DNA of 59,245 nucleotides from a virus. Made by a program: the position numbers and the translations under genes. The stretch covers positions 1 through 59,245 of IMG/VR virus record IMGVR_UViG_3300021093_000083; one strand, given 5' to 3'. Below are positions 1 through 59,245 of the stretch, piece by piece. Positions within the stretch are counted from its first letter, which is position 1; each line of letters starts with the position of its first letter. The notes below the pieces were generated by a model. It was not told the DNA's origin and did no database searches. It saw only the letters and a program-made list of their open reading frames with translations.

Positions 1-111
1 GAGCTGATGCGTTTGGTAGGCGATCAGATCGAAGAAAACCTCTCTAGCTATAGCGACGAGGAACTGATTGATGAGGTTGGAGAATACTATCCTGAACTGT
101 TGGAAGATTGA
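1..111 (+). CDS. 3' end of a small acidic protein (truncated by window edge)
   Basis: The first reading frame is open from base 1 to a TGA at 109-111 and encodes at least 36 residues ending in YYPELLED. It is rich in Glu and Asp and has a helical look (GDQIEENL, DEELIDEV). The next gene starts four bases after the stop, which suggests a run of co-transcribed small phage genes. The start lies outside the window and no family is recognised. Short acidic proteins like this are common in the accessory gene clusters of T4-like cyanophages, but no function can be read from it. Confidence 0.6.
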   Translation, partial: ELMRLVGDQIEENLSSYSDEELIDEVGEYYPELLED

Positions 112-114
112 ATC

Positions 115-255
115 ATGCACAAGTCCACTCTAGATCTATTCTCAAACCATGAAGATGAACGCAACGAGATAGATGATGCGTTCGATTCTGCACTTGAAGA
201 AAGAGCTGCAGAACTAGAAATCACTGTTGACTATTACATTGCCGAGTTTCTCTGA
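115..255 (+). CDS. small acidic hypothetical protein, 46 aa
   Basis: An ATG at 115 opens a 46-residue frame ending at TGA 253-255. It starts MHKSTLDLFSNHEDER and ends ITVDYYIAEFL. It lies three bases after the preceding stop and two bases before the next ATG, so the tight spacing on the same strand is the main support for it being real. The composition is acidic and probably helical, with no signal peptide or membrane segment. No clear Shine-Dalgarno sequence precedes it, so translation may be coupled to the upstream gene. The family and function are not recognised. Confidence 0.6.
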   Translation: MHKSTLDLFSNHEDERNEIDDAFDSALEERAAELEITVDYYIAEFL

Positions 256-257
256 TC

Positions 258-443
258 ATGAAAATCATCACCAATTCCACTCCCGCTGATACTTTCTACT
301 TTAACTTTGACCTGCGTGATCTTCAATCAAGACTGCAAGATGAAAATACAGCATTTGTAGAAATCTCTCTGTTTCGCTATTACATTGCTCTTTATCCTGA
401 TTGTATTCAATGGGGTAAAGTAGATGAAGATGGTTATCTTTAA
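258..443 (+). CDS. small hypothetical protein, 61 aa
   Basis: This 61-residue frame starts at ATG 258, two bases after the previous stop, and ends in KVDEDGYL. It is mixed acidic and aromatic (FYFNFDLRDL, SLFRYYIALYPDC), consistent with a small folded alpha/beta protein, but no motif is recognised. It is the third member of the closely spaced run at the left end of the window. The 67 bases after it contain no gene. Coding is supported by gene spacing and by reasonable amino-acid use. The function is unknown. Confidence 0.65.
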   Translation: MKIITNSTPADTFYFNFDLRDLQSRLQDENTAFVEISLFRYYIALYPDCIQWGKVDEDGYL

Positions 444-510
444 TTAACCCACAGTCCTGAGCATGACTATAAACTAATCAACAACACACACTAACACTTT
501 TTTCTTCATT

Positions 511-690
511 ATGTCCAAACAAGTTCTCATCTCCATGCTTCGTCAAGGTAAGAATGGAAACGACATTCTTTCCATTCTTGATGCACTCGTCTCTGACAAT
601 GTTTCGTCCTTCGATTACGTCGAATCTCCCATGATGGAGGCTGCTCTTGGCATTGCTGTTGCTCTGCCTTTGCAAGAGATTGACTTCTAA
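511..690 (+). CDS. small hypothetical protein, 59 aa
   Basis: ATG 511 to TAA 688-690 encodes 59 residues: MSKQVLISMLRQGKNGNDI, then a helical core with SILDALVSD, and a C-terminal ALPLQEIDF. It looks like a compact helical protein. Longer frames on the opposite strand cover the same bases but are shadows, because they run through the palindrome downstream. No Shine-Dalgarno sequence is visible in the pyrimidine-rich leader. A perfect 17-bp palindrome begins 17 bases after the stop and probably ends this transcript. The composition resembles small conserved cyanophage proteins, but no function is known to me. Confidence 0.65.
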   Translation: MSKQVLISMLRQGKNGNDILSILDALVSDNVSSFDYVESPMMEAALGIAVALPLQEIDF

Positions 691-706
691 GTTCTAGCGA
701 TTCCGT

Positions 707-757
707 AAAGTTTTCCACAATTTGCTACTTTGCTGTGGAAATTGTGGAAAACTTTTT
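707..757 (+). terminator. 17-bp perfect inverted repeat followed by a T run
   Basis: Bases 707-723 and 739-755 are perfect reverse complements (17 bp), with a 15-base loop at 724-738 and T755-T757 after a TTT arm end. It follows the 59-aa gene and precedes a promoter-like pair, so a Rho-independent terminator is the simplest reading. The stem is AT-rich and long for a terminator. Each arm also contains the 9-mer TTTTCCACA in opposite orientation (711-719 plus, 743-751 minus), so a protein-binding role is an alternative. Confidence 0.7.
711..751. promoter_or_regulatory. inverted pair of DnaA-box-like 9-mers
   Basis: TTTTCCACA lies at 711-719 on the plus strand and at 743-751 on the minus strand, inside the arms of the palindrome. 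This 9-mer matches the DnaA box reported for cyanobacteria, a variant of the bacterial TTATCCACA. Two further copies lie at 1839-1847 and 1892-1900. The match is seen directly. Binding by host DnaA and any role in replication or transcription are inference. Confidence 0.4.
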
Positions 758-776
758 AATACTTAAAAAAACATGG

Positions 777-805
777 TTGAGTGTTTTATAGAGAGAGATT
801 ATGCT
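777..805 (+). promoter_or_regulatory. candidate sigma70-type promoter
   Basis: TTGAGT (777-782) and TATGCT (800-805) are separated by 17 bases, each matching four of six consensus positions. It sits directly after the long palindrome and would start RNA near 811-812, just before the foldable segment at 821-896. No coding frame that looks real follows until 1020. In AT-rich DNA such matches occur by chance, so this is tentative. Confidence 0.3.
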
Positions 806-820
806 CAGAAAAATGTCTTC

Positions 821-896
821 GAGAGGGTGAAAGTGTTTGAGAGAAAATGTCTCTGGGCGATGCAAGTTAAGCCCGCACCCTATCACACTTTCTCTC
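821..896 (+). other. foldable intergenic segment, possible structured RNA
   Basis: Within the gene-free stretch 691-1019, bases 821-825 pair with 892-896 and 830-836 pair with 885-891, giving 12 bp around a 4-base bulge. Inside are a GAGA/TCTC hairpin near 841-854 and a GGGC/GCCC pair (855-858 with 871-874). An alternative pairing, 838-846 with 889-897 (9 bp), and AGGGTG/CACCCT (824-829 with 876-881) compete with this fold. It lacks tRNA features such as a T-loop consensus. It could be a small RNA or a leader element. No terminator follows it. Confidence 0.3.
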
Positions 897-949
897 AGAT
901 GGCAACCCCCAAAATCCTCCAAAGTCACTAAATACTGACAGGAGGGGGC

Positions 950-978
950 TTGACTTAAGCTCTCATCTTCAGTATAAT
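950..978 (+). promoter_or_regulatory. strong sigma70-type promoter
   Basis: TTGACT (950-955), a 17-base spacer and a perfect TATAAT (973-978) make the best host-type promoter in the window. Predicted initiation near 985 leaves a leader of about 35 bases before the ATG at 1020. It would drive the three small genes at 1020-1609. A host-sigma70 promoter fits early transcription in T4-like cyanophages, in contrast to the NATAAATA motifs near the structural genes. Confidence 0.7.
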
Positions 979-1019
979 GACACTGTTCCAAGTTCAACCA
1001 ACAAAGTAGCTCTAAGTTA

Positions 1020-1181
1020 ATGTCCAAGCCTAAAGATAACCGAGACCTCTATAAGCTAGCCTATGAGGACAACTATTACGAGAGGACTGACACCTACTCT
1101 AGAAACAAGTCTAAGCCCAAGAAGAAGAAAACAGTAAAGAAAACATATAAAGATTTTGACAGATTGGACCGAGATTGGTAA
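1020..1181 (+). CDS. small basic Lys-rich protein, 53 aa
   Basis: ATG 1020 to TAA 1179-1181 encodes 53 residues. It has an N-terminal half rich in Tyr, Asp and Arg (LYKLAYEDNYYERTDTY), then a Lys cluster (KSKPKKKKTVKK), then an acidic-aromatic tail (FDRLDRDW). It is the first gene after the TTGACT/TATAAT promoter. The basic cluster suggests nucleic-acid or protein binding, such as a host-takeover factor, but this is only composition. There is no signal peptide or membrane segment. No family is recognised. Confidence 0.6.
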   Translation: MSKPKDNRDLYKLAYEDNYYERTDTYSRNKSKPKKKKTVKKTYKDFDRLDRDW

Positions 1182-1235
1182 CACATTGCCAGACCCCTCT
1201 GGCATCCCCTCTAACACACTTGCAAACAATGGCTT

Positions 1236-1394
1236 ATGGAATGGGATGTAGATTTAGATTTTGAGTATGATCCTGGGGAATACGAATGCCCTCGACGATT
1301 ATACTCAGAACAGGTAGAAAAATTCCTATTTGCTACCGCTTGCCAAACACCTGCCCCCGTGGTATCATTACAAAGTAATCAGGAACAATCATGA
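1236..1394 (+). CDS. small acidic hypothetical protein, 52 aa
   Basis: The ATG at 1236 opens a 52-residue frame, MEWDVDLDFEYDPGEYECP and onward, ending VSLQSNQEQS at TGA 1392-1394. An earlier out-of-frame ATG at 1229 stops after 11 codons and is not used here. The stop overlaps the next start as ATGA (1391-1394), an arrangement typical of translationally coupled phage genes and the best evidence that the frame is real. The N-terminus is acidic and aromatic. Two cysteines are present. The function is unknown. Confidence 0.55.
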   Translation: MEWDVDLDFEYDPGEYECPRRLYSEQVEKFLFATACQTPAPVVSLQSNQEQS

Positions 1395-1609
1395 TCAACG
1401 CATCCACAGCTAGCAAACTCGATCTGCTGGTTGCTGACATTCAAGGAGAGATTAAGTACACTGTGCTGAAGCCTTCTCGGCGTGGTGTGAAAGCTCTCAC
1501 TGGTCAGCGTTTGTGGGCAAATGCTGCTCCGAAAGGTGCATTTCTCCATGGAGCAATAGCCGATGCCTCGGCAGTGACTAACAACAACACCTGTAGCAAG
1601 GCCGCATAA
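1391..1609 (+). CDS. small basic hypothetical protein, 72 aa
   Basis: This 72-residue protein starts at ATG 1391, overlapping the preceding stop by four bases. It begins MINASTASKLDLLVADIQG and continues through a basic segment (KPSRRGVKALTGQRLW) to an Ala-rich tail with two Cys-free helices and a final TCSKAA. The antisense frame 1379-1618 is a shadow. Ala and Arg content is higher than in the structural genes. It is last in the presumed 1020-1609 transcript and is followed by a 223-base gene-free stretch. No domain is recognised. Confidence 0.6.
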   Translation: MINASTASKLDLLVADIQGEIKYTVLKPSRRGVKALTGQRLWANAAPKGAFLHGAIADASAVTNNNTCSKAA

Positions 1610-1640
1610 ATGTAGCAAACAGCACTGAGATCGCAGTCGT

Positions 1641-1672
1641 GGCGGGGGGTTTCGGGGTCGGTGGGGGCGCCC
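1641..1672 (+). other. G-rich block with GGGCGCCC palindrome
   Basis: In an otherwise AT-rich region, 1641-1667 is strongly G-rich on the plus strand, with runs of six, four and five G. It ends in the 8-bp palindrome GGGCGCCC (1665-1672), followed by TATATAAA. There are only three runs of three or more G separated by spacers, so a canonical four-tract quadruplex is not present. The block lies in the gene-free stretch 1610-1832 together with the AT palindrome at 1739-1769. Confidence 0.45.
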
Positions 1673-1738
1673 TATATAAAAAAAGGGTCCTTTGCTAATC
1701 TATAACGGTCCCTATCGACCTATCGATATACTCTGAAA

Positions 1739-1769
1739 TGAAAAAATTTTTCGCCATAAAATTTTTTCA
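1739..1769. repeat. AT-rich 12-bp perfect inverted repeat
   Basis: TGAAAAAATTTT (1739-1750) and AAAATTTTTTCA (1758-1769) are exact reverse complements around a 7-base loop (TCGCCAT). It lies 64 bases upstream of the exported-protein gene. It could be a weak terminator for the upstream genes, an operator for the downstream gene, or an easily melted element. The sequence alone does not decide. Confidence 0.5.
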
Positions 1770-1802
1770 AAGGGTGATTCTCTTTTACCACGAAGTCACC
1801 TA

Positions 1803-1808
1803 TATAAT
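1803..1808 (+). promoter_or_regulatory. candidate -10 element of exported-protein gene
   Basis: A perfect TATAAT (1803-1808) lies 24 bases before the ATG at 1833. No convincing -35 hexamer is found 16-18 bases upstream, so this is a weak call. If real, the leader would be about 17 bases with no Shine-Dalgarno sequence. Confidence 0.35.
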
Positions 1809-1832
1809 CATCGTACTATTTGAAATCGCAAA

Positions 1833-2159
1833 ATGGAGTTTTCCACAGCCAAAAAAATTTTAGTGGGTATTACAACGGTAGGACTGATGAGTTTTCCACA
1901 GCCTTCCCACGCACACTATTATGAAGAAACATGCACAAAGTCTAGAACAGTGCCCGTATGGAAGGAACCTGTGTTGACATCTCATGGATGGGTGCCTGGT
2001 CGATATGAAATGGAAACATTTGTAGAAGAAGTACCATGTCGTCGCAGAACTCGTATATATACACCAGTACCAGTATATCCAATATATCCACAACCAGCAT
2101 GTACTAGTTTTGGATGGAGAAACAATGGTAGTAAATATTGGTTTAATTTAGGATGCTAG
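1833..2159 (+). CDS. exported small cysteine-containing protein, 108 aa
   Basis: The N-terminus is a textbook signal peptide: Lys7-Lys8, a hydrophobic core (ILVGITTVGLMSF), and a likely signal-peptidase site after SHA near residue 27. The mature part of about 80 residues has four cysteines (in EETC, VPCRR, PACTS and a C-terminal LGC), enough for two disulfides, and a Pro/Tyr-rich stretch (TPVPVYPIYP). It is therefore probably periplasmic or outer-membrane-associated in the infected cell. The family is not recognised. Possible roles are superinfection exclusion, envelope modification or aid to lysis, and all are inference. The gene has its own promoter-like upstream region and two TTTTCCACA-containing repeats within its first 71 bases. 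No Shine-Dalgarno sequence is seen. Confidence 0.75.
   Translation: MEFSTAKKILVGITTVGLMSFPQPSHAHYYEETCTKSRTVPVWKEPVLTSHGWVPGRYEMETFVEEVPCRRRTRIYTPVPVYPIYPQPACTSFGWRNNGSKYWFNLGC
1836..1903 (+). repeat. 15-bp direct repeats carrying DnaA-box-like 9-mers
   Basis: GAGTTTTCCACAGCC occurs at 1836-1850 and again, identically, at 1889-1903, 53 bases apart inside the start of the exported-protein gene. The two copies are read in different frames (EFSTA versus MSFPQP), so the identity is not due to protein repetition. Both contain TTTTCCACA in the same orientation. Confidence 0.6.
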
Positions 2160-2161
2160 AT

Positions 2162-2326
2162 ATGTCAAATACTTATACAACACATGTACAATATGATGAA
2201 GTTTCAGATGATTACTTTATTCCCTTACCAGAAGATCTTCTAGAACTTCTCAACTGGGAAATTGGTGATAATTTAGAGTGGGAAGAAGATGAAGAAAATG
2301 GTGGTTTTATTGTTCGTAAAGCATGA
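2162..2326 (+). CDS. AbrB/MazE-like small protein, 54 aa
   Basis: ATG 2162, two bases after the exported protein's stop, opens a 54-residue frame. Its pattern DDYFIPLPEDLLELLNWEIG followed by GDNLEWEEDEENGGFIVRKA matches the swapped-hairpin AbrB/SpoVT/MazE fold: a strand, an IP-x-x-L-x-x-L helix, then a W-x-x-GD-x-L turn and strand. Such proteins bind DNA as dimers, either as transition regulators or as antitoxins. This copy is very acidic for a DNA binder. No toxin gene (MazF or PemK type) lies next to it, so an antitoxin role is not supported. It overlaps the next start as ATGA, so it is probably co-translated with the oxygenase-like gene. The fold assignment is fairly secure; the role is unknown. 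Confidence 0.7.
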   Translation: MSNTYTTHVQYDEVSDDYFIPLPEDLLELLNWEIGDNLEWEEDEENGGFIVRKA

Positions 2327-3012
2327 AAATTTATTCACGATCTGAAATTGAAAAAATTTCAGATATAAACTATGCTCATGAACTAACCGTACAGGAAGTT
2401 CTAGGTCATAGATTTATTACTATAGACAATTTTTTAAAAAATCCGAAAGAATTCACGGAGTTTCTCGATACATTTCCCGCATATAGTAACGACGATTACC
2501 GTATAGATGGTTGTCCTGGTTGGAAACAGGAAATACCTAGAGTGTTCATGAGATCAATTACGGAATATCTTTCGTCAACATTTGATATCGGCGCGAATAC
2601 TCTCGATATTTCCTGGTCCACTAACATTTACTCAGGCAGAATGTCAAGCAGAGAGAATAATTATCTCCCACATGTGGATCATTGTCCATTAGTGTTTAAT
2701 CTTTGGTTAAATGAAGAGTGTTCAGGCGGTACTGATTTCTGGGCAATGGGCGGCGCGTTAACCCGTGATGAAAGTGATTCAGAGTTAAGACAATATTATC
2801 AGTATCTTCGTACTCTACCTGTAATAGAAGACTGGAAAGTCTTTGATGGAGATGAGAACTTTCAGAAGGTCTTTACAGCCGAAATGAAATATAATAGACT
2901 TGTAATCTATGATGGTAATATGTGGCACTCACCTCATATTAATCCAAATTCTTATATAGATAGTTTTAGATATTCATTAATTGGTTTTACGGAAGATAAT
3001 TATGAGCAGTGA
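2323..3012 (+). CDS. 2OG-Fe(II) oxygenase-like protein (DUF6445-like), 229 aa
   Basis: The protein has the signature of 2-oxoglutarate/Fe(II) dioxygenases. His117-x-Asp119 is in LPHVDHCP, a GGTDFW strand follows a few residues later, a distal His (202 or 205) lies in MWHSPHINP, and Arg216 could bind the 2OG carboxylate. The PHVD plus NLWLN plus GGT-x-F arrangement resembles the DUF6445 group often found in cyanophages. These enzymes hydroxylate or demethylate proteins, nucleotides or small molecules. The substrate here cannot be read. The gene overlaps its neighbours on both sides (ATGA upstream, 11 bases downstream), placing it in a transcript with structural genes. It could therefore act on a virion protein, or simply be carried along. 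It lacks a signal peptide. Confidence 0.75.
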   Translation: MKIYSRSEIEKISDINYAHELTVQEVLGHRFITIDNFLKNPKEFTEFLDTFPAYSNDDYRIDGCPGWKQEIPRVFMRSITEYLSSTFDIGANTLDISWSTNIYSGRMSSRENNYLPHVDHCPLVFNLWLNEECSGGTDFWAMGGALTRDESDSELRQYYQYLRTLPVIEDWKVFDGDENFQKVFTAEMKYNRLVIYDGNMWHSPHINPNSYIDSFRYSLIGFTEDNYEQ

Positions 3013-3316
3013 AAATTTAAAGGAAGTTAAATCTCTTTCCTCCTTATTCAATATAACTCCTGAGATGGCTGAGGTACATCGTCAACTGGTTGAAGTTACA
3101 CGACGTATTGAACGTATTGAAGAACGACTTCCAAGTTCTTGGATTCCACAGTATCGAGTTAGAAATGATTCTGAATATACTCCTCTTGGTGGTGTATTAG
3201 ATCAAATTTTTGAACAGATTGATGATATCTATGACAAGATGGAAGAATCATATAAACCTGAAGTGACGGATTATCAGAAACAACTAGATAAGTTAAACCA
3301 GGATAATGCCAATTAG
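3002..3316 (+). CDS. coiled-coil-type hypothetical protein, 104 aa
   Basis: The preferred start is ATG 3002, overlapping the end of the oxygenase-like gene. An upstream TTG at 2981 would add seven residues but has no better ribosome site. The 104-residue protein is mostly helical, with a heptad-like stretch around EVHRQLVEVTRRIERIEERL, a central LGGVLDQIFEQIDDIYDKM helix and a Lys/Gln-rich tail. Small helical proteins next to baseplate genes are often minor virion or assembly factors, but no family is recognised. It overlaps the next gene by 11 bases (3306-3316), supporting coupled translation with the 680-residue protein. Confidence 0.65.
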   Translation: MSSENLKEVKSLSSLFNITPEMAEVHRQLVEVTRRIERIEERLPSSWIPQYRVRNDSEYTPLGGVLDQIFEQIDDIYDKMEESYKPEVTDYQKQLDKLNQDNAN

Positions 3317-5348
3317 AGTTCAAGCAGAAACTGGATGTTACAATCCAGGAGTATCAATACTTAATTCAAATACAAATGAAACTAATACCTTCGCCAAAAG
3401 TATCATACGTTATCCAGCAGAGGTTAGTGGTAATAACTGGTGGAAACAATCTTACACTCAATCGCAATTAGAAGTATTATTTACTCCTCGTGATCTTGAT
3501 ACCTGTGTTACTCAGGGTCAGGATTATTTTTTTTGTATCATTGATACTACATCAGCTCAGGTTCAAAGTCAGCTGGCGTCGTCTGGTACTGGTGGTGGTG
3601 GAGTAGGTCAAGTGACTAGAGTTGCAGTACCTACGTGTGGAATACCTCAAGATATACCTGAAAATCTAATTGCAACTCAATGTAGATCTAAACCAACAGC
3701 AGTGCCAGTATCTTCGTACTCTACACCTTCTCCCACACCGCCTGGCGGATCTGGCGGCAGTGGTGGATCTGGTACGGGTGGTACAACAGTTACTGGAGGT
3801 ACTGGACCTGAAGCAGTTTATGGTAATATATCATTTGGATCTTATGTAAGATCATCTGTCATTACATGTTCTACACAATCAATTAATTCTGAAACAGGAA
3901 CTGTTGGTGGAGAAGAAAATCCAGAATTCTATGTTGCTGATACAAATTGCAAATATATTTTAATTCAATACAACAGTGGATCTAGAAAATTAACAAGCGG
4001 AGAATCGCTGACATTTACAGTCAATGAAGTTGTAAGGGTTACTACTACTGGAACTTGGGTTGGGAAGGCTTGGACTCCAACATTTAATAGAACATATGCA
4101 AATGTAACGTATACATTTACAGCAGAAGTTGTTAGAGATATGCCAGATATTAATATGGCACATGTAAAAGTTGGAACAACTAATGCTAAATTTCAATCAG
4201 AGATGACAATCACTGGAAATAATAATTTGTCATTCAAAGTCAAAGCAGGAAGAAATATTCAAACAAGAGCAGCAATTTATGGTCGATGGGAATTTGATCA
4301 AAAGCAAGTTTATTGGATAAAACAAACTACAAAACCAATCACTAAAGAAAGTGACATTCAGATTAAAAAAACAAACTATGAAGTTCCAGGTGGATCTGGT
4401 ATCAATGACTCAACTGTTACAGATATAGATAACGCAACAAAAAGAATTTCTACATCAGCCTCTGGTTCTACAACCTCACAAGCTTCTCTTGATTCTATAT
4501 CACAGATCTCAAAGGCTCCAAATGTTCCATCATCTACTATTGAAAATATTAACACAGCGGTAAAGGGATCAGATCTAACTAAAAAATCAAATAATTCGTA
4601 TGATATTGATTCCAGTAGAGATGTCACTAAAGCCATTAAAGATAGTCAAAGTGTTAGTACCTCTACAACTTCATATGAACATTATGTTAAAGGAGTTGAA
4701 ACTTCTTCAACAAAAAAATTAGTACATACAAATCCTGTTAGTGGTGGTCAAAATTCTATTGACTCTAAAAAGTCTTTATCTCTTATAGGAGTCGAAGTAG
4801 ATGTCACACAAACAAATCAGTCTATTGCAAAAGAATCTAATTTCCAACAGAAAACTGGTATAGAAAGTTCAACGTTTGAAAGTATATCAAAAGCTAACAC
4901 AGAAACAGCAAAGAGAACTGCTGACATATTGACAAACGTACATTCATCAGCTAATACTGCAATTACTGATATTAATTCTCAAAATGAAAGTAATCCTTAT
5001 AATGGTGGTCCAGGACCTTCTAATAACAAAGTAAAAGAGTATGGTCCAGTAAGAAGTTTTGATCTTCTTCCAAAGTCAACTGCTACTGAAAAAATACAAC
5101 CCTATCGATATGATGCTGATGCAAGAATGAATAAAACTTTTAGTTTTTCTTTGCAAATTAATTTGTTTGCCACTCCTTGCGGACCATGTTATACTGTTAC
5201 CACAGCTGGAGTTAGTTCAACTTGTTCTGTTAGAGTTGCTACAATATCATCTATAACTCTTCCATTTCAAAAAGTCTTTATAAATAATTTAACACCAGAG
5301 GCCAATAGATGGTCTAGGATAACTAGAAATTATCAAGACAATTTTTAA
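3306..5348 (+). CDS. probable baseplate spike/hub-associated structural protein, 680 aa
   Basis: No family is recognised. Residues 1-140 form a compact Cys-containing N-terminal part (FTPRDLDTCV, CGIPQDIPENLIATQC). A Gly/Ser/Pro linker covers about 143-165, residues 170-365 look strand-rich, and 370-600 is a long Ser/Thr/Asn-rich low-complexity segment. The last 70 residues are again folded, with cysteines (CGPCYTVTT). It lies directly before the PAAR gene. In T4 the corresponding position upstream of PAAR gene 5.4 belongs to the gp5 hub-lysozyme. No lysozyme catalytic pattern or OB-fold repeat is seen here, so homology to gp5 is not claimed. A spike or hub component is an inference from context. 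Confidence 0.6.
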   Translation: MPIRVQAETGCYNPGVSILNSNTNETNTFAKSIIRYPAEVSGNNWWKQSYTQSQLEVLFTPRDLDTCVTQGQDYFFCIIDTTSAQVQSQLASSGTGGGGVGQVTRVAVPTCGIPQDIPENLIATQCRSKPTAVPVSSYSTPSPTPPGGSGGSGGSGTGGTTVTGGTGPEAVYGNISFGSYVRSSVITCSTQSINSETGTVGGEENPEFYVADTNCKYILIQYNSGSRKLTSGESLTFTVNEVVRVTTTGTWVGKAWTPTFNRTYANVTYTFTAEVVRDMPDINMAHVKVGTTNAKFQSEMTITGNNNLSFKVKAGRNIQTRAAIYGRWEFDQKQVYWIKQTTKPITKESDIQIKKTNYEVPGGSGINDSTVTDIDNATKRISTSASGSTTSQASLDSISQISKAPNVPSSTIENINTAVKGSDLTKKSNNSYDIDSSRDVTKAIKDSQSVSTSTTSYEHYVKGVETSSTKKLVHTNPVSGGQNSIDSKKSLSLIGVEVDVTQTNQSIAKESNFQQKTGIESSTFESISKANTETAKRTADILTNVHSSANTAITDINSQNESNPYNGGPGPSNNKVKEYGPVRSFDLLPKSTATEKIQPYRYDADARMNKTFSFSLQINLFATPCGPCYTVTTAGVSSTCSVRVATISSITLPFQKVFINNLTPEANRWSRITRNYQDNF

Positions 5349-5357
5349 TTAAAAATT

Positions 5358-5840
5358 ATGGGAGCTTGTCGTCCAGCAGGGTTAGTAGTAGGAATGTGTA
5401 CAGGGCATGGAGTTTGTATTCCTGCTGCTGTTCACGCAACAGGTCCACCTTGTAAGCCTCCGCTGCCATTAGCAGCTAAAAATGCAACTTGTTTTTGGCC
5501 TCCATTGGTTACAGCACCTTTGGTGCCTTATCCAAGTCTAGTTTTAGTCAATGGAATCATTCCATTGAGAATGGGTGATGTTCTAGTACCACACCCAAGT
5601 CCATGTACGAATATCGTTCTGGTTCCATCTCCACCAGGAGCCCCAGTTCCAACTCCATGTGGTTGCAGTATTTTAACTGCAGAAGATATGGGAGGAGTTG
5701 GTCATACCAGAATAGTAAAAGCCTTGACAAAAACAGTGTTTGTTGAAGGTAGAAACATGGCAGCAGTCGGTGATCCTTTGGGCCCGCCATGTTTTAGTTT
5801 CATCGGAACAGGATCAGTAAACGTTTATGTAGGATTGTAA
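5358..5840 (+). CDS. PAAR-domain spike tip protein, 160 aa
   Basis: The protein is Gly/Pro/Cys/His-rich with PAAR-type repeats: LVLVNGIIPLRMGDVLVPH in the middle, and GHTRIV followed by VFVEGRNMAAVGDPLG and GSVNVYVGL at the end. PAAR proteins cap the membrane-piercing spike of contractile tails and bind a metal ion at the tip through His and Cys. Several candidates are visible (His26, HPSPC, PCGCS). In T4 the equivalent gp5.4 sits between genes 5 and 6, matching the position here before gp25 and gp6. At 160 residues it is longer than the roughly 97 of T4 gp5.4, with an N-terminal Cys-rich extension. It starts nine bases after the previous stop. Confidence 0.85.
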   Translation: MGACRPAGLVVGMCTGHGVCIPAAVHATGPPCKPPLPLAAKNATCFWPPLVTAPLVPYPSLVLVNGIIPLRMGDVLVPHPSPCTNIVLVPSPPGAPVPTPCGCSILTAEDMGGVGHTRIVKALTKTVFVEGRNMAAVGDPLGPPCFSFIGTGSVNVYVGL

Positions 5841-5842
5841 TT

Positions 5843-5986
5843 ATGGCAAAATCAAAAATTGGTTTGGTAAAGACTAGCTATACCCCTGGTAAACCGAAAA
5901 AAACTCGGCAAGGGCGTAGTCAAAATACACATCTTGGAGCATCTGCACGAAATGGTCGTAAAAAAAGGTATCGTGGACAAGGATGA
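5843..5986 (+). CDS. conserved small basic cyanophage protein, 47 aa
   Basis: ATG 5843 opens a 47-residue, very basic protein: MAKSKIGLVKTSYTPGKPKK at the N-terminus, a TRQGRSQNTHLGASARNGR middle and KKRYRGQG at the end. It begins two bases after the PAAR stop and its TGA overlaps the next ATG (ATGA, 5983-5986). I recognise this sequence type as a conserved small protein of T4-like cyanophages with no assigned function. With about a third Lys plus Arg and many Gly and Ser, it is probably unstructured and could bind nucleic acid or an acidic virion surface. Confidence 0.8.
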   Translation: MAKSKIGLVKTSYTPGKPKKTRQGRSQNTHLGASARNGRKKRYRGQG

Positions 5987-6435
5987 ACGAAATTGAAACT
6001 CATATTCATGAATGGATTAGAAAAATTTCTAAAGTTAGACCAGAATTAGGAAATTTTTCTGTCTGTCCCTTTGCTTCTGAAGCAAAATATAAGATTATTG
6101 AGTGCCAAGCTGAAGACATTGTGCTCATTTCAGGGTATGATGTCGTTTTTTATGTCATTGAAGACTACTTTGACCTACAAAGTGTTCAATTCTGGACCAA
6201 TTTTTATAACAAAATGTATCCAGAATTCATATTTTTGGAAGATCATGCTACTTCTAATAGTTTTATAAATGGAATACAGACAAACAATGGTAAATATAAC
6301 TTAATTTTGATGCAAGATAGACAAAAATTAAGAAAACATCGTCAAATTTTAAGAAATGCTGGGTATTACGCTCATTGGAATGATGAAATGATGAGAGAAA
6401 TCCTTGGAGAAGACATCAATTTGTTTGATAAATAG
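5983..6435 (+). CDS. conserved hypothetical protein, 150 aa
   Basis: The 150-residue protein starts at ATG 5983, overlapping the small basic gene. The N-terminus, with HEWIRKISKVRPELGNFSVCPFAS, faintly recalls the start of the DUF1415 family (a helix followed by a CPFA motif). The rest does not confirm this, so it is only a suggestion. The middle has a strand-rich region (DIVLISGYDVVFYVIEDYF) and the C-terminus is helical with an Arg/Lys-rich face (RQKLRKHRQILRNAGYYAHW). There is no signal peptide. It ends DK-stop, and that junction (GATAAATAG) doubles as a late-promoter-like motif for the following gene. The function is unknown. Confidence 0.75.
   Translation: MNEIETHIHEWIRKISKVRPELGNFSVCPFASEAKYKIIECQAEDIVLISGYDVVFYVIEDYFDLQSVQFWTNFYNKMYPEFIFLEDHATSNSFINGIQTNNGKYNLILMQDRQKLRKHRQILRNAGYYAHWNDEMMREILGEDINLFDK
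6427..6434 (+). promoter_or_regulatory. T4-type late promoter candidate GATAAATA
   Basis: GATAAATA overlaps the last codons and stop of the 150-aa gene. T4-like cyanophages use an NATAAATA late motif read with gp55-type sigma factor and gp33/gp45. Initiation would fall near 6441-6443, about 55 bases before the next ATG, giving a leader that contains the 6460-6484 hairpin. It would serve the gp25-gp6-gp7 block. The motif alone is frequent by chance in AT-rich DNA. Confidence 0.45.
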
Positions 6436-6459
6436 CGTTAGGGAGATAGCAACCTCTTT

Positions 6460-6484
6460 AAAAGTTCTGTGAAAACAGTCTTTT
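6460..6484 (+). promoter_or_regulatory. leader hairpin abutting the ribosome binding site
   Basis: AAAAG (6460-6464) pairs with CTTTT (6480-6484), and CTGT (6467-6470) pairs with ACAG (6475-6478) around a GAAA tetraloop. Small unpaired TT and T lie between the two stems. AGGAG (6485-6489) follows at once, seven bases before the ATG at 6496. The hairpin leaves the ribosome site free, so stabilising the mRNA or holding the site open is more likely than blocking it. A weak terminator is the alternative. Confidence 0.4.
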
Positions 6485-6495
6485 AGGAGAATTTT

Positions 6496-6687
6496 ATGGC
6501 AATCCACCAAAATCCAGATAGAGATATCAATTTCATGATGCAAGAACATGGTACAAAGTGTTTAATCACAGATTATGGTAGTGAAAATTATTTCAAAAAA
6601 GAAAAATACACAATTCCAAAAGATAGATATTCTAAATGGTGTGGTGGAACAGATGGATTTGATGATTATGTTGAGAGGTGGCACTAA
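6496..6687 (+). CDS. small hypothetical protein, 63 aa
   Basis: The start at ATG 6496 is preceded by a good AGGAG ribosome site seven bases away. The 63-residue product contains DRDINFMMQEHGTKCLIT, a Lys-rich turn and a C-terminal SKWCGGTDGFDDYVERWH, with two cysteines. It is hydrophilic with no export signal. Small proteins of this type occur between PAAR and gp25 in cyanophage genomes, but I cannot name a family. It is the first gene after the putative late promoter, with gp25 only 20 bases downstream, so it probably belongs to the baseplate transcript. Confidence 0.7.
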   Translation: MAIHQNPDRDINFMMQEHGTKCLITDYGSENYFKKEKYTIPKDRYSKWCGGTDGFDDYVERWH

Positions 6688-6707
6688 TAAACTAACACAA
6701 CAGGTAA

Positions 6708-7118
6708 ATGGAATACAAATACGAAGTAACTCCAGAAGAATCTAGATCCTTTAAGGACATTAGTTTGTCATTGTCTAGAAATCCTCTTACTGGAGACATA
6801 AATATTTTAAAAGATGATGTGTCAATTAAGAATGCAGTTAAAAACATCATTCTTACTAAACCTGGTGAAAAACTATATGAACCTTTTTTTGGGTCTAAAG
6901 TAACTGATTTATTATTTGAACCTCTTGATTTTATAATTTTAGATGAAATTAGAACTGAAATATTCCGAGTCCTAATTTTATATGAACCAAGAATAGAAAT
7001 TGAAATAGTTACTTTAACAGAAACCGAACAAGATTATCAACTTGATTGTACAATACAATTCAAAATTGTAGGTGAATTAGAAACAAAAGAACTTTCGTTT
7101 TTATTAGAGCCACGATAA
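6708..7118 (+). CDS. gp25: baseplate wedge subunit gp25
   Basis: This 136-residue protein is close to the 132 of T4 gp25 and has the GPW/gp25 family pattern. A short N-terminal strand region (DISLSLSRNPLTGDI) is followed by a helix with VSIKNAVKNIILTKPGEKLY and PFFGSKVTDLLFEPLD, then the helix DEIRTEIFRVLILYEPRIEI and C-terminal strands. The EPRI motif is characteristic of the family and of the lysozyme-like sheath-initiator protein TssE. gp25 joins the inner baseplate wedge (with gp6 and gp53) and primes sheath polymerisation. Its stop abuts the gp6 ATG with no gap, as expected for coupled wedge proteins. Confidence 0.92.
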   Translation: MEYKYEVTPEESRSFKDISLSLSRNPLTGDINILKDDVSIKNAVKNIILTKPGEKLYEPFFGSKVTDLLFEPLDFIILDEIRTEIFRVLILYEPRIEIEIVTLTETEQDYQLDCTIQFKIVGELETKELSFLLEPR

Positions 7119-9197
7119 ATGCCATCAAATCTAACTACATTAGATTTCTACGAAATAAGGGAATCTATAAAGTCATACCTAAAAACAAGACAGGAATTTA
7201 CAGACTACAATTTTGAAGGTTCCACTTTATCTTACTTAATTGATGTATTAGCGTACAATACTCAATACTCAGCTTTCTATGGAAATTTAGCTGCTAATGA
7301 ACTATTCCTAGAAACTGCTACAGTCAGAGACAATATAATTAAAATTGCTAAACTATTAAATTATACACCAAGATCAGTTCAAGCTTCTGTAATTAGAGTT
7401 AGTATAGCGTTTCAAACACTGAAAGGTCCCGATGGAGATTATCCATCTACAATAACGTTAAAGAAGGGCCCTGTTTTATCATCTTCTCTTCAAAATCAAA
7501 CTGGTTTTATTTTTAATGCCTTAAATAATATTACAACAACTGTAAACCAAACTAATGGTAGAGGTCAGTTTGTTGGGATCCTTCTATATGAAGGAACAAT
7601 ATTAAATTATTCTTATAATGTAGATTCTAATCAAAGTCAAAAATTTGTAATTCCAAACTCTAATGTTGATACTAGAACTTTATCGGTAATTGTTAGACCA
7701 AGTTCTCAGTCTACTCAAAGAGATAGATATAGAATGGCAGATTCTCTGACCTCTGTTGGTTCAAACCAAAAAATATTTTTCCTGCAAGAAGTTGAGGACA
7801 CTAGATATGAAGTATTTTTTGGTGATGGTAAATCTGGAAGAAAATTAATTGATGGAGAAATAATTGACCTAGAATATCTAATTACCAGTGGTGAAGAAGC
7901 TAATGGATGTCAAAAAGTAACATTTTTAGGTACTGTTGTTGATTCTTATGATAGACAAGTTCAACAATCACCAATATTAAAAGTTTTAAATAGAGCTCAA
8001 AATGGTTCTAAAAGGGAAAGCATTGAATCTATTAAATTTAATGCTCCAAAATTTTATGCCACTCAGTCAAGAGCTGTAACATCAAAGGATTATGAAACTT
8101 TAACTAGGATAGTATATCCACAGACTGAAATTATAAATGTAATTGGTGGTGAAAATTTAAAACCCCCCCAGTACGGAAAAGTTTTTGTAACTATTCAAAA
8201 TAAAAACAAAACATTATTGAATGCTTTAACTAAGAGAAGAATAGTTAAAGATTTAAAAAAATATTCAGTAGCTTCTATTGAAATTGTAGTTTTAGATGCT
8301 AGAAGATATTATGTTGATCCTAAAATTACAATTAGATTTAATTCTGCAGTTAGTACAAAAAATCAACAACAAATTTATAATTCAGTAACTAATTCACTTA
8401 AATCATATGCTACCCAAAATTTCAATAAATTTGGTGGAACTTTAAGTTATAGTAAAATAGTTAAATTTATTGATGATTCTGATCCTGCTATAACTTCAAC
8501 AAATTTATTGATTAGACTTAGACAACATATTATTGCTGATAGAGGTAAAGATAAAACTTATTGTTTTGATTTTGGAGTTCCACTAAGAGACCCTCTAGAT
8601 TGCCTTTCACCAAACTTAAGATCTAGATCATTTATTATAACTGGATTTCCACAAATCTTACAATTAGACGATGATAACAGAGGAAATATTAGACTTTTCT
8701 ATATTCAAAATGGAGTTAAAGTTTTTGTTAATGAAAAAATTGGGTTTATTGATTATAAAACTGGCAAACTCTGCATTGGTCCAATAAATATAAATAACCC
8801 ATCAGAAATTCCAATTTCTGTCATACCAAAAGATCCAACTGTGACTTTTCCATATGATTCTATTCCTGAAATAGGATTCCCCAATGTAATTGATATTTTT
8901 GATTCAGGCCTTGGCGGGGCTACAGATTCTAATTCTGATTGGACTCCTCCACCTCTCTTAGGAGACCTTGGATCAGGCGGTGCCGGTGGCGACGGGGGTG
9001 CAGGAGCAGGTACTGGCGCTGGTGCTGGTAGTGGAGGAACCTCAGATGGTTCTGGCGGTCCTGGAGGGTCTAATACAGGTTCAGATGACACAGGAGGTGG
9101 AACCAATCCAAATGATATTATCCCAGATTCATTCTTTGATAATCCTATATCATACGAAGACTTTACTGGATCACCTCAAGATAATTGTTTTAGTTAA
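7119..9197 (+). CDS. gp6: baseplate wedge subunit gp6 with Gly-rich C-terminal extension
   Basis: The N-terminus (DFYEIRESIKSYLKTRQEFT, then NFEGSTLSYLIDVLAYNTQY and NELFLETATVRDNIIKIAK) is typical of gp6 of T4-like cyanophages. The later AVTSKDYETLTRIVYPQTEI segment is a gp6/baseplate J-like feature. gp6 dimers form the ring that ties the wedges together and changes conformation on contraction. The length, 692 residues, is near the 660 of T4. Residues from about 600 to the end are unusual: a Gly/Ala/Ser-rich stretch (near 615-665) precedes an acidic-aromatic tail. Local base composition there (about 8950-9100) is clearly more GC-rich than the surroundings. Confidence 0.9.
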   Translation: MPSNLTTLDFYEIRESIKSYLKTRQEFTDYNFEGSTLSYLIDVLAYNTQYSAFYGNLAANELFLETATVRDNIIKIAKLLNYTPRSVQASVIRVSIAFQTLKGPDGDYPSTITLKKGPVLSSSLQNQTGFIFNALNNITTTVNQTNGRGQFVGILLYEGTILNYSYNVDSNQSQKFVIPNSNVDTRTLSVIVRPSSQSTQRDRYRMADSLTSVGSNQKIFFLQEVEDTRYEVFFGDGKSGRKLIDGEIIDLEYLITSGEEANGCQKVTFLGTVVDSYDRQVQQSPILKVLNRAQNGSKRESIESIKFNAPKFYATQSRAVTSKDYETLTRIVYPQTEIINVIGGENLKPPQYGKVFVTIQNKNKTLLNALTKRRIVKDLKKYSVASIEIVVLDARRYYVDPKITIRFNSAVSTKNQQQIYNSVTNSLKSYATQNFNKFGGTLSYSKIVKFIDDSDPAITSTNLLIRLRQHIIADRGKDKTYCFDFGVPLRDPLDCLSPNLRSRSFIITGFPQILQLDDDNRGNIRLFYIQNGVKVFVNEKIGFIDYKTGKLCIGPININNPSEIPISVIPKDPTVTFPYDSIPEIGFPNVIDIFDSGLGGATDSNSDWTPPPLLGDLGSGGAGGDGGAGAGTGAGAGSGGTSDGSGGPGGSNTGSDDTGGGTNPNDIIPDSFFDNPISYEDFTGSPQDNCFS

Positions 9198-9222
9198 TAA
9201 CGTATAAAATCTTAAAAAGGAT

Positions 9223-12200
9223 ATGGAAGAAAAACTTGTAACTTCATCTAATGTTGAATCTCTACTGCCAGATTTTATAAGAGAAGATTCTCCACAATTT
9301 ACAAACTTACTCAAGTATTACTACGAAAGTCTTGAGAGATCTTCGTATCCATTAGATGTCATTTATAATTTAACAAATTATTATGACTTAGATTCTTATA
9401 CTCCAGATAAGTTAATTTCTAAAACTACATTAATTAAAAATACAGAAAAAATTGATAGCGAGCTCGTAGTAAGTTCTACTAGAGGATTTCCAGAAGAAAA
9501 AGGTTCTATTCTAATTCAGAATGAAATCGTTCTTTATGATTATAGAACTCTTTCTCCACAAATTAAATTTATACCAAACATTACTCCAGAAAGAGTAAAG
9601 TCGAGATTTGTCGTCCTTGATGAAATTACAGATCAGTTCGATGGACAGCAAACTATCTTTGATCTAAAACTATTAGGCAAAAAAGTATTTGTTCCCACAT
9701 CTAATCATATTTTAATTAATTTAGGAGATAGTTATTTAACTCCTGGTGTTGATTATGTAACTAATAATGAAGATAATAGTGTTCCAGTTGGATCTGTGCA
9801 ATTCTTAACAGCTCCAGACGAATCAACATCAAATATTGCAAATTTATGCATCATAGAATTTTTACAAGGATATGTAACTGAAACTTCAAAAATTCTAGAT
9901 ACAGTAACTACAACTTCTCCCAAAAAAGTATTTGATTTAAAGTTTGAAGGATCTCCATATCAACCAATTGCAGATGGATATTTATTGGTGTTTAAAAATG
10001 GAAATCTTCTAAGTTTAAATAGTGAATATTCATTAACAGATACTAGAATTATTTTTAAGAATAATATTGTACCTTCAGACAATATTTTCTTCCTATCAAT
10101 TGAATCTCAAGTACCAAGAATAGGAACTGGAGCATCAGCTTATTCTATCATTGATCACAATGGACAATTAGATTCCATTGTTGTAGAAAATAATGGAAGT
10201 GGGTATGAGTATGATGAAACTCCAAAAGTAGAAATTTATGCTGAAACTGGAGATCTAGCAACAGCATATCCATTAATCAATGGAATTAGAAAAGTTTTAG
10301 TAGTAGAACCTGGATATGGTTATGATAAAGATAATCCTCCATCTCTTTCTTTCAATTTAACTAATGTAGGTAATATTAAAACATCTGTTACTGTAAAAAA
10401 TGAATCCGTTACAAAAGTAACAGTACTTAACTCTGGGTTTAACATAGATACTGAACCAAAAGTTACAGTCGTTGATCCAAAAATGCCTGTATTTGGAACT
10501 ATTATTATTGAAGAAACTGGCAATACAGGAACTGGATATACGATTACTGGAGTTGAAATTTTAGATGGTGGATTTGGACTAACAAATGGACCTAAACTAT
10601 ATGTTGATGCACCACCATTTGGCGAAGATAAAAAAGTTAATAGACCGCAAACTGCAACTATTGTTCCAATAATAGAAAATGGTCAAGTTGTTGATGTTGA
10701 TATTATTAATGGTGGTTTAGGATTTGATCCCGAAAATCCTCCAAGAGTTAAATCTATTAATTATAGAACTGCAGAAGTTTTAGATGTAAAAGTTACAGAT
10801 GGATCTATAACTGAAATTTCTTTACTCTCTGGTGGCCATGGGTATTTAGAAACCCCTACTGTATACATTGTAGATAACAGATATGATGCTGAGGGTGTAT
10901 ACATTGGTGGAATTGGTGCAAAAGCAAGAGCAATTTTATTTAATAATTCAATTACTGACATTATTATTGAGGACTTTGGTTCTGGATATTCAGATTCGAA
11001 TCCACCGTCTGTTTATATTTCATCACCAAAAAATGCTCAAGTAGTAGCTGAAATTGGAAAGGGACAAATAACTGGATTTGAAGTTGTAGAAAGAGGTTTT
11101 GGATACTTAAAAGCGTCTTTCATTAATTGTTCCAGAGGAACTTCTGGACTTAAAGGATTTGATAAAAATGAAAATACCATTTATGTAAATACTCTCCCAG
11201 AATGTCATCCTGCAGGAACGACAGTATATAATCAAAATTCAGAATATTTAAAGTACTTCCTAAGAAGAATAAAGAGTCAATTTCTTCCAGAATTTCCCGA
11301 TATTGATTTTGAACAGTATGATATTAGAAATTTAATCAAAAAGATTAAAAATTTCTATTCTATAAAAGGAACTAAATCTTCTATTGAATCATTCTTTCAA
11401 ACTATATTTGATGATGCTGTAGATATATCATACCCCAAAGATCAAATTGTAAGATCTTCAGATGCATTATGGTCTATAGATACTATAATGAGAGTGGAGC
11501 TTTTAAAGGGGAATATTGAAGATATACTGGGAAATATCATAATACAAAATGCTAGTGATGTAGATCCTGAAGTAATATATTCATCTTCTATTGTTGATGC
11601 ATATTCCATCCTACAAACATCGAAAAAAACTTTATATGAACTAGTTTTAGACACAAATTCATATGAAGGTGAGTTTAAAGTATCTTATACAACGAAACTT
11701 TCGGAAAGTATTGATAGACTCGATACAACTATTACGGTTGATTCTACTGTTGGTTGGCCAGAGACTAATGGATACTTTTATATCAGTAATGAACTGGTAA
11801 CTTATAAATCTAAGAGTTTAAATCAATTTTTTGAATGTACTAGAGCTGCAAATGGTGTATCTAGATTTGCATCTGGTGGAAGTAAAGTATCTACTAATTT
11901 TTATATTTACTATAATCAGGGACAACCTGATGAAGTAGTAATGAAAATTCTTGGAATTTCAAAAACAGAATCTACTGTTGTTGATAATCCAGCCAGTAAC
12001 TATTTGGAAGGTGATGTCCTTAGTCTTTCGGATCTCGGTACTGATGTTATTACAAACGTTCCTGGTAAAAACTTTCCACTCGTTAACAGTTGGATTTTTA
12101 ATGTTAAAAAAATTCAAGATGTTGTTTTAATTCAAGTAAAACAAAAAGCAGGAAAATATGTAGGTGAAGTTCTTTTAGACAAGAATCATAATTTAATAAG

Positions 12201-15200
12201 AGGTCAGAGTATTGAAATTTTTGGAGCTTCTCCAGCAATATATAATGGATCATTTACAGTGGAAAATCTTTCTTCAACTAATGCAAAAACTTTCGACTAT
12301 AATTTAAATATTACAGAAGATCAGTTTAATTCTTTAATATCTACATTTCCATCAGCTGTAGGTGATATTTACTTATCAATTCCACTAGAAAAAGGAAAGT
12401 CCGATTTTAGACCTATCGAAAGAATTATTTCAGAATCAACCGCTGATGTTCAAAATTGTTATTTAACGGATGATTATGTCTACGTTGCATCATCTGGAGT
12501 ACCATCTTATCCCATTGGATTGACCGGCGGGGAAAGGGGATTTTTGGGTAATTCATTGCTTCCAGGTAATCAAAGATATCTGAAAAAATTTCCAAAGCAA
12601 ACTCAAGTTGTATCTGAAAAAAAAGTAACAGAATATGGTCAGTTGGGGTTATTCTTAAATGGTGTTCCTCTTTACAATTATAAATCAGATAAAAAGATTA
12701 AATTTGGTAGTATATCACGAATAAATGTTTTAAATTCTGGTAGTGATTATGATGTTGAATTTGATCCTGAGATTAATGTTTATAAAACAATTCAAACAAT
12801 CACAGGTTTACAACAAATTAAAAATCCAGAGGGAGTATCTTTAAAACCAATAGTTAATGGTAGTCTCAGAGAAATTGTAGTTTTGAATGGTGGATCTGGA
12901 TATACTGAACCTCCAATCTTAACAGTATCTGGCGGGGGTGGAACTGGCGCGTTTGCTACAGCTGTTTTATCTGGAGGAAGAATTTCTAGAGTTGTTGTAG
13001 ACTCTCCTGGATCTGGTTATTTCCTAAAACCAGTAATCAACATTGTAGGTGGTGGTGCAGGATCTGGTGCTGTTTTAGATGCTGTAGTTAGAGGTCCAAT
13101 TAGTTCAATCAGGATTGATAATCCTGGACAAGGATTTCAAGAAAATCCAGATATTGAAATTACTACTGGATCTGGTGGTAGAGCTCAAGCTATCATTCTT
13201 AATGGAAAAGTTAGAAGTATTGGCGTTCTATCTGTAGGATCAAATTATACTACACCACCCTTGGTAGTAATTACAGACAAGAAGGGAAAAAATGCTTCAG
13301 CAAAAGCAATAATTTATACTTCGGGTGTTAATAAAGGATCAATAGAAAGAATTGAAGTATTGAATGGAGGATCTGGATATAATAAAGATACCGTAAAGGT
13401 AGAAATCATATCTATTGGTAATGGTGCTTCATTTAGTTCGGAAATTTTTGAATGGACATTTAATATCAATACTCAACTAGAAGGTAAATTTGATCCTAAG
13501 GATGGATATGTTTTTATTGGAAAAAATAATCAATTTGGTTCTGAGTATGCTCATACAAAAAATCCAAGATTTTTAAGATATCTATTGGGAGATAGTGTTT
13601 TATATAATGAAGTATTAAATACTATAACTGAACTTCCAATACAACAAGTAACCAGACACTCTCCTATTATTGGATGGGCATTTGATGGAAATCCTATTTA
13701 TGGTCCATATGGATTTGCAAATCCAGCGACAAACCCAGGAACAAATACAAATTTTATCCCAATGAAGAGTGGATGGAAGTTAAAAAATGATAGATTAAAT
13801 GGACCATCTACCACTACATATCCATTAGGTTCTTTTGTGGAAGATTATGAATATAGTTTAACTACTGGAGTAACTTTAGATAGATATAATGGAAGGTTCT
13901 GCAAAACTCCAGAGTTTCCAGAAGGAGTTTATGCATACTTTGTAACTATTACTGGTACAGTAAGTTCTATTGCAGAATTTCCATATGTAGTAGGAAATGA
14001 ATTTTATTCTGTACCAGATCAATTCAATTTCCAAGCAAATGCACTACAATCTAATTTACCGAAGGACGTAATTAGATATAGAACTCCATATGAATCTACA
14101 GATATTGATGTAGTTAGAAAATCTTCTGATATCAATTCTTCTCTATCAACAGAAGACAATTCATTTAATTTCATATTAGAAGATTCTCAAATTATTACTG
14201 GATATGACCAAGATGGAAATCCAATTTATACTACTTTAGAAGGTTATGATATTAATGATGATACTTTCATCACTGATGACGAATTAAATCCTATTGAATT
14301 TATTGAAGAGTCTGATATTGAAATTTATAATTATTTCCCAACTACAGAGGGAGACGCTAAAGTTGATATTAGAATTTCTAATGTAAATAAATTTGAAACT
14401 TCTATTTTAGAAGGATTTACCATTGAAAATGGAGGTCGAAACTTTAAGGTTAACGATACTCTGATTTTTGATACTAGTGAAAGTGGTGGTAATTTACCAT
14501 CAGCTAAAGTTTCATCAGTTACTGGAGAAAATGTTAGCGAACTAACTTTTGTATTTGAAGGTAAAAAACCATATGCTAAGTTAACAACAACTACTGATCA
14601 TGGATTAACATATAATGATAAATTTAAAGTTGAAACTCAACCAGAAGCTGAAAGTCAGATACAATATCAACCAAATTCATATAAAGTCAAAGTAGTCAAT
14701 GGTATTGAAAGAATAGATGTAATTAGTTTTGGTGCTGATTATGATCCAGAAACTCAAATTAACTATAGATTCTTCAACAGAGTTCTAGATAATATTAAAG
14801 ATGTTGAATTGAATTCAATTGTTGATGTTGGTGGATCTCTCAAATTTATAGAAGTTAAAAATTCTGGATCTATGGGTCTTGATGTTTCTGAAGTAAAACT
14901 TTCTCTTGATCCTCCAACTAATGTAACAAGAACTGTTTTTTATAACAAGAAAATTAAAAATGATAGAACGGCTGAATTAGAATTGCCAGCTGGATCACTG
15001 GAGAATCTTGAAAAGGATCAAATTATTTCAAATGATATAGTATTAGATACTAATGAAATACAGTCAGTAACATCTGCAAATATCAGTGGAAATAATTATA
15101 AAGTTACAATTACAACAGTAGATAGTAATTTAATTACATCTGGTAAAAAAGTTTTAGTATCGGGATTTAATAATTATACATCTTTAAATGGACTTAAAAC

Positions 15201-18200
15201 GGTAACTGATACAACTGGAAATTCATTTAGTTATACAGTAACTCAAGCTGGACTGCCATCAACTATTGAGGTAGTTTCAAAAGACTGGGATCAGATTTCA
15301 TCATCTCAGAGTGGAGCTCATACATTAGCTATCAAACAAGATAAATCTCTCTGGGCTTGGGGTCAAAATAGTTTTGGTCAATTGGGAACTGGAAACAGAA
15401 CCAGAAGAAAAGTTCCATTCAAGGTTAGTTCTAGTCAGTGGATTGCAATTTCTGCTAATGGTAACAAATCACTTGCTATTAAGTATGTTGACAACAACTC
15501 CTATGGAACTCTTTGGGCTTGGGGCCAGAATAGCTTTGGCGAACTAGGAATTAATTCTACAGATCCATATAAAACATCTCCAGTCCAAATTGGAACATCA
15601 AACTGGAAAAAAGTATCATCAGGCGTTAATCATGCTCTTGCTATTATGTCTGATGGAACTCTTTGGGCTTGGGGTAGAAATAGTTTCGGTCAATTAGGAA
15701 TTGGATCAACAACAGATTATTCATATCCAGTTCAAGTTAGCACAGACACTAATTGGACAGAAGTTCATGCAGGTTCTTCTATTAGTGCAGCAATTAATTC
15801 TTCTGGTAAACTATTTGTTTGGGGAGATTCTAGAAATAGTTGCCTTGGATTAGGTAAAATTGCTTCTATCAGGATTTTGAATCCTGGTAGGTCTGGAACA
15901 TTTACTGCAGAGTCAACTGTTAATTTTGAATTATCTGGTGCTAGTGGTAAAGTAGTATCTTGGAACCCAACAACTAGATTATTAATTCTTAAAAACTTTA
16001 CATATACAAATGTTCCAACTAGAGATGAAAAACTCTATATTGGATCTGATGTATCAACAAGTGTAAATTATGGAAGATTGAGATCTATTGTAATTCATGA
16101 GTTAGATGATTTTGGTTCTTCTTTAGAATTTATACTAACTCAAGGCACTGGAGTATTTTCAACTGGAGAAACGATAACTTCATCTAGAGGAGTTACAGCT
16201 ACAGTGGTTTCTTATGATTCCTCAACGAAAAAAATGAAAATCTCCAATAGGTCTGGAGAGTTTATTAGAAATGATATTGTAACAGGAAATAGTTCTGGTG
16301 CAAAACAAACATTTAATCGTTATACACCTCAATCTGGAACTAGAATTCTAGTTCCAACTCTTATCAATGATTCGACATGGACAAAGGCATCATCTTCTAA
16401 TAGATCTACGTTTGCTATTAAGGACAATGGAACTCTTTGGTCTTGGGGAGATAACTTCTTTGGCAATCTTGGAACGGGGGATTTATTTGACAGAAACATT
16501 CCAACTCAGATAGGAACTTCTACCACTTGGTCAGATGTTTCAGCTGGATCATATCACGTTTTAGGTATTAATGATTCGGATCTGTATGCTTGGGGCAGGG
16601 CGTCCAGTTATGAATTAGGAAACGGATCTTTAGATACTAAGTTAGCTCCAGTAGAAATAACAGGAATTACTGATATTGGAATAATAGAAGCTGGAAACTC
16701 TTCTAGTTTTATCATTAAAGATATGAGTGGAACTGATGCTCCGTTATTAGTATTTGGTAATGCAACTCAAGGCAGATTGGGAAATAATAAGATTAAGGGT
16801 CTTGTATCTACTCCAACTGAGATTCAGTCAATTTCTGTAATTTTAAACCCAGAATCTACAATTGTAGAGAGTTCAATCTTTGCAATTAACAGTACTAACA
16901 GTATTGTTGAGGTATCTAATATTGTAAATTCTTCAGGTCAATATCCAAACAATAGTGAGTATCTTGATGATGATATTATTGAAGTTGTTAAGGATAATGA
17001 TGAATTAATAATTGATCAAAAAATTACTCAAGTTTTAACAAATAATGTACTTCCATTCTCATCTTCAATAAGATTAAATAATTTAAATAATGTAGAAATT
17101 GGAAAATTAATTAGAGTTGTTTCGGAAGAAAAATCTTTTAATGCAACTGTTAAAGATATCAATTCTGTATTGACTCTGACTGAAGTTCCGAGTTCAACTG
17201 AAATTTATGCTGGTAATAAAATTACTTTCCCAGTTAACAATAACGCCACACCGCCGGTGGCCGTAGTAAGAGAATTTCTGGTAACTGGCGTTTCTAAGAA
17301 AGGATCTGTGACACTATCAATTTCACAGTATACTGGAAATGATACTAATATTGTTACAGCTACTGTTTCTTCTACAGCTGGAATTTCTGTTGGCGATGAA
17401 CTTTATATTTTTGGATCAACAGCAGATACAAATCTGAATGGAACTTGGAACATTATTGCAGTACCAAATTCAACAACATTTAAATTTGGAATCACTTCTC
17501 CATTAGCAACTGGATCATATTTAAGTGGACTTGGAACTGCTATTAAATCAATATCTGGAACAACGACACTAAATGTTTCTCTTGATATGCCTGTAAGTGA
17601 ATATCAAAATACTTCAACAATCAATGGAAATCTTGATGCACAGGTTGCAGTAACTATTCCATCATATTCTCTATTTGATGAAGACATGATTGTTGTTTCT
17701 GATATTGATTCTCAGTCAAATTCAATTTTTGTAAGAACATTAATCACTGGTAAATCCAAAACTACATCTAATCCAATATCTTTGAGTGATGTATCTATTA
17801 GTATGTACAGTGTAACTTTAGAGGGGGATCAAAATGAATATGATTTTGGAAACTATAACAGCACATTTTTTGTTGAAAATACTTTCTCAAATCAACAGTC
17901 TGTAAAATACATTGCATCAAATACATCAACACCTATTAATGGATTAACATCAGGCAATATCTATTACATTAAGAATGTTACAAGATATAGTTTTTCTCTA
18001 TCTGCAGAAGTTGATGATGTAGAGACTATAACAGTTACTACAATTCCATCAACCTCAATTCATAGATTTAGATCTGTTATTAGAAGAAAAATTCAAAATT
18101 CTTCTTATGCTCAAAATAAAATTAATTATACCACAACATCTATTGATAAAAATGAAAATCTATATGCCTTTGGTTCAACATTTGATTCTCAGGGAACAAA

Positions 18201-21200
18201 ATGCATAACATTCCATAAATTCGATAACTCAGGCGAATTGAAGTTTGAAAGTTATTTATTAATTCCAGAAGCTGAAAGAGGATCTGGCATAACACAAGGA
18301 ACATTTCAAATTACAGCTTCTAAATCATTCATCAAAAATAATGATTTATATCTACTTGTAGAAACTGTATATAGACAAATTTCTTCTACGTTAGTAAAAG
18401 ATTTAATCATTATTAAATATGATATTTCATCAGAGCAACCATTAAAACTATCAACTAGTGTTTTATTATCTAGTGGATCTTATGCAATATCTCCGATTGG
18501 AATTTTTGTAGAGGAGTTTGAAAATAGAGAAATTAATATTATTTCAAACATATTAAATCACCCAGGATCTGAAGATAAAGAATCTATTTTACTTCTAAAG
18601 GTAACGGAAGATCAACCAACAAACATCAATACTTTAAGTTTTACTTCAACAAACACATCAGTAAAACTAAACAATGCATTAACAAATTCAAATACCATAT
18701 TCTTATCAAATACTTTCTATGAAAATCAACCAGTGGTATATACATCATTCTTGCCTATTGGTGGATTAGAATCAAATACTGTTTATTATATAATTAACAA
18801 TGACAACGAGAAATTTAAATTGGCAAAAACTCCATCTGGAGCTCCAGTACAGTTAACTTCTTTGGGTGATAATTTATTGAATGCACATACCATTTCTCCT
18901 GTTCTTATTCCATCATATGATATTTCTCTGCAAAGAAGAATTTCTTTTGATAATGAATTATCTATAGATGATATTGCATACCAACAAATCAGTGTTTCTG
19001 CAAAATCTTTTGATGTAAATGAATCTAATTTTGTCATCTCATCCACATCTAATAACAAACCCTATTTAATTAAAATAAACAAATCTACTTTTAGTGTAGA
19101 TTTGATCAAAGAAGTATCTGGAATTACATCTTCACTGAATAAACATTTCATTAAATTCAATCAATTTAATGAAATATATTTTGCTTTCAACAAACAAATA
19201 GTTAGACTTGATATTAATGGAAACGTTATTAAACAAGTAACAATTCCATCTTATACATCAAATCATGAAGTATCTTCTTTATTCTTTGATTATTTTGATA
19301 ATGTAATTGTCATTTTAAATGATAACAGCGGAAATAACAGTAAAGTTGTTGTCAATTATTTTGATTATAAACTTGATTATTTGAAAACACAAACTATATC
19401 AGAATCCGATGTAAATATTTTAGTTTCATCTTCTGTTTTAGATTTATACAACAGTATATATTTTACTATCACAGAATCTACAAATAATTTCTATTCATAC
19501 ATTTATAGAACATACAAAGAACTTCAAAATAATACTTCAAACGATATTACGATGTCTAATTCGACATCATTAATCACTGAATCTAAACTTGACAATTTTA
19601 CAATTTCATTCACAGATAATTCTAATATCATCGGCCGTCAAGGAACACAATTTAGTAATTTCTCTATCACTGATATTAATATCTTTGACACTGATTGTCC
19701 TAAATCTTATCAACTATCTTCTACTTTTGCAGATATTTTTTCAGAAAAAGTATCTACTAAAGGATCAAAACCTGTATTTGATATTACTTTAAACAAAAAA
19801 TATTATATTGAAAAAGATGCTATCCAATTTATTTCACCAGTAGTAACTTACCAATTAAATAAAACTGTAAACTATCCTATAGGATCTACAGTTGTATTTA
19901 CGGATAATGAAATTCTATCAAATACTTATTCTGGTGTAATTTTAGATAAAGGAATACAAACCTTAACAGTTACAGAATTTTCTTCATCTAATCCAAGTCT
20001 CATACAAAATATTCTTGATAATTCAAATGTTAAACTTAAAAATGAAAATCCATTCTACAATTCTAAGATTAACAATACATTTGTAAATTCTGAAAAAATA
20101 GAAGCTAAATTACAAATTTCAAATATTACTGCAGATTCTGTATTTTTACCAGGCGATACTGTTGAATTTTTAACTCCTGCTACTGGAAATACATTTGTTT
20201 ACAGAGGAAAAGCAACAATACTTTTTTATAACGAAACAACAAATGTAATTTCATTTAAAAATGTATTTGATGATGGAATTTCAGAGTCTACACGAGTTAG
20301 AATTACTAAGACCATAGGTGGAGAGAATACAGTAACAGCTTTTGCTGAGTTCCTTTATGCTACTGACTGGGATTATGTTGATAAATTTGAATTTGAAATT
20401 CCATCAGAATATGAAGATGATTATATTTTTGAATCTGATAATATTACAAATGGATCTATAGTTTCCATAAAGGTTGTTAATTCTGGTACTGACTATACTG
20501 TTGCTCCTAGCGTAATCGTTCAAAATCAACCTGGAGTAAATGGTAGTGGTTTAATAGCAATAGCAATTCTAAATGCAAATGGAGGAGTTGATAGAATTCT
20601 AGTAGAAAATGGTGGTGCTAAATTTACTAAAACACCAAACATCATTCTTTTGGGTGGAGACGGACAGGGAGCCACAGCAAAAGTTACAAGAATGAGATTT
20701 GTTAGTGAAGTTTATACAATACAAGTAATAGACAGAGAACAGAATTTAGATTTAACAAGTTCTACATCTTATGATGATGTTGAACTAGGAGATGTTATTA
20801 CTCAAACTTCAACTTCTGCATCTGGAATTGTAGTTTCTAAAAATAGAGATCTTATAAGGGTTAAATTGTCAAATCAAAGTAGATTTGACACTTCCGCAGT
20901 TTCTATATCTGGAGTTAGAACAGAATCTACTTATTCTGCCACTAATGTTGGTATAACTTCGGTATCACCTTGCGTATTTTTCAGTGGTGAATCGACCACT
21001 ATGAAATCTGTATTAGATGAATATGATGGTAATTACGTAAATCAATTTTATCCACAATTAACTGTAAATTCTAATGATATTATTTCTATTTCCAGACTAT
21101 ATGGTGTAAGTAAGATAAACTTAATTACACGATTGTTTGAATATGTTTATCAAATATCTGGTGAAGATCTAGTACATGAAGATAAAATCTTCATTAAAAC

Positions 21201-24200
21201 TACGGATGACCATAACTTAAGAGAAAATTCTTTGGCATCTCTGATCCTTCCACCTACATACTCTCAGATTAATTTAGTAGATCAAATTCTTTCAGAAAAT
21301 GAATTTATCTTTAGACTATACAATATTGACTTAAATAATTTACCACATAATAAATTTAATTCTTCTACATCCGAACTATATTACAAAACTCCATCATTTA
21401 ATATGGTGTATGGACATTCCTATAGATTTGATGTATCAGATTTTAGCAATACTGGAACTTTATTGAATTTCTCTAGAGATGATAGTAATAGAGTTGTATA
21501 TACCTTTAATAATGTTGTAAGAAATAATATTGTCCCTGGTCAAGTTGGATCATTTGTTGATTTTGTGGTTGAATCTAACGCTGGACAACTATCATATTAT
21601 TTCAATGAAGCTAATTCTGATGGTAATAATTTTGTACTACCAGATTCTACTATATCCCTAAGAGAAACTCCCTATAATGGAACCTTTAGAGTCCATAGAG
21701 TACTGAATGATACTCAATTACTATACCCATTACCATACAAACCAGAATGTGATGCTTTTGTTTTATCTGGTAATGAAAATACTACAAAATATCTATCATA
21801 CTCAGAAACTTCTTCTGGATCTATATCGGAAATTTCTATATTTAATAATGGTGGATACTTTAAAGTTCTTCCAAGAGTATCTGAAATTTTATGCCCTAGA
21901 AAAATTGAAAAGATTGAAATTTTAAACGGAGGAACAGAGTACGAACCTGGAATTTATAGAGATGTTCCTATTTCTGGCGATGGTGTTGGTGGATTAGTTG
22001 ACATCACAGTTACTCCAGAAATAATAATAAATGATCTTGATGAAGAAATAATTACAGGTAGAATTACACAAGCAGTAGTTATAAACCCTGGTGAAAGATA
22101 TACTGAAGCCACTATTAACATTGTTGATATTCCAGGAATTCTTGGATCAGCTTCAAATGGATCTGGTGGACAACTACAAGTTGTTATCCCGCCACCTGGC
22201 ACTGGAAGTAGCGTTCTTCCATATAGCGAAAAGGTTGGAAGTATTAGAAAACTTTCTAATCTAAATGTTGGTTTTGACTATACTCATGATTATACTCTAA
22301 AACCACAAATTAAGTTTCCAATATCACTACAATTAGTAAATGCTAAAGTCATTTCAGAAATCTTAATTGATGATCCTGGATTTGGATACACATCTACTCC
22401 TATCATTCTTATTGAAGGTGGCGGTGGATCTGGTGCTGCAGCTGTTGCAACAGTTAAAAATAATAGAGTATCTGGCATTGAACTTGTTAGTGCAGGTTCT
22501 GGCTATTTCTCTGAACCAAATATTATCATTCAATCAAAAATTCCATATGTAGTTAATTTAGATCTTAATTTAATTCAGTTTAAAGTTCCTCATGGAATTC
22601 CTAATGCATCTACAATTAAGTTAAGAGCTGACGTAGTAGATGGAAATAATAACGTAATACTGCCAATTGTTAATTATCCTGGTGGTATGAATAATTTAAT
22701 AGATCCTGATAATAGTGTAACTGGAGCATACCAAACTACATTATCTTTATCTGCTATTGTAGGTGAAAGTAATGGATTACTTCCAAATCAACTTAGAATT
22801 GCTATTAATAAAAACGAAGCTCTATTAAACAACTATTTGAACTTTATTACTACTGGATCGCCAACCCAATTCTTATTAACAGAAGTTTTTGGAGCAAAAG
22901 CAAGATCGGTTCTAAAATCATCTCAGTTCTTAGGTAATGAAGTTATTAATCAACTCGAATCTCAAATTGTAAATGGTGTCGAACAAGAAGTAATTACATG
23001 TGTTTCAAAAGTTCTTCCCAATTCTGGTTGGATTTCTGGACCTAATATTTTAAGATTAAATGTTTTAGAGGGTGAATTTGGAATAGGCAAAAAAGTAGTA
23101 GGTTTATCCTCAGAGTCATCTGGTATTATTAACAAAATTATTTCTGCTAGTGGATTTGGTGAAATTGGATCTACATCTACAATCGATGGGAAGTTTTATG
23201 AAGAAACTGGTAAATTGAGTTCTATCTCTCAAAGATTGCAAAGTGAGTATTATCAAAATTTTGCATACCTTATAAAAACTACAACTCCATCAGAAGACTG
23301 GAGAAATCTTGTATTAGATAATTTACATCCAATTGGATTCTCATTATTCTCTGAATATTCATATGAAACTAATAGTTCTCTACCAAAACTTAAAGCATCA
23401 ACAGCATTTAGTAGAGATATTTCTGTTGACGCTGCTCAGAGAAGAGGATCTAGAATTTTTTCGCCAGGGTACGTCGAAGATGTTCTTAATCTAAATGAAG
23501 TTTCTGTAGTCGGTAAAAAACTTATTACGTCTGAAAATATTATCACATCGTTTGTAGAAAAGATTGTAAATATTTCTGATAACTTTGATGGAGCAACAAC
23601 TACTTTTGATCTACAAGTTAAAAGACTTATTACTAATCTAGATGGTAGTACTACAGAAGTCATAGATGCTGTTAGAAGCAATGAAAGATTCTTGATGATA
23701 TTCTTGAACAATACTCTACAATCTCCAGATTCTTATGTGTTCTCAAATGGACAAATTACATTTGATGAAGCTCCATCTGCTAGATTAGTATCAAAAAGTA
23801 GAAACGTTAAATTTACTAATCTATATCCACCAGTAGGAAAGTTTGTTCAAGATGAAAAGTTATACGTCGTAAGAGTAAAAGAATTTAATATTGATGGAAT
23901 AAATATCTGGCAACAGACAGTAATAATTCAATCTTCTACTAATCCAAATATTAAAATTGGAGATACTGTAAAACAAAGTGATATCAATGGAGTTATCACT
24001 GAAATCGGAGTTGTATTTGAAAATAGTATCTATACTGTAACTTTAGTTGTCGTATTCACTACAACTGATGAGACAATTATATCCCCTGAGAGGGATCTTA
24101 AAGTATTTTATAATAATGAAGATCTAATAGGAACAACTTTTGATGTTACTTATGTAAGTACAAATCAAATAGCTGATCTAAGACCATTTAAATTTGATAT

Positions 24201-27200
24201 CCTTGAGGGATCTGAAGTCGTTAATGATAAAGTTGATATCTTTTCATATCAAAATCTCGAACAAGAAAGAGAGTATTCTGTAAATATATCTGCATATAAA
24301 ATTAACGACAATCTAAATCAACTGTCGGAGGATGCTCGAATAATTATAAGATTATTTGATTTTGAGTTTAATCAATATAAAGTAGATGAAACTTCAAATT
24401 ACGTTACATTGTCTAATGATGAATTGGGACCTTTCATTCTATCAAGCAACGCAAGTACAATTTCTCCATCTGATAGTAAGACAGATTTAGCTTATGATGT
24501 AAATGAAACTAATCTGTCAATTAGATCAATTTTTACATTTGATAGTTTCTTAAACTATAATCAATCAACACCATCTTTAGTAGAATTAAATGTTGGCGAT
24601 GTTTTAACATCAACAGTTAGTAAAGGACTTGCAACTGTAGTTTCTGTGAATGAAGTTACAAAAGAAGTTGAAGTTTCTATAAAATCAAATATTAATAATC
24701 CATTCATTAATGAAAATGAAACGCTTCAATCTAGAACAACTCAAGGTGAAATTATAGAAGGCAATCTAACAAACTTTGTTTTCTTTACAACTCAAAATGC
24801 AAAATATAAAGTAACTAAGATTAGATTCAAGAGTGATGATGACAATACATTTACTGATGACAATACTCCTTTACCAGTAGTTCTTACAAATGATCTATTA
24901 ATTTCTAAAACTTACGGAACAGCTAATAATCAAGATTCCTCTTCTATTTTCCTTTCCTTAAATGATTTAGTGGTAGGTGAAAAGAGCAGAGCTTCATGCA
25001 AGATTACTGAAATAACTAGAATTAATAACATCAATGAAGTTGAAATTAGTCCAGGCACACTATTTACTGGATATATCTTTAACAGAGTTAATAATCCAGA
25101 TAATCCAAACGTATCATTAACTGATATATCAAAATCTTATATTGTTCCATTTAATAAATTAGAATCTTATGGAAGTTTATATTACAAAGAAATAGAATCT
25201 TCTAGACTTTTATTAGATGATTATCTCTATAATGAGTCTATTGGAGATAGATTCAAGTCAATTCAACTTGATGTTGAATATGGCAATTCTTATGAATTTA
25301 ATGTAAACGATACATTAGAAATAGTCAGAGTATCTGTTGATGTCGAAGAAGCAGGTAGTAGATTTAGAGATGGTAGCAATCTAATAAAAGCAAACCGTCA
25401 AGAAATTGTTGACCGTGCAGCAGCTGAAATTGCTATTCAGTTCCCTGATTTCTCCTATCCTGGTGATCCAATAACAACTGCTGTATCTAGATTTAAAGAT
25501 GCTTATCGTCTAATCCAACTAAACAGAACAGCAATTATTGATACTGCTTTTGCTGCAATTGCTCCTGCGTTCCCAACTTTTGTTATCAACGCAACAAATA
25601 CAGATAAGTGTAAGAGAGATATTGGTATCTTCGTCGATTCTATATCTCTAGACATCGCTCAAGCTGGAGGAAACGTATATACTCGTAAATTTGTTCTTTC
25701 ATATTTTAATAGCAACACTCCTATTACTAATGGTCTTGTAGGAGAAGAAGCACAATCAAATGTTGCCTTTAATGCGGCTTGTGAAGAAATGAAAAAAGCA
25801 GTCACAAACCAATTAGCAATTACAGATCTAACCATCACTCCTGGTGCTGCTACCTTTGGCGGCGGCGGTGGCACTATCCCCAACAATAGCGTAAATGCTT
25901 GTGCTGATGTTCGTTCTGCACTTGATAGTTTAACACTTATCGTAACAACTCGTATTGCTGCTGGTAATATAACTGGTCTTCCTGCTGAATCAGTATCAAC
26001 TACTGTTCCAGCTGGAGAAGCTAAGTGTAAGAGAGATATTGGAATTATTGTTGATGCTGTAGTAGAAGATTTATTTAGAGGATCTAATGTCAATATAATT
26101 GAATCTACAAATGCTTATTTCAATAACGGTACTCCTATTAGTAATGGATTAGTAAATGAAGAAGCACAATCTGTAGTTGCTTTCAACAAAGCTCGTGATG
26201 TAATGAAACTGGCAATTAATAACCAGTTATTTGTTAAAGATTTAACAATCCAAGGAGATTATCAGGTTAGTTTCTCGAATACAGACCCTGATGGTTGTGC
26301 TAATGTCAGAGCAATGATTGATACTCTAATATCAATTATTACAACTACAATTACAGCAGCTGATCCAGATCTGTTGCCAGATCCAAACCCAGGAAGAGCC
26401 TTTGTTGCCGGCGAATTAGTAACAATTTCTGATGGTACTACAACATATGAGTCAAATGTATTAAGTTCAGATAATGTAAATTATATTATCTCACTTGAAA
26501 ATATATATCAAAATGATCAAATAGTAATAAATACTGAATTATTAGATCTTACTGGATATACTGTTTCTACTAATAGAGGAGCTTCCAATATAGAAATTGT
26601 AGCTCCAGTAAAAGATCTTGATGTTACGAGAACAACTGTAAAATCAAGAACATATGATATTACAACTAAGTTTACTTTAAATAGTATAACTGGACTTTCT
26701 GTTGGACTAACAGCAACTCAAGGATCTATAGTAGGTAAAGTAGTAGACATTATTGCAAATGATATTTATATCAATCATGCTTCATATGACACTGAAAATC
26801 ATTATGTGACTGGAAATATAGTATTTAATACCATACCTGCAATTACTAAATCTGTTACTGCTAACCCAGCAAATAGAGAAACTATTTACTATATTTCTAC
26901 ATCAGAAATTGTCCCTCAAATTAATAAGTATCAACCTACTCCAGGCACCATTCATTCGTATACTCCTTGGAATGATCTTTATGATGTTCTTGATAATAAT
27001 AGATCATTTATTATTGATTATGTTTATGAGTTAATAATCACTGAATTTGCATACTTATCTAATAAGAATACAATAACCATTGGAAGTTGTAAAAATGATC
27101 TTGCGTTAGTGTTAAACGCAATTATAAATGATATTAAACTTGGTGGAAACTATAATACAGTTCTTGCAACTAGACTCTATTTTGATTCTAATAATGAAGT

Positions 27201-30200
27201 GAACTTCCTTAAAGGTGAAGTTGAAGAATCTATCTGGTCTTACTCAAGATTAAAAGATTTCATCAAACTATCTTCTAGAAATTTTGAAGTAGTACATACT
27301 TGCAACCTAGTTAATACTCAAAATTATATTGTCGTTTCAGATCCTACTGGAATTGTTAGAGGAATGCTAGTGACTACGGATCAATTTAACGTAGATATCT
27401 ACGTTAAGTATGTCAGTGGAAATAAGGTATATCTAATGACAGAATCTTTCACTGATTACATATTAGTTGGAAACTATTCTGCACAAGAGGTAACATTTAA
27501 TTTTGATAAGTTTAAAGTTAATCCTCAGTTTGTATCCGTTCTTTATAATGTTCCTATACAATATTCTTCAGATGTAACTAGTTCTACCATTTTAGATCAA
27601 AATATTTCAGACCTTGTTGATGTATTATTAAATGCAATAAATCCAGATTCACTAAGAGTCTATAAGGATGCTGTTATTGAATTATTAGAAACATATGAGG
27701 ATGTTATCGATGATGTATATAATGATCTTAAGGTACAGTTTGATAACTTAACTATTCCAAATGATAATCTAGACAAGTGTCAAAGAGACATGAAGGTTGT
27801 TTCTGAGTCTGTATTTGACGATTTGAAGTTTGGTGGTAATGTTAATACAATTAGAACATCAGAACTCTATGTTAATGGCGGTTCTCTTTCTCATGTGGAA
27901 ACTGAACTTATTGAAACCGCATATGCTTTCTTCAAGTTAGAAATATCTTATAAAGAAATTATTAACAATAGTACAAACTATACTACTCAAGAAAAGACTG
28001 ATATCCAAGAAAGAATTACAGAGTTGTTCCAATTATTGATTAGTAAGATTACGAATGATGCTACTGGAACTGTTCAGGATGCTGCTGCTCAAATTGCAAG
28101 AAATGAGAGGTTTATTGTTGATGAAGCTTTCTTAATTACACTAGATACACAACCAACGGCATTCTCTCAATCTGAAATAACTCAGTTGTATTCATATGCT
28201 TATTCAGTAGTCAAATCTACAATTAAAAATTTACTTTTAGGAAGCAATGAATATGTATTAGATGCATTAACTGCTTTAGGTGCAACTTCTTCTTTCTATA
28301 GTAATTCATCTAAAAAATCTTTTGTTCAAAACTTCTTCACTAGAGTTATAAGTTTATCAAAACTATCAACGATTAATTTCTATATTAACGCTGCAGAGGA
28401 TCAATATGTGGTCCAAGAAAGTGTTCTTACATACAAAACAGACCTTACCATCTCAGTTGACCCTGCAGGATGGTCCTACTGTCAATCAGTACACAATACA
28501 TTAGATACTTTTGGTATTATAATCAATAATTATTGGACCAATCTATCTTTACCAGATGTGAGCATTGTTGAATTTACATATTTCCCTAAGAGATTGTATC
28601 CTGAAAATTACGTACAACGTCCTATAACCAGCTCTATTTCTGAAAATGATCTATGCATCTTAAAATCATCTACTTTAACTAAGACTGCTTTTGTAAATGC
28701 AATTGATTCTGGAATAACTAAAATTTATGATCTACAAAAACGATTTGATCTTGATGATGAAGATGGTACTATTGAAAAATCTAATCTTGTTGGTAGCTTT
28801 GTAAATACATCAATCTCAGTAACATTAAAAGATATAAATGATAATGGATCAGTAAATGTTTCTATTACTGGAAATGGATCTAATATTTCTGTTGGTCAAA
28901 CTTTCACTCAAGATAATGGTTTCTCTTCAATAATCGAATCGATTTATAACGTATACATTCTTAAGAATGTATACGGAAATTTCTATAAAAATAACTATAT
29001 CTTTGGAATAGATTCTGGTTCAACATCAAATTCTTATATTAGTTCATTTGAAAGAAATACAGCCGTTATAGAAAAATCAATTGGAGATAGACTGATCTTT
29101 GATAGTACATCTGTAGTAGGATCATTTACTTTATATGATTATGTTTATGTAAAAGATACTACATACGAATCTAATGTTGTTTACACTTATCAAGGATTTA
29201 ATGGTCAAAGAACTCAATTCCCTCTAATTGTAATATCTCCAACAGGAGACATTCAAGATTACTACCCATCAGTGGAAGATTCTCCAATAATTGTATCCAT
29301 TAATGGAGTCATTCAAGAATTTGATAATGACTATACAACGTCATCTAATTTTATAACTTTTGATAATCCTCCAACTAAGGACGATGAATGTCTAGCTGTT
29401 TACTATGGTAAGTGGAGAAAGATTGACAACATCTCTCCACAGTTTGATGGAATCACTCAAAGTTTTGGTATGGAAATCGGAGGATTGCCATTTGCTATTT
29501 CAGTTTTTGGTAATGCAACAAATATTATTGTCGATAGAAACTGTTTATTTACAGTAAACGGAGTAGTTCAAGTTCCTCAAGAAGGATTTACTGTAGATGG
29601 TTCTAGAATTAGATTTTCTTCTGCTCCAAAACCAGGATCCAGTTTTGTTGGTTATGTATATGTCGGTTCGGCTATTGACGTTGACTCTATTGAAGTTATT
29701 CCTCAAATTGAACCAACTGATATTATTAGATTAAATAAAGAGGATACAAATAGGATTGTTGCGACAGTCGATAGCTTATCTTCAGTTACAACATTTGAAT
29801 ACCCTGGAGAGAAGATTGGAAGAATTGCAGCTGGAACTGCAACTATAAGAACAGGCAAGATAATTGGAGCCTCTTTGACATCAGGTGGTTCTGGTTATAT
29901 TAGAAGACCAAAAATTAAAATCAATTCATCCAGTGGTGATGAAGCGAAATTGACAGCTCAACTTGGCGTATCAAATGTAGAAGTCATTAACGCTGGGTCT
30001 GGATATCTAAAACCATCTGTACAAGTAATTTCAACTACTGGAACTGGATTTACTGGAGAAATTTTATTTGAACCAGATTCAAATAATACTCAGAGGATCT
30101 CAGTTATTAAGATTATTAATAGTGGATTTGGATATTCATCAACAGATGAAGTTTCTATATCTAATGTTGGAAATCCAGAAATCCCAGTAGAATTTAAAGT

Positions 30201-32934
30201 CGTAGTAAATGAAGCTGGTGGTATTGAAAATATCTATCCAGTATTGATTGGTATTATCGAAATTAATGAAGGTGACTGGGATGAACAGTTATTTGATCAA
30301 TATACAGAAGACAACTTTAAGTTTAGAATTCGTGGAGCCACAAGTAAATCAGAGGCTGTATTTGTAGGTGGTGGAGAATCTGAAGCTAAGATTTTTGTTA
30401 AAGATATAACAGGTTCATTTGTTCCTGGAGAAAACATTAATATAGTTTCATTTGCAAATAATGTTTCTTTAGGAAAACTAACCTCTGTAGAGTCCTTCTA
30501 CTTAAACGTTGGTGGAAGCGGTTACAATCCTCTAAGATTAAAAGTTACTTATACTGGCGAGGGAACCATTCCTACAGGAGGATTCGTAGAAGTTGGAACT
30601 CAAATTCAATATCAATTTGATACATTCTCCAAACTAAGTGATAGTAATTTTATTATTAATATTGATAAGTCTTATTCTTATGTTGAAGGTAGAGATTTCC
30701 ATATTGGAGAAAAAATTGATGTATATGCAAGATCTAATGGAGTCAAAACTGGAACTGTCAAACATTTTGTAGTTGAATCGTGGAATCCAACTACGTTAAA
30801 ACTTACAGTATCAAAACCAACACCAATAAAAGTAGATATTGTTTTAAATGAAAATGGTTCGGTAACTAATGCTATTGTTATTAATAAAGGAAACAATTAC
30901 TATGATGTATTAAATTATGCAGTAACTCTTGAGGGACAAACGGAAACTGGATATGATGAAGCTTCATTTGAATTGTCAATAGCATCTGTAACAGATATTA
31001 TTGTTACTCCATATACAATTGGTAATGAGTCTTATGATGGATTTGGTAGAGATTACTCTACTTCTGATACTGTTTTAATACAACCAATTGATGAATTTGG
31101 TGAAACCGAAAATGTTGTTGGATCTGGATCTGGAGCAACAATAAAATTAAATGTCAATGCATTTGGTGGAGAAATAGAATCTATTACGATACCAGATAAT
31201 TTAAGAGGATCTCAATACTATACAACTCCTATTATTGTTACCAAAGGTGGTGGAGGATATGGTGTTAAAGCATTAGCATCTATTGAAAATAATTTAGTTT
31301 CTGATGTGGAGTTTGTTTCTAGAGGTGTTGGATTTGAATCTGTACCAGAAATTATTTTCGCTCAAAAAGTACTTCTAACTAAGGAAAGTAAGATTAGAAC
31401 ATATCTAACATCTAAGACTGATAAATTAACTGGATTGGTCAAGAATGTAATTGAAGATGATACTCAAATTTTTGTTTCAAGTACAGGTGGATTTACTTCT
31501 AGTGGAACTTTACTTCTTGGTAAAGAAGTTATTAGTTATAGTGGTAAAACAGCAAATAGTTTTACTGGAATTACAAGAGGTATTAACTTTAACTATGATC
31601 AAAAACTTAGATTATCTTCTGGATTCTGGAACTTCTCAATTAATGACATATTACCAATCATCAGAGTTAATTCTGAAGAGAGTGGAAGTATCACTACAAA
31701 TATAAGAGTGTATTCCTTTGAACCACAAAGTCAAGATGAAGTAATTCCACCATTTTTATTCATTAAGTATGTTATTGATTCACTGGCATTTATTGATGCT
31801 GGCGTTGCTCGTAGCGAGGGTACTCCATCATATGTTGGAGGACTATTTAACACATCACCAAATGGAAATTATATTATTAATGCTCAATCATTACATCTAA
31901 ATAATGTTGATGGATTATCTGAAGGAGATATAGTTGAACAAACTATAGTGGTAGATCAAAATACAACTATAGTCATAAGTGGATCAATTGTTAGAATTAT
32001 TAAAGCTTCTAATAGAATAGTTGTAGAATTAGATGATGATAATACTGAATTTGTTCTTGGACAACTCATTATTAACCCCGATGAACCAGATAAGACAAAG
32101 ACTAGATTTATTACAACTCCTTTTGGAGGAATTGCTGTAGAAAAAATGGGTATCAATAGATTTGATACTACTAAAATCTCTGATGGTCCTACAGATACAG
32201 ATTTGGATTTAATCAAAGATAAGACTTATGTTATCTGTCAATCTGATTCTTCTGTATGTAATTCTCTATATCCACAACTCAAAGGATATTATCTATTAGA
32301 TCCATCAATTATTGAGGAATCAGGTTTCTTAATCACTGATTCTATCTATCCAAGAAATCTAACTGTAGGTGGCGCCCAACCATATGGTTATATATCAACT
32401 GTAGAAAAAGGTCCAAACAATAAAGGATTGACATACAGTGGCGTTAACAATACAAGTAGTGATTATAATGGAGAGATTGCATTAGATGGTGGATATCCAT
32501 TCTCATTATATGGCGTTGAAGAAATTGATCAATTAGGAAATACAATTGCTATCGGCGATAAACTTAGAGATGGAAATGGAAACATTGTTACTGTAGAAAC
32601 TATCTCTGCAGTTAATACAGGAGAAGTTCATCAATCTCAAGTAACAATAAAAGTAAACAAACCAACAACCTACGGTGAATTATTAATTGGACGTAAAGTG
32701 CAGGGTGCTGTTAGTGGATTCTCTGGAATTATTAAGTCTGTAAATATCCCGACAGGAGAAAATTATATCGAACTTGTTCTTGTAAATCTTCTTTATAATG
32801 ATCCATACTACGGATTTATTATTCAATATCAACAAGGTGAGATCATAAATATTTACAATGGTAATGTTTTGATAGTTGAAAATAAGTATACAATTCAATC
32901 TTATGAGTTCAATAACGTATTATTAAGTCAATAA
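9223..32934 (+). CDS. gp7: giant mosaic baseplate wedge protein at the gp7 position, 7,903 aa
   Basis: One uninterrupted frame of 23.7 kb lies exactly between gp6 and gp8, where T4 has gp7 (1,032 aa). Residues 14-57 (LLPDFIREDSPQFTNLLKYY and onward) and about 656-780 (IKNFYSIKGTKSSIESFF, then YPKDQIVRSSDALW) look like the conserved cyanophage gp7 core. The rest is modular: beta repeats with a GSGY-x(3)-P pattern in six clusters, a YHYH domain (about 1480-1576), a seven-bladed RCC1 propeller with an insert (about 2021-2536), a second propeller-like stretch (about 2968-3440), and helical CKRD repeats (about 5382-6296). It is probably an elongated peripheral baseplate or host-contact protein. 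The purine run AAAAAGG lies only two bases before the start, unusually close. No frameshift or intein is apparent. Confidence 0.8.
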   Translation: MEEKLVTSSNVESLLPDFIREDSPQFTNLLKYYYESLERSSYPLDVIYNLTNYYDLDSYTPDKLISKTTLIKNTEKIDSELVVSSTRGFPEEKGSILIQNEIVLYDYRTLSPQIKFIPNITPERVKSRFVVLDEITDQFDGQQTIFDLKLLGKKVFVPTSNHILINLGDSYLTPGVDYVTNNEDNSVPVGSVQFLTAPDESTSNIANLCIIEFLQGYVTETSKILDTVTTTSPKKVFDLKFEGSPYQPIADGYLLVFKNGNLLSLNSEYSLTDTRIIFKNNIVPSDNIFFLSIESQVPRIGTGASAYSIIDHNGQLDSIVVENNGSGYEYDETPKVEIYAETGDLATAYPLINGIRKVLVVEPGYGYDKDNPPSLSFNLTNVGNIKTSVTVKNESVTKVTVLNSGFNIDTEPKVTVVDPKMPVFGTIIIEETGNTGTGYTITGVEILDGGFGLTNGPKLYVDAPPFGEDKKVNRPQTATIVPIIENGQVVDVDIINGGLGFDPENPPRVKSINYRTAEVLDVKVTDGSITEISLLSGGHGYLETPTVYIVDNRYDAEGVYIGGIGAKARAILFNNSITDIIIEDFGSGYSDSNPPSVYISSPKNAQVVAEIGKGQITGFEVVERGFGYLKASFINCSRGTSGLKGFDKNENTIYVNTLPECHPAGTTVYNQNSEYLKYFLRRIKSQFLPEFPDIDFEQYDIRNLIKKIKNFYSIKGTKSSIESFFQTIFDDAVDISYPKDQIVRSSDALWSIDTIMRVELLKGNIEDILGNIIIQNASDVDPEVIYSSSIVDAYSILQTSKKTLYELVLDTNSYEGEFKVSYTTKLSESIDRLDTTITVDSTVGWPETNGYFYISNELVTYKSKSLNQFFECTRAANGVSRFASGGSKVSTNFYIYYNQGQPDEVVMKILGISKTESTVVDNPASNYLEGDVLSLSDLGTDVITNVPGKNFPLVNSWIFNVKKIQDVVLIQVKQKAGKYVGEVLLDKNHNLIRGQSIEIFGASPAIYNGSFTVENLSSTNAKTFDYNLNITEDQFNSLISTFPSAVGDIYLSIPLEKGKSDFRPIERIISESTADVQNCYLTDDYVYVASSGVPSYPIGLTGGERGFLGNSLLPGNQRYLKKFPKQTQVVSEKKVTEYGQLGLFLNGVPLYNYKSDKKIKFGSISRINVLNSGSDYDVEFDPEINVYKTIQTITGLQQIKNPEGVSLKPIVNGSLREIVVLNGGSGYTEPPILTVSGGGGTGAFATAVLSGGRISRVVVDSPGSGYFLKPVINIVGGGAGSGAVLDAVVRGPISSIRIDNPGQGFQENPDIEITTGSGGRAQAIILNGKVRSIGVLSVGSNYTTPPLVVITDKKGKNASAKAIIYTSGVNKGSIERIEVLNGGSGYNKDTVKVEIISIGNGASFSSEIFEWTFNINTQLEGKFDPKDGYVFIGKNNQFGSEYAHTKNPRFLRYLLGDSVLYNEVLNTITELPIQQVTRHSPIIGWAFDGNPIYGPYGFANPATNPGTNTNFIPMKSGWKLKNDRLNGPSTTTYPLGSFVEDYEYSLTTGVTLDRYNGRFCKTPEFPEGVYAYFVTITGTVSSIAEFPYVVGNEFYSVPDQFNFQANALQSNLPKDVIRYRTPYESTDIDVVRKSSDINSSLSTEDNSFNFILEDSQIITGYDQDGNPIYTTLEGYDINDDTFITDDELNPIEFIEESDIEIYNYFPTTEGDAKVDIRISNVNKFETSILEGFTIENGGRNFKVNDTLIFDTSESGGNLPSAKVSSVTGENVSELTFVFEGKKPYAKLTTTTDHGLTYNDKFKVETQPEAESQIQYQPNSYKVKVVNGIERIDVISFGADYDPETQINYRFFNRVLDNIKDVELNSIVDVGGSLKFIEVKNSGSMGLDVSEVKLSLDPPTNVTRTVFYNKKIKNDRTAELELPAGSLENLEKDQIISNDIVLDTNEIQSVTSANISGNNYKVTITTVDSNLITSGKKVLVSGFNNYTSLNGLKTVTDTTGNSFSYTVTQAGLPSTIEVVSKDWDQISSSQSGAHTLAIKQDKSLWAWGQNSFGQLGTGNRTRRKVPFKVSSSQWIAISANGNKSLAIKYVDNNSYGTLWAWGQNSFGELGINSTDPYKTSPVQIGTSNWKKVSSGVNHALAIMSDGTLWAWGRNSFGQLGIGSTTDYSYPVQVSTDTNWTEVHAGSSISAAINSSGKLFVWGDSRNSCLGLGKIASIRILNPGRSGTFTAESTVNFELSGASGKVVSWNPTTRLLILKNFTYTNVPTRDEKLYIGSDVSTSVNYGRLRSIVIHELDDFGSSLEFILTQGTGVFSTGETITSSRGVTATVVSYDSSTKKMKISNRSGEFIRNDIVTGNSSGAKQTFNRYTPQSGTRILVPTLINDSTWTKASSSNRSTFAIKDNGTLWSWGDNFFGNLGTGDLFDRNIPTQIGTSTTWSDVSAGSYHVLGINDSDLYAWGRASSYELGNGSLDTKLAPVEITGITDIGIIEAGNSSSFIIKDMSGTDAPLLVFGNATQGRLGNNKIKGLVSTPTEIQSISVILNPESTIVESSIFAINSTNSIVEVSNIVNSSGQYPNNSEYLDDDIIEVVKDNDELIIDQKITQVLTNNVLPFSSSIRLNNLNNVEIGKLIRVVSEEKSFNATVKDINSVLTLTEVPSSTEIYAGNKITFPVNNNATPPVAVVREFLVTGVSKKGSVTLSISQYTGNDTNIVTATVSSTAGISVGDELYIFGSTADTNLNGTWNIIAVPNSTTFKFGITSPLATGSYLSGLGTAIKSISGTTTLNVSLDMPVSEYQNTSTINGNLDAQVAVTIPSYSLFDEDMIVVSDIDSQSNSIFVRTLITGKSKTTSNPISLSDVSISMYSVTLEGDQNEYDFGNYNSTFFVENTFSNQQSVKYIASNTSTPINGLTSGNIYYIKNVTRYSFSLSAEVDDVETITVTTIPSTSIHRFRSVIRRKIQNSSYAQNKINYTTTSIDKNENLYAFGSTFDSQGTKCITFHKFDNSGELKFESYLLIPEAERGSGITQGTFQITASKSFIKNNDLYLLVETVYRQISSTLVKDLIIIKYDISSEQPLKLSTSVLLSSGSYAISPIGIFVEEFENREINIISNILNHPGSEDKESILLLKVTEDQPTNINTLSFTSTNTSVKLNNALTNSNTIFLSNTFYENQPVVYTSFLPIGGLESNTVYYIINNDNEKFKLAKTPSGAPVQLTSLGDNLLNAHTISPVLIPSYDISLQRRISFDNELSIDDIAYQQISVSAKSFDVNESNFVISSTSNNKPYLIKINKSTFSVDLIKEVSGITSSLNKHFIKFNQFNEIYFAFNKQIVRLDINGNVIKQVTIPSYTSNHEVSSLFFDYFDNVIVILNDNSGNNSKVVVNYFDYKLDYLKTQTISESDVNILVSSSVLDLYNSIYFTITESTNNFYSYIYRTYKELQNNTSNDITMSNSTSLITESKLDNFTISFTDNSNIIGRQGTQFSNFSITDINIFDTDCPKSYQLSSTFADIFSEKVSTKGSKPVFDITLNKKYYIEKDAIQFISPVVTYQLNKTVNYPIGSTVVFTDNEILSNTYSGVILDKGIQTLTVTEFSSSNPSLIQNILDNSNVKLKNENPFYNSKINNTFVNSEKIEAKLQISNITADSVFLPGDTVEFLTPATGNTFVYRGKATILFYNETTNVISFKNVFDDGISESTRVRITKTIGGENTVTAFAEFLYATDWDYVDKFEFEIPSEYEDDYIFESDNITNGSIVSIKVVNSGTDYTVAPSVIVQNQPGVNGSGLIAIAILNANGGVDRILVENGGAKFTKTPNIILLGGDGQGATAKVTRMRFVSEVYTIQVIDREQNLDLTSSTSYDDVELGDVITQTSTSASGIVVSKNRDLIRVKLSNQSRFDTSAVSISGVRTESTYSATNVGITSVSPCVFFSGESTTMKSVLDEYDGNYVNQFYPQLTVNSNDIISISRLYGVSKINLITRLFEYVYQISGEDLVHEDKIFIKTTDDHNLRENSLASLILPPTYSQINLVDQILSENEFIFRLYNIDLNNLPHNKFNSSTSELYYKTPSFNMVYGHSYRFDVSDFSNTGTLLNFSRDDSNRVVYTFNNVVRNNIVPGQVGSFVDFVVESNAGQLSYYFNEANSDGNNFVLPDSTISLRETPYNGTFRVHRVLNDTQLLYPLPYKPECDAFVLSGNENTTKYLSYSETSSGSISEISIFNNGGYFKVLPRVSEILCPRKIEKIEILNGGTEYEPGIYRDVPISGDGVGGLVDITVTPEIIINDLDEEIITGRITQAVVINPGERYTEATINIVDIPGILGSASNGSGGQLQVVIPPPGTGSSVLPYSEKVGSIRKLSNLNVGFDYTHDYTLKPQIKFPISLQLVNAKVISEILIDDPGFGYTSTPIILIEGGGGSGAAAVATVKNNRVSGIELVSAGSGYFSEPNIIIQSKIPYVVNLDLNLIQFKVPHGIPNASTIKLRADVVDGNNNVILPIVNYPGGMNNLIDPDNSVTGAYQTTLSLSAIVGESNGLLPNQLRIAINKNEALLNNYLNFITTGSPTQFLLTEVFGAKARSVLKSSQFLGNEVINQLESQIVNGVEQEVITCVSKVLPNSGWISGPNILRLNVLEGEFGIGKKVVGLSSESSGIINKIISASGFGEIGSTSTIDGKFYEETGKLSSISQRLQSEYYQNFAYLIKTTTPSEDWRNLVLDNLHPIGFSLFSEYSYETNSSLPKLKASTAFSRDISVDAAQRRGSRIFSPGYVEDVLNLNEVSVVGKKLITSENIITSFVEKIVNISDNFDGATTTFDLQVKRLITNLDGSTTEVIDAVRSNERFLMIFLNNTLQSPDSYVFSNGQITFDEAPSARLVSKSRNVKFTNLYPPVGKFVQDEKLYVVRVKEFNIDGINIWQQTVIIQSSTNPNIKIGDTVKQSDINGVITEIGVVFENSIYTVTLVVVFTTTDETIISPERDLKVFYNNEDLIGTTFDVTYVSTNQIADLRPFKFDILEGSEVVNDKVDIFSYQNLEQEREYSVNISAYKINDNLNQLSEDARIIIRLFDFEFNQYKVDETSNYVTLSNDELGPFILSSNASTISPSDSKTDLAYDVNETNLSIRSIFTFDSFLNYNQSTPSLVELNVGDVLTSTVSKGLATVVSVNEVTKEVEVSIKSNINNPFINENETLQSRTTQGEIIEGNLTNFVFFTTQNAKYKVTKIRFKSDDDNTFTDDNTPLPVVLTNDLLISKTYGTANNQDSSSIFLSLNDLVVGEKSRASCKITEITRINNINEVEISPGTLFTGYIFNRVNNPDNPNVSLTDISKSYIVPFNKLESYGSLYYKEIESSRLLLDDYLYNESIGDRFKSIQLDVEYGNSYEFNVNDTLEIVRVSVDVEEAGSRFRDGSNLIKANRQEIVDRAAAEIAIQFPDFSYPGDPITTAVSRFKDAYRLIQLNRTAIIDTAFAAIAPAFPTFVINATNTDKCKRDIGIFVDSISLDIAQAGGNVYTRKFVLSYFNSNTPITNGLVGEEAQSNVAFNAACEEMKKAVTNQLAITDLTITPGAATFGGGGGTIPNNSVNACADVRSALDSLTLIVTTRIAAGNITGLPAESVSTTVPAGEAKCKRDIGIIVDAVVEDLFRGSNVNIIESTNAYFNNGTPISNGLVNEEAQSVVAFNKARDVMKLAINNQLFVKDLTIQGDYQVSFSNTDPDGCANVRAMIDTLISIITTTITAADPDLLPDPNPGRAFVAGELVTISDGTTTYESNVLSSDNVNYIISLENIYQNDQIVINTELLDLTGYTVSTNRGASNIEIVAPVKDLDVTRTTVKSRTYDITTKFTLNSITGLSVGLTATQGSIVGKVVDIIANDIYINHASYDTENHYVTGNIVFNTIPAITKSVTANPANRETIYYISTSEIVPQINKYQPTPGTIHSYTPWNDLYDVLDNNRSFIIDYVYELIITEFAYLSNKNTITIGSCKNDLALVLNAIINDIKLGGNYNTVLATRLYFDSNNEVNFLKGEVEESIWSYSRLKDFIKLSSRNFEVVHTCNLVNTQNYIVVSDPTGIVRGMLVTTDQFNVDIYVKYVSGNKVYLMTESFTDYILVGNYSAQEVTFNFDKFKVNPQFVSVLYNVPIQYSSDVTSSTILDQNISDLVDVLLNAINPDSLRVYKDAVIELLETYEDVIDDVYNDLKVQFDNLTIPNDNLDKCQRDMKVVSESVFDDLKFGGNVNTIRTSELYVNGGSLSHVETELIETAYAFFKLEISYKEIINNSTNYTTQEKTDIQERITELFQLLISKITNDATGTVQDAAAQIARNERFIVDEAFLITLDTQPTAFSQSEITQLYSYAYSVVKSTIKNLLLGSNEYVLDALTALGATSSFYSNSSKKSFVQNFFTRVISLSKLSTINFYINAAEDQYVVQESVLTYKTDLTISVDPAGWSYCQSVHNTLDTFGIIINNYWTNLSLPDVSIVEFTYFPKRLYPENYVQRPITSSISENDLCILKSSTLTKTAFVNAIDSGITKIYDLQKRFDLDDEDGTIEKSNLVGSFVNTSISVTLKDINDNGSVNVSITGNGSNISVGQTFTQDNGFSSIIESIYNVYILKNVYGNFYKNNYIFGIDSGSTSNSYISSFERNTAVIEKSIGDRLIFDSTSVVGSFTLYDYVYVKDTTYESNVVYTYQGFNGQRTQFPLIVISPTGDIQDYYPSVEDSPIIVSINGVIQEFDNDYTTSSNFITFDNPPTKDDECLAVYYGKWRKIDNISPQFDGITQSFGMEIGGLPFAISVFGNATNIIVDRNCLFTVNGVVQVPQEGFTVDGSRIRFSSAPKPGSSFVGYVYVGSAIDVDSIEVIPQIEPTDIIRLNKEDTNRIVATVDSLSSVTTFEYPGEKIGRIAAGTATIRTGKIIGASLTSGGSGYIRRPKIKINSSSGDEAKLTAQLGVSNVEVINAGSGYLKPSVQVISTTGTGFTGEILFEPDSNNTQRISVIKIINSGFGYSSTDEVSISNVGNPEIPVEFKVVVNEAGGIENIYPVLIGIIEINEGDWDEQLFDQYTEDNFKFRIRGATSKSEAVFVGGGESEAKIFVKDITGSFVPGENINIVSFANNVSLGKLTSVESFYLNVGGSGYNPLRLKVTYTGEGTIPTGGFVEVGTQIQYQFDTFSKLSDSNFIINIDKSYSYVEGRDFHIGEKIDVYARSNGVKTGTVKHFVVESWNPTTLKLTVSKPTPIKVDIVLNENGSVTNAIVINKGNNYYDVLNYAVTLEGQTETGYDEASFELSIASVTDIIVTPYTIGNESYDGFGRDYSTSDTVLIQPIDEFGETENVVGSGSGATIKLNVNAFGGEIESITIPDNLRGSQYYTTPIIVTKGGGGYGVKALASIENNLVSDVEFVSRGVGFESVPEIIFAQKVLLTKESKIRTYLTSKTDKLTGLVKNVIEDDTQIFVSSTGGFTSSGTLLLGKEVISYSGKTANSFTGITRGINFNYDQKLRLSSGFWNFSINDILPIIRVNSEESGSITTNIRVYSFEPQSQDEVIPPFLFIKYVIDSLAFIDAGVARSEGTPSYVGGLFNTSPNGNYIINAQSLHLNNVDGLSEGDIVEQTIVVDQNTTIVISGSIVRIIKASNRIVVELDDDNTEFVLGQLIINPDEPDKTKTRFITTPFGGIAVEKMGINRFDTTKISDGPTDTDLDLIKDKTYVICQSDSSVCNSLYPQLKGYYLLDPSIIEESGFLITDSIYPRNLTVGGAQPYGYISTVEKGPNNKGLTYSGVNNTSSDYNGEIALDGGYPFSLYGVEEIDQLGNTIAIGDKLRDGNGNIVTVETISAVNTGEVHQSQVTIKVNKPTTYGELLIGRKVQGAVSGFSGIIKSVNIPTGENYIELVLVNLLYNDPYYGFIIQYQQGEIINIYNGNVLIVENKYTIQSYEFNNVLLSQ
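10180..11115 (+). repeat. beta-repeat cluster A in giant protein
   Basis: About eight degenerate repeats of roughly 35-45 residues, each with a GxGY or GFG turn, a P-x-V-x-[IV] strand and an [IV]-x-x-[IV]-x-[IV]-x-[ND]-G-G strand (for example NNGSGYEYDETPKVEI, EDFGSGYSDSNPPSVYI). The same repeat recurs in five other places in this protein, in gp8 and in the 4,004-aa protein. Confidence 0.75.
12700..13440 (+). repeat. beta-repeat cluster B (best-conserved copies)
   Basis: Five or more tandem repeats of about 33-36 residues. Units such as GGSGYTEPPILTVSGGGGTG, GSGYFLKPVINIVGGGAGSG and GGSGYNKDTVKVEI share GSGY-x(2,3)-P-x-[IV]-x-[IV], a G-rich turn, an alanine strand, then I-x-x-[IV]-x-[IV]-x-x-x-G. 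They immediately precede the YHYH domain. Confidence 0.8.
13660..13950 (+). other. YHYH-type domain inside the giant protein
   Basis: Residues about 1480-1576 contain GWAFDGNPIYGPYG near the start and LDRYNGRF followed by TPEFPEGVYAYFVT near the end. This is the hallmark pattern of the YHYH family: an alternating Asp-Gly-x-Pro-Ile-Tyr-Gly-Pro motif, then Asn-Gly-Arg-Phe and a Pro-Glu-(Tyr/Phe)-Pro-x-Gly-x-Tyr-Tyr/Ala strand. YHYH domains occur in secreted and surface proteins of marine bacteria and in cyanophage structural proteins. A role in surface contact is inferred. Confidence 0.75.
15283..16830 (+). other. RCC1-type seven-bladed propeller, interrupted
   Basis: Seven copies of the RCC1 signature are visible in order: LWAWGQNSFGQLGTG, LWAWGQNSFGELGIN, LWAWGRNSFGQLGIG, LFVWGDSRNSCLGLG, LWSWGDNFFGNLGTG, LYAWGRASSYELGNG and LLVFGNATQGRLGNN. 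Each is preceded by an (H/S)xLAI-type strand and followed by a P-x-x-[IV] strand. Seven is the number needed for a closed RCC1 propeller. Between blades four and five, 165 residues (15856-16350) are inserted in the loop after LGLG. Confidence 0.85.
15856..16350 (+). other. insert within the RCC1 propeller: two SWNP-type modules
   Basis: The insert carries two tandem copies of a small strand-rich module. The first has SGKVVSWNPTTRLLIL; the second has GTGVFSTGETITSS, then ATVVSYDSSTKKMKISNRSG and a GNSSGAKQTF end. The second is clearly similar to residues about 191-254 of gp14 in this window and more distantly to a part of gp8. It appears to be a transferable module lodged in a propeller loop. 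Confidence 0.7.
18124..19540 (+). other. second propeller-like region
   Basis: Residues about 2968-3440 alternate short strands with phrases typical of NHL/SBBP-like propellers, such as SIDKNENLYAFGSTFDSQG, FIKNNDLYLLVETVY, FNEIYFAFNKQIVRLDINGN and YFDNVIVILNDNSGN. A GLESNTVYYIINNDNEKFKL module interrupts it near 18640-18895. No single family motif is strict, so the propeller assignment is a prediction from the strand pattern. Confidence 0.45.
20455..20705 (+). repeat. beta-repeat cluster C
   Basis: Two repeats of the GSGY type (NSGTDYTVAPSVIVQNQPG and ENGGAKFTKTPNIILLGGDG) with the I-x-x-I-x-[IV] strand between them. They match clusters A and B in pattern but are more divergent. Confidence 0.65.
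21890..22540 (+). repeat. beta-repeat cluster D
   Basis: Four repeats, including NGGTEYEPGIYRDVPISGDG, NPGERYTEATINIV, DPGFGYTSTPIILIEGGGG and SAGSGYFSEPNIII. The first unit closely parallels the unit in gp8 at 33610-33680 (SGSGYNNGVYENIPINGDGK), linking the two genes. Confidence 0.75.
25366..28110 (+). repeat. helical CKRD repeats, four copies
   Basis: Four divergent copies of a helical unit, anchored by DKCKRDIGIFVDSI (25603), AKCKRDIGIIVDAV (about 26020), GSCKNDLALVLNAI (about 27085) and DKCQRDMKVVSESV (about 27775). Each is followed by a GGN-x-(N/Y)T-x(5)-YF-x-N turn and a helix with E-E-x-x-x-(A/W). A helix of the NR-x-x-I-(I/V)-D type precedes most of them. Spacing varies because linkers are inserted. 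The repeat type is familiar from cyanophage structural proteins. The function is unknown. Confidence 0.7.
29860..30250 (+). repeat. beta-repeat cluster E
   Basis: Three repeats (SGGSGYIRRPKIKINSSSG, NAGSGYLKPSVQVISTTG, NSGFGYSSTDEVSISNVG) matching the GSGY-type unit of clusters A-D. They follow two modules with the pattern NG-x-x-Q-x-F-D or NGVVQVPQEGF, which are repeated earlier near 9640, 9905 and 23570. Confidence 0.7.
31130..31345 (+). repeat. beta-repeat cluster F
   Basis: Two repeats (LRGSQYYTTPIIVTKGGGGYG and SRGVGFESVPEIIFAQ) with GSGATIKL before them, matching the same unit. It is followed by a GGFTSSGTLLLGKEVISYS module also seen near 9480 and 11725 and in the 4,004-aa protein near 45190. 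Confidence 0.65.
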
Positions 32935-32937
32935 ATA
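32930..32937 (+). promoter_or_regulatory. late promoter candidate AATAAATA
   Basis: AATAAATA overlaps the stop codon of the giant gene and lies 22 bases before the gp8 ATG. AAAGGA (32942-32947) could be the ribosome site. A late promoter here would let gp8 be made without transcribing the preceding 24 kb. The motif is AT-only and therefore weak evidence. Confidence 0.3.
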
Positions 32938-32959
32938 AAATAAAGGATTTCTATAAAAA

Positions 32960-34477
32960 ATGACCGCTTTAATTACTGATCAGTTTAGGATCTTTTTGTC
33001 AAAACAATTCATATCATCTTTTGATACTCAACAAACAACTCCAGATTCTTTATACGTTTTTGTGGGAAGACCACAACCTTGGGAAGATTCTACTGGTGGA
33101 GACTCATCTCCACCAGATCCAATAGATAGTTTTGAACAGTATTCAGATGTCTATGATGATATGGTTGCTATGAAGAGGATTTTGCCAACAGATATTTTAC
33201 CTGTGGTAAGGAGAATTAATTGGATTCCGCCAGAACAAACTACGGGTGGATTAGGATATACATATGACATGTATAGACACGATTATTCGATTTATAATCC
33301 TGCTGCTAGTGGAGCTACATCTTTATACGATGGAGACTTCTATGTAGTTAATAGTCAATATCAAGTTTTCAAATGTATTTACAATGGAACTTCTCCATCA
33401 GATCCTAATGGAAAGCCATCAACAATTGAACCAACTGGAACATCCAATGCAATCATCACTACGTCTGATGGATATAGATGGAAGTATATGTATACTTTGA
33501 CGGTTGACCAAATTATTAGATTCTTATCTAGAGATTATCTACCTGTAATTCAAGATACTGCAGTTTCCACCAATACAAGTAGTGGTGAGATTGATACTAT
33601 TTTGATTGTAAATTCTGGAAGCGGTTACAATAATGGAGTTTATGAAAACATACCTATTAATGGTGATGGAAAAGGTGGAAGAGTAACTATTGTAATTGAT
33701 GGTGGTAAAGTATCTCAGGTTAATGTATTGAATGGAGGAAGTGAGTATTCCTTCGGTCAAATAGATGTTGATGGAATAACTGGTATTGGTGCTGGTACTG
33801 GAGCTCAAGTTAACGTTATTATTCCGCCTCAAGGTGGACATGGAAGAGATACGTTAACTGAATTGGGAGCTTTTAGAATTCTTATTAATACCAAATTTTC
33901 ATATGACGAAGGTCTTGGTGACTTCCCAACAGACAATGATTTTAGACGAATTGGATTAATTATCAATCCATTAGTAAGAGGAACTAATACTATTGCAACT
34001 TCTTTGACTTTTAGTTTAACAAAAGCTATTGCATTTCCATTGAGTTTTACTGGATCTTTTACTACAGATGCTACTATTCAACAAACAAGAATAGTTGGAA
34101 CAACATCTATAGTTTCTAGAGGAGTTGTTGTTTCTTGGAATCCAATTACAAAAGTTCTAAAGTATTTTCAAAACAGAGTCAAGGGTATTTTCCCAGAAGG
34201 AACTGGACCTTTGAATGAGTTTGTTGGATCAGAAAACGTATCTATCCCAGGAGGAACTACATCAGTTTCACCAGACGTAGCATTCCCTGAAATTGATAAC
34301 ACTAGTACTAGAACTGTAGATGGTAAAAACTATAATCTAGGACAGAATTTTACTCAGGGTTATGCTCAACCAGAGATAGAAAAAAACTCTGGAAAAATTA
34401 TCTATATAGATAATAGAAGACCAATTGTTAGATTCCCTGACCAGGTTGAAGACATTAAAATCATTATCGAGTTCTAA
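32960..34477 (+). CDS. gp8: baseplate wedge subunit gp8, 505 aa
   Basis: The protein begins with LITDQFRIFLSKQFISSFD and has FVGRPQPWEDSTGG, RRINWIPPEQTTGG and DGYRWKYMYTLTVDQIIRFL. This is the recognisable pattern of cyanophage gp8-type wedge proteins. gp8 forms part of the T4 wedge with gp7, gp10 and gp53. T4 gp8 has 334 residues; the extra 170 here are explained by a beta-repeat cluster (about 210-292) shared with the giant neighbour and a VVSWNPITKVLKYF module (about 379-430). A Shine-Dalgarno-like AAAGGA precedes the start. The following gene begins 23 bases after the stop. Confidence 0.85.
   Translation: MTALITDQFRIFLSKQFISSFDTQQTTPDSLYVFVGRPQPWEDSTGGDSSPPDPIDSFEQYSDVYDDMVAMKRILPTDILPVVRRINWIPPEQTTGGLGYTYDMYRHDYSIYNPAASGATSLYDGDFYVVNSQYQVFKCIYNGTSPSDPNGKPSTIEPTGTSNAIITTSDGYRWKYMYTLTVDQIIRFLSRDYLPVIQDTAVSTNTSSGEIDTILIVNSGSGYNNGVYENIPINGDGKGGRVTIVIDGGKVSQVNVLNGGSEYSFGQIDVDGITGIGAGTGAQVNVIIPPQGGHGRDTLTELGAFRILINTKFSYDEGLGDFPTDNDFRRIGLIINPLVRGTNTIATSLTFSLTKAIAFPLSFTGSFTTDATIQQTRIVGTTSIVSRGVVVSWNPITKVLKYFQNRVKGIFPEGTGPLNEFVGSENVSIPGGTTSVSPDVAFPEIDNTSTRTVDGKNYNLGQNFTQGYAQPEIEKNSGKIIYIDNRRPIVRFPDQVEDIKIIIEF
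33585..33835 (+). repeat. beta-repeat cluster in gp8
   Basis: Two repeats (NSGSGYNNGVYENIPINGDG and NGGSEYSFGQIDVDGI), with IVIDGGKVSQVNVLNGG between them and VNVIIPPQGGHG after, mirror cluster D of the giant protein down to the IPPPGTG/IPPQGG end. The similarity suggests shuffling between neighbouring genes. Confidence 0.75.
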
Positions 34478-34500
34478 TTACAAAATAAGCAAGGAAAGAC

Positions 34501-37500
34501 ATGTCACAAAATACTAATCTGAACGTAGCTCCATATAATGATGATTTCTCAAAAGATAAGAATTTTCATAAGGTTCTCTTTAGACCTGGATATCCAGTAC
34601 AAGCTAGAGAACTAACAACACTCCAATCAATTCTACAAAATCAAATTGAAAATATAGGTCAACATTTCTTCAAAGATGGAGGAATGATTATTCCTGGTCA
34701 ATTGAGTTATGACTTACAATGTCATGCTATTTTAGTACAATCAACTTTCCTTGGTGCAGCAGTAGAGTCATATAGAAATCAATTAGATGAAATAGAACTT
34801 TATGGTATTAAATCTGGAGTTTCTGCCAAAGTTCAATTTAGTATTTCTGCAAAAGAATCAACGAAGAAGTTTATTACTTTATATGTAAAGTATATTGCTT
34901 CTGGTCAAGACAATGTAACTAGAAGATTTGATGATAATGAAGAGTTATATGCTAACGTTGACATTACAATTGGGGGAAGACTTGTTGAAGCTGGATCTCC
35001 AATCCTCAAGTTAATTCCAAAAAAGTCTAGATACGTTGGATCTTGTGCTTATATTAATAGTGGAGTTTATTTCATCAGAGGATTCTTTGTTGATGTAGCA
35101 ATTCAAAGAGTTCTTCTAGATCAATATTCCAATGAACCGTCATATAAAATTGGATTTGATATTTCAGAATCTATTATCACTCCAGAAGATGATGAATCTT
35201 TAAATGATAATGCTTTTGGATCAAGTAATTATAATGCTCCAGGAGCTCATAGATTCAGACTAAGATGTACTCTTACTAAGAGACTTTTAGATGATCCTGG
35301 AGATAAAAATTTCTTAGAACTTCTAAGATTAGAAGAAGGTAGAGTTTTAAGACTCAATAAAAGAGAACCATTTTCTGAACTAGAAAGATCAATTGCCAGG
35401 AGAACATACGACACTCATGGCGATTACATGACCAAACCATTTGGTATTATGGTCAAGGAATCTTTAAATGATGGTCTTAATAATGGTGTATTTGAAGAAG
35501 GAGATACAACAGCTCAAGGAAATGCTCCTGGTGATGATTTGTATACAGTAGAAATTAGCCCAGGTAGAGCATATGTTCAGGGTTATGAGATTTCTACTGA
35601 TGCGCCAACATACTTAGATTTACAAAAATCTAGAGAAGTAGAAAAATTAACAAATCAAATTCTTCCATTTGAACAAGGAGATTACTTCTTAGTTAAGAAT
35701 TTGAGGGGACTTCCTTTTATAAGTAATTCTGGTGTTCTTGCAAATCATTATCAAACTATTGAATTTTATGATTCATTCTATGAAGATACCTTTGCTGAAG
35801 GTAGAAACATGGTTGGTATGGCCAGATGTATTGGTATTGATAGATTAGGTAATAACCAATTTAAGTTATATGTTGGTGACGTACAACTATTCACTTTGAT
35901 CAAACTTCAAACTGCAATTGATACAAATAATGAACTTAGACCACTATTAAGGCAGGGAGATGAAATCACTGGTGACTCAAGTAAGGCAAAAGGTATCCTT
36001 GCGTATGATCCAGATGAAAATATATTAAGAGTTTATCAAGTTGCTGGACAATTTATAAAAGGCGAAAGATTAAGAAGAGATGGATCCCTAATTGCATTTA
36101 GAGATGATGCTGAAAATTATAAGAGATCTCAAAATGTAACAGTACAAGGAGTATACAATTATGACTTTAGTGATGTCAAAAGACTTAATGGTACTTATAT
36201 TTCAGCTGATCAACAATTAGTAGAAGAATTCTATTGTGATACTTTTCTTTCTGATTCTTTTGCTGTACCTTCAGATAAAATTCAATTTGTAAAAGAACAA
36301 GAAGTAGTAACTCCTAGAACTATTACTGTAAACTGCGTCCAAGCTGAGGTAGTTACTACCAAATCGCCTGCTGCTAGAGTAACTCTACAAAGAGAAACTG
36401 TTCTTTTAGCTAGCCAAGATAGTAAGAGATATAAGCCTAATTCTTTTGTTAGAAACACTCAAAATTATTCTGTAACCAAAACTATAACTCCAAGTACAGG
36501 AAACGTAACCAAATCATGCGATTTTGTTGCCGGCAGTTCCACACTTGCAGTTGTTAGTGGTGGATTAACTGGAATCGAAGTTGGCAATAAAGTAACTGGT
36601 AATGGAATAAGTAATGGAACATTTGTAATTGCAACTTCTACTGTTGGTGGAGTTAATGTTGTCGATCTTAACCAAGCTGTTTTTTCATCTGGAAATAATG
36701 TATCTGTAACTTTTAGAGAATCAAAGTGTACTGTTAACAGCGCTACATCTCTAGCAGTAGGACAGAGACTTATTGGTAGCGGAATTCCTAACAATACTTT
36801 TATTAGATCTATTAGTGGCACCACAGTATTCTTGACAGATGCTCCTACATCTAATGCTTCTGTAACTGCAACATTTATTGTTGCAACTAAGTTTGCTAAA
36901 ATCATTCAAAAGAAAACAGAGAGAGTCAATATTGCAATTTTAGAAGACGAAAATAATACCAATAAGAAAGGTAAAAAAGTTAAGAAACCAGTCTTTAGAT
37001 TTTTTACTAAATTAGTTCTAGAATATTGTAACCATCTAGGGCAAACTTTATCAGTTCCTGAATCTGGAAGTTTTAATGTTAGTGATATTCTTTTTAATGT
37101 TCCTGCGATGTCTAACAACATTACGAGAAATGGAAGTTTGACTAATAAAAATTTCATGATTGTTAAAGGTCCATATGGAGCTAATCAAAGAATAAGAGCT
37201 GATTTTGACTATCAATTCTTTACTGAGAATAAAACATCTGATGATATTAGTACAAGAAGAGACACTATCAGATTGTTTGCACATGGATTAAGAACAGGAG
37301 ATATTCTTGAATATCAATTCTTAAGCGGTAAGTATGTTGGTACTAGAGCAAGTACAAACAACGGTCATAATTTCTTACAATCTGGAACTCAATACTATGT
37401 TATTAAAGTTGACAATAACCTTATCAGACTTGCCACCAACCTAACTAATGCTAATGCTAAGAGAGCAATTGATATTACAGAACAAACATATCAAGGAAGC

Positions 37501-40500
37501 GGCGCAAGTTATCACGCATTTAAGAAGGTCAATTCACCTTCATTTAAGACTAATGTAATTAGTCATGCATCTTTCAATATGGACGATCAAGTATTTGGTC
37601 CAGACTTTAGAGGTGAGATTGTAGGGCGCCCTAATGATACAGTTAAAAAGATTAAAGTATTTAATGGTGTACTAAGACCAGGACAAACTATCAAAACCAT
37701 TAGAGACCACGATAGAGTTTTCTTAGCTGCACAATTACTTTCTTCTGCTGGTAGTTCAACTTCTTCTACTACCATAAAAGTTACTAGTGTAGAAGATTTA
37801 TTTGAAAATGATGTAACGTCAATTTCACCTACTAGTCCAGAATTAATTAGAATTGCAAAAGAACAATTAAAAGTTACTGGAGCTGATTGGAGTGTTCTTA
37901 CTACACAGTCACCAGGATCTAGTAGAACATTAAATCCATGGGTTCAGGGCGAACCTGTAGAACTCAATCTAGCGAATGGAACCGATAAAGTAGAAGTATC
38001 TAGATTATTTTATAACCCAGGATACTTCAATTCTGTTGTTACTCTGACTGGCGGTGTTTACCTACCAAGAACTGTTTTCAGTAGAAGTGCGGAGGCTTCT
38101 GTTCCTTTACTCTTTAAGAACTTTGAAGCTGAAACTTACACTTCAACTACATCTGGATCTTCTAAAAAGTTTCAATTTGTAGAGATTCTTGGAGAATCTA
38201 AAGTAACTCAAATCTCAGATACTGCTATAGCAAGATATGCAAGTGAATTAAAGTACTTTGGTGGAAATACAAATTTAACCAAAACTGGTTACGGAACGCA
38301 AGGTAAATATACTATTGAAGTTAATAATCCATCTGGAATTCTTTATGGAATGTTAGTTACTGATAATACTGGAGCTGTACCAGCAAACACTTTTGTAGAA
38401 ACAGTAGTAGGTAATACTGTTACTATATCTAACCCTCTTCTAATAACTATGGGAAGTTCTTCTTCTCAGATAGATCTAACATTTAGTTCTTATTTTCAAA
38501 AAATTATTGCGAAGAAAGTTGGGTTCTCTACAACTGGTTTAACTGGAAACGTAGGATTCACAACACCAGGGACTAGAATAAATTCTATATCTGGATTGCC
38601 ACTTGGTAGTGGAAATACAGAATCTTGGGCTAGGGGTGAAACTGTTGTTCTTAGAAAGGTTAATACTGACTCCCAAGGTAACAAACAAGCAATCTTTATA
38701 TTTGCAAGAATTGAAGATGAAGCTGGAGATTATGACGATTATGTGGGTTCTACTTTCCTAGTGCTTGAAGATTTCTATAGACCTGAAGGCGAATTTAGAT
38801 ATGCTAAGTCAGCAAAACAAGCAACATTTGCTTCAGGAGATACTGTAATATCTCTTACTGGTGTAAGTGATTTAGATACAGGAGATTATGTTATTGGATC
38901 TGGTATTCCCAGCAACACCTCGATTATTTCTATTGATACTACAGCTAACACAATTACTTTATCGGCTGCTACTACATCTGCTCAAAATGGCACTATATTA
39001 AGATTTGAAGATACTCATAATAATGGATATGATTATGTAGACAATGCATATAATACTGCTAGAGATCTTACTTTTAGATCCTCATATAAGTTACCACCAA
39101 CTGCAGGACAGGAGAATGTTACTGATGCAAGTTGGGAAATCTTTAGACCAATTGATGCCGATTGTTTTAGATTAGCTAACACAACGTCAGGTGGAACTCC
39201 GCTTGGTCATATCAATGCGGTTTCAGTTCAATATAATAATGTCGAAGAAAATAAAAATAACCTGACTGCATTTAGAGCTGTGAATCTTACTAAGAAAGTC
39301 ACTCATAGAGGTCCTGGTACTATTCCTGGTCAACACAATGGTCAATTTGTTGGTACAGAAATTAGAAGAATGGATGCAACTGCAAAAGTTGTTACTGTAA
39401 CTATTGATGATAACAGTTTGCCACCAGAAACTGAAGTTGAAGCTGTAATTGAAGGACAAAGAATTACAGGTGAAGTTACTGCAACTGGAAATAGGAATGG
39501 TAGATGTTTTGTTACATTTACAGGAAATAAAGAATTTGAAGTTAGTGATGATGATAATAACAACCTATTCAATCTCAAAGTTAAGAGAGGAGGAACAGTA
39601 ATTAAGGAAATTCCTGACTGTGCTTCATATGAATCTTCAGAGGTTGTAGTTGGAACAAGAACCCAATTTTTAAAAGACCTAAGACCAGGCGATTATATCT
39701 TTAAAGGTAATCAAGCAATTCAGGTTAAGAGACTTGTAGCTAGTGCTGCTAATCAAGGTATTATAACTGAGATTGATATTGTTGAAGATGGTGATGGATA
39801 TGATCCACGTAGATGGAAGAACATCGCTGATTATAGACTTGGTAAATGTGGACAAAACGGAATGCCAGTTAACATTTCACTATTGCAAACTGATCCTGGT
39901 ATGGGTGGCAGTACTAATGATACTTTTGGATTCTTCGGCGGTGGAACAAGCAAGAAAAAACAAGGTAATGCTATTCTAATTGTTGGATCTGATGGTAAAT
40001 TAAATGAAATCAGAATCACAGATAAGGGTGAAGGATATACATGTCCTCCAACATTAAAAGTTCCACCACCAAGAGAAACTGATGGTATCCAAGCGGTTGC
40101 ATTAGCATATGCTAAAGAAGACGCACTTAAAAATACCGTTGAAGGTAATTTTAGATTCATAGTAGAGCCAAATTTAACTGACAAGTTAGGAAAAGAAAGA
40201 CAAAGTATTGCACCTAGATTGCCTTTTGGTACATACACTAAAATATTCAGATTTAGACCAAAATTCTTTGGCAGAGAAAATGGAGATCTATTTACTGAAC
40301 TAGCAAGGTCACCAATTAGAAATACATATGATGAAACATTTAGTATCAGAAAGACCTACGATTCTGCAGTTGAAGAATCAGAAGAATTCCCAGGCAGAAA
40401 GAAAGTTACTTTAACTGCTCCTACTGGATCTCAGTTTGAAACATTTACAACTGATAACTATATGGCAGTTTTGGTTGATAAGATTGGCGTAAGCAATGAG

Positions 40501-43500
40501 TATCCATTACTCAATTTAATTACATCTTCTGAAATTGATAATAGATCTCCTATTATTACATTCACTTCCGATAGAACAAAACTAACAGTTGATAGAATTC
40601 CACCTGGAATAGGTGGAAATAAAACGATTACTGTTTTTTATACAAGTGGAAGTTCAGATGTTTTTTCAGATTCATTCTATTTGAATGATGCAAATTCAAG
40701 ATCAGCTTATACTGACATTGATGAGGATATTTTTCCAGGTATGATTGTAACCGCTGAAGGCGGTGAATCTGTTCTTAACTCGGGAACAACCATTAAAAAA
40801 GTATCTTCAGTAACAGTATCTTTATATGAACTAGAAATTACTGGAGGTACTGTAAAGGCAGATGGTAATCTTAAGTTTACTCCTGGACAAGAATATACTC
40901 TTGATGGAGAAAACTCCGATGGTTCATGTAAAGTCATTGCTCTTACAAATAAAGTAAGTGGAACATCCTATATTATTGTTGAACTGGTTAGAGATTCATC
41001 AAAACCAACAACAAGTATGTCTCTGATTGATAATAGTGGAACTGCTCAAAATATTACCAGTGTCAGTGAAGTAGAAGGACAAAGATTTAAAATTACACTC
41101 AACAATCTAGCTAAGCAAACAGTTAATCAAAAAATTAATGCAACTCCTAACAATGTAACTGATATCCGAGTTCAAACTACAATTGCATTAAATAATGCAT
41201 CTAAGAAGTTGAAGACTTCTGAAAAGATGAGATGTTTAATTGTAAATAATACATTTAAGACTCAGAAAGAAGCTAACAAGTTTGGACTAGTTGTGAATGA
41301 AACTTCATCATTCTTTGGAACTAGAGTTGAAGATGATGTTATTTCATTGGGTGTTCCAGATGCTTGTAAGTTACATGCTGTATATGAAAGTAGAGATAAT
41401 AACCCACCAATCCCACCGTATGTCATTTTAGTTGATTCTAGAGATTATGAAGTTGGTTCTCTAATCAAAGGAAAATCATCATTAGCTCAAGGCCGAGTAA
41501 TTGAGGTTAGTGGAAACAAAGTTTCATTTGTATATCTGACAGACAATAAATTTTCATATGGTGAAATAATTACTGGAATTTCATCTGTTGATGGATTGAA
41601 AACTGATGGTAAAATTTCTACTACAAAGAACCCAGTATCTGTATGGAATGGATCAAAAGATATAACTTCTAATTATGTCCTAGATAATGGTCAAAAAGGT
41701 CAATTTTATGATATTGCTAGAATTGTAAGAAAGCCAGGACAAGTCGTTCCAAGTAGACAGATAATGGTCATCTTCGATCATTTTCAAATTTCTGGAGCTG
41801 GTGAATTTACAACTTCAAATTCATATCTCGATGTTAAATATCAAGATATTCAAAATTTCCAAAACATTAAACTTAGAGATGTTATTGATTTTAGACCATA
41901 TGTTTCTAGGGCCACAACAAATCCAGGTACTTTAAGCTTACCATATAATGTTGATAAAAAATCCTTAGACTTTAGAAACAGAGATTTCACTACTGGATCA
42001 TCTATTGTTATGGATATTCCAAAAGTGGGAACTAACTTTAGATGCAGTTATGACTATTATCTATCAAGAATTGATAGATTATTCTTAGATCCAAATGGAC
42101 AATTCATAATCAAGAAAGGCAAGTCTTCTCAATTCCCACTATCTCCAGATGTTGTAGATAATGCAATGTTCTTAGCTACAATTCAATTAGATCCATATGG
42201 ATTTAATGTTCTTGATGATGTAGAGACAGTAGTTGAAGAACATAGAAGATTCACTTTTAAAGATATTGGAGCAATAGAAAAGAGACTCTCTAGAGTTGAA
42301 TATTATACATCATTAAGTCTTCTAGAAATTGCAACTAAAGATATGAAGGTTGTAGATGCAGATGGATTTGATAGATTTAAAAATGGATTTGTAGTTGATG
42401 ATTTTACATCTCATGATGTATCAGATCTTAACCATCCAGATTATAACTGTTCTCTCGATTTTGTAAGACAGGAGATGAGAGCATCTCACTATACTACTAA
42501 CGTAGCTCTTGCTTTCAATGCAAACTCTTCAACTCACTTTAAACAAGATGGAGATATAATTACTCTACCATATCAAAATGTTATTTATTGTCAACAAGAA
42601 TTTGCGTCTAGACTTGAAAACGTAAATCCATTTGCTGTTATTGGTTGGGTTGGAGTAGTTGTTCTAAATCCAGAATCTGATGATTGGGTTGATATTAAGA
42701 GAGCACCAAATAAGATTACTAAAAGGGAAGGAAACTTTAGTTCAGTATCGAAGGCTCTGAAGGTCAATAGAAGGGGATTTGCTCCACTACAATGGGGAGC
42801 TTGGGAAACACAATGGACTGGAACAAGTACAACTACAAAAATTGAGAGAGAAACATCATTCAGAAACTTTAGACCAGGTAGAGGTCGTCCAATTAATGAA
42901 ATTAAAACAATCGCAACAACAGCGACTCAAGGAAGAACTGGTATTCGAACTAGAGTTGTACCTAAGGTGGATACTGTTAATCTTGGAGATAAGGTTTTGA
43001 GTACAACTTCAATACCTTTCATGAGATCAAGAAATATCACATTTATTGGAACTAAACTAAAACCAAGACAAAGAATTTATATTTTCTTTGATGGTAAGGA
43101 TGTTACAAATCAATGCACACCTAAGATCATTGAAGTTATTAAGAGTGCAAACGAAAACAAAAAATCTAATAATGTTCCTTTCATTATTGGGGAAGATGTT
43201 GTTGGTAGAATTAGTGGATGCAAATTTAAAGTTGTTGCTCCAAATTCTGCATTCCCAGACAATCCTTATATTGGATTAACTTCTGGAAGTGACTTTACTA
43301 AATTGCCAGGTTCGTATTCGGGAAATCTAGGATTTCTAAACATTGATGTTGACTCTGCTGCTAAAAAGGCATTAGGAAATTATAAAGGTAATATTATAGT
43401 TGGAGAACAGTTAGTTGGTCAGAGATCAAGATCTACTGCTGTTGTTAGAGATAGAAGATTTATTACTGATCCAAATGGAATGGTAAGAGGAACATTCTTT

Positions 43501-46500
43501 ATACCAAATCCAAATAAAAAAGGCAACTTACAGTTTGCAACTGGAACGAGAACATTTAGATTGACTTCTTCTTCAACTAATAGTCTTGTACCCTCAGATG
43601 TAGAAACTTCAGCACAGGCTAACTTTTCTGCAACTGGTATCGTAGAAAGAAGACAAAGACAAATTCTTCAAATTAGAAATGCAAGAGTCGTCAGAGATAC
43701 AGTTACTGATAGAAGAACAGTTATTACTTCTACTAGAACTGAAAAGAGACAAATTGGATGGTATGACCCAATTGCTGAGTCTTTCGTTGTTTCCTTAGAA
43801 GGTGGTATGTTCATCACTAAAGTTGATGTATACTTCTTCTCTAAAGATGATAAAATTCCCGTTTCAATGCAGTTAAGAACTATGGAAAATGGTTATCCAA
43901 CGACTACCATCCTTCCACAATCAGAAGTTATTCTGAATCCAAATCAGGTTAAACTATCTGCTGATGCGAGTGTTCCAACAACATTTGAATTTGAAAACCC
44001 AATTTATTTAAATGAAAATCAGGAATATTGTTTCGTCTTACTATCAACCGCAACGACATACAGATGCCACATCTCTAGAATGGGAGATCTAGACTATCAG
44101 GGAAGAGGTATCACAGCTCAACCATACAACGGTGTTCTATTTAAATCACAGAACGCATCAACATGGACGGCTGACCAATATGAGGACATGAAGTTCCAAC
44201 TTTATAGAGCTAAATTTGATATTTCTCAAACTGGAGAAGTTGTATTTAATAATGCACCATTGACAATTTTCAATGAAGGAGTCGAGAATTTAGTTCCAGA
44301 CCCAATTCAAACATTTGATCAAAGAAAAGAGATGGAATTGTTTGGTGGATCTGTAGGACAGAATCCAAACAACTATACAATCGGTGCTAACGTTGTTGAA
44401 TTTATAATGAGTAATGATGGACAAACTCTCTTATCAACTGGAGCTAAAGGTACGGTTCATAGTTATGATAATGGGATAGTTGATAATGAAGACTTATCTC
44501 CCACTTCTGGAAAACGTAAACTGACAATTTCTGATTTAACTGGTAATTTCCAAGTAGGAGTTTTAGCCGGTAAAGTAACAAGAAGAATTACAAGTAGTAA
44601 AGGAAAATGCACCATTAAATTGGATGCATCATTTACAAGTACTATATTTACAGTAGGTTCATTGATTTTCGGTAAAACAAGTAAGTCTTTAGGTATCCTT
44701 GAAAGAACTTATATTGAATCTGGATTCCAATATCTTATATTAAAGAATGTTTGGCATTCTGGTTCTCAACCTTATACTCAAGGAGAATTAATCGAAGTAA
44801 GAACTGATATTATCAACGTTGGATCTAACTTTGAAGCTTCAATTGTTAACGTAACCAACTATGTTGGATATCCAACTCCTAATGGAGATTTTGATACTGA
44901 ATCAAGTTTTGGAGATTCAAGAACTCTATATGTAATTTCTCAACCAATTTACGACCCAGAACTAAAAAGAATTAGGGTATATCATTCAAACCATGCAATG
45001 CATGGATCAAATAATACGGTTGTTCTTTCTGGAGTTATTTCTGAAGTATCACCAACTCAGTTAACAGAAGACATTATTGTTACTGCTGGTAAGGATTCTC
45101 AAGGCAATAACATTTCATTTGATATTAAAGTTTCTGATGCAAGAACATTCCATAAGTTTGTAAATGGAATTCCTATTAGTTCCTCCAACCCAGGATTCAT
45201 TAAGATTGATGATGAAATTCTAGCATATCAATCAATTAGTGATGATGGTAGAACAATTACAATTAAATCTGGTGGTAGAGGTATTCAGGGAACTCCAACG
45301 GGTGAACATGATGTTGAAGATGACGTTCTATGTTATAACTTTGATGGTGTACCTTTAACTGATATTAATAAGACACATACTGAAATTGCAAATCCAGCTA
45401 TCGATTACTATGAAATTAAGATTAATGGCGTTGCGTTTGATGGAATTAAGGGTGGTGGAGAAAATGTCTTTTCAACTCAGAACGTTCAATTTGATGCATT
45501 GACTCCTCAGGTACAATATATTAGTGTACCAGGAACAAGTATTGAGGCAACTCTTAATACTATTAGTGCTTCTAGTATTTCATCGCCAACTCAAACATCA
45601 TTTGTTAACACTGGAGATTATTTAAATGTAATCATAAATGAAACAAATTACTTTGATAATCCAAGAATGATTGCATCTAAGATAAACGAATTGACCAAGT
45701 TAGGAGGCGCTCCTTCTCTAAATCTTAAAATGACTTTAAGTAGTCAATTGGATAACTTATCTCCACAAATTGATTTAGATAGATCCAGTTTAATTTGTAC
45801 TCAAAGTATCATTAATACTCCTAGAGAAATTAATGCTGTTACTGGATTATATCAGGTTGGTACTGGTCTCTATGAAGATTTTGCAGAAACTCAACCAACT
45901 GGAGATAAAAATGAAGCTGTGTACATTTCTAAGTTAACTAAACTAGAAAGTCCATCTCAGGTTCTAAAAGTTATGCTTAATGCTTGGAGAAAACCAGGCA
46001 CTAGAATTAAGTGCTTATATAAAGTTATTCCAGTTGGAAGTAAACTTGAAGCAACAGCTGTTGGTTGGAGTTACTTCAATGCAGGCAGAGGCGCTCAAGC
46101 TGATGTGGATGTTGATGGTGATAGAGTAGGAAGAATAAATGTAACCAACACTGGAGAAAATTATAATTCCAGAGTTAGCATCACGTTCTTTGGTGGTCTA
46201 TCAAATTCATCTACATCAAGACATGCAAAGGCAGAAGCTGTCGTAAATGATGGTAAAATTACTTCAATTAGAGTAACAGATCCTGGTAGAGGATATATAG
46301 CAACTCCTTCAATTTATATTAGTCCAGATCCTACAGAAGGCGGTAAACCAGACAAGGATATTCCAGACGATGATTATGAAAACTTTAGAGAGTATGAATA
46401 TACTGCAGAGGGCTTGAATTTTGATCGATTCCAGGTTAAAATAATCATGCAGAGCGATAACCAAGCTGCTGTTCCTCTCATCAAAGAGTTTAGAAGTATT

Positions 46501-46515
46501 GCTATGGCAGGATAA
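34501..46515 (+). CDS. DUF4815-type virion structural protein, 4,004 aa
   Basis: The N-terminus (NLNVAPYNDDFSKDKNFHKV, LFRPGYPVQARELTTLQSIL, FKDGGMIIPGQLSYD) is the DUF4815 signature of large cyanophage tail and baseplate proteins. Residues 1-600 carry this core. The middle holds recycled modules: paired GSGIPSNT-type units (36530-36870, 38810-39010), a HGLRTGDILEY/YYVIKVDNNLIRLAT unit (37235-37520) and beta repeats (39760-40095). The C-terminal third includes a GFIKIDDEILAYQ unit and ends in a further beta-repeat pair and an acidic DDDYENFREYEY tail. It occupies the place of T4 genes 9-11, so a peripheral baseplate or fibre-attachment role is likely. AAGGA precedes the ATG at good spacing. 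No enzyme motif is seen. Confidence 0.85.
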   Translation: MSQNTNLNVAPYNDDFSKDKNFHKVLFRPGYPVQARELTTLQSILQNQIENIGQHFFKDGGMIIPGQLSYDLQCHAILVQSTFLGAAVESYRNQLDEIELYGIKSGVSAKVQFSISAKESTKKFITLYVKYIASGQDNVTRRFDDNEELYANVDITIGGRLVEAGSPILKLIPKKSRYVGSCAYINSGVYFIRGFFVDVAIQRVLLDQYSNEPSYKIGFDISESIITPEDDESLNDNAFGSSNYNAPGAHRFRLRCTLTKRLLDDPGDKNFLELLRLEEGRVLRLNKREPFSELERSIARRTYDTHGDYMTKPFGIMVKESLNDGLNNGVFEEGDTTAQGNAPGDDLYTVEISPGRAYVQGYEISTDAPTYLDLQKSREVEKLTNQILPFEQGDYFLVKNLRGLPFISNSGVLANHYQTIEFYDSFYEDTFAEGRNMVGMARCIGIDRLGNNQFKLYVGDVQLFTLIKLQTAIDTNNELRPLLRQGDEITGDSSKAKGILAYDPDENILRVYQVAGQFIKGERLRRDGSLIAFRDDAENYKRSQNVTVQGVYNYDFSDVKRLNGTYISADQQLVEEFYCDTFLSDSFAVPSDKIQFVKEQEVVTPRTITVNCVQAEVVTTKSPAARVTLQRETVLLASQDSKRYKPNSFVRNTQNYSVTKTITPSTGNVTKSCDFVAGSSTLAVVSGGLTGIEVGNKVTGNGISNGTFVIATSTVGGVNVVDLNQAVFSSGNNVSVTFRESKCTVNSATSLAVGQRLIGSGIPNNTFIRSISGTTVFLTDAPTSNASVTATFIVATKFAKIIQKKTERVNIAILEDENNTNKKGKKVKKPVFRFFTKLVLEYCNHLGQTLSVPESGSFNVSDILFNVPAMSNNITRNGSLTNKNFMIVKGPYGANQRIRADFDYQFFTENKTSDDISTRRDTIRLFAHGLRTGDILEYQFLSGKYVGTRASTNNGHNFLQSGTQYYVIKVDNNLIRLATNLTNANAKRAIDITEQTYQGSGASYHAFKKVNSPSFKTNVISHASFNMDDQVFGPDFRGEIVGRPNDTVKKIKVFNGVLRPGQTIKTIRDHDRVFLAAQLLSSAGSSTSSTTIKVTSVEDLFENDVTSISPTSPELIRIAKEQLKVTGADWSVLTTQSPGSSRTLNPWVQGEPVELNLANGTDKVEVSRLFYNPGYFNSVVTLTGGVYLPRTVFSRSAEASVPLLFKNFEAETYTSTTSGSSKKFQFVEILGESKVTQISDTAIARYASELKYFGGNTNLTKTGYGTQGKYTIEVNNPSGILYGMLVTDNTGAVPANTFVETVVGNTVTISNPLLITMGSSSSQIDLTFSSYFQKIIAKKVGFSTTGLTGNVGFTTPGTRINSISGLPLGSGNTESWARGETVVLRKVNTDSQGNKQAIFIFARIEDEAGDYDDYVGSTFLVLEDFYRPEGEFRYAKSAKQATFASGDTVISLTGVSDLDTGDYVIGSGIPSNTSIISIDTTANTITLSAATTSAQNGTILRFEDTHNNGYDYVDNAYNTARDLTFRSSYKLPPTAGQENVTDASWEIFRPIDADCFRLANTTSGGTPLGHINAVSVQYNNVEENKNNLTAFRAVNLTKKVTHRGPGTIPGQHNGQFVGTEIRRMDATAKVVTVTIDDNSLPPETEVEAVIEGQRITGEVTATGNRNGRCFVTFTGNKEFEVSDDDNNNLFNLKVKRGGTVIKEIPDCASYESSEVVVGTRTQFLKDLRPGDYIFKGNQAIQVKRLVASAANQGIITEIDIVEDGDGYDPRRWKNIADYRLGKCGQNGMPVNISLLQTDPGMGGSTNDTFGFFGGGTSKKKQGNAILIVGSDGKLNEIRITDKGEGYTCPPTLKVPPPRETDGIQAVALAYAKEDALKNTVEGNFRFIVEPNLTDKLGKERQSIAPRLPFGTYTKIFRFRPKFFGRENGDLFTELARSPIRNTYDETFSIRKTYDSAVEESEEFPGRKKVTLTAPTGSQFETFTTDNYMAVLVDKIGVSNEYPLLNLITSSEIDNRSPIITFTSDRTKLTVDRIPPGIGGNKTITVFYTSGSSDVFSDSFYLNDANSRSAYTDIDEDIFPGMIVTAEGGESVLNSGTTIKKVSSVTVSLYELEITGGTVKADGNLKFTPGQEYTLDGENSDGSCKVIALTNKVSGTSYIIVELVRDSSKPTTSMSLIDNSGTAQNITSVSEVEGQRFKITLNNLAKQTVNQKINATPNNVTDIRVQTTIALNNASKKLKTSEKMRCLIVNNTFKTQKEANKFGLVVNETSSFFGTRVEDDVISLGVPDACKLHAVYESRDNNPPIPPYVILVDSRDYEVGSLIKGKSSLAQGRVIEVSGNKVSFVYLTDNKFSYGEIITGISSVDGLKTDGKISTTKNPVSVWNGSKDITSNYVLDNGQKGQFYDIARIVRKPGQVVPSRQIMVIFDHFQISGAGEFTTSNSYLDVKYQDIQNFQNIKLRDVIDFRPYVSRATTNPGTLSLPYNVDKKSLDFRNRDFTTGSSIVMDIPKVGTNFRCSYDYYLSRIDRLFLDPNGQFIIKKGKSSQFPLSPDVVDNAMFLATIQLDPYGFNVLDDVETVVEEHRRFTFKDIGAIEKRLSRVEYYTSLSLLEIATKDMKVVDADGFDRFKNGFVVDDFTSHDVSDLNHPDYNCSLDFVRQEMRASHYTTNVALAFNANSSTHFKQDGDIITLPYQNVIYCQQEFASRLENVNPFAVIGWVGVVVLNPESDDWVDIKRAPNKITKREGNFSSVSKALKVNRRGFAPLQWGAWETQWTGTSTTTKIERETSFRNFRPGRGRPINEIKTIATTATQGRTGIRTRVVPKVDTVNLGDKVLSTTSIPFMRSRNITFIGTKLKPRQRIYIFFDGKDVTNQCTPKIIEVIKSANENKKSNNVPFIIGEDVVGRISGCKFKVVAPNSAFPDNPYIGLTSGSDFTKLPGSYSGNLGFLNIDVDSAAKKALGNYKGNIIVGEQLVGQRSRSTAVVRDRRFITDPNGMVRGTFFIPNPNKKGNLQFATGTRTFRLTSSSTNSLVPSDVETSAQANFSATGIVERRQRQILQIRNARVVRDTVTDRRTVITSTRTEKRQIGWYDPIAESFVVSLEGGMFITKVDVYFFSKDDKIPVSMQLRTMENGYPTTTILPQSEVILNPNQVKLSADASVPTTFEFENPIYLNENQEYCFVLLSTATTYRCHISRMGDLDYQGRGITAQPYNGVLFKSQNASTWTADQYEDMKFQLYRAKFDISQTGEVVFNNAPLTIFNEGVENLVPDPIQTFDQRKEMELFGGSVGQNPNNYTIGANVVEFIMSNDGQTLLSTGAKGTVHSYDNGIVDNEDLSPTSGKRKLTISDLTGNFQVGVLAGKVTRRITSSKGKCTIKLDASFTSTIFTVGSLIFGKTSKSLGILERTYIESGFQYLILKNVWHSGSQPYTQGELIEVRTDIINVGSNFEASIVNVTNYVGYPTPNGDFDTESSFGDSRTLYVISQPIYDPELKRIRVYHSNHAMHGSNNTVVLSGVISEVSPTQLTEDIIVTAGKDSQGNNISFDIKVSDARTFHKFVNGIPISSSNPGFIKIDDEILAYQSISDDGRTITIKSGGRGIQGTPTGEHDVEDDVLCYNFDGVPLTDINKTHTEIANPAIDYYEIKINGVAFDGIKGGGENVFSTQNVQFDALTPQVQYISVPGTSIEATLNTISASSISSPTQTSFVNTGDYLNVIINETNYFDNPRMIASKINELTKLGGAPSLNLKMTLSSQLDNLSPQIDLDRSSLICTQSIINTPREINAVTGLYQVGTGLYEDFAETQPTGDKNEAVYISKLTKLESPSQVLKVMLNAWRKPGTRIKCLYKVIPVGSKLEATAVGWSYFNAGRGAQADVDVDGDRVGRINVTNTGENYNSRVSITFFGGLSNSSTSRHAKAEAVVNDGKITSIRVTDPGRGYIATPSIYISPDPTEGGKPDKDIPDDDYENFREYEYTAEGLNFDRFQVKIIMQSDNQAAVPLIKEFRSIAMAG
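39760..40095 (+). repeat. beta-repeat pair in the 4,004-aa protein
   Basis: EIDIVEDGDGYDPRRWKNIADY and EIRITDKGEGYTCPPTLKVP flank a Gly-rich loop, matching the GSGY-type unit found in the giant protein and gp8. Confidence 0.6.
46080..46330 (+). repeat. C-terminal beta-repeat pair in the 4,004-aa protein
   Basis: RINVTNTGENYNSRVSITFFG and SIRVTDPGRGYIATPSIYIS are two GSGY-type repeats placed about 60 residues before the C-terminus, again the unit shared by three neighbouring baseplate genes. Confidence 0.65.
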
Positions 46516-46516
46516 T

Positions 46517-46744
46517 ATGGATAAAGTACCAGTAAAGGATGAGACTGGATTGTGTAGAGATCCGTACTCTAAAGCTATTATAAATACAAACGAACAAGCA
46601 TATGAGGATTATATGTCCTCATACGTTAAAAGAAAAGAGAATAGAAGACGAGTTGAACAACTTCAAGATGATGTTGATTCTTTGAAGTCTGATATTTCTG
46701 ATATTAAAAATCTGTTAACAAAATTTTTGGAGAACAAATCATGA
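46517..46744 (+). CDS. small coiled-coil protein, 75 aa
   Basis: ATG 46517 lies one base after the preceding stop, with AGGATA just upstream. A TTG at 46499 inside the previous gene would add six residues and is not preferred. The N-terminal part (VPVKDETGLCRDPYSKAIIN) is followed by a charged helix with heptad spacing (RRRVEQLQDDVDSLKSDISDIKNLLTKFL), a likely short coiled coil. Such proteins commonly sit between baseplate and fibre genes in cyanophages and may be trimeric adaptors or chaperones. That role is inference. The stop overlaps the next ATG (ATGA). Confidence 0.75.
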   Translation: MDKVPVKDETGLCRDPYSKAIINTNEQAYEDYMSSYVKRKENRRRVEQLQDDVDSLKSDISDIKNLLTKFLENKS

Positions 46745-46962
46745 CGGTTGAAAAATCTTCCCCCGAAGAACTTCTATCTCAATTTAGAGAAAGGTATTCT
46801 GCAATTCTTGCAGAAAGTGAACAAATGAAAAAGAAGCTTCAAGAAAATGAAGCTGTCGCTCTCAAACTTCTAGGAGCAATTGAAACACTAAGTTATCTAA
46901 ATGATGAACCAGTTGCAGAAGAAACTACTGAAGAAACCGTAGAAGAAACTACAGAAGAATAA
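46741..46962 (+). CDS. small acidic coiled-coil protein, 73 aa
   Basis: The gene starts in an ATGA overlap with the preceding gene. Residues 8-55 form a long amphipathic helix (ELLSQFRERYSAILAESEQM, KKKLQENEAVALKLLGAIE). The tail is a simple acidic repeat, EETTEETVEETTEE. The acidic tail resembles those of small phage assembly chaperones or scaffold-type proteins, but nothing specific is known to me. It is the last gene before a promoter-terminator-promoter cassette, so it closes the baseplate transcript. Confidence 0.75.
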   Translation: MTVEKSSPEELLSQFRERYSAILAESEQMKKKLQENEAVALKLLGAIETLSYLNDEPVAEETTEETVEETTEE

Positions 46963-46964
46963 TT

Positions 46965-46972
46965 TATAAATA
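46965..46972 (+). promoter_or_regulatory. late promoter candidate TATAAATA
   Basis: A perfect T4 late-promoter core, TATAAATA, starts two bases after the stop of the 73-aa gene. It lies upstream of a terminator, so RNA from it would meet the hairpin at 46988-47002 about 10 bases after initiation, which makes it a puzzling promoter for the fibre gene. Confidence 0.45.
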
Positions 46973-46987
46973 GATAATTCTCAAATG

Positions 46988-47011
46988 GGGGCAAAATGCC
47001 CCTATTTTTTT
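46988..47011 (+). terminator. Rho-independent terminator before the fibre genes
   Basis: GGGGCA (46988-46993) and TGCCCC (46997-47002) form a perfect 6-bp GC-rich stem with an AAA loop, followed by TATTTTTTT (47003-47011). This is the clearest terminator in the window and ends the baseplate transcript. Confidence 0.9.
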
Positions 47012-47012
47012 G

Positions 47013-47020
47013 CATAAATA
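47013..47020 (+). promoter_or_regulatory. late promoter candidate CATAAATA
   Basis: CATAAATA begins two bases after the terminator's T run and 38-45 bases before the fibre ATG at 47058. Its position between a terminator and a gene start makes it the best-supported late promoter in the window. Confidence 0.65.
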
Positions 47021-47057
47021 GAGAAGAAAGAGACCTTATAACTAGAGTTATCTAATA

Positions 47058-50000
47058 ATGGCTAATAGGATTCAATTACGAAGGGGTACATCTACTGAAT
47101 GGATTCAATTTAATCCAGTTTTAGCAGAAGCTGAATTTGGTGTTGAAATTGATACAGGAAGATTTAAGATTGGAGATGGCGCAACTCCATGGCAAACCTT
47201 AAAATACGAAAGACCTCTAGAAAGCACAGACGCAACTCCAAATACATTAATCCTAAGAGATAGTAACTCTAGTGTTAAGGTAAAAAATATCACACTATCT
47301 TTAGGTGGTAAATTATTTGGTACTGCAGTTACAGCAGATAAGTTTACTACTGCTAGACTTATTGGTGCTGCATCCAGTTCTGACTTAACTGGATCTGCAT
47401 CTTTTGATGGAAGTTCCAACGTAGATATTAATTTTCAATTAAAGACAATTTTTACTGGAGACACTGGACTTTCATATACTAAATTCAACGTTGATAATAA
47501 GGGAAGAATAACTTCTGCACAGAATCCAACAACTTTATCTGGATATGGCATTATTGATGCACAACCTTTAAATGGAATTTTAACTTCTGTTTCTGGTATT
47601 GGTACTGGACTAGGATTTTTAACTAAAGTAGAAACTAGTACATCAAACACTTCAAACACTATAGTAAGAAGTTTAGAAGTTTCAAGTGGACAACTTACAC
47701 TAACAAATGCTTCTGGTATTGCTGGCAATCCCATATTTGGATTAGCGAATACTACTGTAACATCTGGTTCATATAACACTGAAAGTTTAACTTCTGTAGC
47801 TGGAAGTGCAACAGTAAATACAGTCAAGTTTACTGTTGATCAATTTGGAAGATTTACATCAGCAACGACAATTCCTATTGCAACTGCATCAGAAACACAA
47901 AAAGGTCTTGCTTCTTTCAATTCTGAAGATTTCGATGTTTCTACATCAGGTTTAGTTACTATTGCTTCTCAAGGTGTAGATAATGATCAGTTACAAAATC
48001 CAAAAATTATTATAGGTACAACTGACTATGTTCTTGGTACAACTTCTACTGGTTTCACTACTATTAGTGACCTTACAGTTGATACTGACACTTTACATGT
48101 AGATAAAATAAACCATAGACTTGGTATTGGTACTACTGCGCCAGGTAATTTTAAAGTTGATATTTCAGGCACTGGTAGAATCAGTGGTGTATTATCATCA
48201 ACTCAAGCTGGTCAAAGGCCAATCTTCTCTTCATTTGGTGTTACAAGCACTTCTGAATCTGGATCTGCGCCGTTCTCGGTCGTTAGTACTAGAAAGGTAA
48301 CAAACTTAAACGTTGACTTCCTTGATGATCTAACATCTTTAGATTTTCTAAGAAGAACAGATGATTTTAATAATGCAAACAACGAAGGTAATCAATATAT
48401 TGCAACTAACTTCTGGATTGATGCAACTAATGTAACTGTTCAAGATCCTATTATAGACATTGGTGGCGGTGCAAAAGGAGTTGCTTTAACCACAAATGAT
48501 AACAAGGATAGAGGTTTAACTTTTCAATATTATAGTAGTGGATCATCTAGAAGAGCCTTCATTGGATGGGATAATTCCAGTGGAGGTTTTGCTTTAGCTA
48601 GAGATGTCACTGTAACTGGAGAAATAGTACAGGGTGCATCCACATATGCAGAATTGAACCTTGGTGCAGCAACACTCAGAAATGGATCTTTAACCATTAA
48701 GACTGGTGGAACAAACGCAGGAACTTTGGCGGCTAGTGCGGAAATAACTACATTTACTGTAGAACATGGAACAGGAAATACTTCTATTTCTGGAACTCTA
48801 GGTGTTACTGGAAACGTAAACATCAACACTAACAAATTTAATATTGTTGCTTCTTCAGGTAATACTTCTATTGCTGGAACGTTAATAGTAACAGACAACG
48901 TAACTCTAAACAAAAATGTAACTGTTGTCGGTTCGGATACTGCTGCAACAGAATTTTTTAAAATTCAAAATGGATCTGCAGTTGATAAATTTGTTGTAGA
49001 TTCTTCTTCAGGTAATACTTCTATTTCTGGTACTCTAGGTGTAACTGGAAATGTTTCAGTCAATACAAATAAATTCAATATTATTGCTTCCTCAGGTAAT
49101 ACTTCTACCGCAGGTACTTTAGGTGTTACTGGTGCAACTACTTTATCATCAACTCTTGGTGTTGCTGGAGATGTTTCGGTCAATACAAATAAATTCAATA
49201 TTGTTGCTTCTTCAGGTAATACTTCAATTGCAGGAACTCTTGGTGTAACTGACGCAACTACTTTATCATCAACTCTCGGTGTTACTGGAAACACAACTTT
49301 AACTGGATCATTAACTTCTAATGGAAATGTAACTCTAGGAGATGCATCTACGGATACTCTTACAGTTAATGCAACTTCTACTTTTAATGCTCCTGTAACT
49401 CTTGCATCAAGTCAAAATCTAACAGTAGGTGGAAATCTAACTGTAACTGGAGATGTTACTATTAATGGAACTACAACTACTGTAAATTCTACTACAATTA
49501 CTGTAGATGATAAAAATATTGAATTGGGATCAATTGCATCTCCAACAGATATTACAGCTGATGGTGGAGGAATTACACTCAAGGGATTAACTGATAAGAC
49601 AATTAATTGGGTAAATTCAACACAAGCATGGACTTTATCAGAGAATCTTAATCTTGCAAGTGGAAAAGAATATAGAATCAATGGAACTGCGGTAATTGAC
49701 TCTAATAGAAATATTTTGAATATTGTCAATCATACAATGAGTGGCAATATTACAGTAAACACAAATAAATTTACTGTAAATGGATCTTCTGGTAATACTT
49801 CTATTGCCGGAACTCTAGATGTAACTAGCAATGTATTCATAAACACCGATAAGTTTATGGTTACTGCAGGTTCAGGTAATACTTCTATTGCAGGAACTCT
49901 TAGTGTCACTAATTTAGCAACGTTTAGTAGTGGGGTAACAATTGCAGGATCTACTACTGCTGCAACAGAGCAATTTAGAATTACTGATGGTGCTGCTACT

Positions 50001-53000
50001 CCATCAACCAAGTTTTTAGTAGATTCATCATCAGGTAATACTACGATTGAAGGTACTTTGGGTGTTACTGGAAACGTAAATATTAATACTAACAAATTCC
50101 AGATTGTTGCATCTTCTGGCAATACTTCTATCCTAGGTACTCTATCTGTAACAGACAATGTAACTCTAAACAAAAATGTAACTATTGTAGGATCAGATAC
50201 TGCTGCGACTGAATTCTTTAAGATCCAAACTGGATCCGCAGTTGATAAGTTTGTTGTAGATTCTTTCTCTGGTAATACAACAATTTCTGGTACTCTAGGT
50301 GTAACTGGAAACTCAACATTAAGTGGTACATTAGGAGTAACTGCAGCAACAACTTTATCTTCAACTTTAGTTGTAACTGATAACTCAACATTTAATAAGA
50401 ATGTAACAATCGTTGGATCTGATAGTGCTTCTGCTGAATTCTTTAAGATTCAAAATGGATCTGCAGTTGATAAGTTTGTTGTAGATTCTTCTTCAGGTAA
50501 TACAACTATCGCGGGCACTTTAGGTGTTACTGGAAACGTAAATATCAACACTAACAAGTTTAATATAGTCGCTTCTTCAGGTAATACTTCTATTGCAGGA
50601 ACTCTTGGAGTTACTGGGGATCTTGCAATCGCTACAAACAAGTTTAATGTTGCAGCTGCAACTGGTAATACTTCCATTGCAGGCACTTTAGGTGTTACTA
50701 ATCTAGCAACATTTAACAATGGAGTCGTTGTTGCAGGATCTTCATCTTCTGCAACGGAATACTTCAGAGTTACCGATGGAACTTCTACTAAATTTGAAAT
50801 TGATAGTGCAACTGGCAACACAATTATTTCTGGAACTCTTGGTGTTACTGGTGCAACAACTCTATCATCAACTCTTGGAGTTACAAGTAATTTTGCAGTT
50901 AACACTAATAAATTTACTGTTAATGCAACAACAGGTGATACTTTAGTTGCTGGCACATTAGGAGTAACTGGTGTCACCACACTTTCTAGCACATTAGGAG
51001 TTACTAGTAATACTTCTATTGGCGGAACTCTTAGTGTTACTAATTTAGCAACGTTTAATAATGGTGTAACGATTGCTGGTAGTACTCAATCAGGAGCAGA
51101 ATTCTTTAGAATTACTGATGGTGCATCAACTCCTGTAACTAAATTCGTGGTTGATTCTACAACAGGTAATACTTTAGTTGCTGGCACATTAGGAGTAACT
51201 GGTGCAACAACTCTATCATCAACTCTTGGTGTCACTGGTGCAACTACACTGACTGGTCTTTTAAATGCTAATGGTGGTATTGCAGTTGATACAAGCGCAT
51301 TTACAGTTGCTGGAGATGGAACTGGTAATACTGCAATTGCAGGAACTCTTGCAGTAACTGGTAACACAACTCTTACAGGAGACCTTGCAGTTAATGGTGC
51401 AGACATTACTACAACTGCAACTGGAACAGCCACACTCTTTAATACTAATGCAACAACATTGAATATTGGTGGTGTAGCAACAACTGTTTCTATTGGTGCT
51501 CCGACTGGAACAACCACAATCAATAATGCAAACACAACTATTACTGGAGACCTTGCAGTTAATGGTGGAGATGTTACTTCAAGTTCAACTACATTTAACT
51601 TACTGAACTCAACAGTAACTACTTTAAACATAGGTGGTGCAGCTGGAACTATTGTTATTGGATCTGGTACATCAACTGCAACTTTCAATAATAACCTTAC
51701 TGTTAGTGGCAACTTAACCGTAAACGGCACAACAACTACTATCAATTCAACAACTCTTAATGTTGACGACAAGAATATTGAGTTAGGTGCTGTTACAACA
51801 CCAACTGATACTACAGCCGATGGCGGTGGTATCACATTGCTTGGTACAACTAATAAGACTTTCAACTGGATAAATGCTACTGCATCTTGGACATCATCTG
51901 AAAACCTAGAACTTGCATCTGGTAAGGTATTTAGAATTAATGGAGCTTCTGTTTTAAGTGCAACTACTCTTGGATCAGGTGTAACTGCATCTTCACTAAC
52001 TTCCGTTGGAACTCTTACTGGATTAACAGTAAGTGGAAACACTGCTATTAATAATATTACAGTTGCAAGCGGAACTTCAACTATTGCAACTACATCTACT
52101 AATGATCTGACATTAACTCCTGGAGGTAAGACTGTAACAAGTAAGAATTTTGATGTTAATGCAACCTTAACAGTAGTTGGTCAACTCAATGCTGATAACT
52201 TGAGACTTGATGGTAACGTACTGAGTTCAACTAATACTAACGGAAATATTACATTAACTCCAAATGGCGCTGGTATAGTAGAAACTCTTGCTGATGTGAA
52301 CTTTGGTTCAATCGGAGATTTATCAACTCTTACTGTTATTGGACAATTCAATGCTGATAATATTAGAGTTGATGGTAATATAATCAGTTCTACCAATGCA
52401 AATGGAAATATTACATTAACTCCAAATGGAACTGGCGTGGTTGAAACCACAAATAATGTTAACTTTGGTACTTTAGGTGACCAGTCAACCCTAACTGTAA
52501 TTGGACAACTTAATGCTGATAACTTAAGAGTTGATGGCAATACCATTAGTTCCACTAATACTAATGGATCAATAACAGTAACTTCAAATGGAACTGGAAC
52601 TGTTGTTCTTGGTAATGTAACTGGTGGTACTGCAATTACATATGATAGTACGGTTGCATATAATGATGCAGCATCACCTTCAAATGCACCTATAATTATT
52701 CATAAGGATGTTGCAGCAAGAGGAAAATTTGTAATTGATGGTGATGTATTAGTTAAAGGTGCTTTTGTTCAAAGTGGAGGCGGTATAACTGACGCAGGAA
52801 CAACTGCAACTGTTATTGAATTTAATGGTGGTGCTGCAATTAATGGTAGAGAAACTGTAGTAACTAGCACTGGAATTGGAAATAGTTATAATCTTGATGC
52901 AACAAGAGCATCTGAAGGTGGTACTTACAACCCATCATTCGGAGTTAAGTATACAGTTGTAGCACAAAGAAACTCTGATAACAAGAGAATGATGTTTGAG

Positions 53001-53219
53001 ATGATGTCGTATTGGGATGGCACAGTCGAATATTATACAAGTTCTGGTGAAATACACTCAACAATGTATGCATTAATGGATCCATACAATCTTGGTTATA
53101 CTTTTGATACTGTATGGGTAAATACAGGAATTTATGGTATGAGAGCTACATTACGAATTAGTAATGTTCCTAACGGAGAAGTAGTTACCGTTAGAATCGC
53201 TAAACTTATGTTAATCTAA
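47058..53219 (+). CDS. repeat-rich long tail fibre protein, 2,053 aa
   Basis: The N-terminus (RIQLRRGTSTEWIQFNPVLA, EFGVEIDTGRFKIGDGATPW) is the small beta domain found at the start of many phage fibres and of the Bordetella phage Mtd protein, probably the baseplate-attachment end. Residues about 75-570 hold fibre-type segments (KFTVDQFGRFTSA, SFNSEDFDVSTSGLVTIASQ). Residues about 571-1440 carry roughly 17 repeats around a GNTSIAGTLGVTG core. Two copies of a DDKNIELG cassette and three QLNADNLRLDG units follow. The C-terminal 140 residues are unique and folded (DPYNLGYTFDTVWVNTGIYG), likely the distal tip. No clear Shine-Dalgarno sequence is seen. No intramolecular chaperone domain is recognised at the end. 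Confidence 0.85.
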   Translation: MANRIQLRRGTSTEWIQFNPVLAEAEFGVEIDTGRFKIGDGATPWQTLKYERPLESTDATPNTLILRDSNSSVKVKNITLSLGGKLFGTAVTADKFTTARLIGAASSSDLTGSASFDGSSNVDINFQLKTIFTGDTGLSYTKFNVDNKGRITSAQNPTTLSGYGIIDAQPLNGILTSVSGIGTGLGFLTKVETSTSNTSNTIVRSLEVSSGQLTLTNASGIAGNPIFGLANTTVTSGSYNTESLTSVAGSATVNTVKFTVDQFGRFTSATTIPIATASETQKGLASFNSEDFDVSTSGLVTIASQGVDNDQLQNPKIIIGTTDYVLGTTSTGFTTISDLTVDTDTLHVDKINHRLGIGTTAPGNFKVDISGTGRISGVLSSTQAGQRPIFSSFGVTSTSESGSAPFSVVSTRKVTNLNVDFLDDLTSLDFLRRTDDFNNANNEGNQYIATNFWIDATNVTVQDPIIDIGGGAKGVALTTNDNKDRGLTFQYYSSGSSRRAFIGWDNSSGGFALARDVTVTGEIVQGASTYAELNLGAATLRNGSLTIKTGGTNAGTLAASAEITTFTVEHGTGNTSISGTLGVTGNVNINTNKFNIVASSGNTSIAGTLIVTDNVTLNKNVTVVGSDTAATEFFKIQNGSAVDKFVVDSSSGNTSISGTLGVTGNVSVNTNKFNIIASSGNTSTAGTLGVTGATTLSSTLGVAGDVSVNTNKFNIVASSGNTSIAGTLGVTDATTLSSTLGVTGNTTLTGSLTSNGNVTLGDASTDTLTVNATSTFNAPVTLASSQNLTVGGNLTVTGDVTINGTTTTVNSTTITVDDKNIELGSIASPTDITADGGGITLKGLTDKTINWVNSTQAWTLSENLNLASGKEYRINGTAVIDSNRNILNIVNHTMSGNITVNTNKFTVNGSSGNTSIAGTLDVTSNVFINTDKFMVTAGSGNTSIAGTLSVTNLATFSSGVTIAGSTTAATEQFRITDGAATPSTKFLVDSSSGNTTIEGTLGVTGNVNINTNKFQIVASSGNTSILGTLSVTDNVTLNKNVTIVGSDTAATEFFKIQTGSAVDKFVVDSFSGNTTISGTLGVTGNSTLSGTLGVTAATTLSSTLVVTDNSTFNKNVTIVGSDSASAEFFKIQNGSAVDKFVVDSSSGNTTIAGTLGVTGNVNINTNKFNIVASSGNTSIAGTLGVTGDLAIATNKFNVAAATGNTSIAGTLGVTNLATFNNGVVVAGSSSSATEYFRVTDGTSTKFEIDSATGNTIISGTLGVTGATTLSSTLGVTSNFAVNTNKFTVNATTGDTLVAGTLGVTGVTTLSSTLGVTSNTSIGGTLSVTNLATFNNGVTIAGSTQSGAEFFRITDGASTPVTKFVVDSTTGNTLVAGTLGVTGATTLSSTLGVTGATTLTGLLNANGGIAVDTSAFTVAGDGTGNTAIAGTLAVTGNTTLTGDLAVNGADITTTATGTATLFNTNATTLNIGGVATTVSIGAPTGTTTINNANTTITGDLAVNGGDVTSSSTTFNLLNSTVTTLNIGGAAGTIVIGSGTSTATFNNNLTVSGNLTVNGTTTTINSTTLNVDDKNIELGAVTTPTDTTADGGGITLLGTTNKTFNWINATASWTSSENLELASGKVFRINGASVLSATTLGSGVTASSLTSVGTLTGLTVSGNTAINNITVASGTSTIATTSTNDLTLTPGGKTVTSKNFDVNATLTVVGQLNADNLRLDGNVLSSTNTNGNITLTPNGAGIVETLADVNFGSIGDLSTLTVIGQFNADNIRVDGNIISSTNANGNITLTPNGTGVVETTNNVNFGTLGDQSTLTVIGQLNADNLRVDGNTISSTNTNGSITVTSNGTGTVVLGNVTGGTAITYDSTVAYNDAASPSNAPIIIHKDVAARGKFVIDGDVLVKGAFVQSGGGITDAGTTATVIEFNGGAAINGRETVVTSTGIGNSYNLDATRASEGGTYNPSFGVKYTVVAQRNSDNKRMMFEMMSYWDGTVEYYTSSGEIHSTMYALMDPYNLGYTFDTVWVNTGIYGMRATLRISNVPNGEVVTVRIAKLMLI
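48770..51370 (+). repeat. tandem fibre-shaft repeats
   Basis: About 17 copies of a unit with the core SSGNTSIAGTLGVTGNV, often followed by NINTNKFNIVA. Longer units insert VTIVGSDTAATEFFKIQNGS and AVDKFVVDSSSG. DNA copies are similar but not identical, with many synonymous differences, so this is an old array rather than a fresh expansion. Such repeats form extended beta-helical shafts and are prone to copy-number change by recombination. Confidence 0.85.
49420..49710 (+). repeat. DDKNIELG cassette, copy 1
   Basis: A segment with VNSTTITVDDKNIELGS, TADGGGITLKG, a W-x(6)-W stretch and ASGKEYRINGTAV. A second copy lies at 51690-52035 in the same gene and a third at 54590-54930 in the next fibre gene. 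It is likely a shaft or knob module. Confidence 0.8.
51690..52035 (+). repeat. DDKNIELG cassette, copy 2
   Basis: This copy reads INSTTLNVDDKNIELGA, TADGGGITLLG and ASGKVFRINGASV, and continues with TTLGSGVTASSLTSVG, TLTGLTVSG. That extension is also present in the 950-aa fibre copy but not in copy 1. Confidence 0.8.
52150..52620 (+). repeat. three QLNADN repeats
   Basis: Three tandem units of about 53 residues: VIGQ(L/F)NADN(L/I)R(L/V)DGN, SSTN(T/A)NG, T(L/V)T(P/S)NG(A/T)G, NVNFG(S/T). They lie just before the unique C-terminal tip of the fibre. Confidence 0.8.
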
Positions 53220-53247
53220 AAAACTTAAAGGGGGATAGGGAACTCTT

Positions 53248-56100
53248 ATGGCAGTACAAAATTTCAGAGTTAGAAATAGTGTTGATATTCTTGGTAATAG
53301 TTTAAACACTACTTCTACAACATTCAATTTAGTAGATTCTACGGTTACCACGTTAAACATCGGTGGAGCATCAACAAATATTAATATTGGTGCTACTACA
53401 GGTACACTTACATTTAAGAATCCAACTATAGTTGGTGCTAGTGCCTCCCAAAATTTATTTAATACCGTTGCAACAACATTAAACATTGGTGGTGCATCAA
53501 CTTCTTTAAATCTAGGTGCCACCACTGGAACAATAACAATTAACAATCCAACAATTGTTGGATCTCAGACAACACAAAATGTTTATAATACTGTTGCAAC
53601 TACAGTTAACGCTTTTGGTGCATCAACTACATTATCTGTAGGTAACTCTACTGGAACCATAACCCTGAGGCCAGGGACTGTGGTTGGATCAAATGCAACT
53701 CAAGTTCTTTATAATACTGTAGCTACTACTGTTAATGCATTTGGCGTTGCAGAAACAATATTACTAGGTGCAAATAATTTAGGTACTACAACCATCAGAA
53801 CTGCAACTACTGCAGTACAAAATGCTTTAACAGTTGGTTCTACTGCAACAGTAACAACTTCAACAACATCTCCTATTATTCAAGGTTCAACTGCAGCATC
53901 TGGACAGTTAACAATTAGATCAACGTCAAACGCCACTAAGGCGACCTCTGGCGTTCTTTTAACTGAAAACATCGCAAGTACTTCTGCAACCACTGGAACC
54001 CTTGTAGTGACCGGCGGCGTCGGTATTGGCGGTAATCTAAATGTAACTGGTGATATTACTGCTGACGGAGATATCTTTATTAAAGCAAAAGATGGTTCTG
54101 GAGGAACTATTACTTTGGGTCAGGGTGAGTCCGACTCAGTAAATATTCAAGCAGATATTAGCAGTAATATTTTACCAGATGTGAATAATTCCAAGAATAT
54201 TGGATCAAGTACTAAAAAATGGAAAGATATTTTTATCAGTGGAAATGCTGATTTAACAACTCTTCTTGTTTCTGGAAATTCTACATTAACAGGAAACCTA
54301 ATTGTTAATGGAAATACAACTATAGGAGATGCGTCTGGAGATACATTAACTGTCACTGCAACTCCAACAATTAATGCTGCAACTCAAATCAATAATACTC
54401 TTGCAGTTACTGGTGCGGTTACTCTTAGTGGTGCATCACCAACAATAACAAATGCAACTGCAGGTTCTACCGCTTCTATTTTCAATACTACAGTTCCAAC
54501 AATTAATATTGGTGGTGCTGCAACTTCTATTACAATAGGTGCTACTGGAGTTGGATCTGGTACTACAACTGTTAGAAATAACCTTACTGTTAATGGTGGA
54601 ACAACAAATGTTCAAGACATAAATGTAAATGGTGTTCTGTTACTTACAAGTCTACCATCATGGACTGCAAAGGTTATTAACCTTTATGATGTATCTCCTT
54701 CTACTGATGTAGATGTAGATGGTGGTGGAGTTAATCTAAAAGGCACTACTAATCATAGTATTTTATGGTACGACGCAACTGATGCATGGACTTCTACAGA
54801 ACACTTTGATCTTGCTACTGCTAAACAGTATAGAATCAATGGAACTTCTGTATTAACATCAACAACTCTTGGTAGTGGAGTTACGTCTTCTAGTTTAACA
54901 TCTCTAGGAACTCTAACTGGATTAACTGTTAGTGGAACTTCATCTTTTACAGGTCTAATAACAGCAAATGGAGGAGTAAGTGGCGCATTGACTGGTAATG
55001 CTTCTACCGCTACTGCTTTACAAACATCAAGAACAATAAATGGTATTTCATTTGATGGTACTGCAAACATATCATTCAGCACTACTGCAGTATCTGAAGG
55101 AACTAACCTTTATTATACTGATGAAAGAGTTGATGATAGAGTTTCATCTTTACTGGTTGGCGGCACTGGAGTTTCTGCATCTTATAATAATGTTGCCAAT
55201 TCACTAACATTATCATTAGATTTTACTGAATTTAATACTACAAGTATTACTGAAGGCACTAATCTTTACTATACACAAGCAAGATTTGATACTGCATTTA
55301 CTGATAAAACAACAACGAATCTAGCAGAAGGCACTAATTTATACTATACCCAAGAAAGATTTGATACTGCATTTGACGCTAAATCAACAACAGATATAAC
55401 GGAAGGAACTAATTTATATTATACAGATGAAAGAGTCGATGATAGAGTTGCGGCCCTAGTTATTGGTGGCACTGGAATTTCTGCCGGCTACAACGACGTG
55501 AGTGGTGCGTTAACATTGTCAATAGCCTTTACTGAATTTTCTACCACTAATATTGTTGAAGGCAATAAGTTATTCTATACACAAGCAAGATTTGATACTG
55601 CATTTGACGCTAAATCAACAACAGATCTAACGGAAGGCACTAATTTATACTACACTACTACAAGAGCAAATACTGATATTGATGAAAGAGTTACTAAAAG
55701 TTTTGTTGAAGATTTAGAAATATCTTACACGTCTCTTAGTAACAAACCAGCAATCCCAACATCTGGCGTAGATTTTGACCCAGTTGGAACAGATAATTCA
55801 ACTGATGTGACTTTATCTGGAGCATATAATTATCTAACAATTGCTGGACAAGTAATTACTATGGGTCAAGTTGATGCGACCACTGATATTTCTGGACTAT
55901 CTACAGTTGCAACTAGTGGATCATATAATGATTTAACTAGCATACCAACTGCTTTTACTGCTGATAGAATTGCAAATACTGCTGCACCAGCTTCAGCTAC
56001 ATCAACAGGAACTGCAGGTGAAATCAGATATGATTCCGATTATTTGTATATTTGTATTGCAACTGATACTTGGAAAAGATCTGAATTATCAACTTGGTGA
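53248..56100 (+). CDS. second tail fibre protein, 950 aa
   Basis: It starts MAVQNFRVRNSVDILGNSL and has four early repeats of STTFNLVDSTVTTLNIGGAS type (residues about 20-185), shared with the end part of the upstream fibre. A DDKN-like cassette (about 450-560) precedes repeats of GTNLYYTDERVDDRVSSLL and GTNLYYTQARFDTAF (about 610-810), a module widespread in phage fibres. The C-terminus TAGEIRYDSDYLYICIATDT and onward to WKRSELSTW is a conserved fibre end in cyanophages. It lies 28 bases after the larger fibre gene, with a GGGGGA stretch upstream. It is probably a short or accessory fibre. Receptor contact is inferred. Confidence 0.85.
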   Translation: MAVQNFRVRNSVDILGNSLNTTSTTFNLVDSTVTTLNIGGASTNINIGATTGTLTFKNPTIVGASASQNLFNTVATTLNIGGASTSLNLGATTGTITINNPTIVGSQTTQNVYNTVATTVNAFGASTTLSVGNSTGTITLRPGTVVGSNATQVLYNTVATTVNAFGVAETILLGANNLGTTTIRTATTAVQNALTVGSTATVTTSTTSPIIQGSTAASGQLTIRSTSNATKATSGVLLTENIASTSATTGTLVVTGGVGIGGNLNVTGDITADGDIFIKAKDGSGGTITLGQGESDSVNIQADISSNILPDVNNSKNIGSSTKKWKDIFISGNADLTTLLVSGNSTLTGNLIVNGNTTIGDASGDTLTVTATPTINAATQINNTLAVTGAVTLSGASPTITNATAGSTASIFNTTVPTINIGGAATSITIGATGVGSGTTTVRNNLTVNGGTTNVQDINVNGVLLLTSLPSWTAKVINLYDVSPSTDVDVDGGGVNLKGTTNHSILWYDATDAWTSTEHFDLATAKQYRINGTSVLTSTTLGSGVTSSSLTSLGTLTGLTVSGTSSFTGLITANGGVSGALTGNASTATALQTSRTINGISFDGTANISFSTTAVSEGTNLYYTDERVDDRVSSLLVGGTGVSASYNNVANSLTLSLDFTEFNTTSITEGTNLYYTQARFDTAFTDKTTTNLAEGTNLYYTQERFDTAFDAKSTTDITEGTNLYYTDERVDDRVAALVIGGTGISAGYNDVSGALTLSIAFTEFSTTNIVEGNKLFYTQARFDTAFDAKSTTDLTEGTNLYYTTTRANTDIDERVTKSFVEDLEISYTSLSNKPAIPTSGVDFDPVGTDNSTDVTLSGAYNYLTIAGQVITMGQVDATTDISGLSTVATSGSYNDLTSIPTAFTADRIANTAAPASATSTGTAGEIRYDSDYLYICIATDTWKRSELSTW
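54590..54930 (+). repeat. DDKNIELG-like cassette, copy 3 (divergent)
   Basis: This copy keeps NLTVNGGTTNVQDINVNG, VDGGGVNLKG, W(Y)DATDAWTSTE, ATAKQYRINGTSV and TTLGSGVTSSSLTSLG. It matches copies 1 and 2 of the upstream fibre gene and indicates exchange or duplication between adjacent fibres. Confidence 0.75.
55080..55670 (+). repeat. YYTDERVDDRV / YYTQARFDTAF repeats
   Basis: Six to seven units share EGTNLYYT: two with DERVDDRV followed by GGTGVSASYN or GGTGISAGYN, three with (Q)(A/E)RFDTAF, and a final TTRANTDIDERV. The GGTG-x-SA-x-YN element is a common fibre motif. Confidence 0.85.
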
Positions 56101-56119
56101 TAATAACTAGGAGGTAAAC

Positions 56120-56920
56120 ATGTCAACCGTAACATCAAAACAAGGATTGAAAGATTATTGTCTTAGAAGATTAGGAGCTCCTGTCATCGAGGTTAACGTA
56201 GCAGCTGCCCAGGTAGATGACGCAGTAGATTATACAATTGAAAAATTTTCTCAATTTGGATATGATGGAGTAACCAGAATGTATCTAAAACATGAAGTTA
56301 CTCAAGAAGAAATTGATAGAGCACAATCATTAGGAGAAGAAGTAACTTCTCCAGATGGAACAATACATCATGAAGGATCTGGATATATTGAAGTTCCAGA
56401 TTCCGTTATTGGTATTAATGGTATCTTTGATTTTGGTGATAAAAATGCAATGAGTTTTTTTGATATTAGATATCAAATTAGATTGAATGACTTGTATGAT
56501 TTCACATCAACATCATTCACTCATTATTACATTGTTATGCAACAACTATCTCAGATTGATTTTCTATTAGTTGGTAAAAAACCAGTTAGATTTACACAAT
56601 CTCAAAATAGATTGTATGTTGATATGGATTGGAAGAATGATATTGCTGTTGGACAGTTTTTAGTTATTGATTGTTTCAAAGCATTAAATCCAGAAGACTT
56701 TACTAAGATTTATAATCACTTGTGGGTTAAAGATTACTGCACTCAAATGATTAAAAGATATTGGGGACAGAACTTGATCAAGTATGAAGGTGTTCAGTTA
56801 CCTGGAGGGGTAACTCTAAATGGACCAAAAATTTATGATGATGCTGTGAATGAATTAGAAAAATTAGATAAACAGTTAAGAGATCAATACGAATTACCAC
56901 CATTAGACATGATCGGGTAA
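56120..56920 (+). CDS. gp13: neck protein gp13 (head completion), 266 aa
   Basis: The start is preceded by a strong AGGAGG ribosome site. The sequence has gp13-type features: an N-terminal helix (LKDYCLRRLGAPVIEVNVAA) followed by VDDAVDYTIEKFSQFGYDG, then HEGSGYIEVPDSVIGINGIF, a central DWKNDIAVGQFLVIDCFKAL and KDYCTQMIKRYWGQNLIKY. gp13 joins gp14 in the neck that closes the filled head and receives the tail. At 266 residues it is shorter than the 309 of T4 but normal for cyanophages. The C-terminal helix (NELEKLDKQLRDQYELPPL) may contact gp14. gp14 starts five bases downstream. Confidence 0.9.
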   Translation: MSTVTSKQGLKDYCLRRLGAPVIEVNVAAAQVDDAVDYTIEKFSQFGYDGVTRMYLKHEVTQEEIDRAQSLGEEVTSPDGTIHHEGSGYIEVPDSVIGINGIFDFGDKNAMSFFDIRYQIRLNDLYDFTSTSFTHYYIVMQQLSQIDFLLVGKKPVRFTQSQNRLYVDMDWKNDIAVGQFLVIDCFKALNPEDFTKIYNHLWVKDYCTQMIKRYWGQNLIKYEGVQLPGGVTLNGPKIYDDAVNELEKLDKQLRDQYELPPLDMIG

Positions 56921-56925
56921 CTAAC

Positions 56926-57822
56926 ATGGCAAGAAATCCTTACTTTACTCAAGGCACAACTTTGGAAAGAGGTCTATATGAAGACCTCGTTATAGAACAA
57001 ATAAAAATTTATGGTCAGGATGTAAAGTATGTTCCTAGAACTCTAGTAGATGAAGATATTTTATTCCGTGAGGATAGTATGTCAGAATTTACTGGAGCAT
57101 ACGAAGTTGAGATGTATGTTGCAAATATAGATGGTTTTCAGGGAGATGGAGATTTATATACAAAATTTGGAATTAGAGTTACAGATCAAGTTACATTTGT
57201 AGTTGCAAGAAAAAGATTTGAAGATGCTGTAGATGATAATACCAATCTTATAGTTGAAGGCAGACCTAATGAAGGAGATTTAATTTATTTTCCATTAACT
57301 CAAAAGTTGTTTGAAATTAAATATGTTGAGTATAAAAAACCATTCTATCAATTACAAAATCCATTAGGTGCTTTTGTATATGAACTTAAGTGTGAACTAT
57401 TTGAATATTCACATGAGGATTTTGAAACTGGTGATCCTGCAATTGATGAAGTTGAAACTGAATATGGAGTAGTTTCAAGTTATATTTTATTGCCAGGTGG
57501 AACTGGAAACTTTACAGTCGGAGAGACCGTCAGTAATAATGAAACACCAGCGGTAACTGCAGAAGTTGCTGCATGGAATCCAGCAACTAGAGAGTTAAAA
57601 ATATCTAGAAAATCTGGAGAGTTAAGTGCATCAGATGTATTAACTGGAGGTACAAGTGGAGCTTCTTGGACAGTATCTGCAAACTATTCTACTCAATCGT
57701 TTGAAACTGAAGAGATAGATTGGGCAATGAATAAATACTTTGAGGATCAAGGCAATCTTATTCTTGACTTTTCAGAAAACAATCCATTTGGTGAATATGG
57801 AGATATGGGAGGATCGTTCTAA
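56926..57822 (+). CDS. gp14: neck protein gp14 with an inserted module, 298 aa
   Basis: The protein starts MARNPYFTQGTTLERGLYED and has IEQIKIYGQDVKYVPRTLVD, DEDILFRED and GRPNEGDLIYFPLTQKLFEI, all typical of gp14. gp14 and gp13 form the T4 neck. T4 gp14 has 256 residues. Here about 64 residues (about 191-254) with GTGNFTVGETVSNN and AAWNPATRELKISRKSG interrupt the otherwise standard sequence, which resumes with EEIDWAMNKYFEDQGNLILD. The insert resembles a module within the giant baseplate protein. Its last base overlaps the ATG of gp15. Confidence 0.9.
   Translation: MARNPYFTQGTTLERGLYEDLVIEQIKIYGQDVKYVPRTLVDEDILFREDSMSEFTGAYEVEMYVANIDGFQGDGDLYTKFGIRVTDQVTFVVARKRFEDAVDDNTNLIVEGRPNEGDLIYFPLTQKLFEIKYVEYKKPFYQLQNPLGAFVYELKCELFEYSHEDFETGDPAIDEVETEYGVVSSYILLPGGTGNFTVGETVSNNETPAVTAEVAAWNPATRELKISRKSGELSASDVLTGGTSGASWTVSANYSTQSFETEEIDWAMNKYFEDQGNLILDFSENNPFGEYGDMGGSF
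57496..57687 (+). other. transplanted SWNP-type module inside gp14
   Basis: Residues about 191-254 align by eye with residues about 2308-2370 of the giant protein. Both start GTG-(N/V)-F-(T/S)-x-GET, both have A-x-V-x-(A/S)-(W/Y)-(N/D)-x-(A/S)-T-(R/K), K(I)S-x-(K/R)-SGE, and a (S/G)-G-A end after VLTGGTSG or IVTGNSSG. The bounds are approximate. Confidence 0.7.
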
Positions 57823-58625
57823 TGTTAGGCACTTATGTATATCACGAAATTATAAGAAAAACTATTATTGGTTTTGGAACTCTGTTCAATAATATTGAAC
57901 TGAGAAGATCTGCCGAAGATGGAACTATTCAAAGTATGAAAGTTCCTCTTGCTTATGGTCCAAAACAAAAGTTTTTATCAAGACTTAGACAACAACCAAA
58001 TCTTAATCAAAAAATTCAAATCACTTTACCAAGAATTTCTTTTGAGGTGAATGGTTTTTCTTACGATCCTTCAAGAAAAGTATCTCCTATTCAAACTATA
58101 AAATCTGTAGATCCTGCAGATAATACCAAAACTAAGAAACAGTTTATGCCTGTTCCTTATAATGTTGAATTTGAATTATCTGTTATTGCAAAAAATAATG
58201 ATGATGGTATTCAAATTCTTGAACAAATTCTACCCTATTTTCAACCATCATTTAACATTACTATAAATTTAATTAATGAGATGGGAGAAGTTAAAGATGT
58301 TCCTGTAGTTTTGAATTCAATTTCTTATGAAGATGATTATGAAGGCGATTTTGAAAAAAGAAGATCGATAATTTATAATCTAACATTTACAGCAAAGACT
58401 TATCTATACGGTCCAATTGCAGATCAAAAACTTATCAAAAAAGTACAAGCTGATACTTATACTACTGTAGATACAGTAGATGCTCCTAGACAAATTAGAT
58501 ATACTGTAACTCCAGATCCATTAGATGCGGATCCAGATGATGATTTTGGATTTAATGAAATATTCTCAGAGTTTACTGACAATAAAAAATATAATCCTGA
58601 AACTGGACAAGATGAAGATCTATGA
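57822..58625 (+). CDS. gp15: tail terminator / sheath stabiliser gp15, 267 aa
   Basis: The protein starts MLGTYVYHEIIRKTIIGFGT and contains LFNNIELRR, VPLAYGPKQKFLSRLRQQPN and QITLPRISFEVNGFSYDPSR, then PVPYNVEFELSVIAKNNDDG, ILPYFQPSFNITINLINEMG and DDYEGDFEKRRSIIYNLTFT. This is the gp15 pattern, and the length matches the 272 residues of T4. gp15 caps the tail tube and sheath and joins the tail to the neck. It starts on the last base of gp14's stop and its own stop overlaps gp16 as ATGA, so the three are translated together. The C-terminal 40 residues are acidic and probably flexible. Confidence 0.92.
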   Translation: MLGTYVYHEIIRKTIIGFGTLFNNIELRRSAEDGTIQSMKVPLAYGPKQKFLSRLRQQPNLNQKIQITLPRISFEVNGFSYDPSRKVSPIQTIKSVDPADNTKTKKQFMPVPYNVEFELSVIAKNNDDGIQILEQILPYFQPSFNITINLINEMGEVKDVPVVLNSISYEDDYEGDFEKRRSIIYNLTFTAKTYLYGPIADQKLIKKVQADTYTTVDTVDAPRQIRYTVTPDPLDADPDDDFGFNEIFSEFTDNKKYNPETGQDEDL

Positions 58626-59038
58626 GCACTTTTGATAAATTAGATGAGGTTTTTGATATGCCTTCTGAAATAATACAAACTGAAGATACTATAGAAAAAA
58701 ATACAGTTGACCCAAAGACAAAAGAAGATATAACAAAAGATTATGATTACACTAGAGGTCAACTCTATGATTTGATAGAAAAAGGCCAAGAAGCAATTCA
58801 AGGTGCATTAGATGTTGCACAAAATACAGACCATCCTAGAGCATATGAAGTTGCGATTCAAGGTATTAAAAATGTTGCAGACATAACAGATAAATTAATA
58901 GACCTTCAGAAAAAAATGAAAGATATTGATGAGAAACCTAGAAAGGGACCAACCAGTGTAACTAATGCCTTGTTTGTAGGTTCTACCGCAGAACTTCAAA
59001 AATTGATAAAACAACAAAAAGTCTCAGAAGATAAATAG
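58622..59038 (+). CDS. gp16: small terminase subunit gp16, 138 aa
   Basis: A mostly helical protein with an acidic N-terminal third, then DYDYTRGQLYDLIEKGQEAI and a central ALDVAQNTDHPRAYEVAIQG (His71-Pro-Arg-Ala-Tyr), the hallmark of T4-like gp16. A helix ITDKLIDLQKKMKDI and a basic region with TNALFVGSTAELQKLIKQ follow. gp16 forms a ring that recognises or regulates DNA packaging by the large terminase gp17. T4 gp16 is 164 residues, so this is a slightly short version. The large terminase would be expected beyond the window. The gene ends DK-stop in GATAAATAG, which doubles as a late-promoter motif. Confidence 0.88.
   Translation: MSTFDKLDEVFDMPSEIIQTEDTIEKNTVDPKTKEDITKDYDYTRGQLYDLIEKGQEAIQGALDVAQNTDHPRAYEVAIQGIKNVADITDKLIDLQKKMKDIDEKPRKGPTSVTNALFVGSTAELQKLIKQQKVSEDK
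59030..59037 (+). promoter_or_regulatory. late promoter candidate GATAAATA
   Basis: GATAAATA overlaps the end of gp16 in the same way as the motif at 6427-6434, including the DK-stop codons. It lies 32 bases before the ATG of the next gene, with TTTGGAG (59056-59062) as the ribosome site between them. Confidence 0.45.
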
Positions 59039-59068
59039 AATATAGGAAAAAAAATTTTGGAGCTTAAT

Positions 59069-59245
59069 ATGACCGTTCTCAATGTTATAAGTACAAATAG
59101 TATCGCTGCAGCTGGAACAGAATATCAACTTGTAAAAACTGGTGTCTACCGAGTTAGTGCTGCATCTGCATCTACTGTTACTTTTGGTAGTGGTCCTGCT
59201 ATCCAACTTTTTGCTGGTCAAGCAATTCTTCTAAAGGGTGCTAGT
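59069..59245 (+). CDS. start of a virion-type protein (truncated by window edge)
   Basis: ATG 59069 follows a good GGAG ribosome site (59058-59062). The frame stays open to the end of the window, giving 59 residues: MTVLNVISTNSIAAAGTEYQ, LVKTGVYRVSAASASTVTFG and QLFAGQAILLKGAS. The small-residue, strand-rich composition resembles minor structural proteins located between gp16 and gp17 or near the head genes of cyanophages. The antisense frame over the same bases is a shadow. The length and family cannot be judged from this fragment. Confidence 0.75.
   Translation, partial: MTVLNVISTNSIAAAGTEYQLVKTGVYRVSAASASTVTFGSGPAIQLFAGQAILLKGAS

Follow-up and report, generated by a model that had tools for sequence, protein, structure and literature searches.

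The baseplate wedge protein gp7 of phage T4 (5IV5; 9F4A) is 1,032 amino acids long and is encoded between gp6 and gp8. It carries a DFYxxKG motif followed by domain V, and the Pfam family Gp7_5th spans residues 766-861 of T4-type gp7. Proteins found in the gp6-gp8 slot of the Kyanoviridae form a series that runs from 896 amino acids in Melnitz and 1,016 in HTVC008M, through 3,007 (S-SSM7), 3,274 (Syn1), 3,411 (S-RIM32), 3,884 (S-CAM9), 4,458 (MED4-213), 5,422 (S-CREM1) and 5,512 (S-H38), to the large proteins of Syn9 (6,076), S-SSM5 (6,171), S-ShM2 (6,198), S-RIM2 (6,378) and P-SSM4 (7,312, labelled 'gp7'). The S-SSM5 representative carries the label T4-GC969, and T4-GC969 was found by mass spectrometry in virions of S-SM1, although its location within the virion was not given (PMC3037559).

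Phycobiliproteins (PF00502), such as C-phycocyanin and phycoerythrin beta, have a fold composed of helices A-H, a Cys84 and Asp87 motif and a further cysteine near position 153/155. The T-type bilin lyase CpeT (PF06206) acts on Cys-165 of beta-phycoerythrin, and phage CpeT binds phycoerythrobilin in vitro. In cyanophages, CpeT has so far been seen as the product of an auxiliary metabolic gene that acts on host pigment proteins. The residue on which T-type lyases (CpcT/CpeT) act is Cys-153 in beta subunits (PMC10452541). No proposal for a virion target of phage CpeT was found in the literature searched, and no earlier report of phage phycobiliprotein-like domains was found in the open-access papers covered by that search.

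The window, meaning the whole 59-kb stretch of DNA analysed here, is a linear IMG/VR record and hence a genome fragment. In a gp6 tree it is the sister of the S-SSM5/Syn9/S-CREM1 clade of the Kyanoviridae (support 100/100). The giant frame described next, its parts and the flanking gp6 and gp8 are all on the plus strand. A single open frame at 9223..32934 encodes a 7,903-amino acid predicted baseplate wedge protein of the Kyanoviridae gp7 type, kin to phrog_701 and T4-GC969. It has no internal stop codons, and the chance of an open frame this long at 31% GC is about 10^-291. The frame lies between gp6 (7119..9197, phrog_219) and gp8 (32960..34477, phrog_438), and the latter has a glycine-rich module in common with the giant. 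The computed mass of the product is 868.4 kDa. Thus, the first-pass annotation was correct in describing a single 23.7-kb frame between these two genes, with a product near 0.87 MDa that is more than seven times the length of T4 gp7.

An intact orthologue of 8,055 amino acids is present in an independent contig (IMGVR_UViG_3300011268_000916), with about 92% identity across most of its length. The dN/dS ratio between the two is 0.11-0.56 in all 400-codon blocks, and the orthologue is under purifying selection. In the first 400 codons of the giant (window 9223-10422), dS relative to this protein is raised to 0.42 while dN is low, which might possibly reflect either recombination or a selected synonymous signal.

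The 7,903-residue protein is among the largest known phage tail proteins. Nevertheless, it is near the top of the size series given above, as one of the larger representatives of a known family in which many cyanomyovirus orthologues have 5,400-6,400 amino acids. The rarity of size implied by the first-pass annotation is therefore not supported, given the P-SSM4 protein and these many orthologues, and sheer size is nothing new among cyanophages. Compared with the phrog_701 giants examined, the window protein is the longest except for its 8,055-residue relative and an 8,077-residue frame with repeats in another contig (G002).

The similarity to T4 gp7 is confined to a small part of the protein. 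There is no match between T4 gp7 and the window giant by tblastn or phmmer, and profiles were required to detect one. Residues 704-736 (11332..11430) carry the motif IKNFYSIKGTKSSIESFFQTIFDD, which hhalign aligns with residues 727-759 of T4-type gp7 over 33 columns (P=1.6e-6, prob 90). When a profile of this core was compared with 177,635 PDB sequences, gp7 was the top match (E=0.0079). Directly behind the motif is a predicted beta domain resembling gp7 domain V (residues ~747-920, 11461..11982). A model of residues 616-1125, for which the pLDDT is only 61.7, placed gp7 at rank 1 of 350,542 chains in Foldseek (E=1.3e-3), and the same model was superposed on gp7 residues 760-851, which constitute domain V, with Z scores of 9.4 and 9.1. 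Unrelated beta domains, namely those of UBA6 and riboflavin synthase, also appear in the VIA and Foldseek lists with similar Z, and so the fold match rests on its colinearity with the sequence motif. With hhalign, no match was found for the other domains of gp7 (the helical domain, domain VI and others), and most of the giant lies outside the modelled part. The short gp7-like proteins of Melnitz and HTVC008M on their own match gp7 weakly (hhalign prob 7). The motif-then-domain-V order and the location between gp6 and gp8 are as in T4, but the window protein is seven times longer and has no detected similarity to the other gp7 domains. From the profile alignments and the structure model, kinship with gp7 appears to be limited to about residues 700-920. 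Accordingly, the gp7-like core segments proposed by the first-pass annotation are represented by this motif and domain, the only part of gp7 that was identified.

Kinship with the phrog_701 family is far more extensive. Conserved N-terminal, central and C-terminal blocks of this family occur in order in the window giant, and its likeness to phrog_701, T4-GC969/GC397 and P-SSM4 gp7 extends to genomic position, a YHYH domain, helical repeats and these three blocks at 34-39% identity. The N-terminal block (residues 1-1915, 9223..14967) has 36-39% identity to cyanophage giants and includes the YHYH domain (residues 1442-1578, 13546..13956; PF14240, E=5.7e-25). It is followed by a lineage-specific stretch, at about residues 1915-3955, that has no listed blastp match in the other giants. 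This stretch holds a set of RCC1-type repeats (residues 2013-2527, 15259..16803; PF00415, E=5.7e-52), which also match one another, and it constitutes an insert compared with the phrog_701 giants. In the central block (residues 3955-4939, 21085..24039) the large cyanophage giants are 34-39% identical to the window protein, and the third block (residues 6629-6936, 29107..30030) corresponds by blastp to the C-terminus of those proteins.

Other large giants stop just past this third block, whereas the window giant runs on into a domain (residues 7177-7839, 30751..32739) that is homologous by blastp to a separate protein, variously designated GC399, S-CREM1_166 or phrog_708. The E-values for the best two of S-SSM5 GC399, S-CREM1_166 and S-H38_94 are about 1e-38 to 1e-39. 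On this basis, the last ~720 residues are a fusion with a protein that is encoded separately elsewhere. In addition, the gp9 and GC399 genes that are present in the loci of phrog_701 giants are absent between the window giant and gp8. A search of the window for the gp9 N-terminal motif found no match, and gp9 is gone from its usual place. The simplest reading of these absences is deletion plus fusion.

An arrangement in which two genes found separately elsewhere occupy one frame is also what an assembly artefact could produce, and the first-pass annotation had raised this concern. However, the identical fusion is present in the independent contig with 92% identity, and a third contig from a third data set (L009) has 100% identity to the last 903 residues of the window giant within an open frame of 2,484 codons. 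Because both carry the same junction, an assembly fusion can for practical purposes be dismissed, and we consider an artefact to be exceedingly improbable. The 7,903-residue frame is real.

When slices of the giant were compared with one another, G-S-G-Y beta repeats, RCC1 repeats and helical repeats were found to recur, unlike in a whole-protein self-BLAST, which gave no matches. Copies of some of these modules are also present in gp8, gp14 and a 4,004-amino acid protein. These results bear out the recurrence of module types within the giant and its neighbours that had been proposed from the first reading, and the view that the protein grew by duplication and insertion of modules is likewise supported for this modular wedge protein of gp7 type. 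One common module links residues 2304-2363 of the giant with residues 188-249 of gp14 (56926-57822), which are 42% identical. Sharing of modules may explain why odd labels occur, for instance 'head closure Hc2' for the gp7-like protein of HTVC008M. The 4,004-residue protein is encoded directly after gp8 (window 34501-46515) and belongs to phrog_358, whose profile length is 2,056. It too is enlarged, since the gp8-adjacent genes of Syn9 and S-RIM2 encode about 2,390-2,400 amino acids. Elsewhere in the window are two fibre-like proteins of 2,053 and 950 amino acids with short repeats (47058-56100; GNTSIAGTLGVTGN; TEGTNLYYTDERVDDRV) and a 229-residue protein (2323-3012) that by eye resembles a 2OG-Fe(II) oxygenase.

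The block architecture of the giant, in which variable stretches separate the conserved blocks, would also be expected if the chain were translated and then cut into several virion proteins, such that no 0.87-MDa chain is present in particles. We regard this as unlikely. The family keeps single frames of 3,000-8,055 amino acids, and no protease gene was recognised at the window locus, although the S-CREM1 and S-H38 giants adjoin annotated peptidases.

The most informative features, which were absent from the first-pass annotation, are the C-terminal GC399/phrog_708 fusion and a set of helical repeats that resemble phycobiliproteins. The repeats form an array at residues 5380-6430 with units of ~148 amino acids, of which there are five main copies and one fragment. 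The fragment is a partial unit at residues 5380-5415 (25360..25467; repeat HMM i-E 2.8e-9). It is followed by a repeat at residues 5423-5570 (25489..25932) with the sequence CKRD at 5463 and a second-site cysteine at 5560, and by another at residues 5592-5703 (25996..26331) with CKRD at 5602 and the second cysteine at 5692. The next two repeats, at residues 5916-6047 (26968..27363) and 6146-6283 (27658..28071), have CKND at 5956 and CQRD at 6186, respectively, and the second-site cysteine is absent from both. The last, at residues 6283-6430 (28069..28512), is degenerate, having lost the first cysteine while a cysteine is present at 6420.

A Pfam scan of the giant gives only a sub-threshold match to PF00502. 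With a repeat HMM, there are 42 distinct copies across the cyanophage loci examined, and an alignment profile (A1) was made from 27 repeats. When this profile was compared with 177,635 PDB sequences there were 139 matches, of which the 60 listed are without exception phycobiliproteins or near relatives of them, with a best E of 1.4e-5. In these alignments the C-x-x-D motif of the repeats falls on phycobiliprotein Cys84 and Asp87. Taken singly, 13 of the 27 repeats match PF00502, and any other family is matched by at most one repeat. Comparison by hhalign with host proteins taken from cyanobacterial genomes gives P=1.9e-7 for CpcA and P=3.7e-6 for CpcB, versus P=0.065 for the best of 20 column shuffles. 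An AlphaFold2 model of residues 5376-5740, built from 23 sequences, has a pLDDT of 84.9 and a pTM of 0.85. All entries listed by Foldseek for this model are phycobiliproteins or close kin, the kin being 8u0f, a 'bacterial fluorescent protein', with probabilities of 0.99-1.00 but E-values of only 0.05-0.18. The same is true of all 50 entries listed by VIA-align (Z 15.3-17.1), where in many rows the fit is about 2.1 A over 134-141 residues and model residues of about 43-204 lie on phycobiliprotein residues 31-172/177.

Two observations might favour an ordinary enlarged gp7 in which these repeats are unrelated helical bundles that match phycobiliproteins by chance or convergence. The Foldseek E-values alone fall short of significance, and identity to phycobiliproteins is low, at 12-19%. 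However, phycobiliproteins alone are found in the listed profile, Foldseek and VIA matches, they are the sole recurrent Pfam family, and the shuffle controls are negative. We therefore consider unrelated bundles to be very improbable. Homology is well supported because the sequence profile, Pfam, hhalign and predicted fold agree, and the helical repeats of the giant are in all probability homologues of phycobiliproteins, with a predicted fold of helices A-H that is common to both (Z about 16). The repeats differ from phycobiliproteins in that they are tandem units in a phage structural protein, the N-terminal X/Y helices are outside the repeat profile, and Arg86 is variable. They are known here from sequence and predicted fold.

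Cysteine is rare in the giant, with only 28 among 7,903 residues. Among the repeats of the A1 alignment, 45 of the 56 cysteines are located in two columns, namely the C-x-x-D column (26 of 27) and a 'DCADV' column (19 of 23). Alignment to phycocyanin Cys84 places the first column at phycobiliprotein position 84, with Asp87 also matched. Arg86 is present in at least 90% of the repeats of the window's subfamily but is variable elsewhere, where the motif is C-x-x-D. The second column lies where the last helix begins, and the end-points of the VIA alignment (204 to 172) put it at about beta-Cys153. A second hhalign register also places it at beta-153/155, through a short alignment that lacks significance (P=0.27). 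These alignments and the model suggest that the two cysteine columns are at or near bilin sites 84 and 153/155. Both cysteines are present in two of the five main repeats of the window. In the phycobiliprotein fold the two bilin cysteine sites sit apart. A disulfide within one repeat domain is therefore unlikely, and a bond between the two conserved cysteines is disfavoured by the modelled fold.

A search of 50,697 phage records finds the repeats in cyanophages and, apart from these, only in a single marine virus record. They are not always located in the gp6-gp8 protein. The gp6-gp8 giants of Syn1 and S-RIM32 have none, and in these phages the repeats reside in two separate fibre proteins (L013/L018 versus L002-L006). 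The repeats thus shift from one protein to another. There are about 21 phycobiliprotein-like profile matches in the 8,077-residue frame of G002 (IMGVR_UViG_3300008107_000003, 176.7 kb; frame at about 135353-145627), and 25 over two frames in G004. Compared with window positions 25,300-28,500, the relative (L010) is longer by 163 amino acids around residues 5454-5608. Its dS reaches 0.56-0.67 in residues 5201-6000, while 0.1-0.2 is usual for the other blocks, and the array is thus a hot spot where recombination or changes in copy number occur.

The distribution of the repeats among isolate phage genomes follows that of CpeT, which was searched for as PF06206. In a first set of 14 isolates, 10 have repeats, and at first pass CpeT was found in nine of these 10 and in none of the other four. 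The exception, S-ShM2, was overturned as a genome with repeats and no CpeT by a weak in-frame match (23 bits versus a cut-off of 21) at a similar genome position. In a second set of 10 isolates, which were picked before the outcome was known, P-HM1, P-RSM4, S-CAM7 and S-PM2 have both features and the other six have neither. Overall, CpeT is present in 14 of 14 genomes with repeats and in none of the 10 without, even at E-values up to 10 (naive Fisher p=5e-7). Control genes are spread differently, with plastocyanin in 7 of 14 versus 5 of 10 genomes and PsbA/D in 13 of 14 versus 7 of 10. CpeT is also present in each of seven large contigs selected because they contain repeats. There is no link between the repeats and bilin reductase (PF05996), since P-SSM4 and MED4-213 have both and S-SSM7 has the reductase without repeats. 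No S-type lyase CpeS (PF09367) was found in the second genome set.

In the gp6 tree, which includes 23 of the 24 genomes, repeats and CpeT change four times and always jointly, and P-SSM2, which has neither, is the sister of S-CAM7, which has both. A phylogenetic test falls short of significance because the supported pairs that are fully independent number only two, and about four evolutionary changes underlie the co-occurrence. Irrespective of the tree, CpeT lies upstream of a fibre gene with repeats, at a distance of 155-1,788 bp, at all seven loci examined (Syn1, S-RIM32, S-PM2, G003, G004, G006 and G008). In the window's own clade it is far from the giant, at near 15 kb in several genomes. 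No CpeT was recognised in the 59-kb window and none was matched in its 73-kb relative, both of which are fragments.

We lean slightly towards an explanation in which a Kyanoviridae (cyanomyovirus-like) wedge protein with a small gp7 core at about residues 700-920 has been enlarged by the insertion of glycine-rich beta repeats, YHYH, RCC1 and helical repeats, and by C-terminal fusion with a separately encoded protein, and in which the phycobiliprotein-like repeats are loaded by CpeT. In the infected cyanobacterium, phage-encoded CpeT would attach host- or phage-made bilins to the repeat cysteines, chiefly at the beta-153/155 position, and the baseplate or fibre would leave the cell bearing pigment. 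Taken by itself, this loading of the repeats, and hence a pigmented baseplate or fibre, appears to us evenly balanced. Some phages with repeats infect Prochlorococcus, in which phycobilisomes are not intact (PMC3037559), and this counts against a pigment. Perhaps the phycobiliprotein fold has simply been reused, so that the repeats serve as bilin-free rigid spacers or fibre units whose cysteines are for disulfides or packing. The repeats are indeed tandem, vary in copy number (as in the relative) and reside in large structural proteins, Arg86 is not universal, and several window repeats lack one cysteine. Nevertheless, cysteine is otherwise rare and yet is gathered in two columns, the presence of CpeT matches that of the repeats exactly in 24 genomes, and CpeT adjoins repeat genes. 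Purely structural reuse is thus a real possibility, though one that we judge distinctly short of probable. Loading of the repeats by CpeT, the explanation that we favour, could provide a pigment for stability, photoprotection, light-dependent adsorption or light response, or receptor contact.

Two things are new here, namely repeats that resemble phycobiliproteins and the exact agreement between their presence and that of CpeT across the sampled genomes. Light-dependent adsorption has been reported for several marine cyanomyoviruses (PMC2984593), and pigmented virion repeats would be a physical candidate for it. The specific link between the two is a hypothesis that we consider improbable, whereas the broader proposal, that baseplate or fibre proteins of cyanomyoviruses are chromoproteins that receive bilins through the phage's own CpeT and form a light-absorbing element possibly behind such adsorption, is tentative and only somewhat less than even. 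Phage CpeT has so far been assumed to serve host antennae, and a substrate in the virion would be a concrete alternative, open to testing with the cultured isolates S-PM2, Syn1, Syn9 and S-RIM2. What bilin-synthesis genes do for phages has been termed a mystery (PMC3037559). If the proposal is true, a virus structural protein would consist partly of phycobiliprotein domains and would be tied to a lyase gene that has for long been classed as 'auxiliary metabolism', which would explain why cyanophages keep cpeT and why some keep genes for bilin synthesis.
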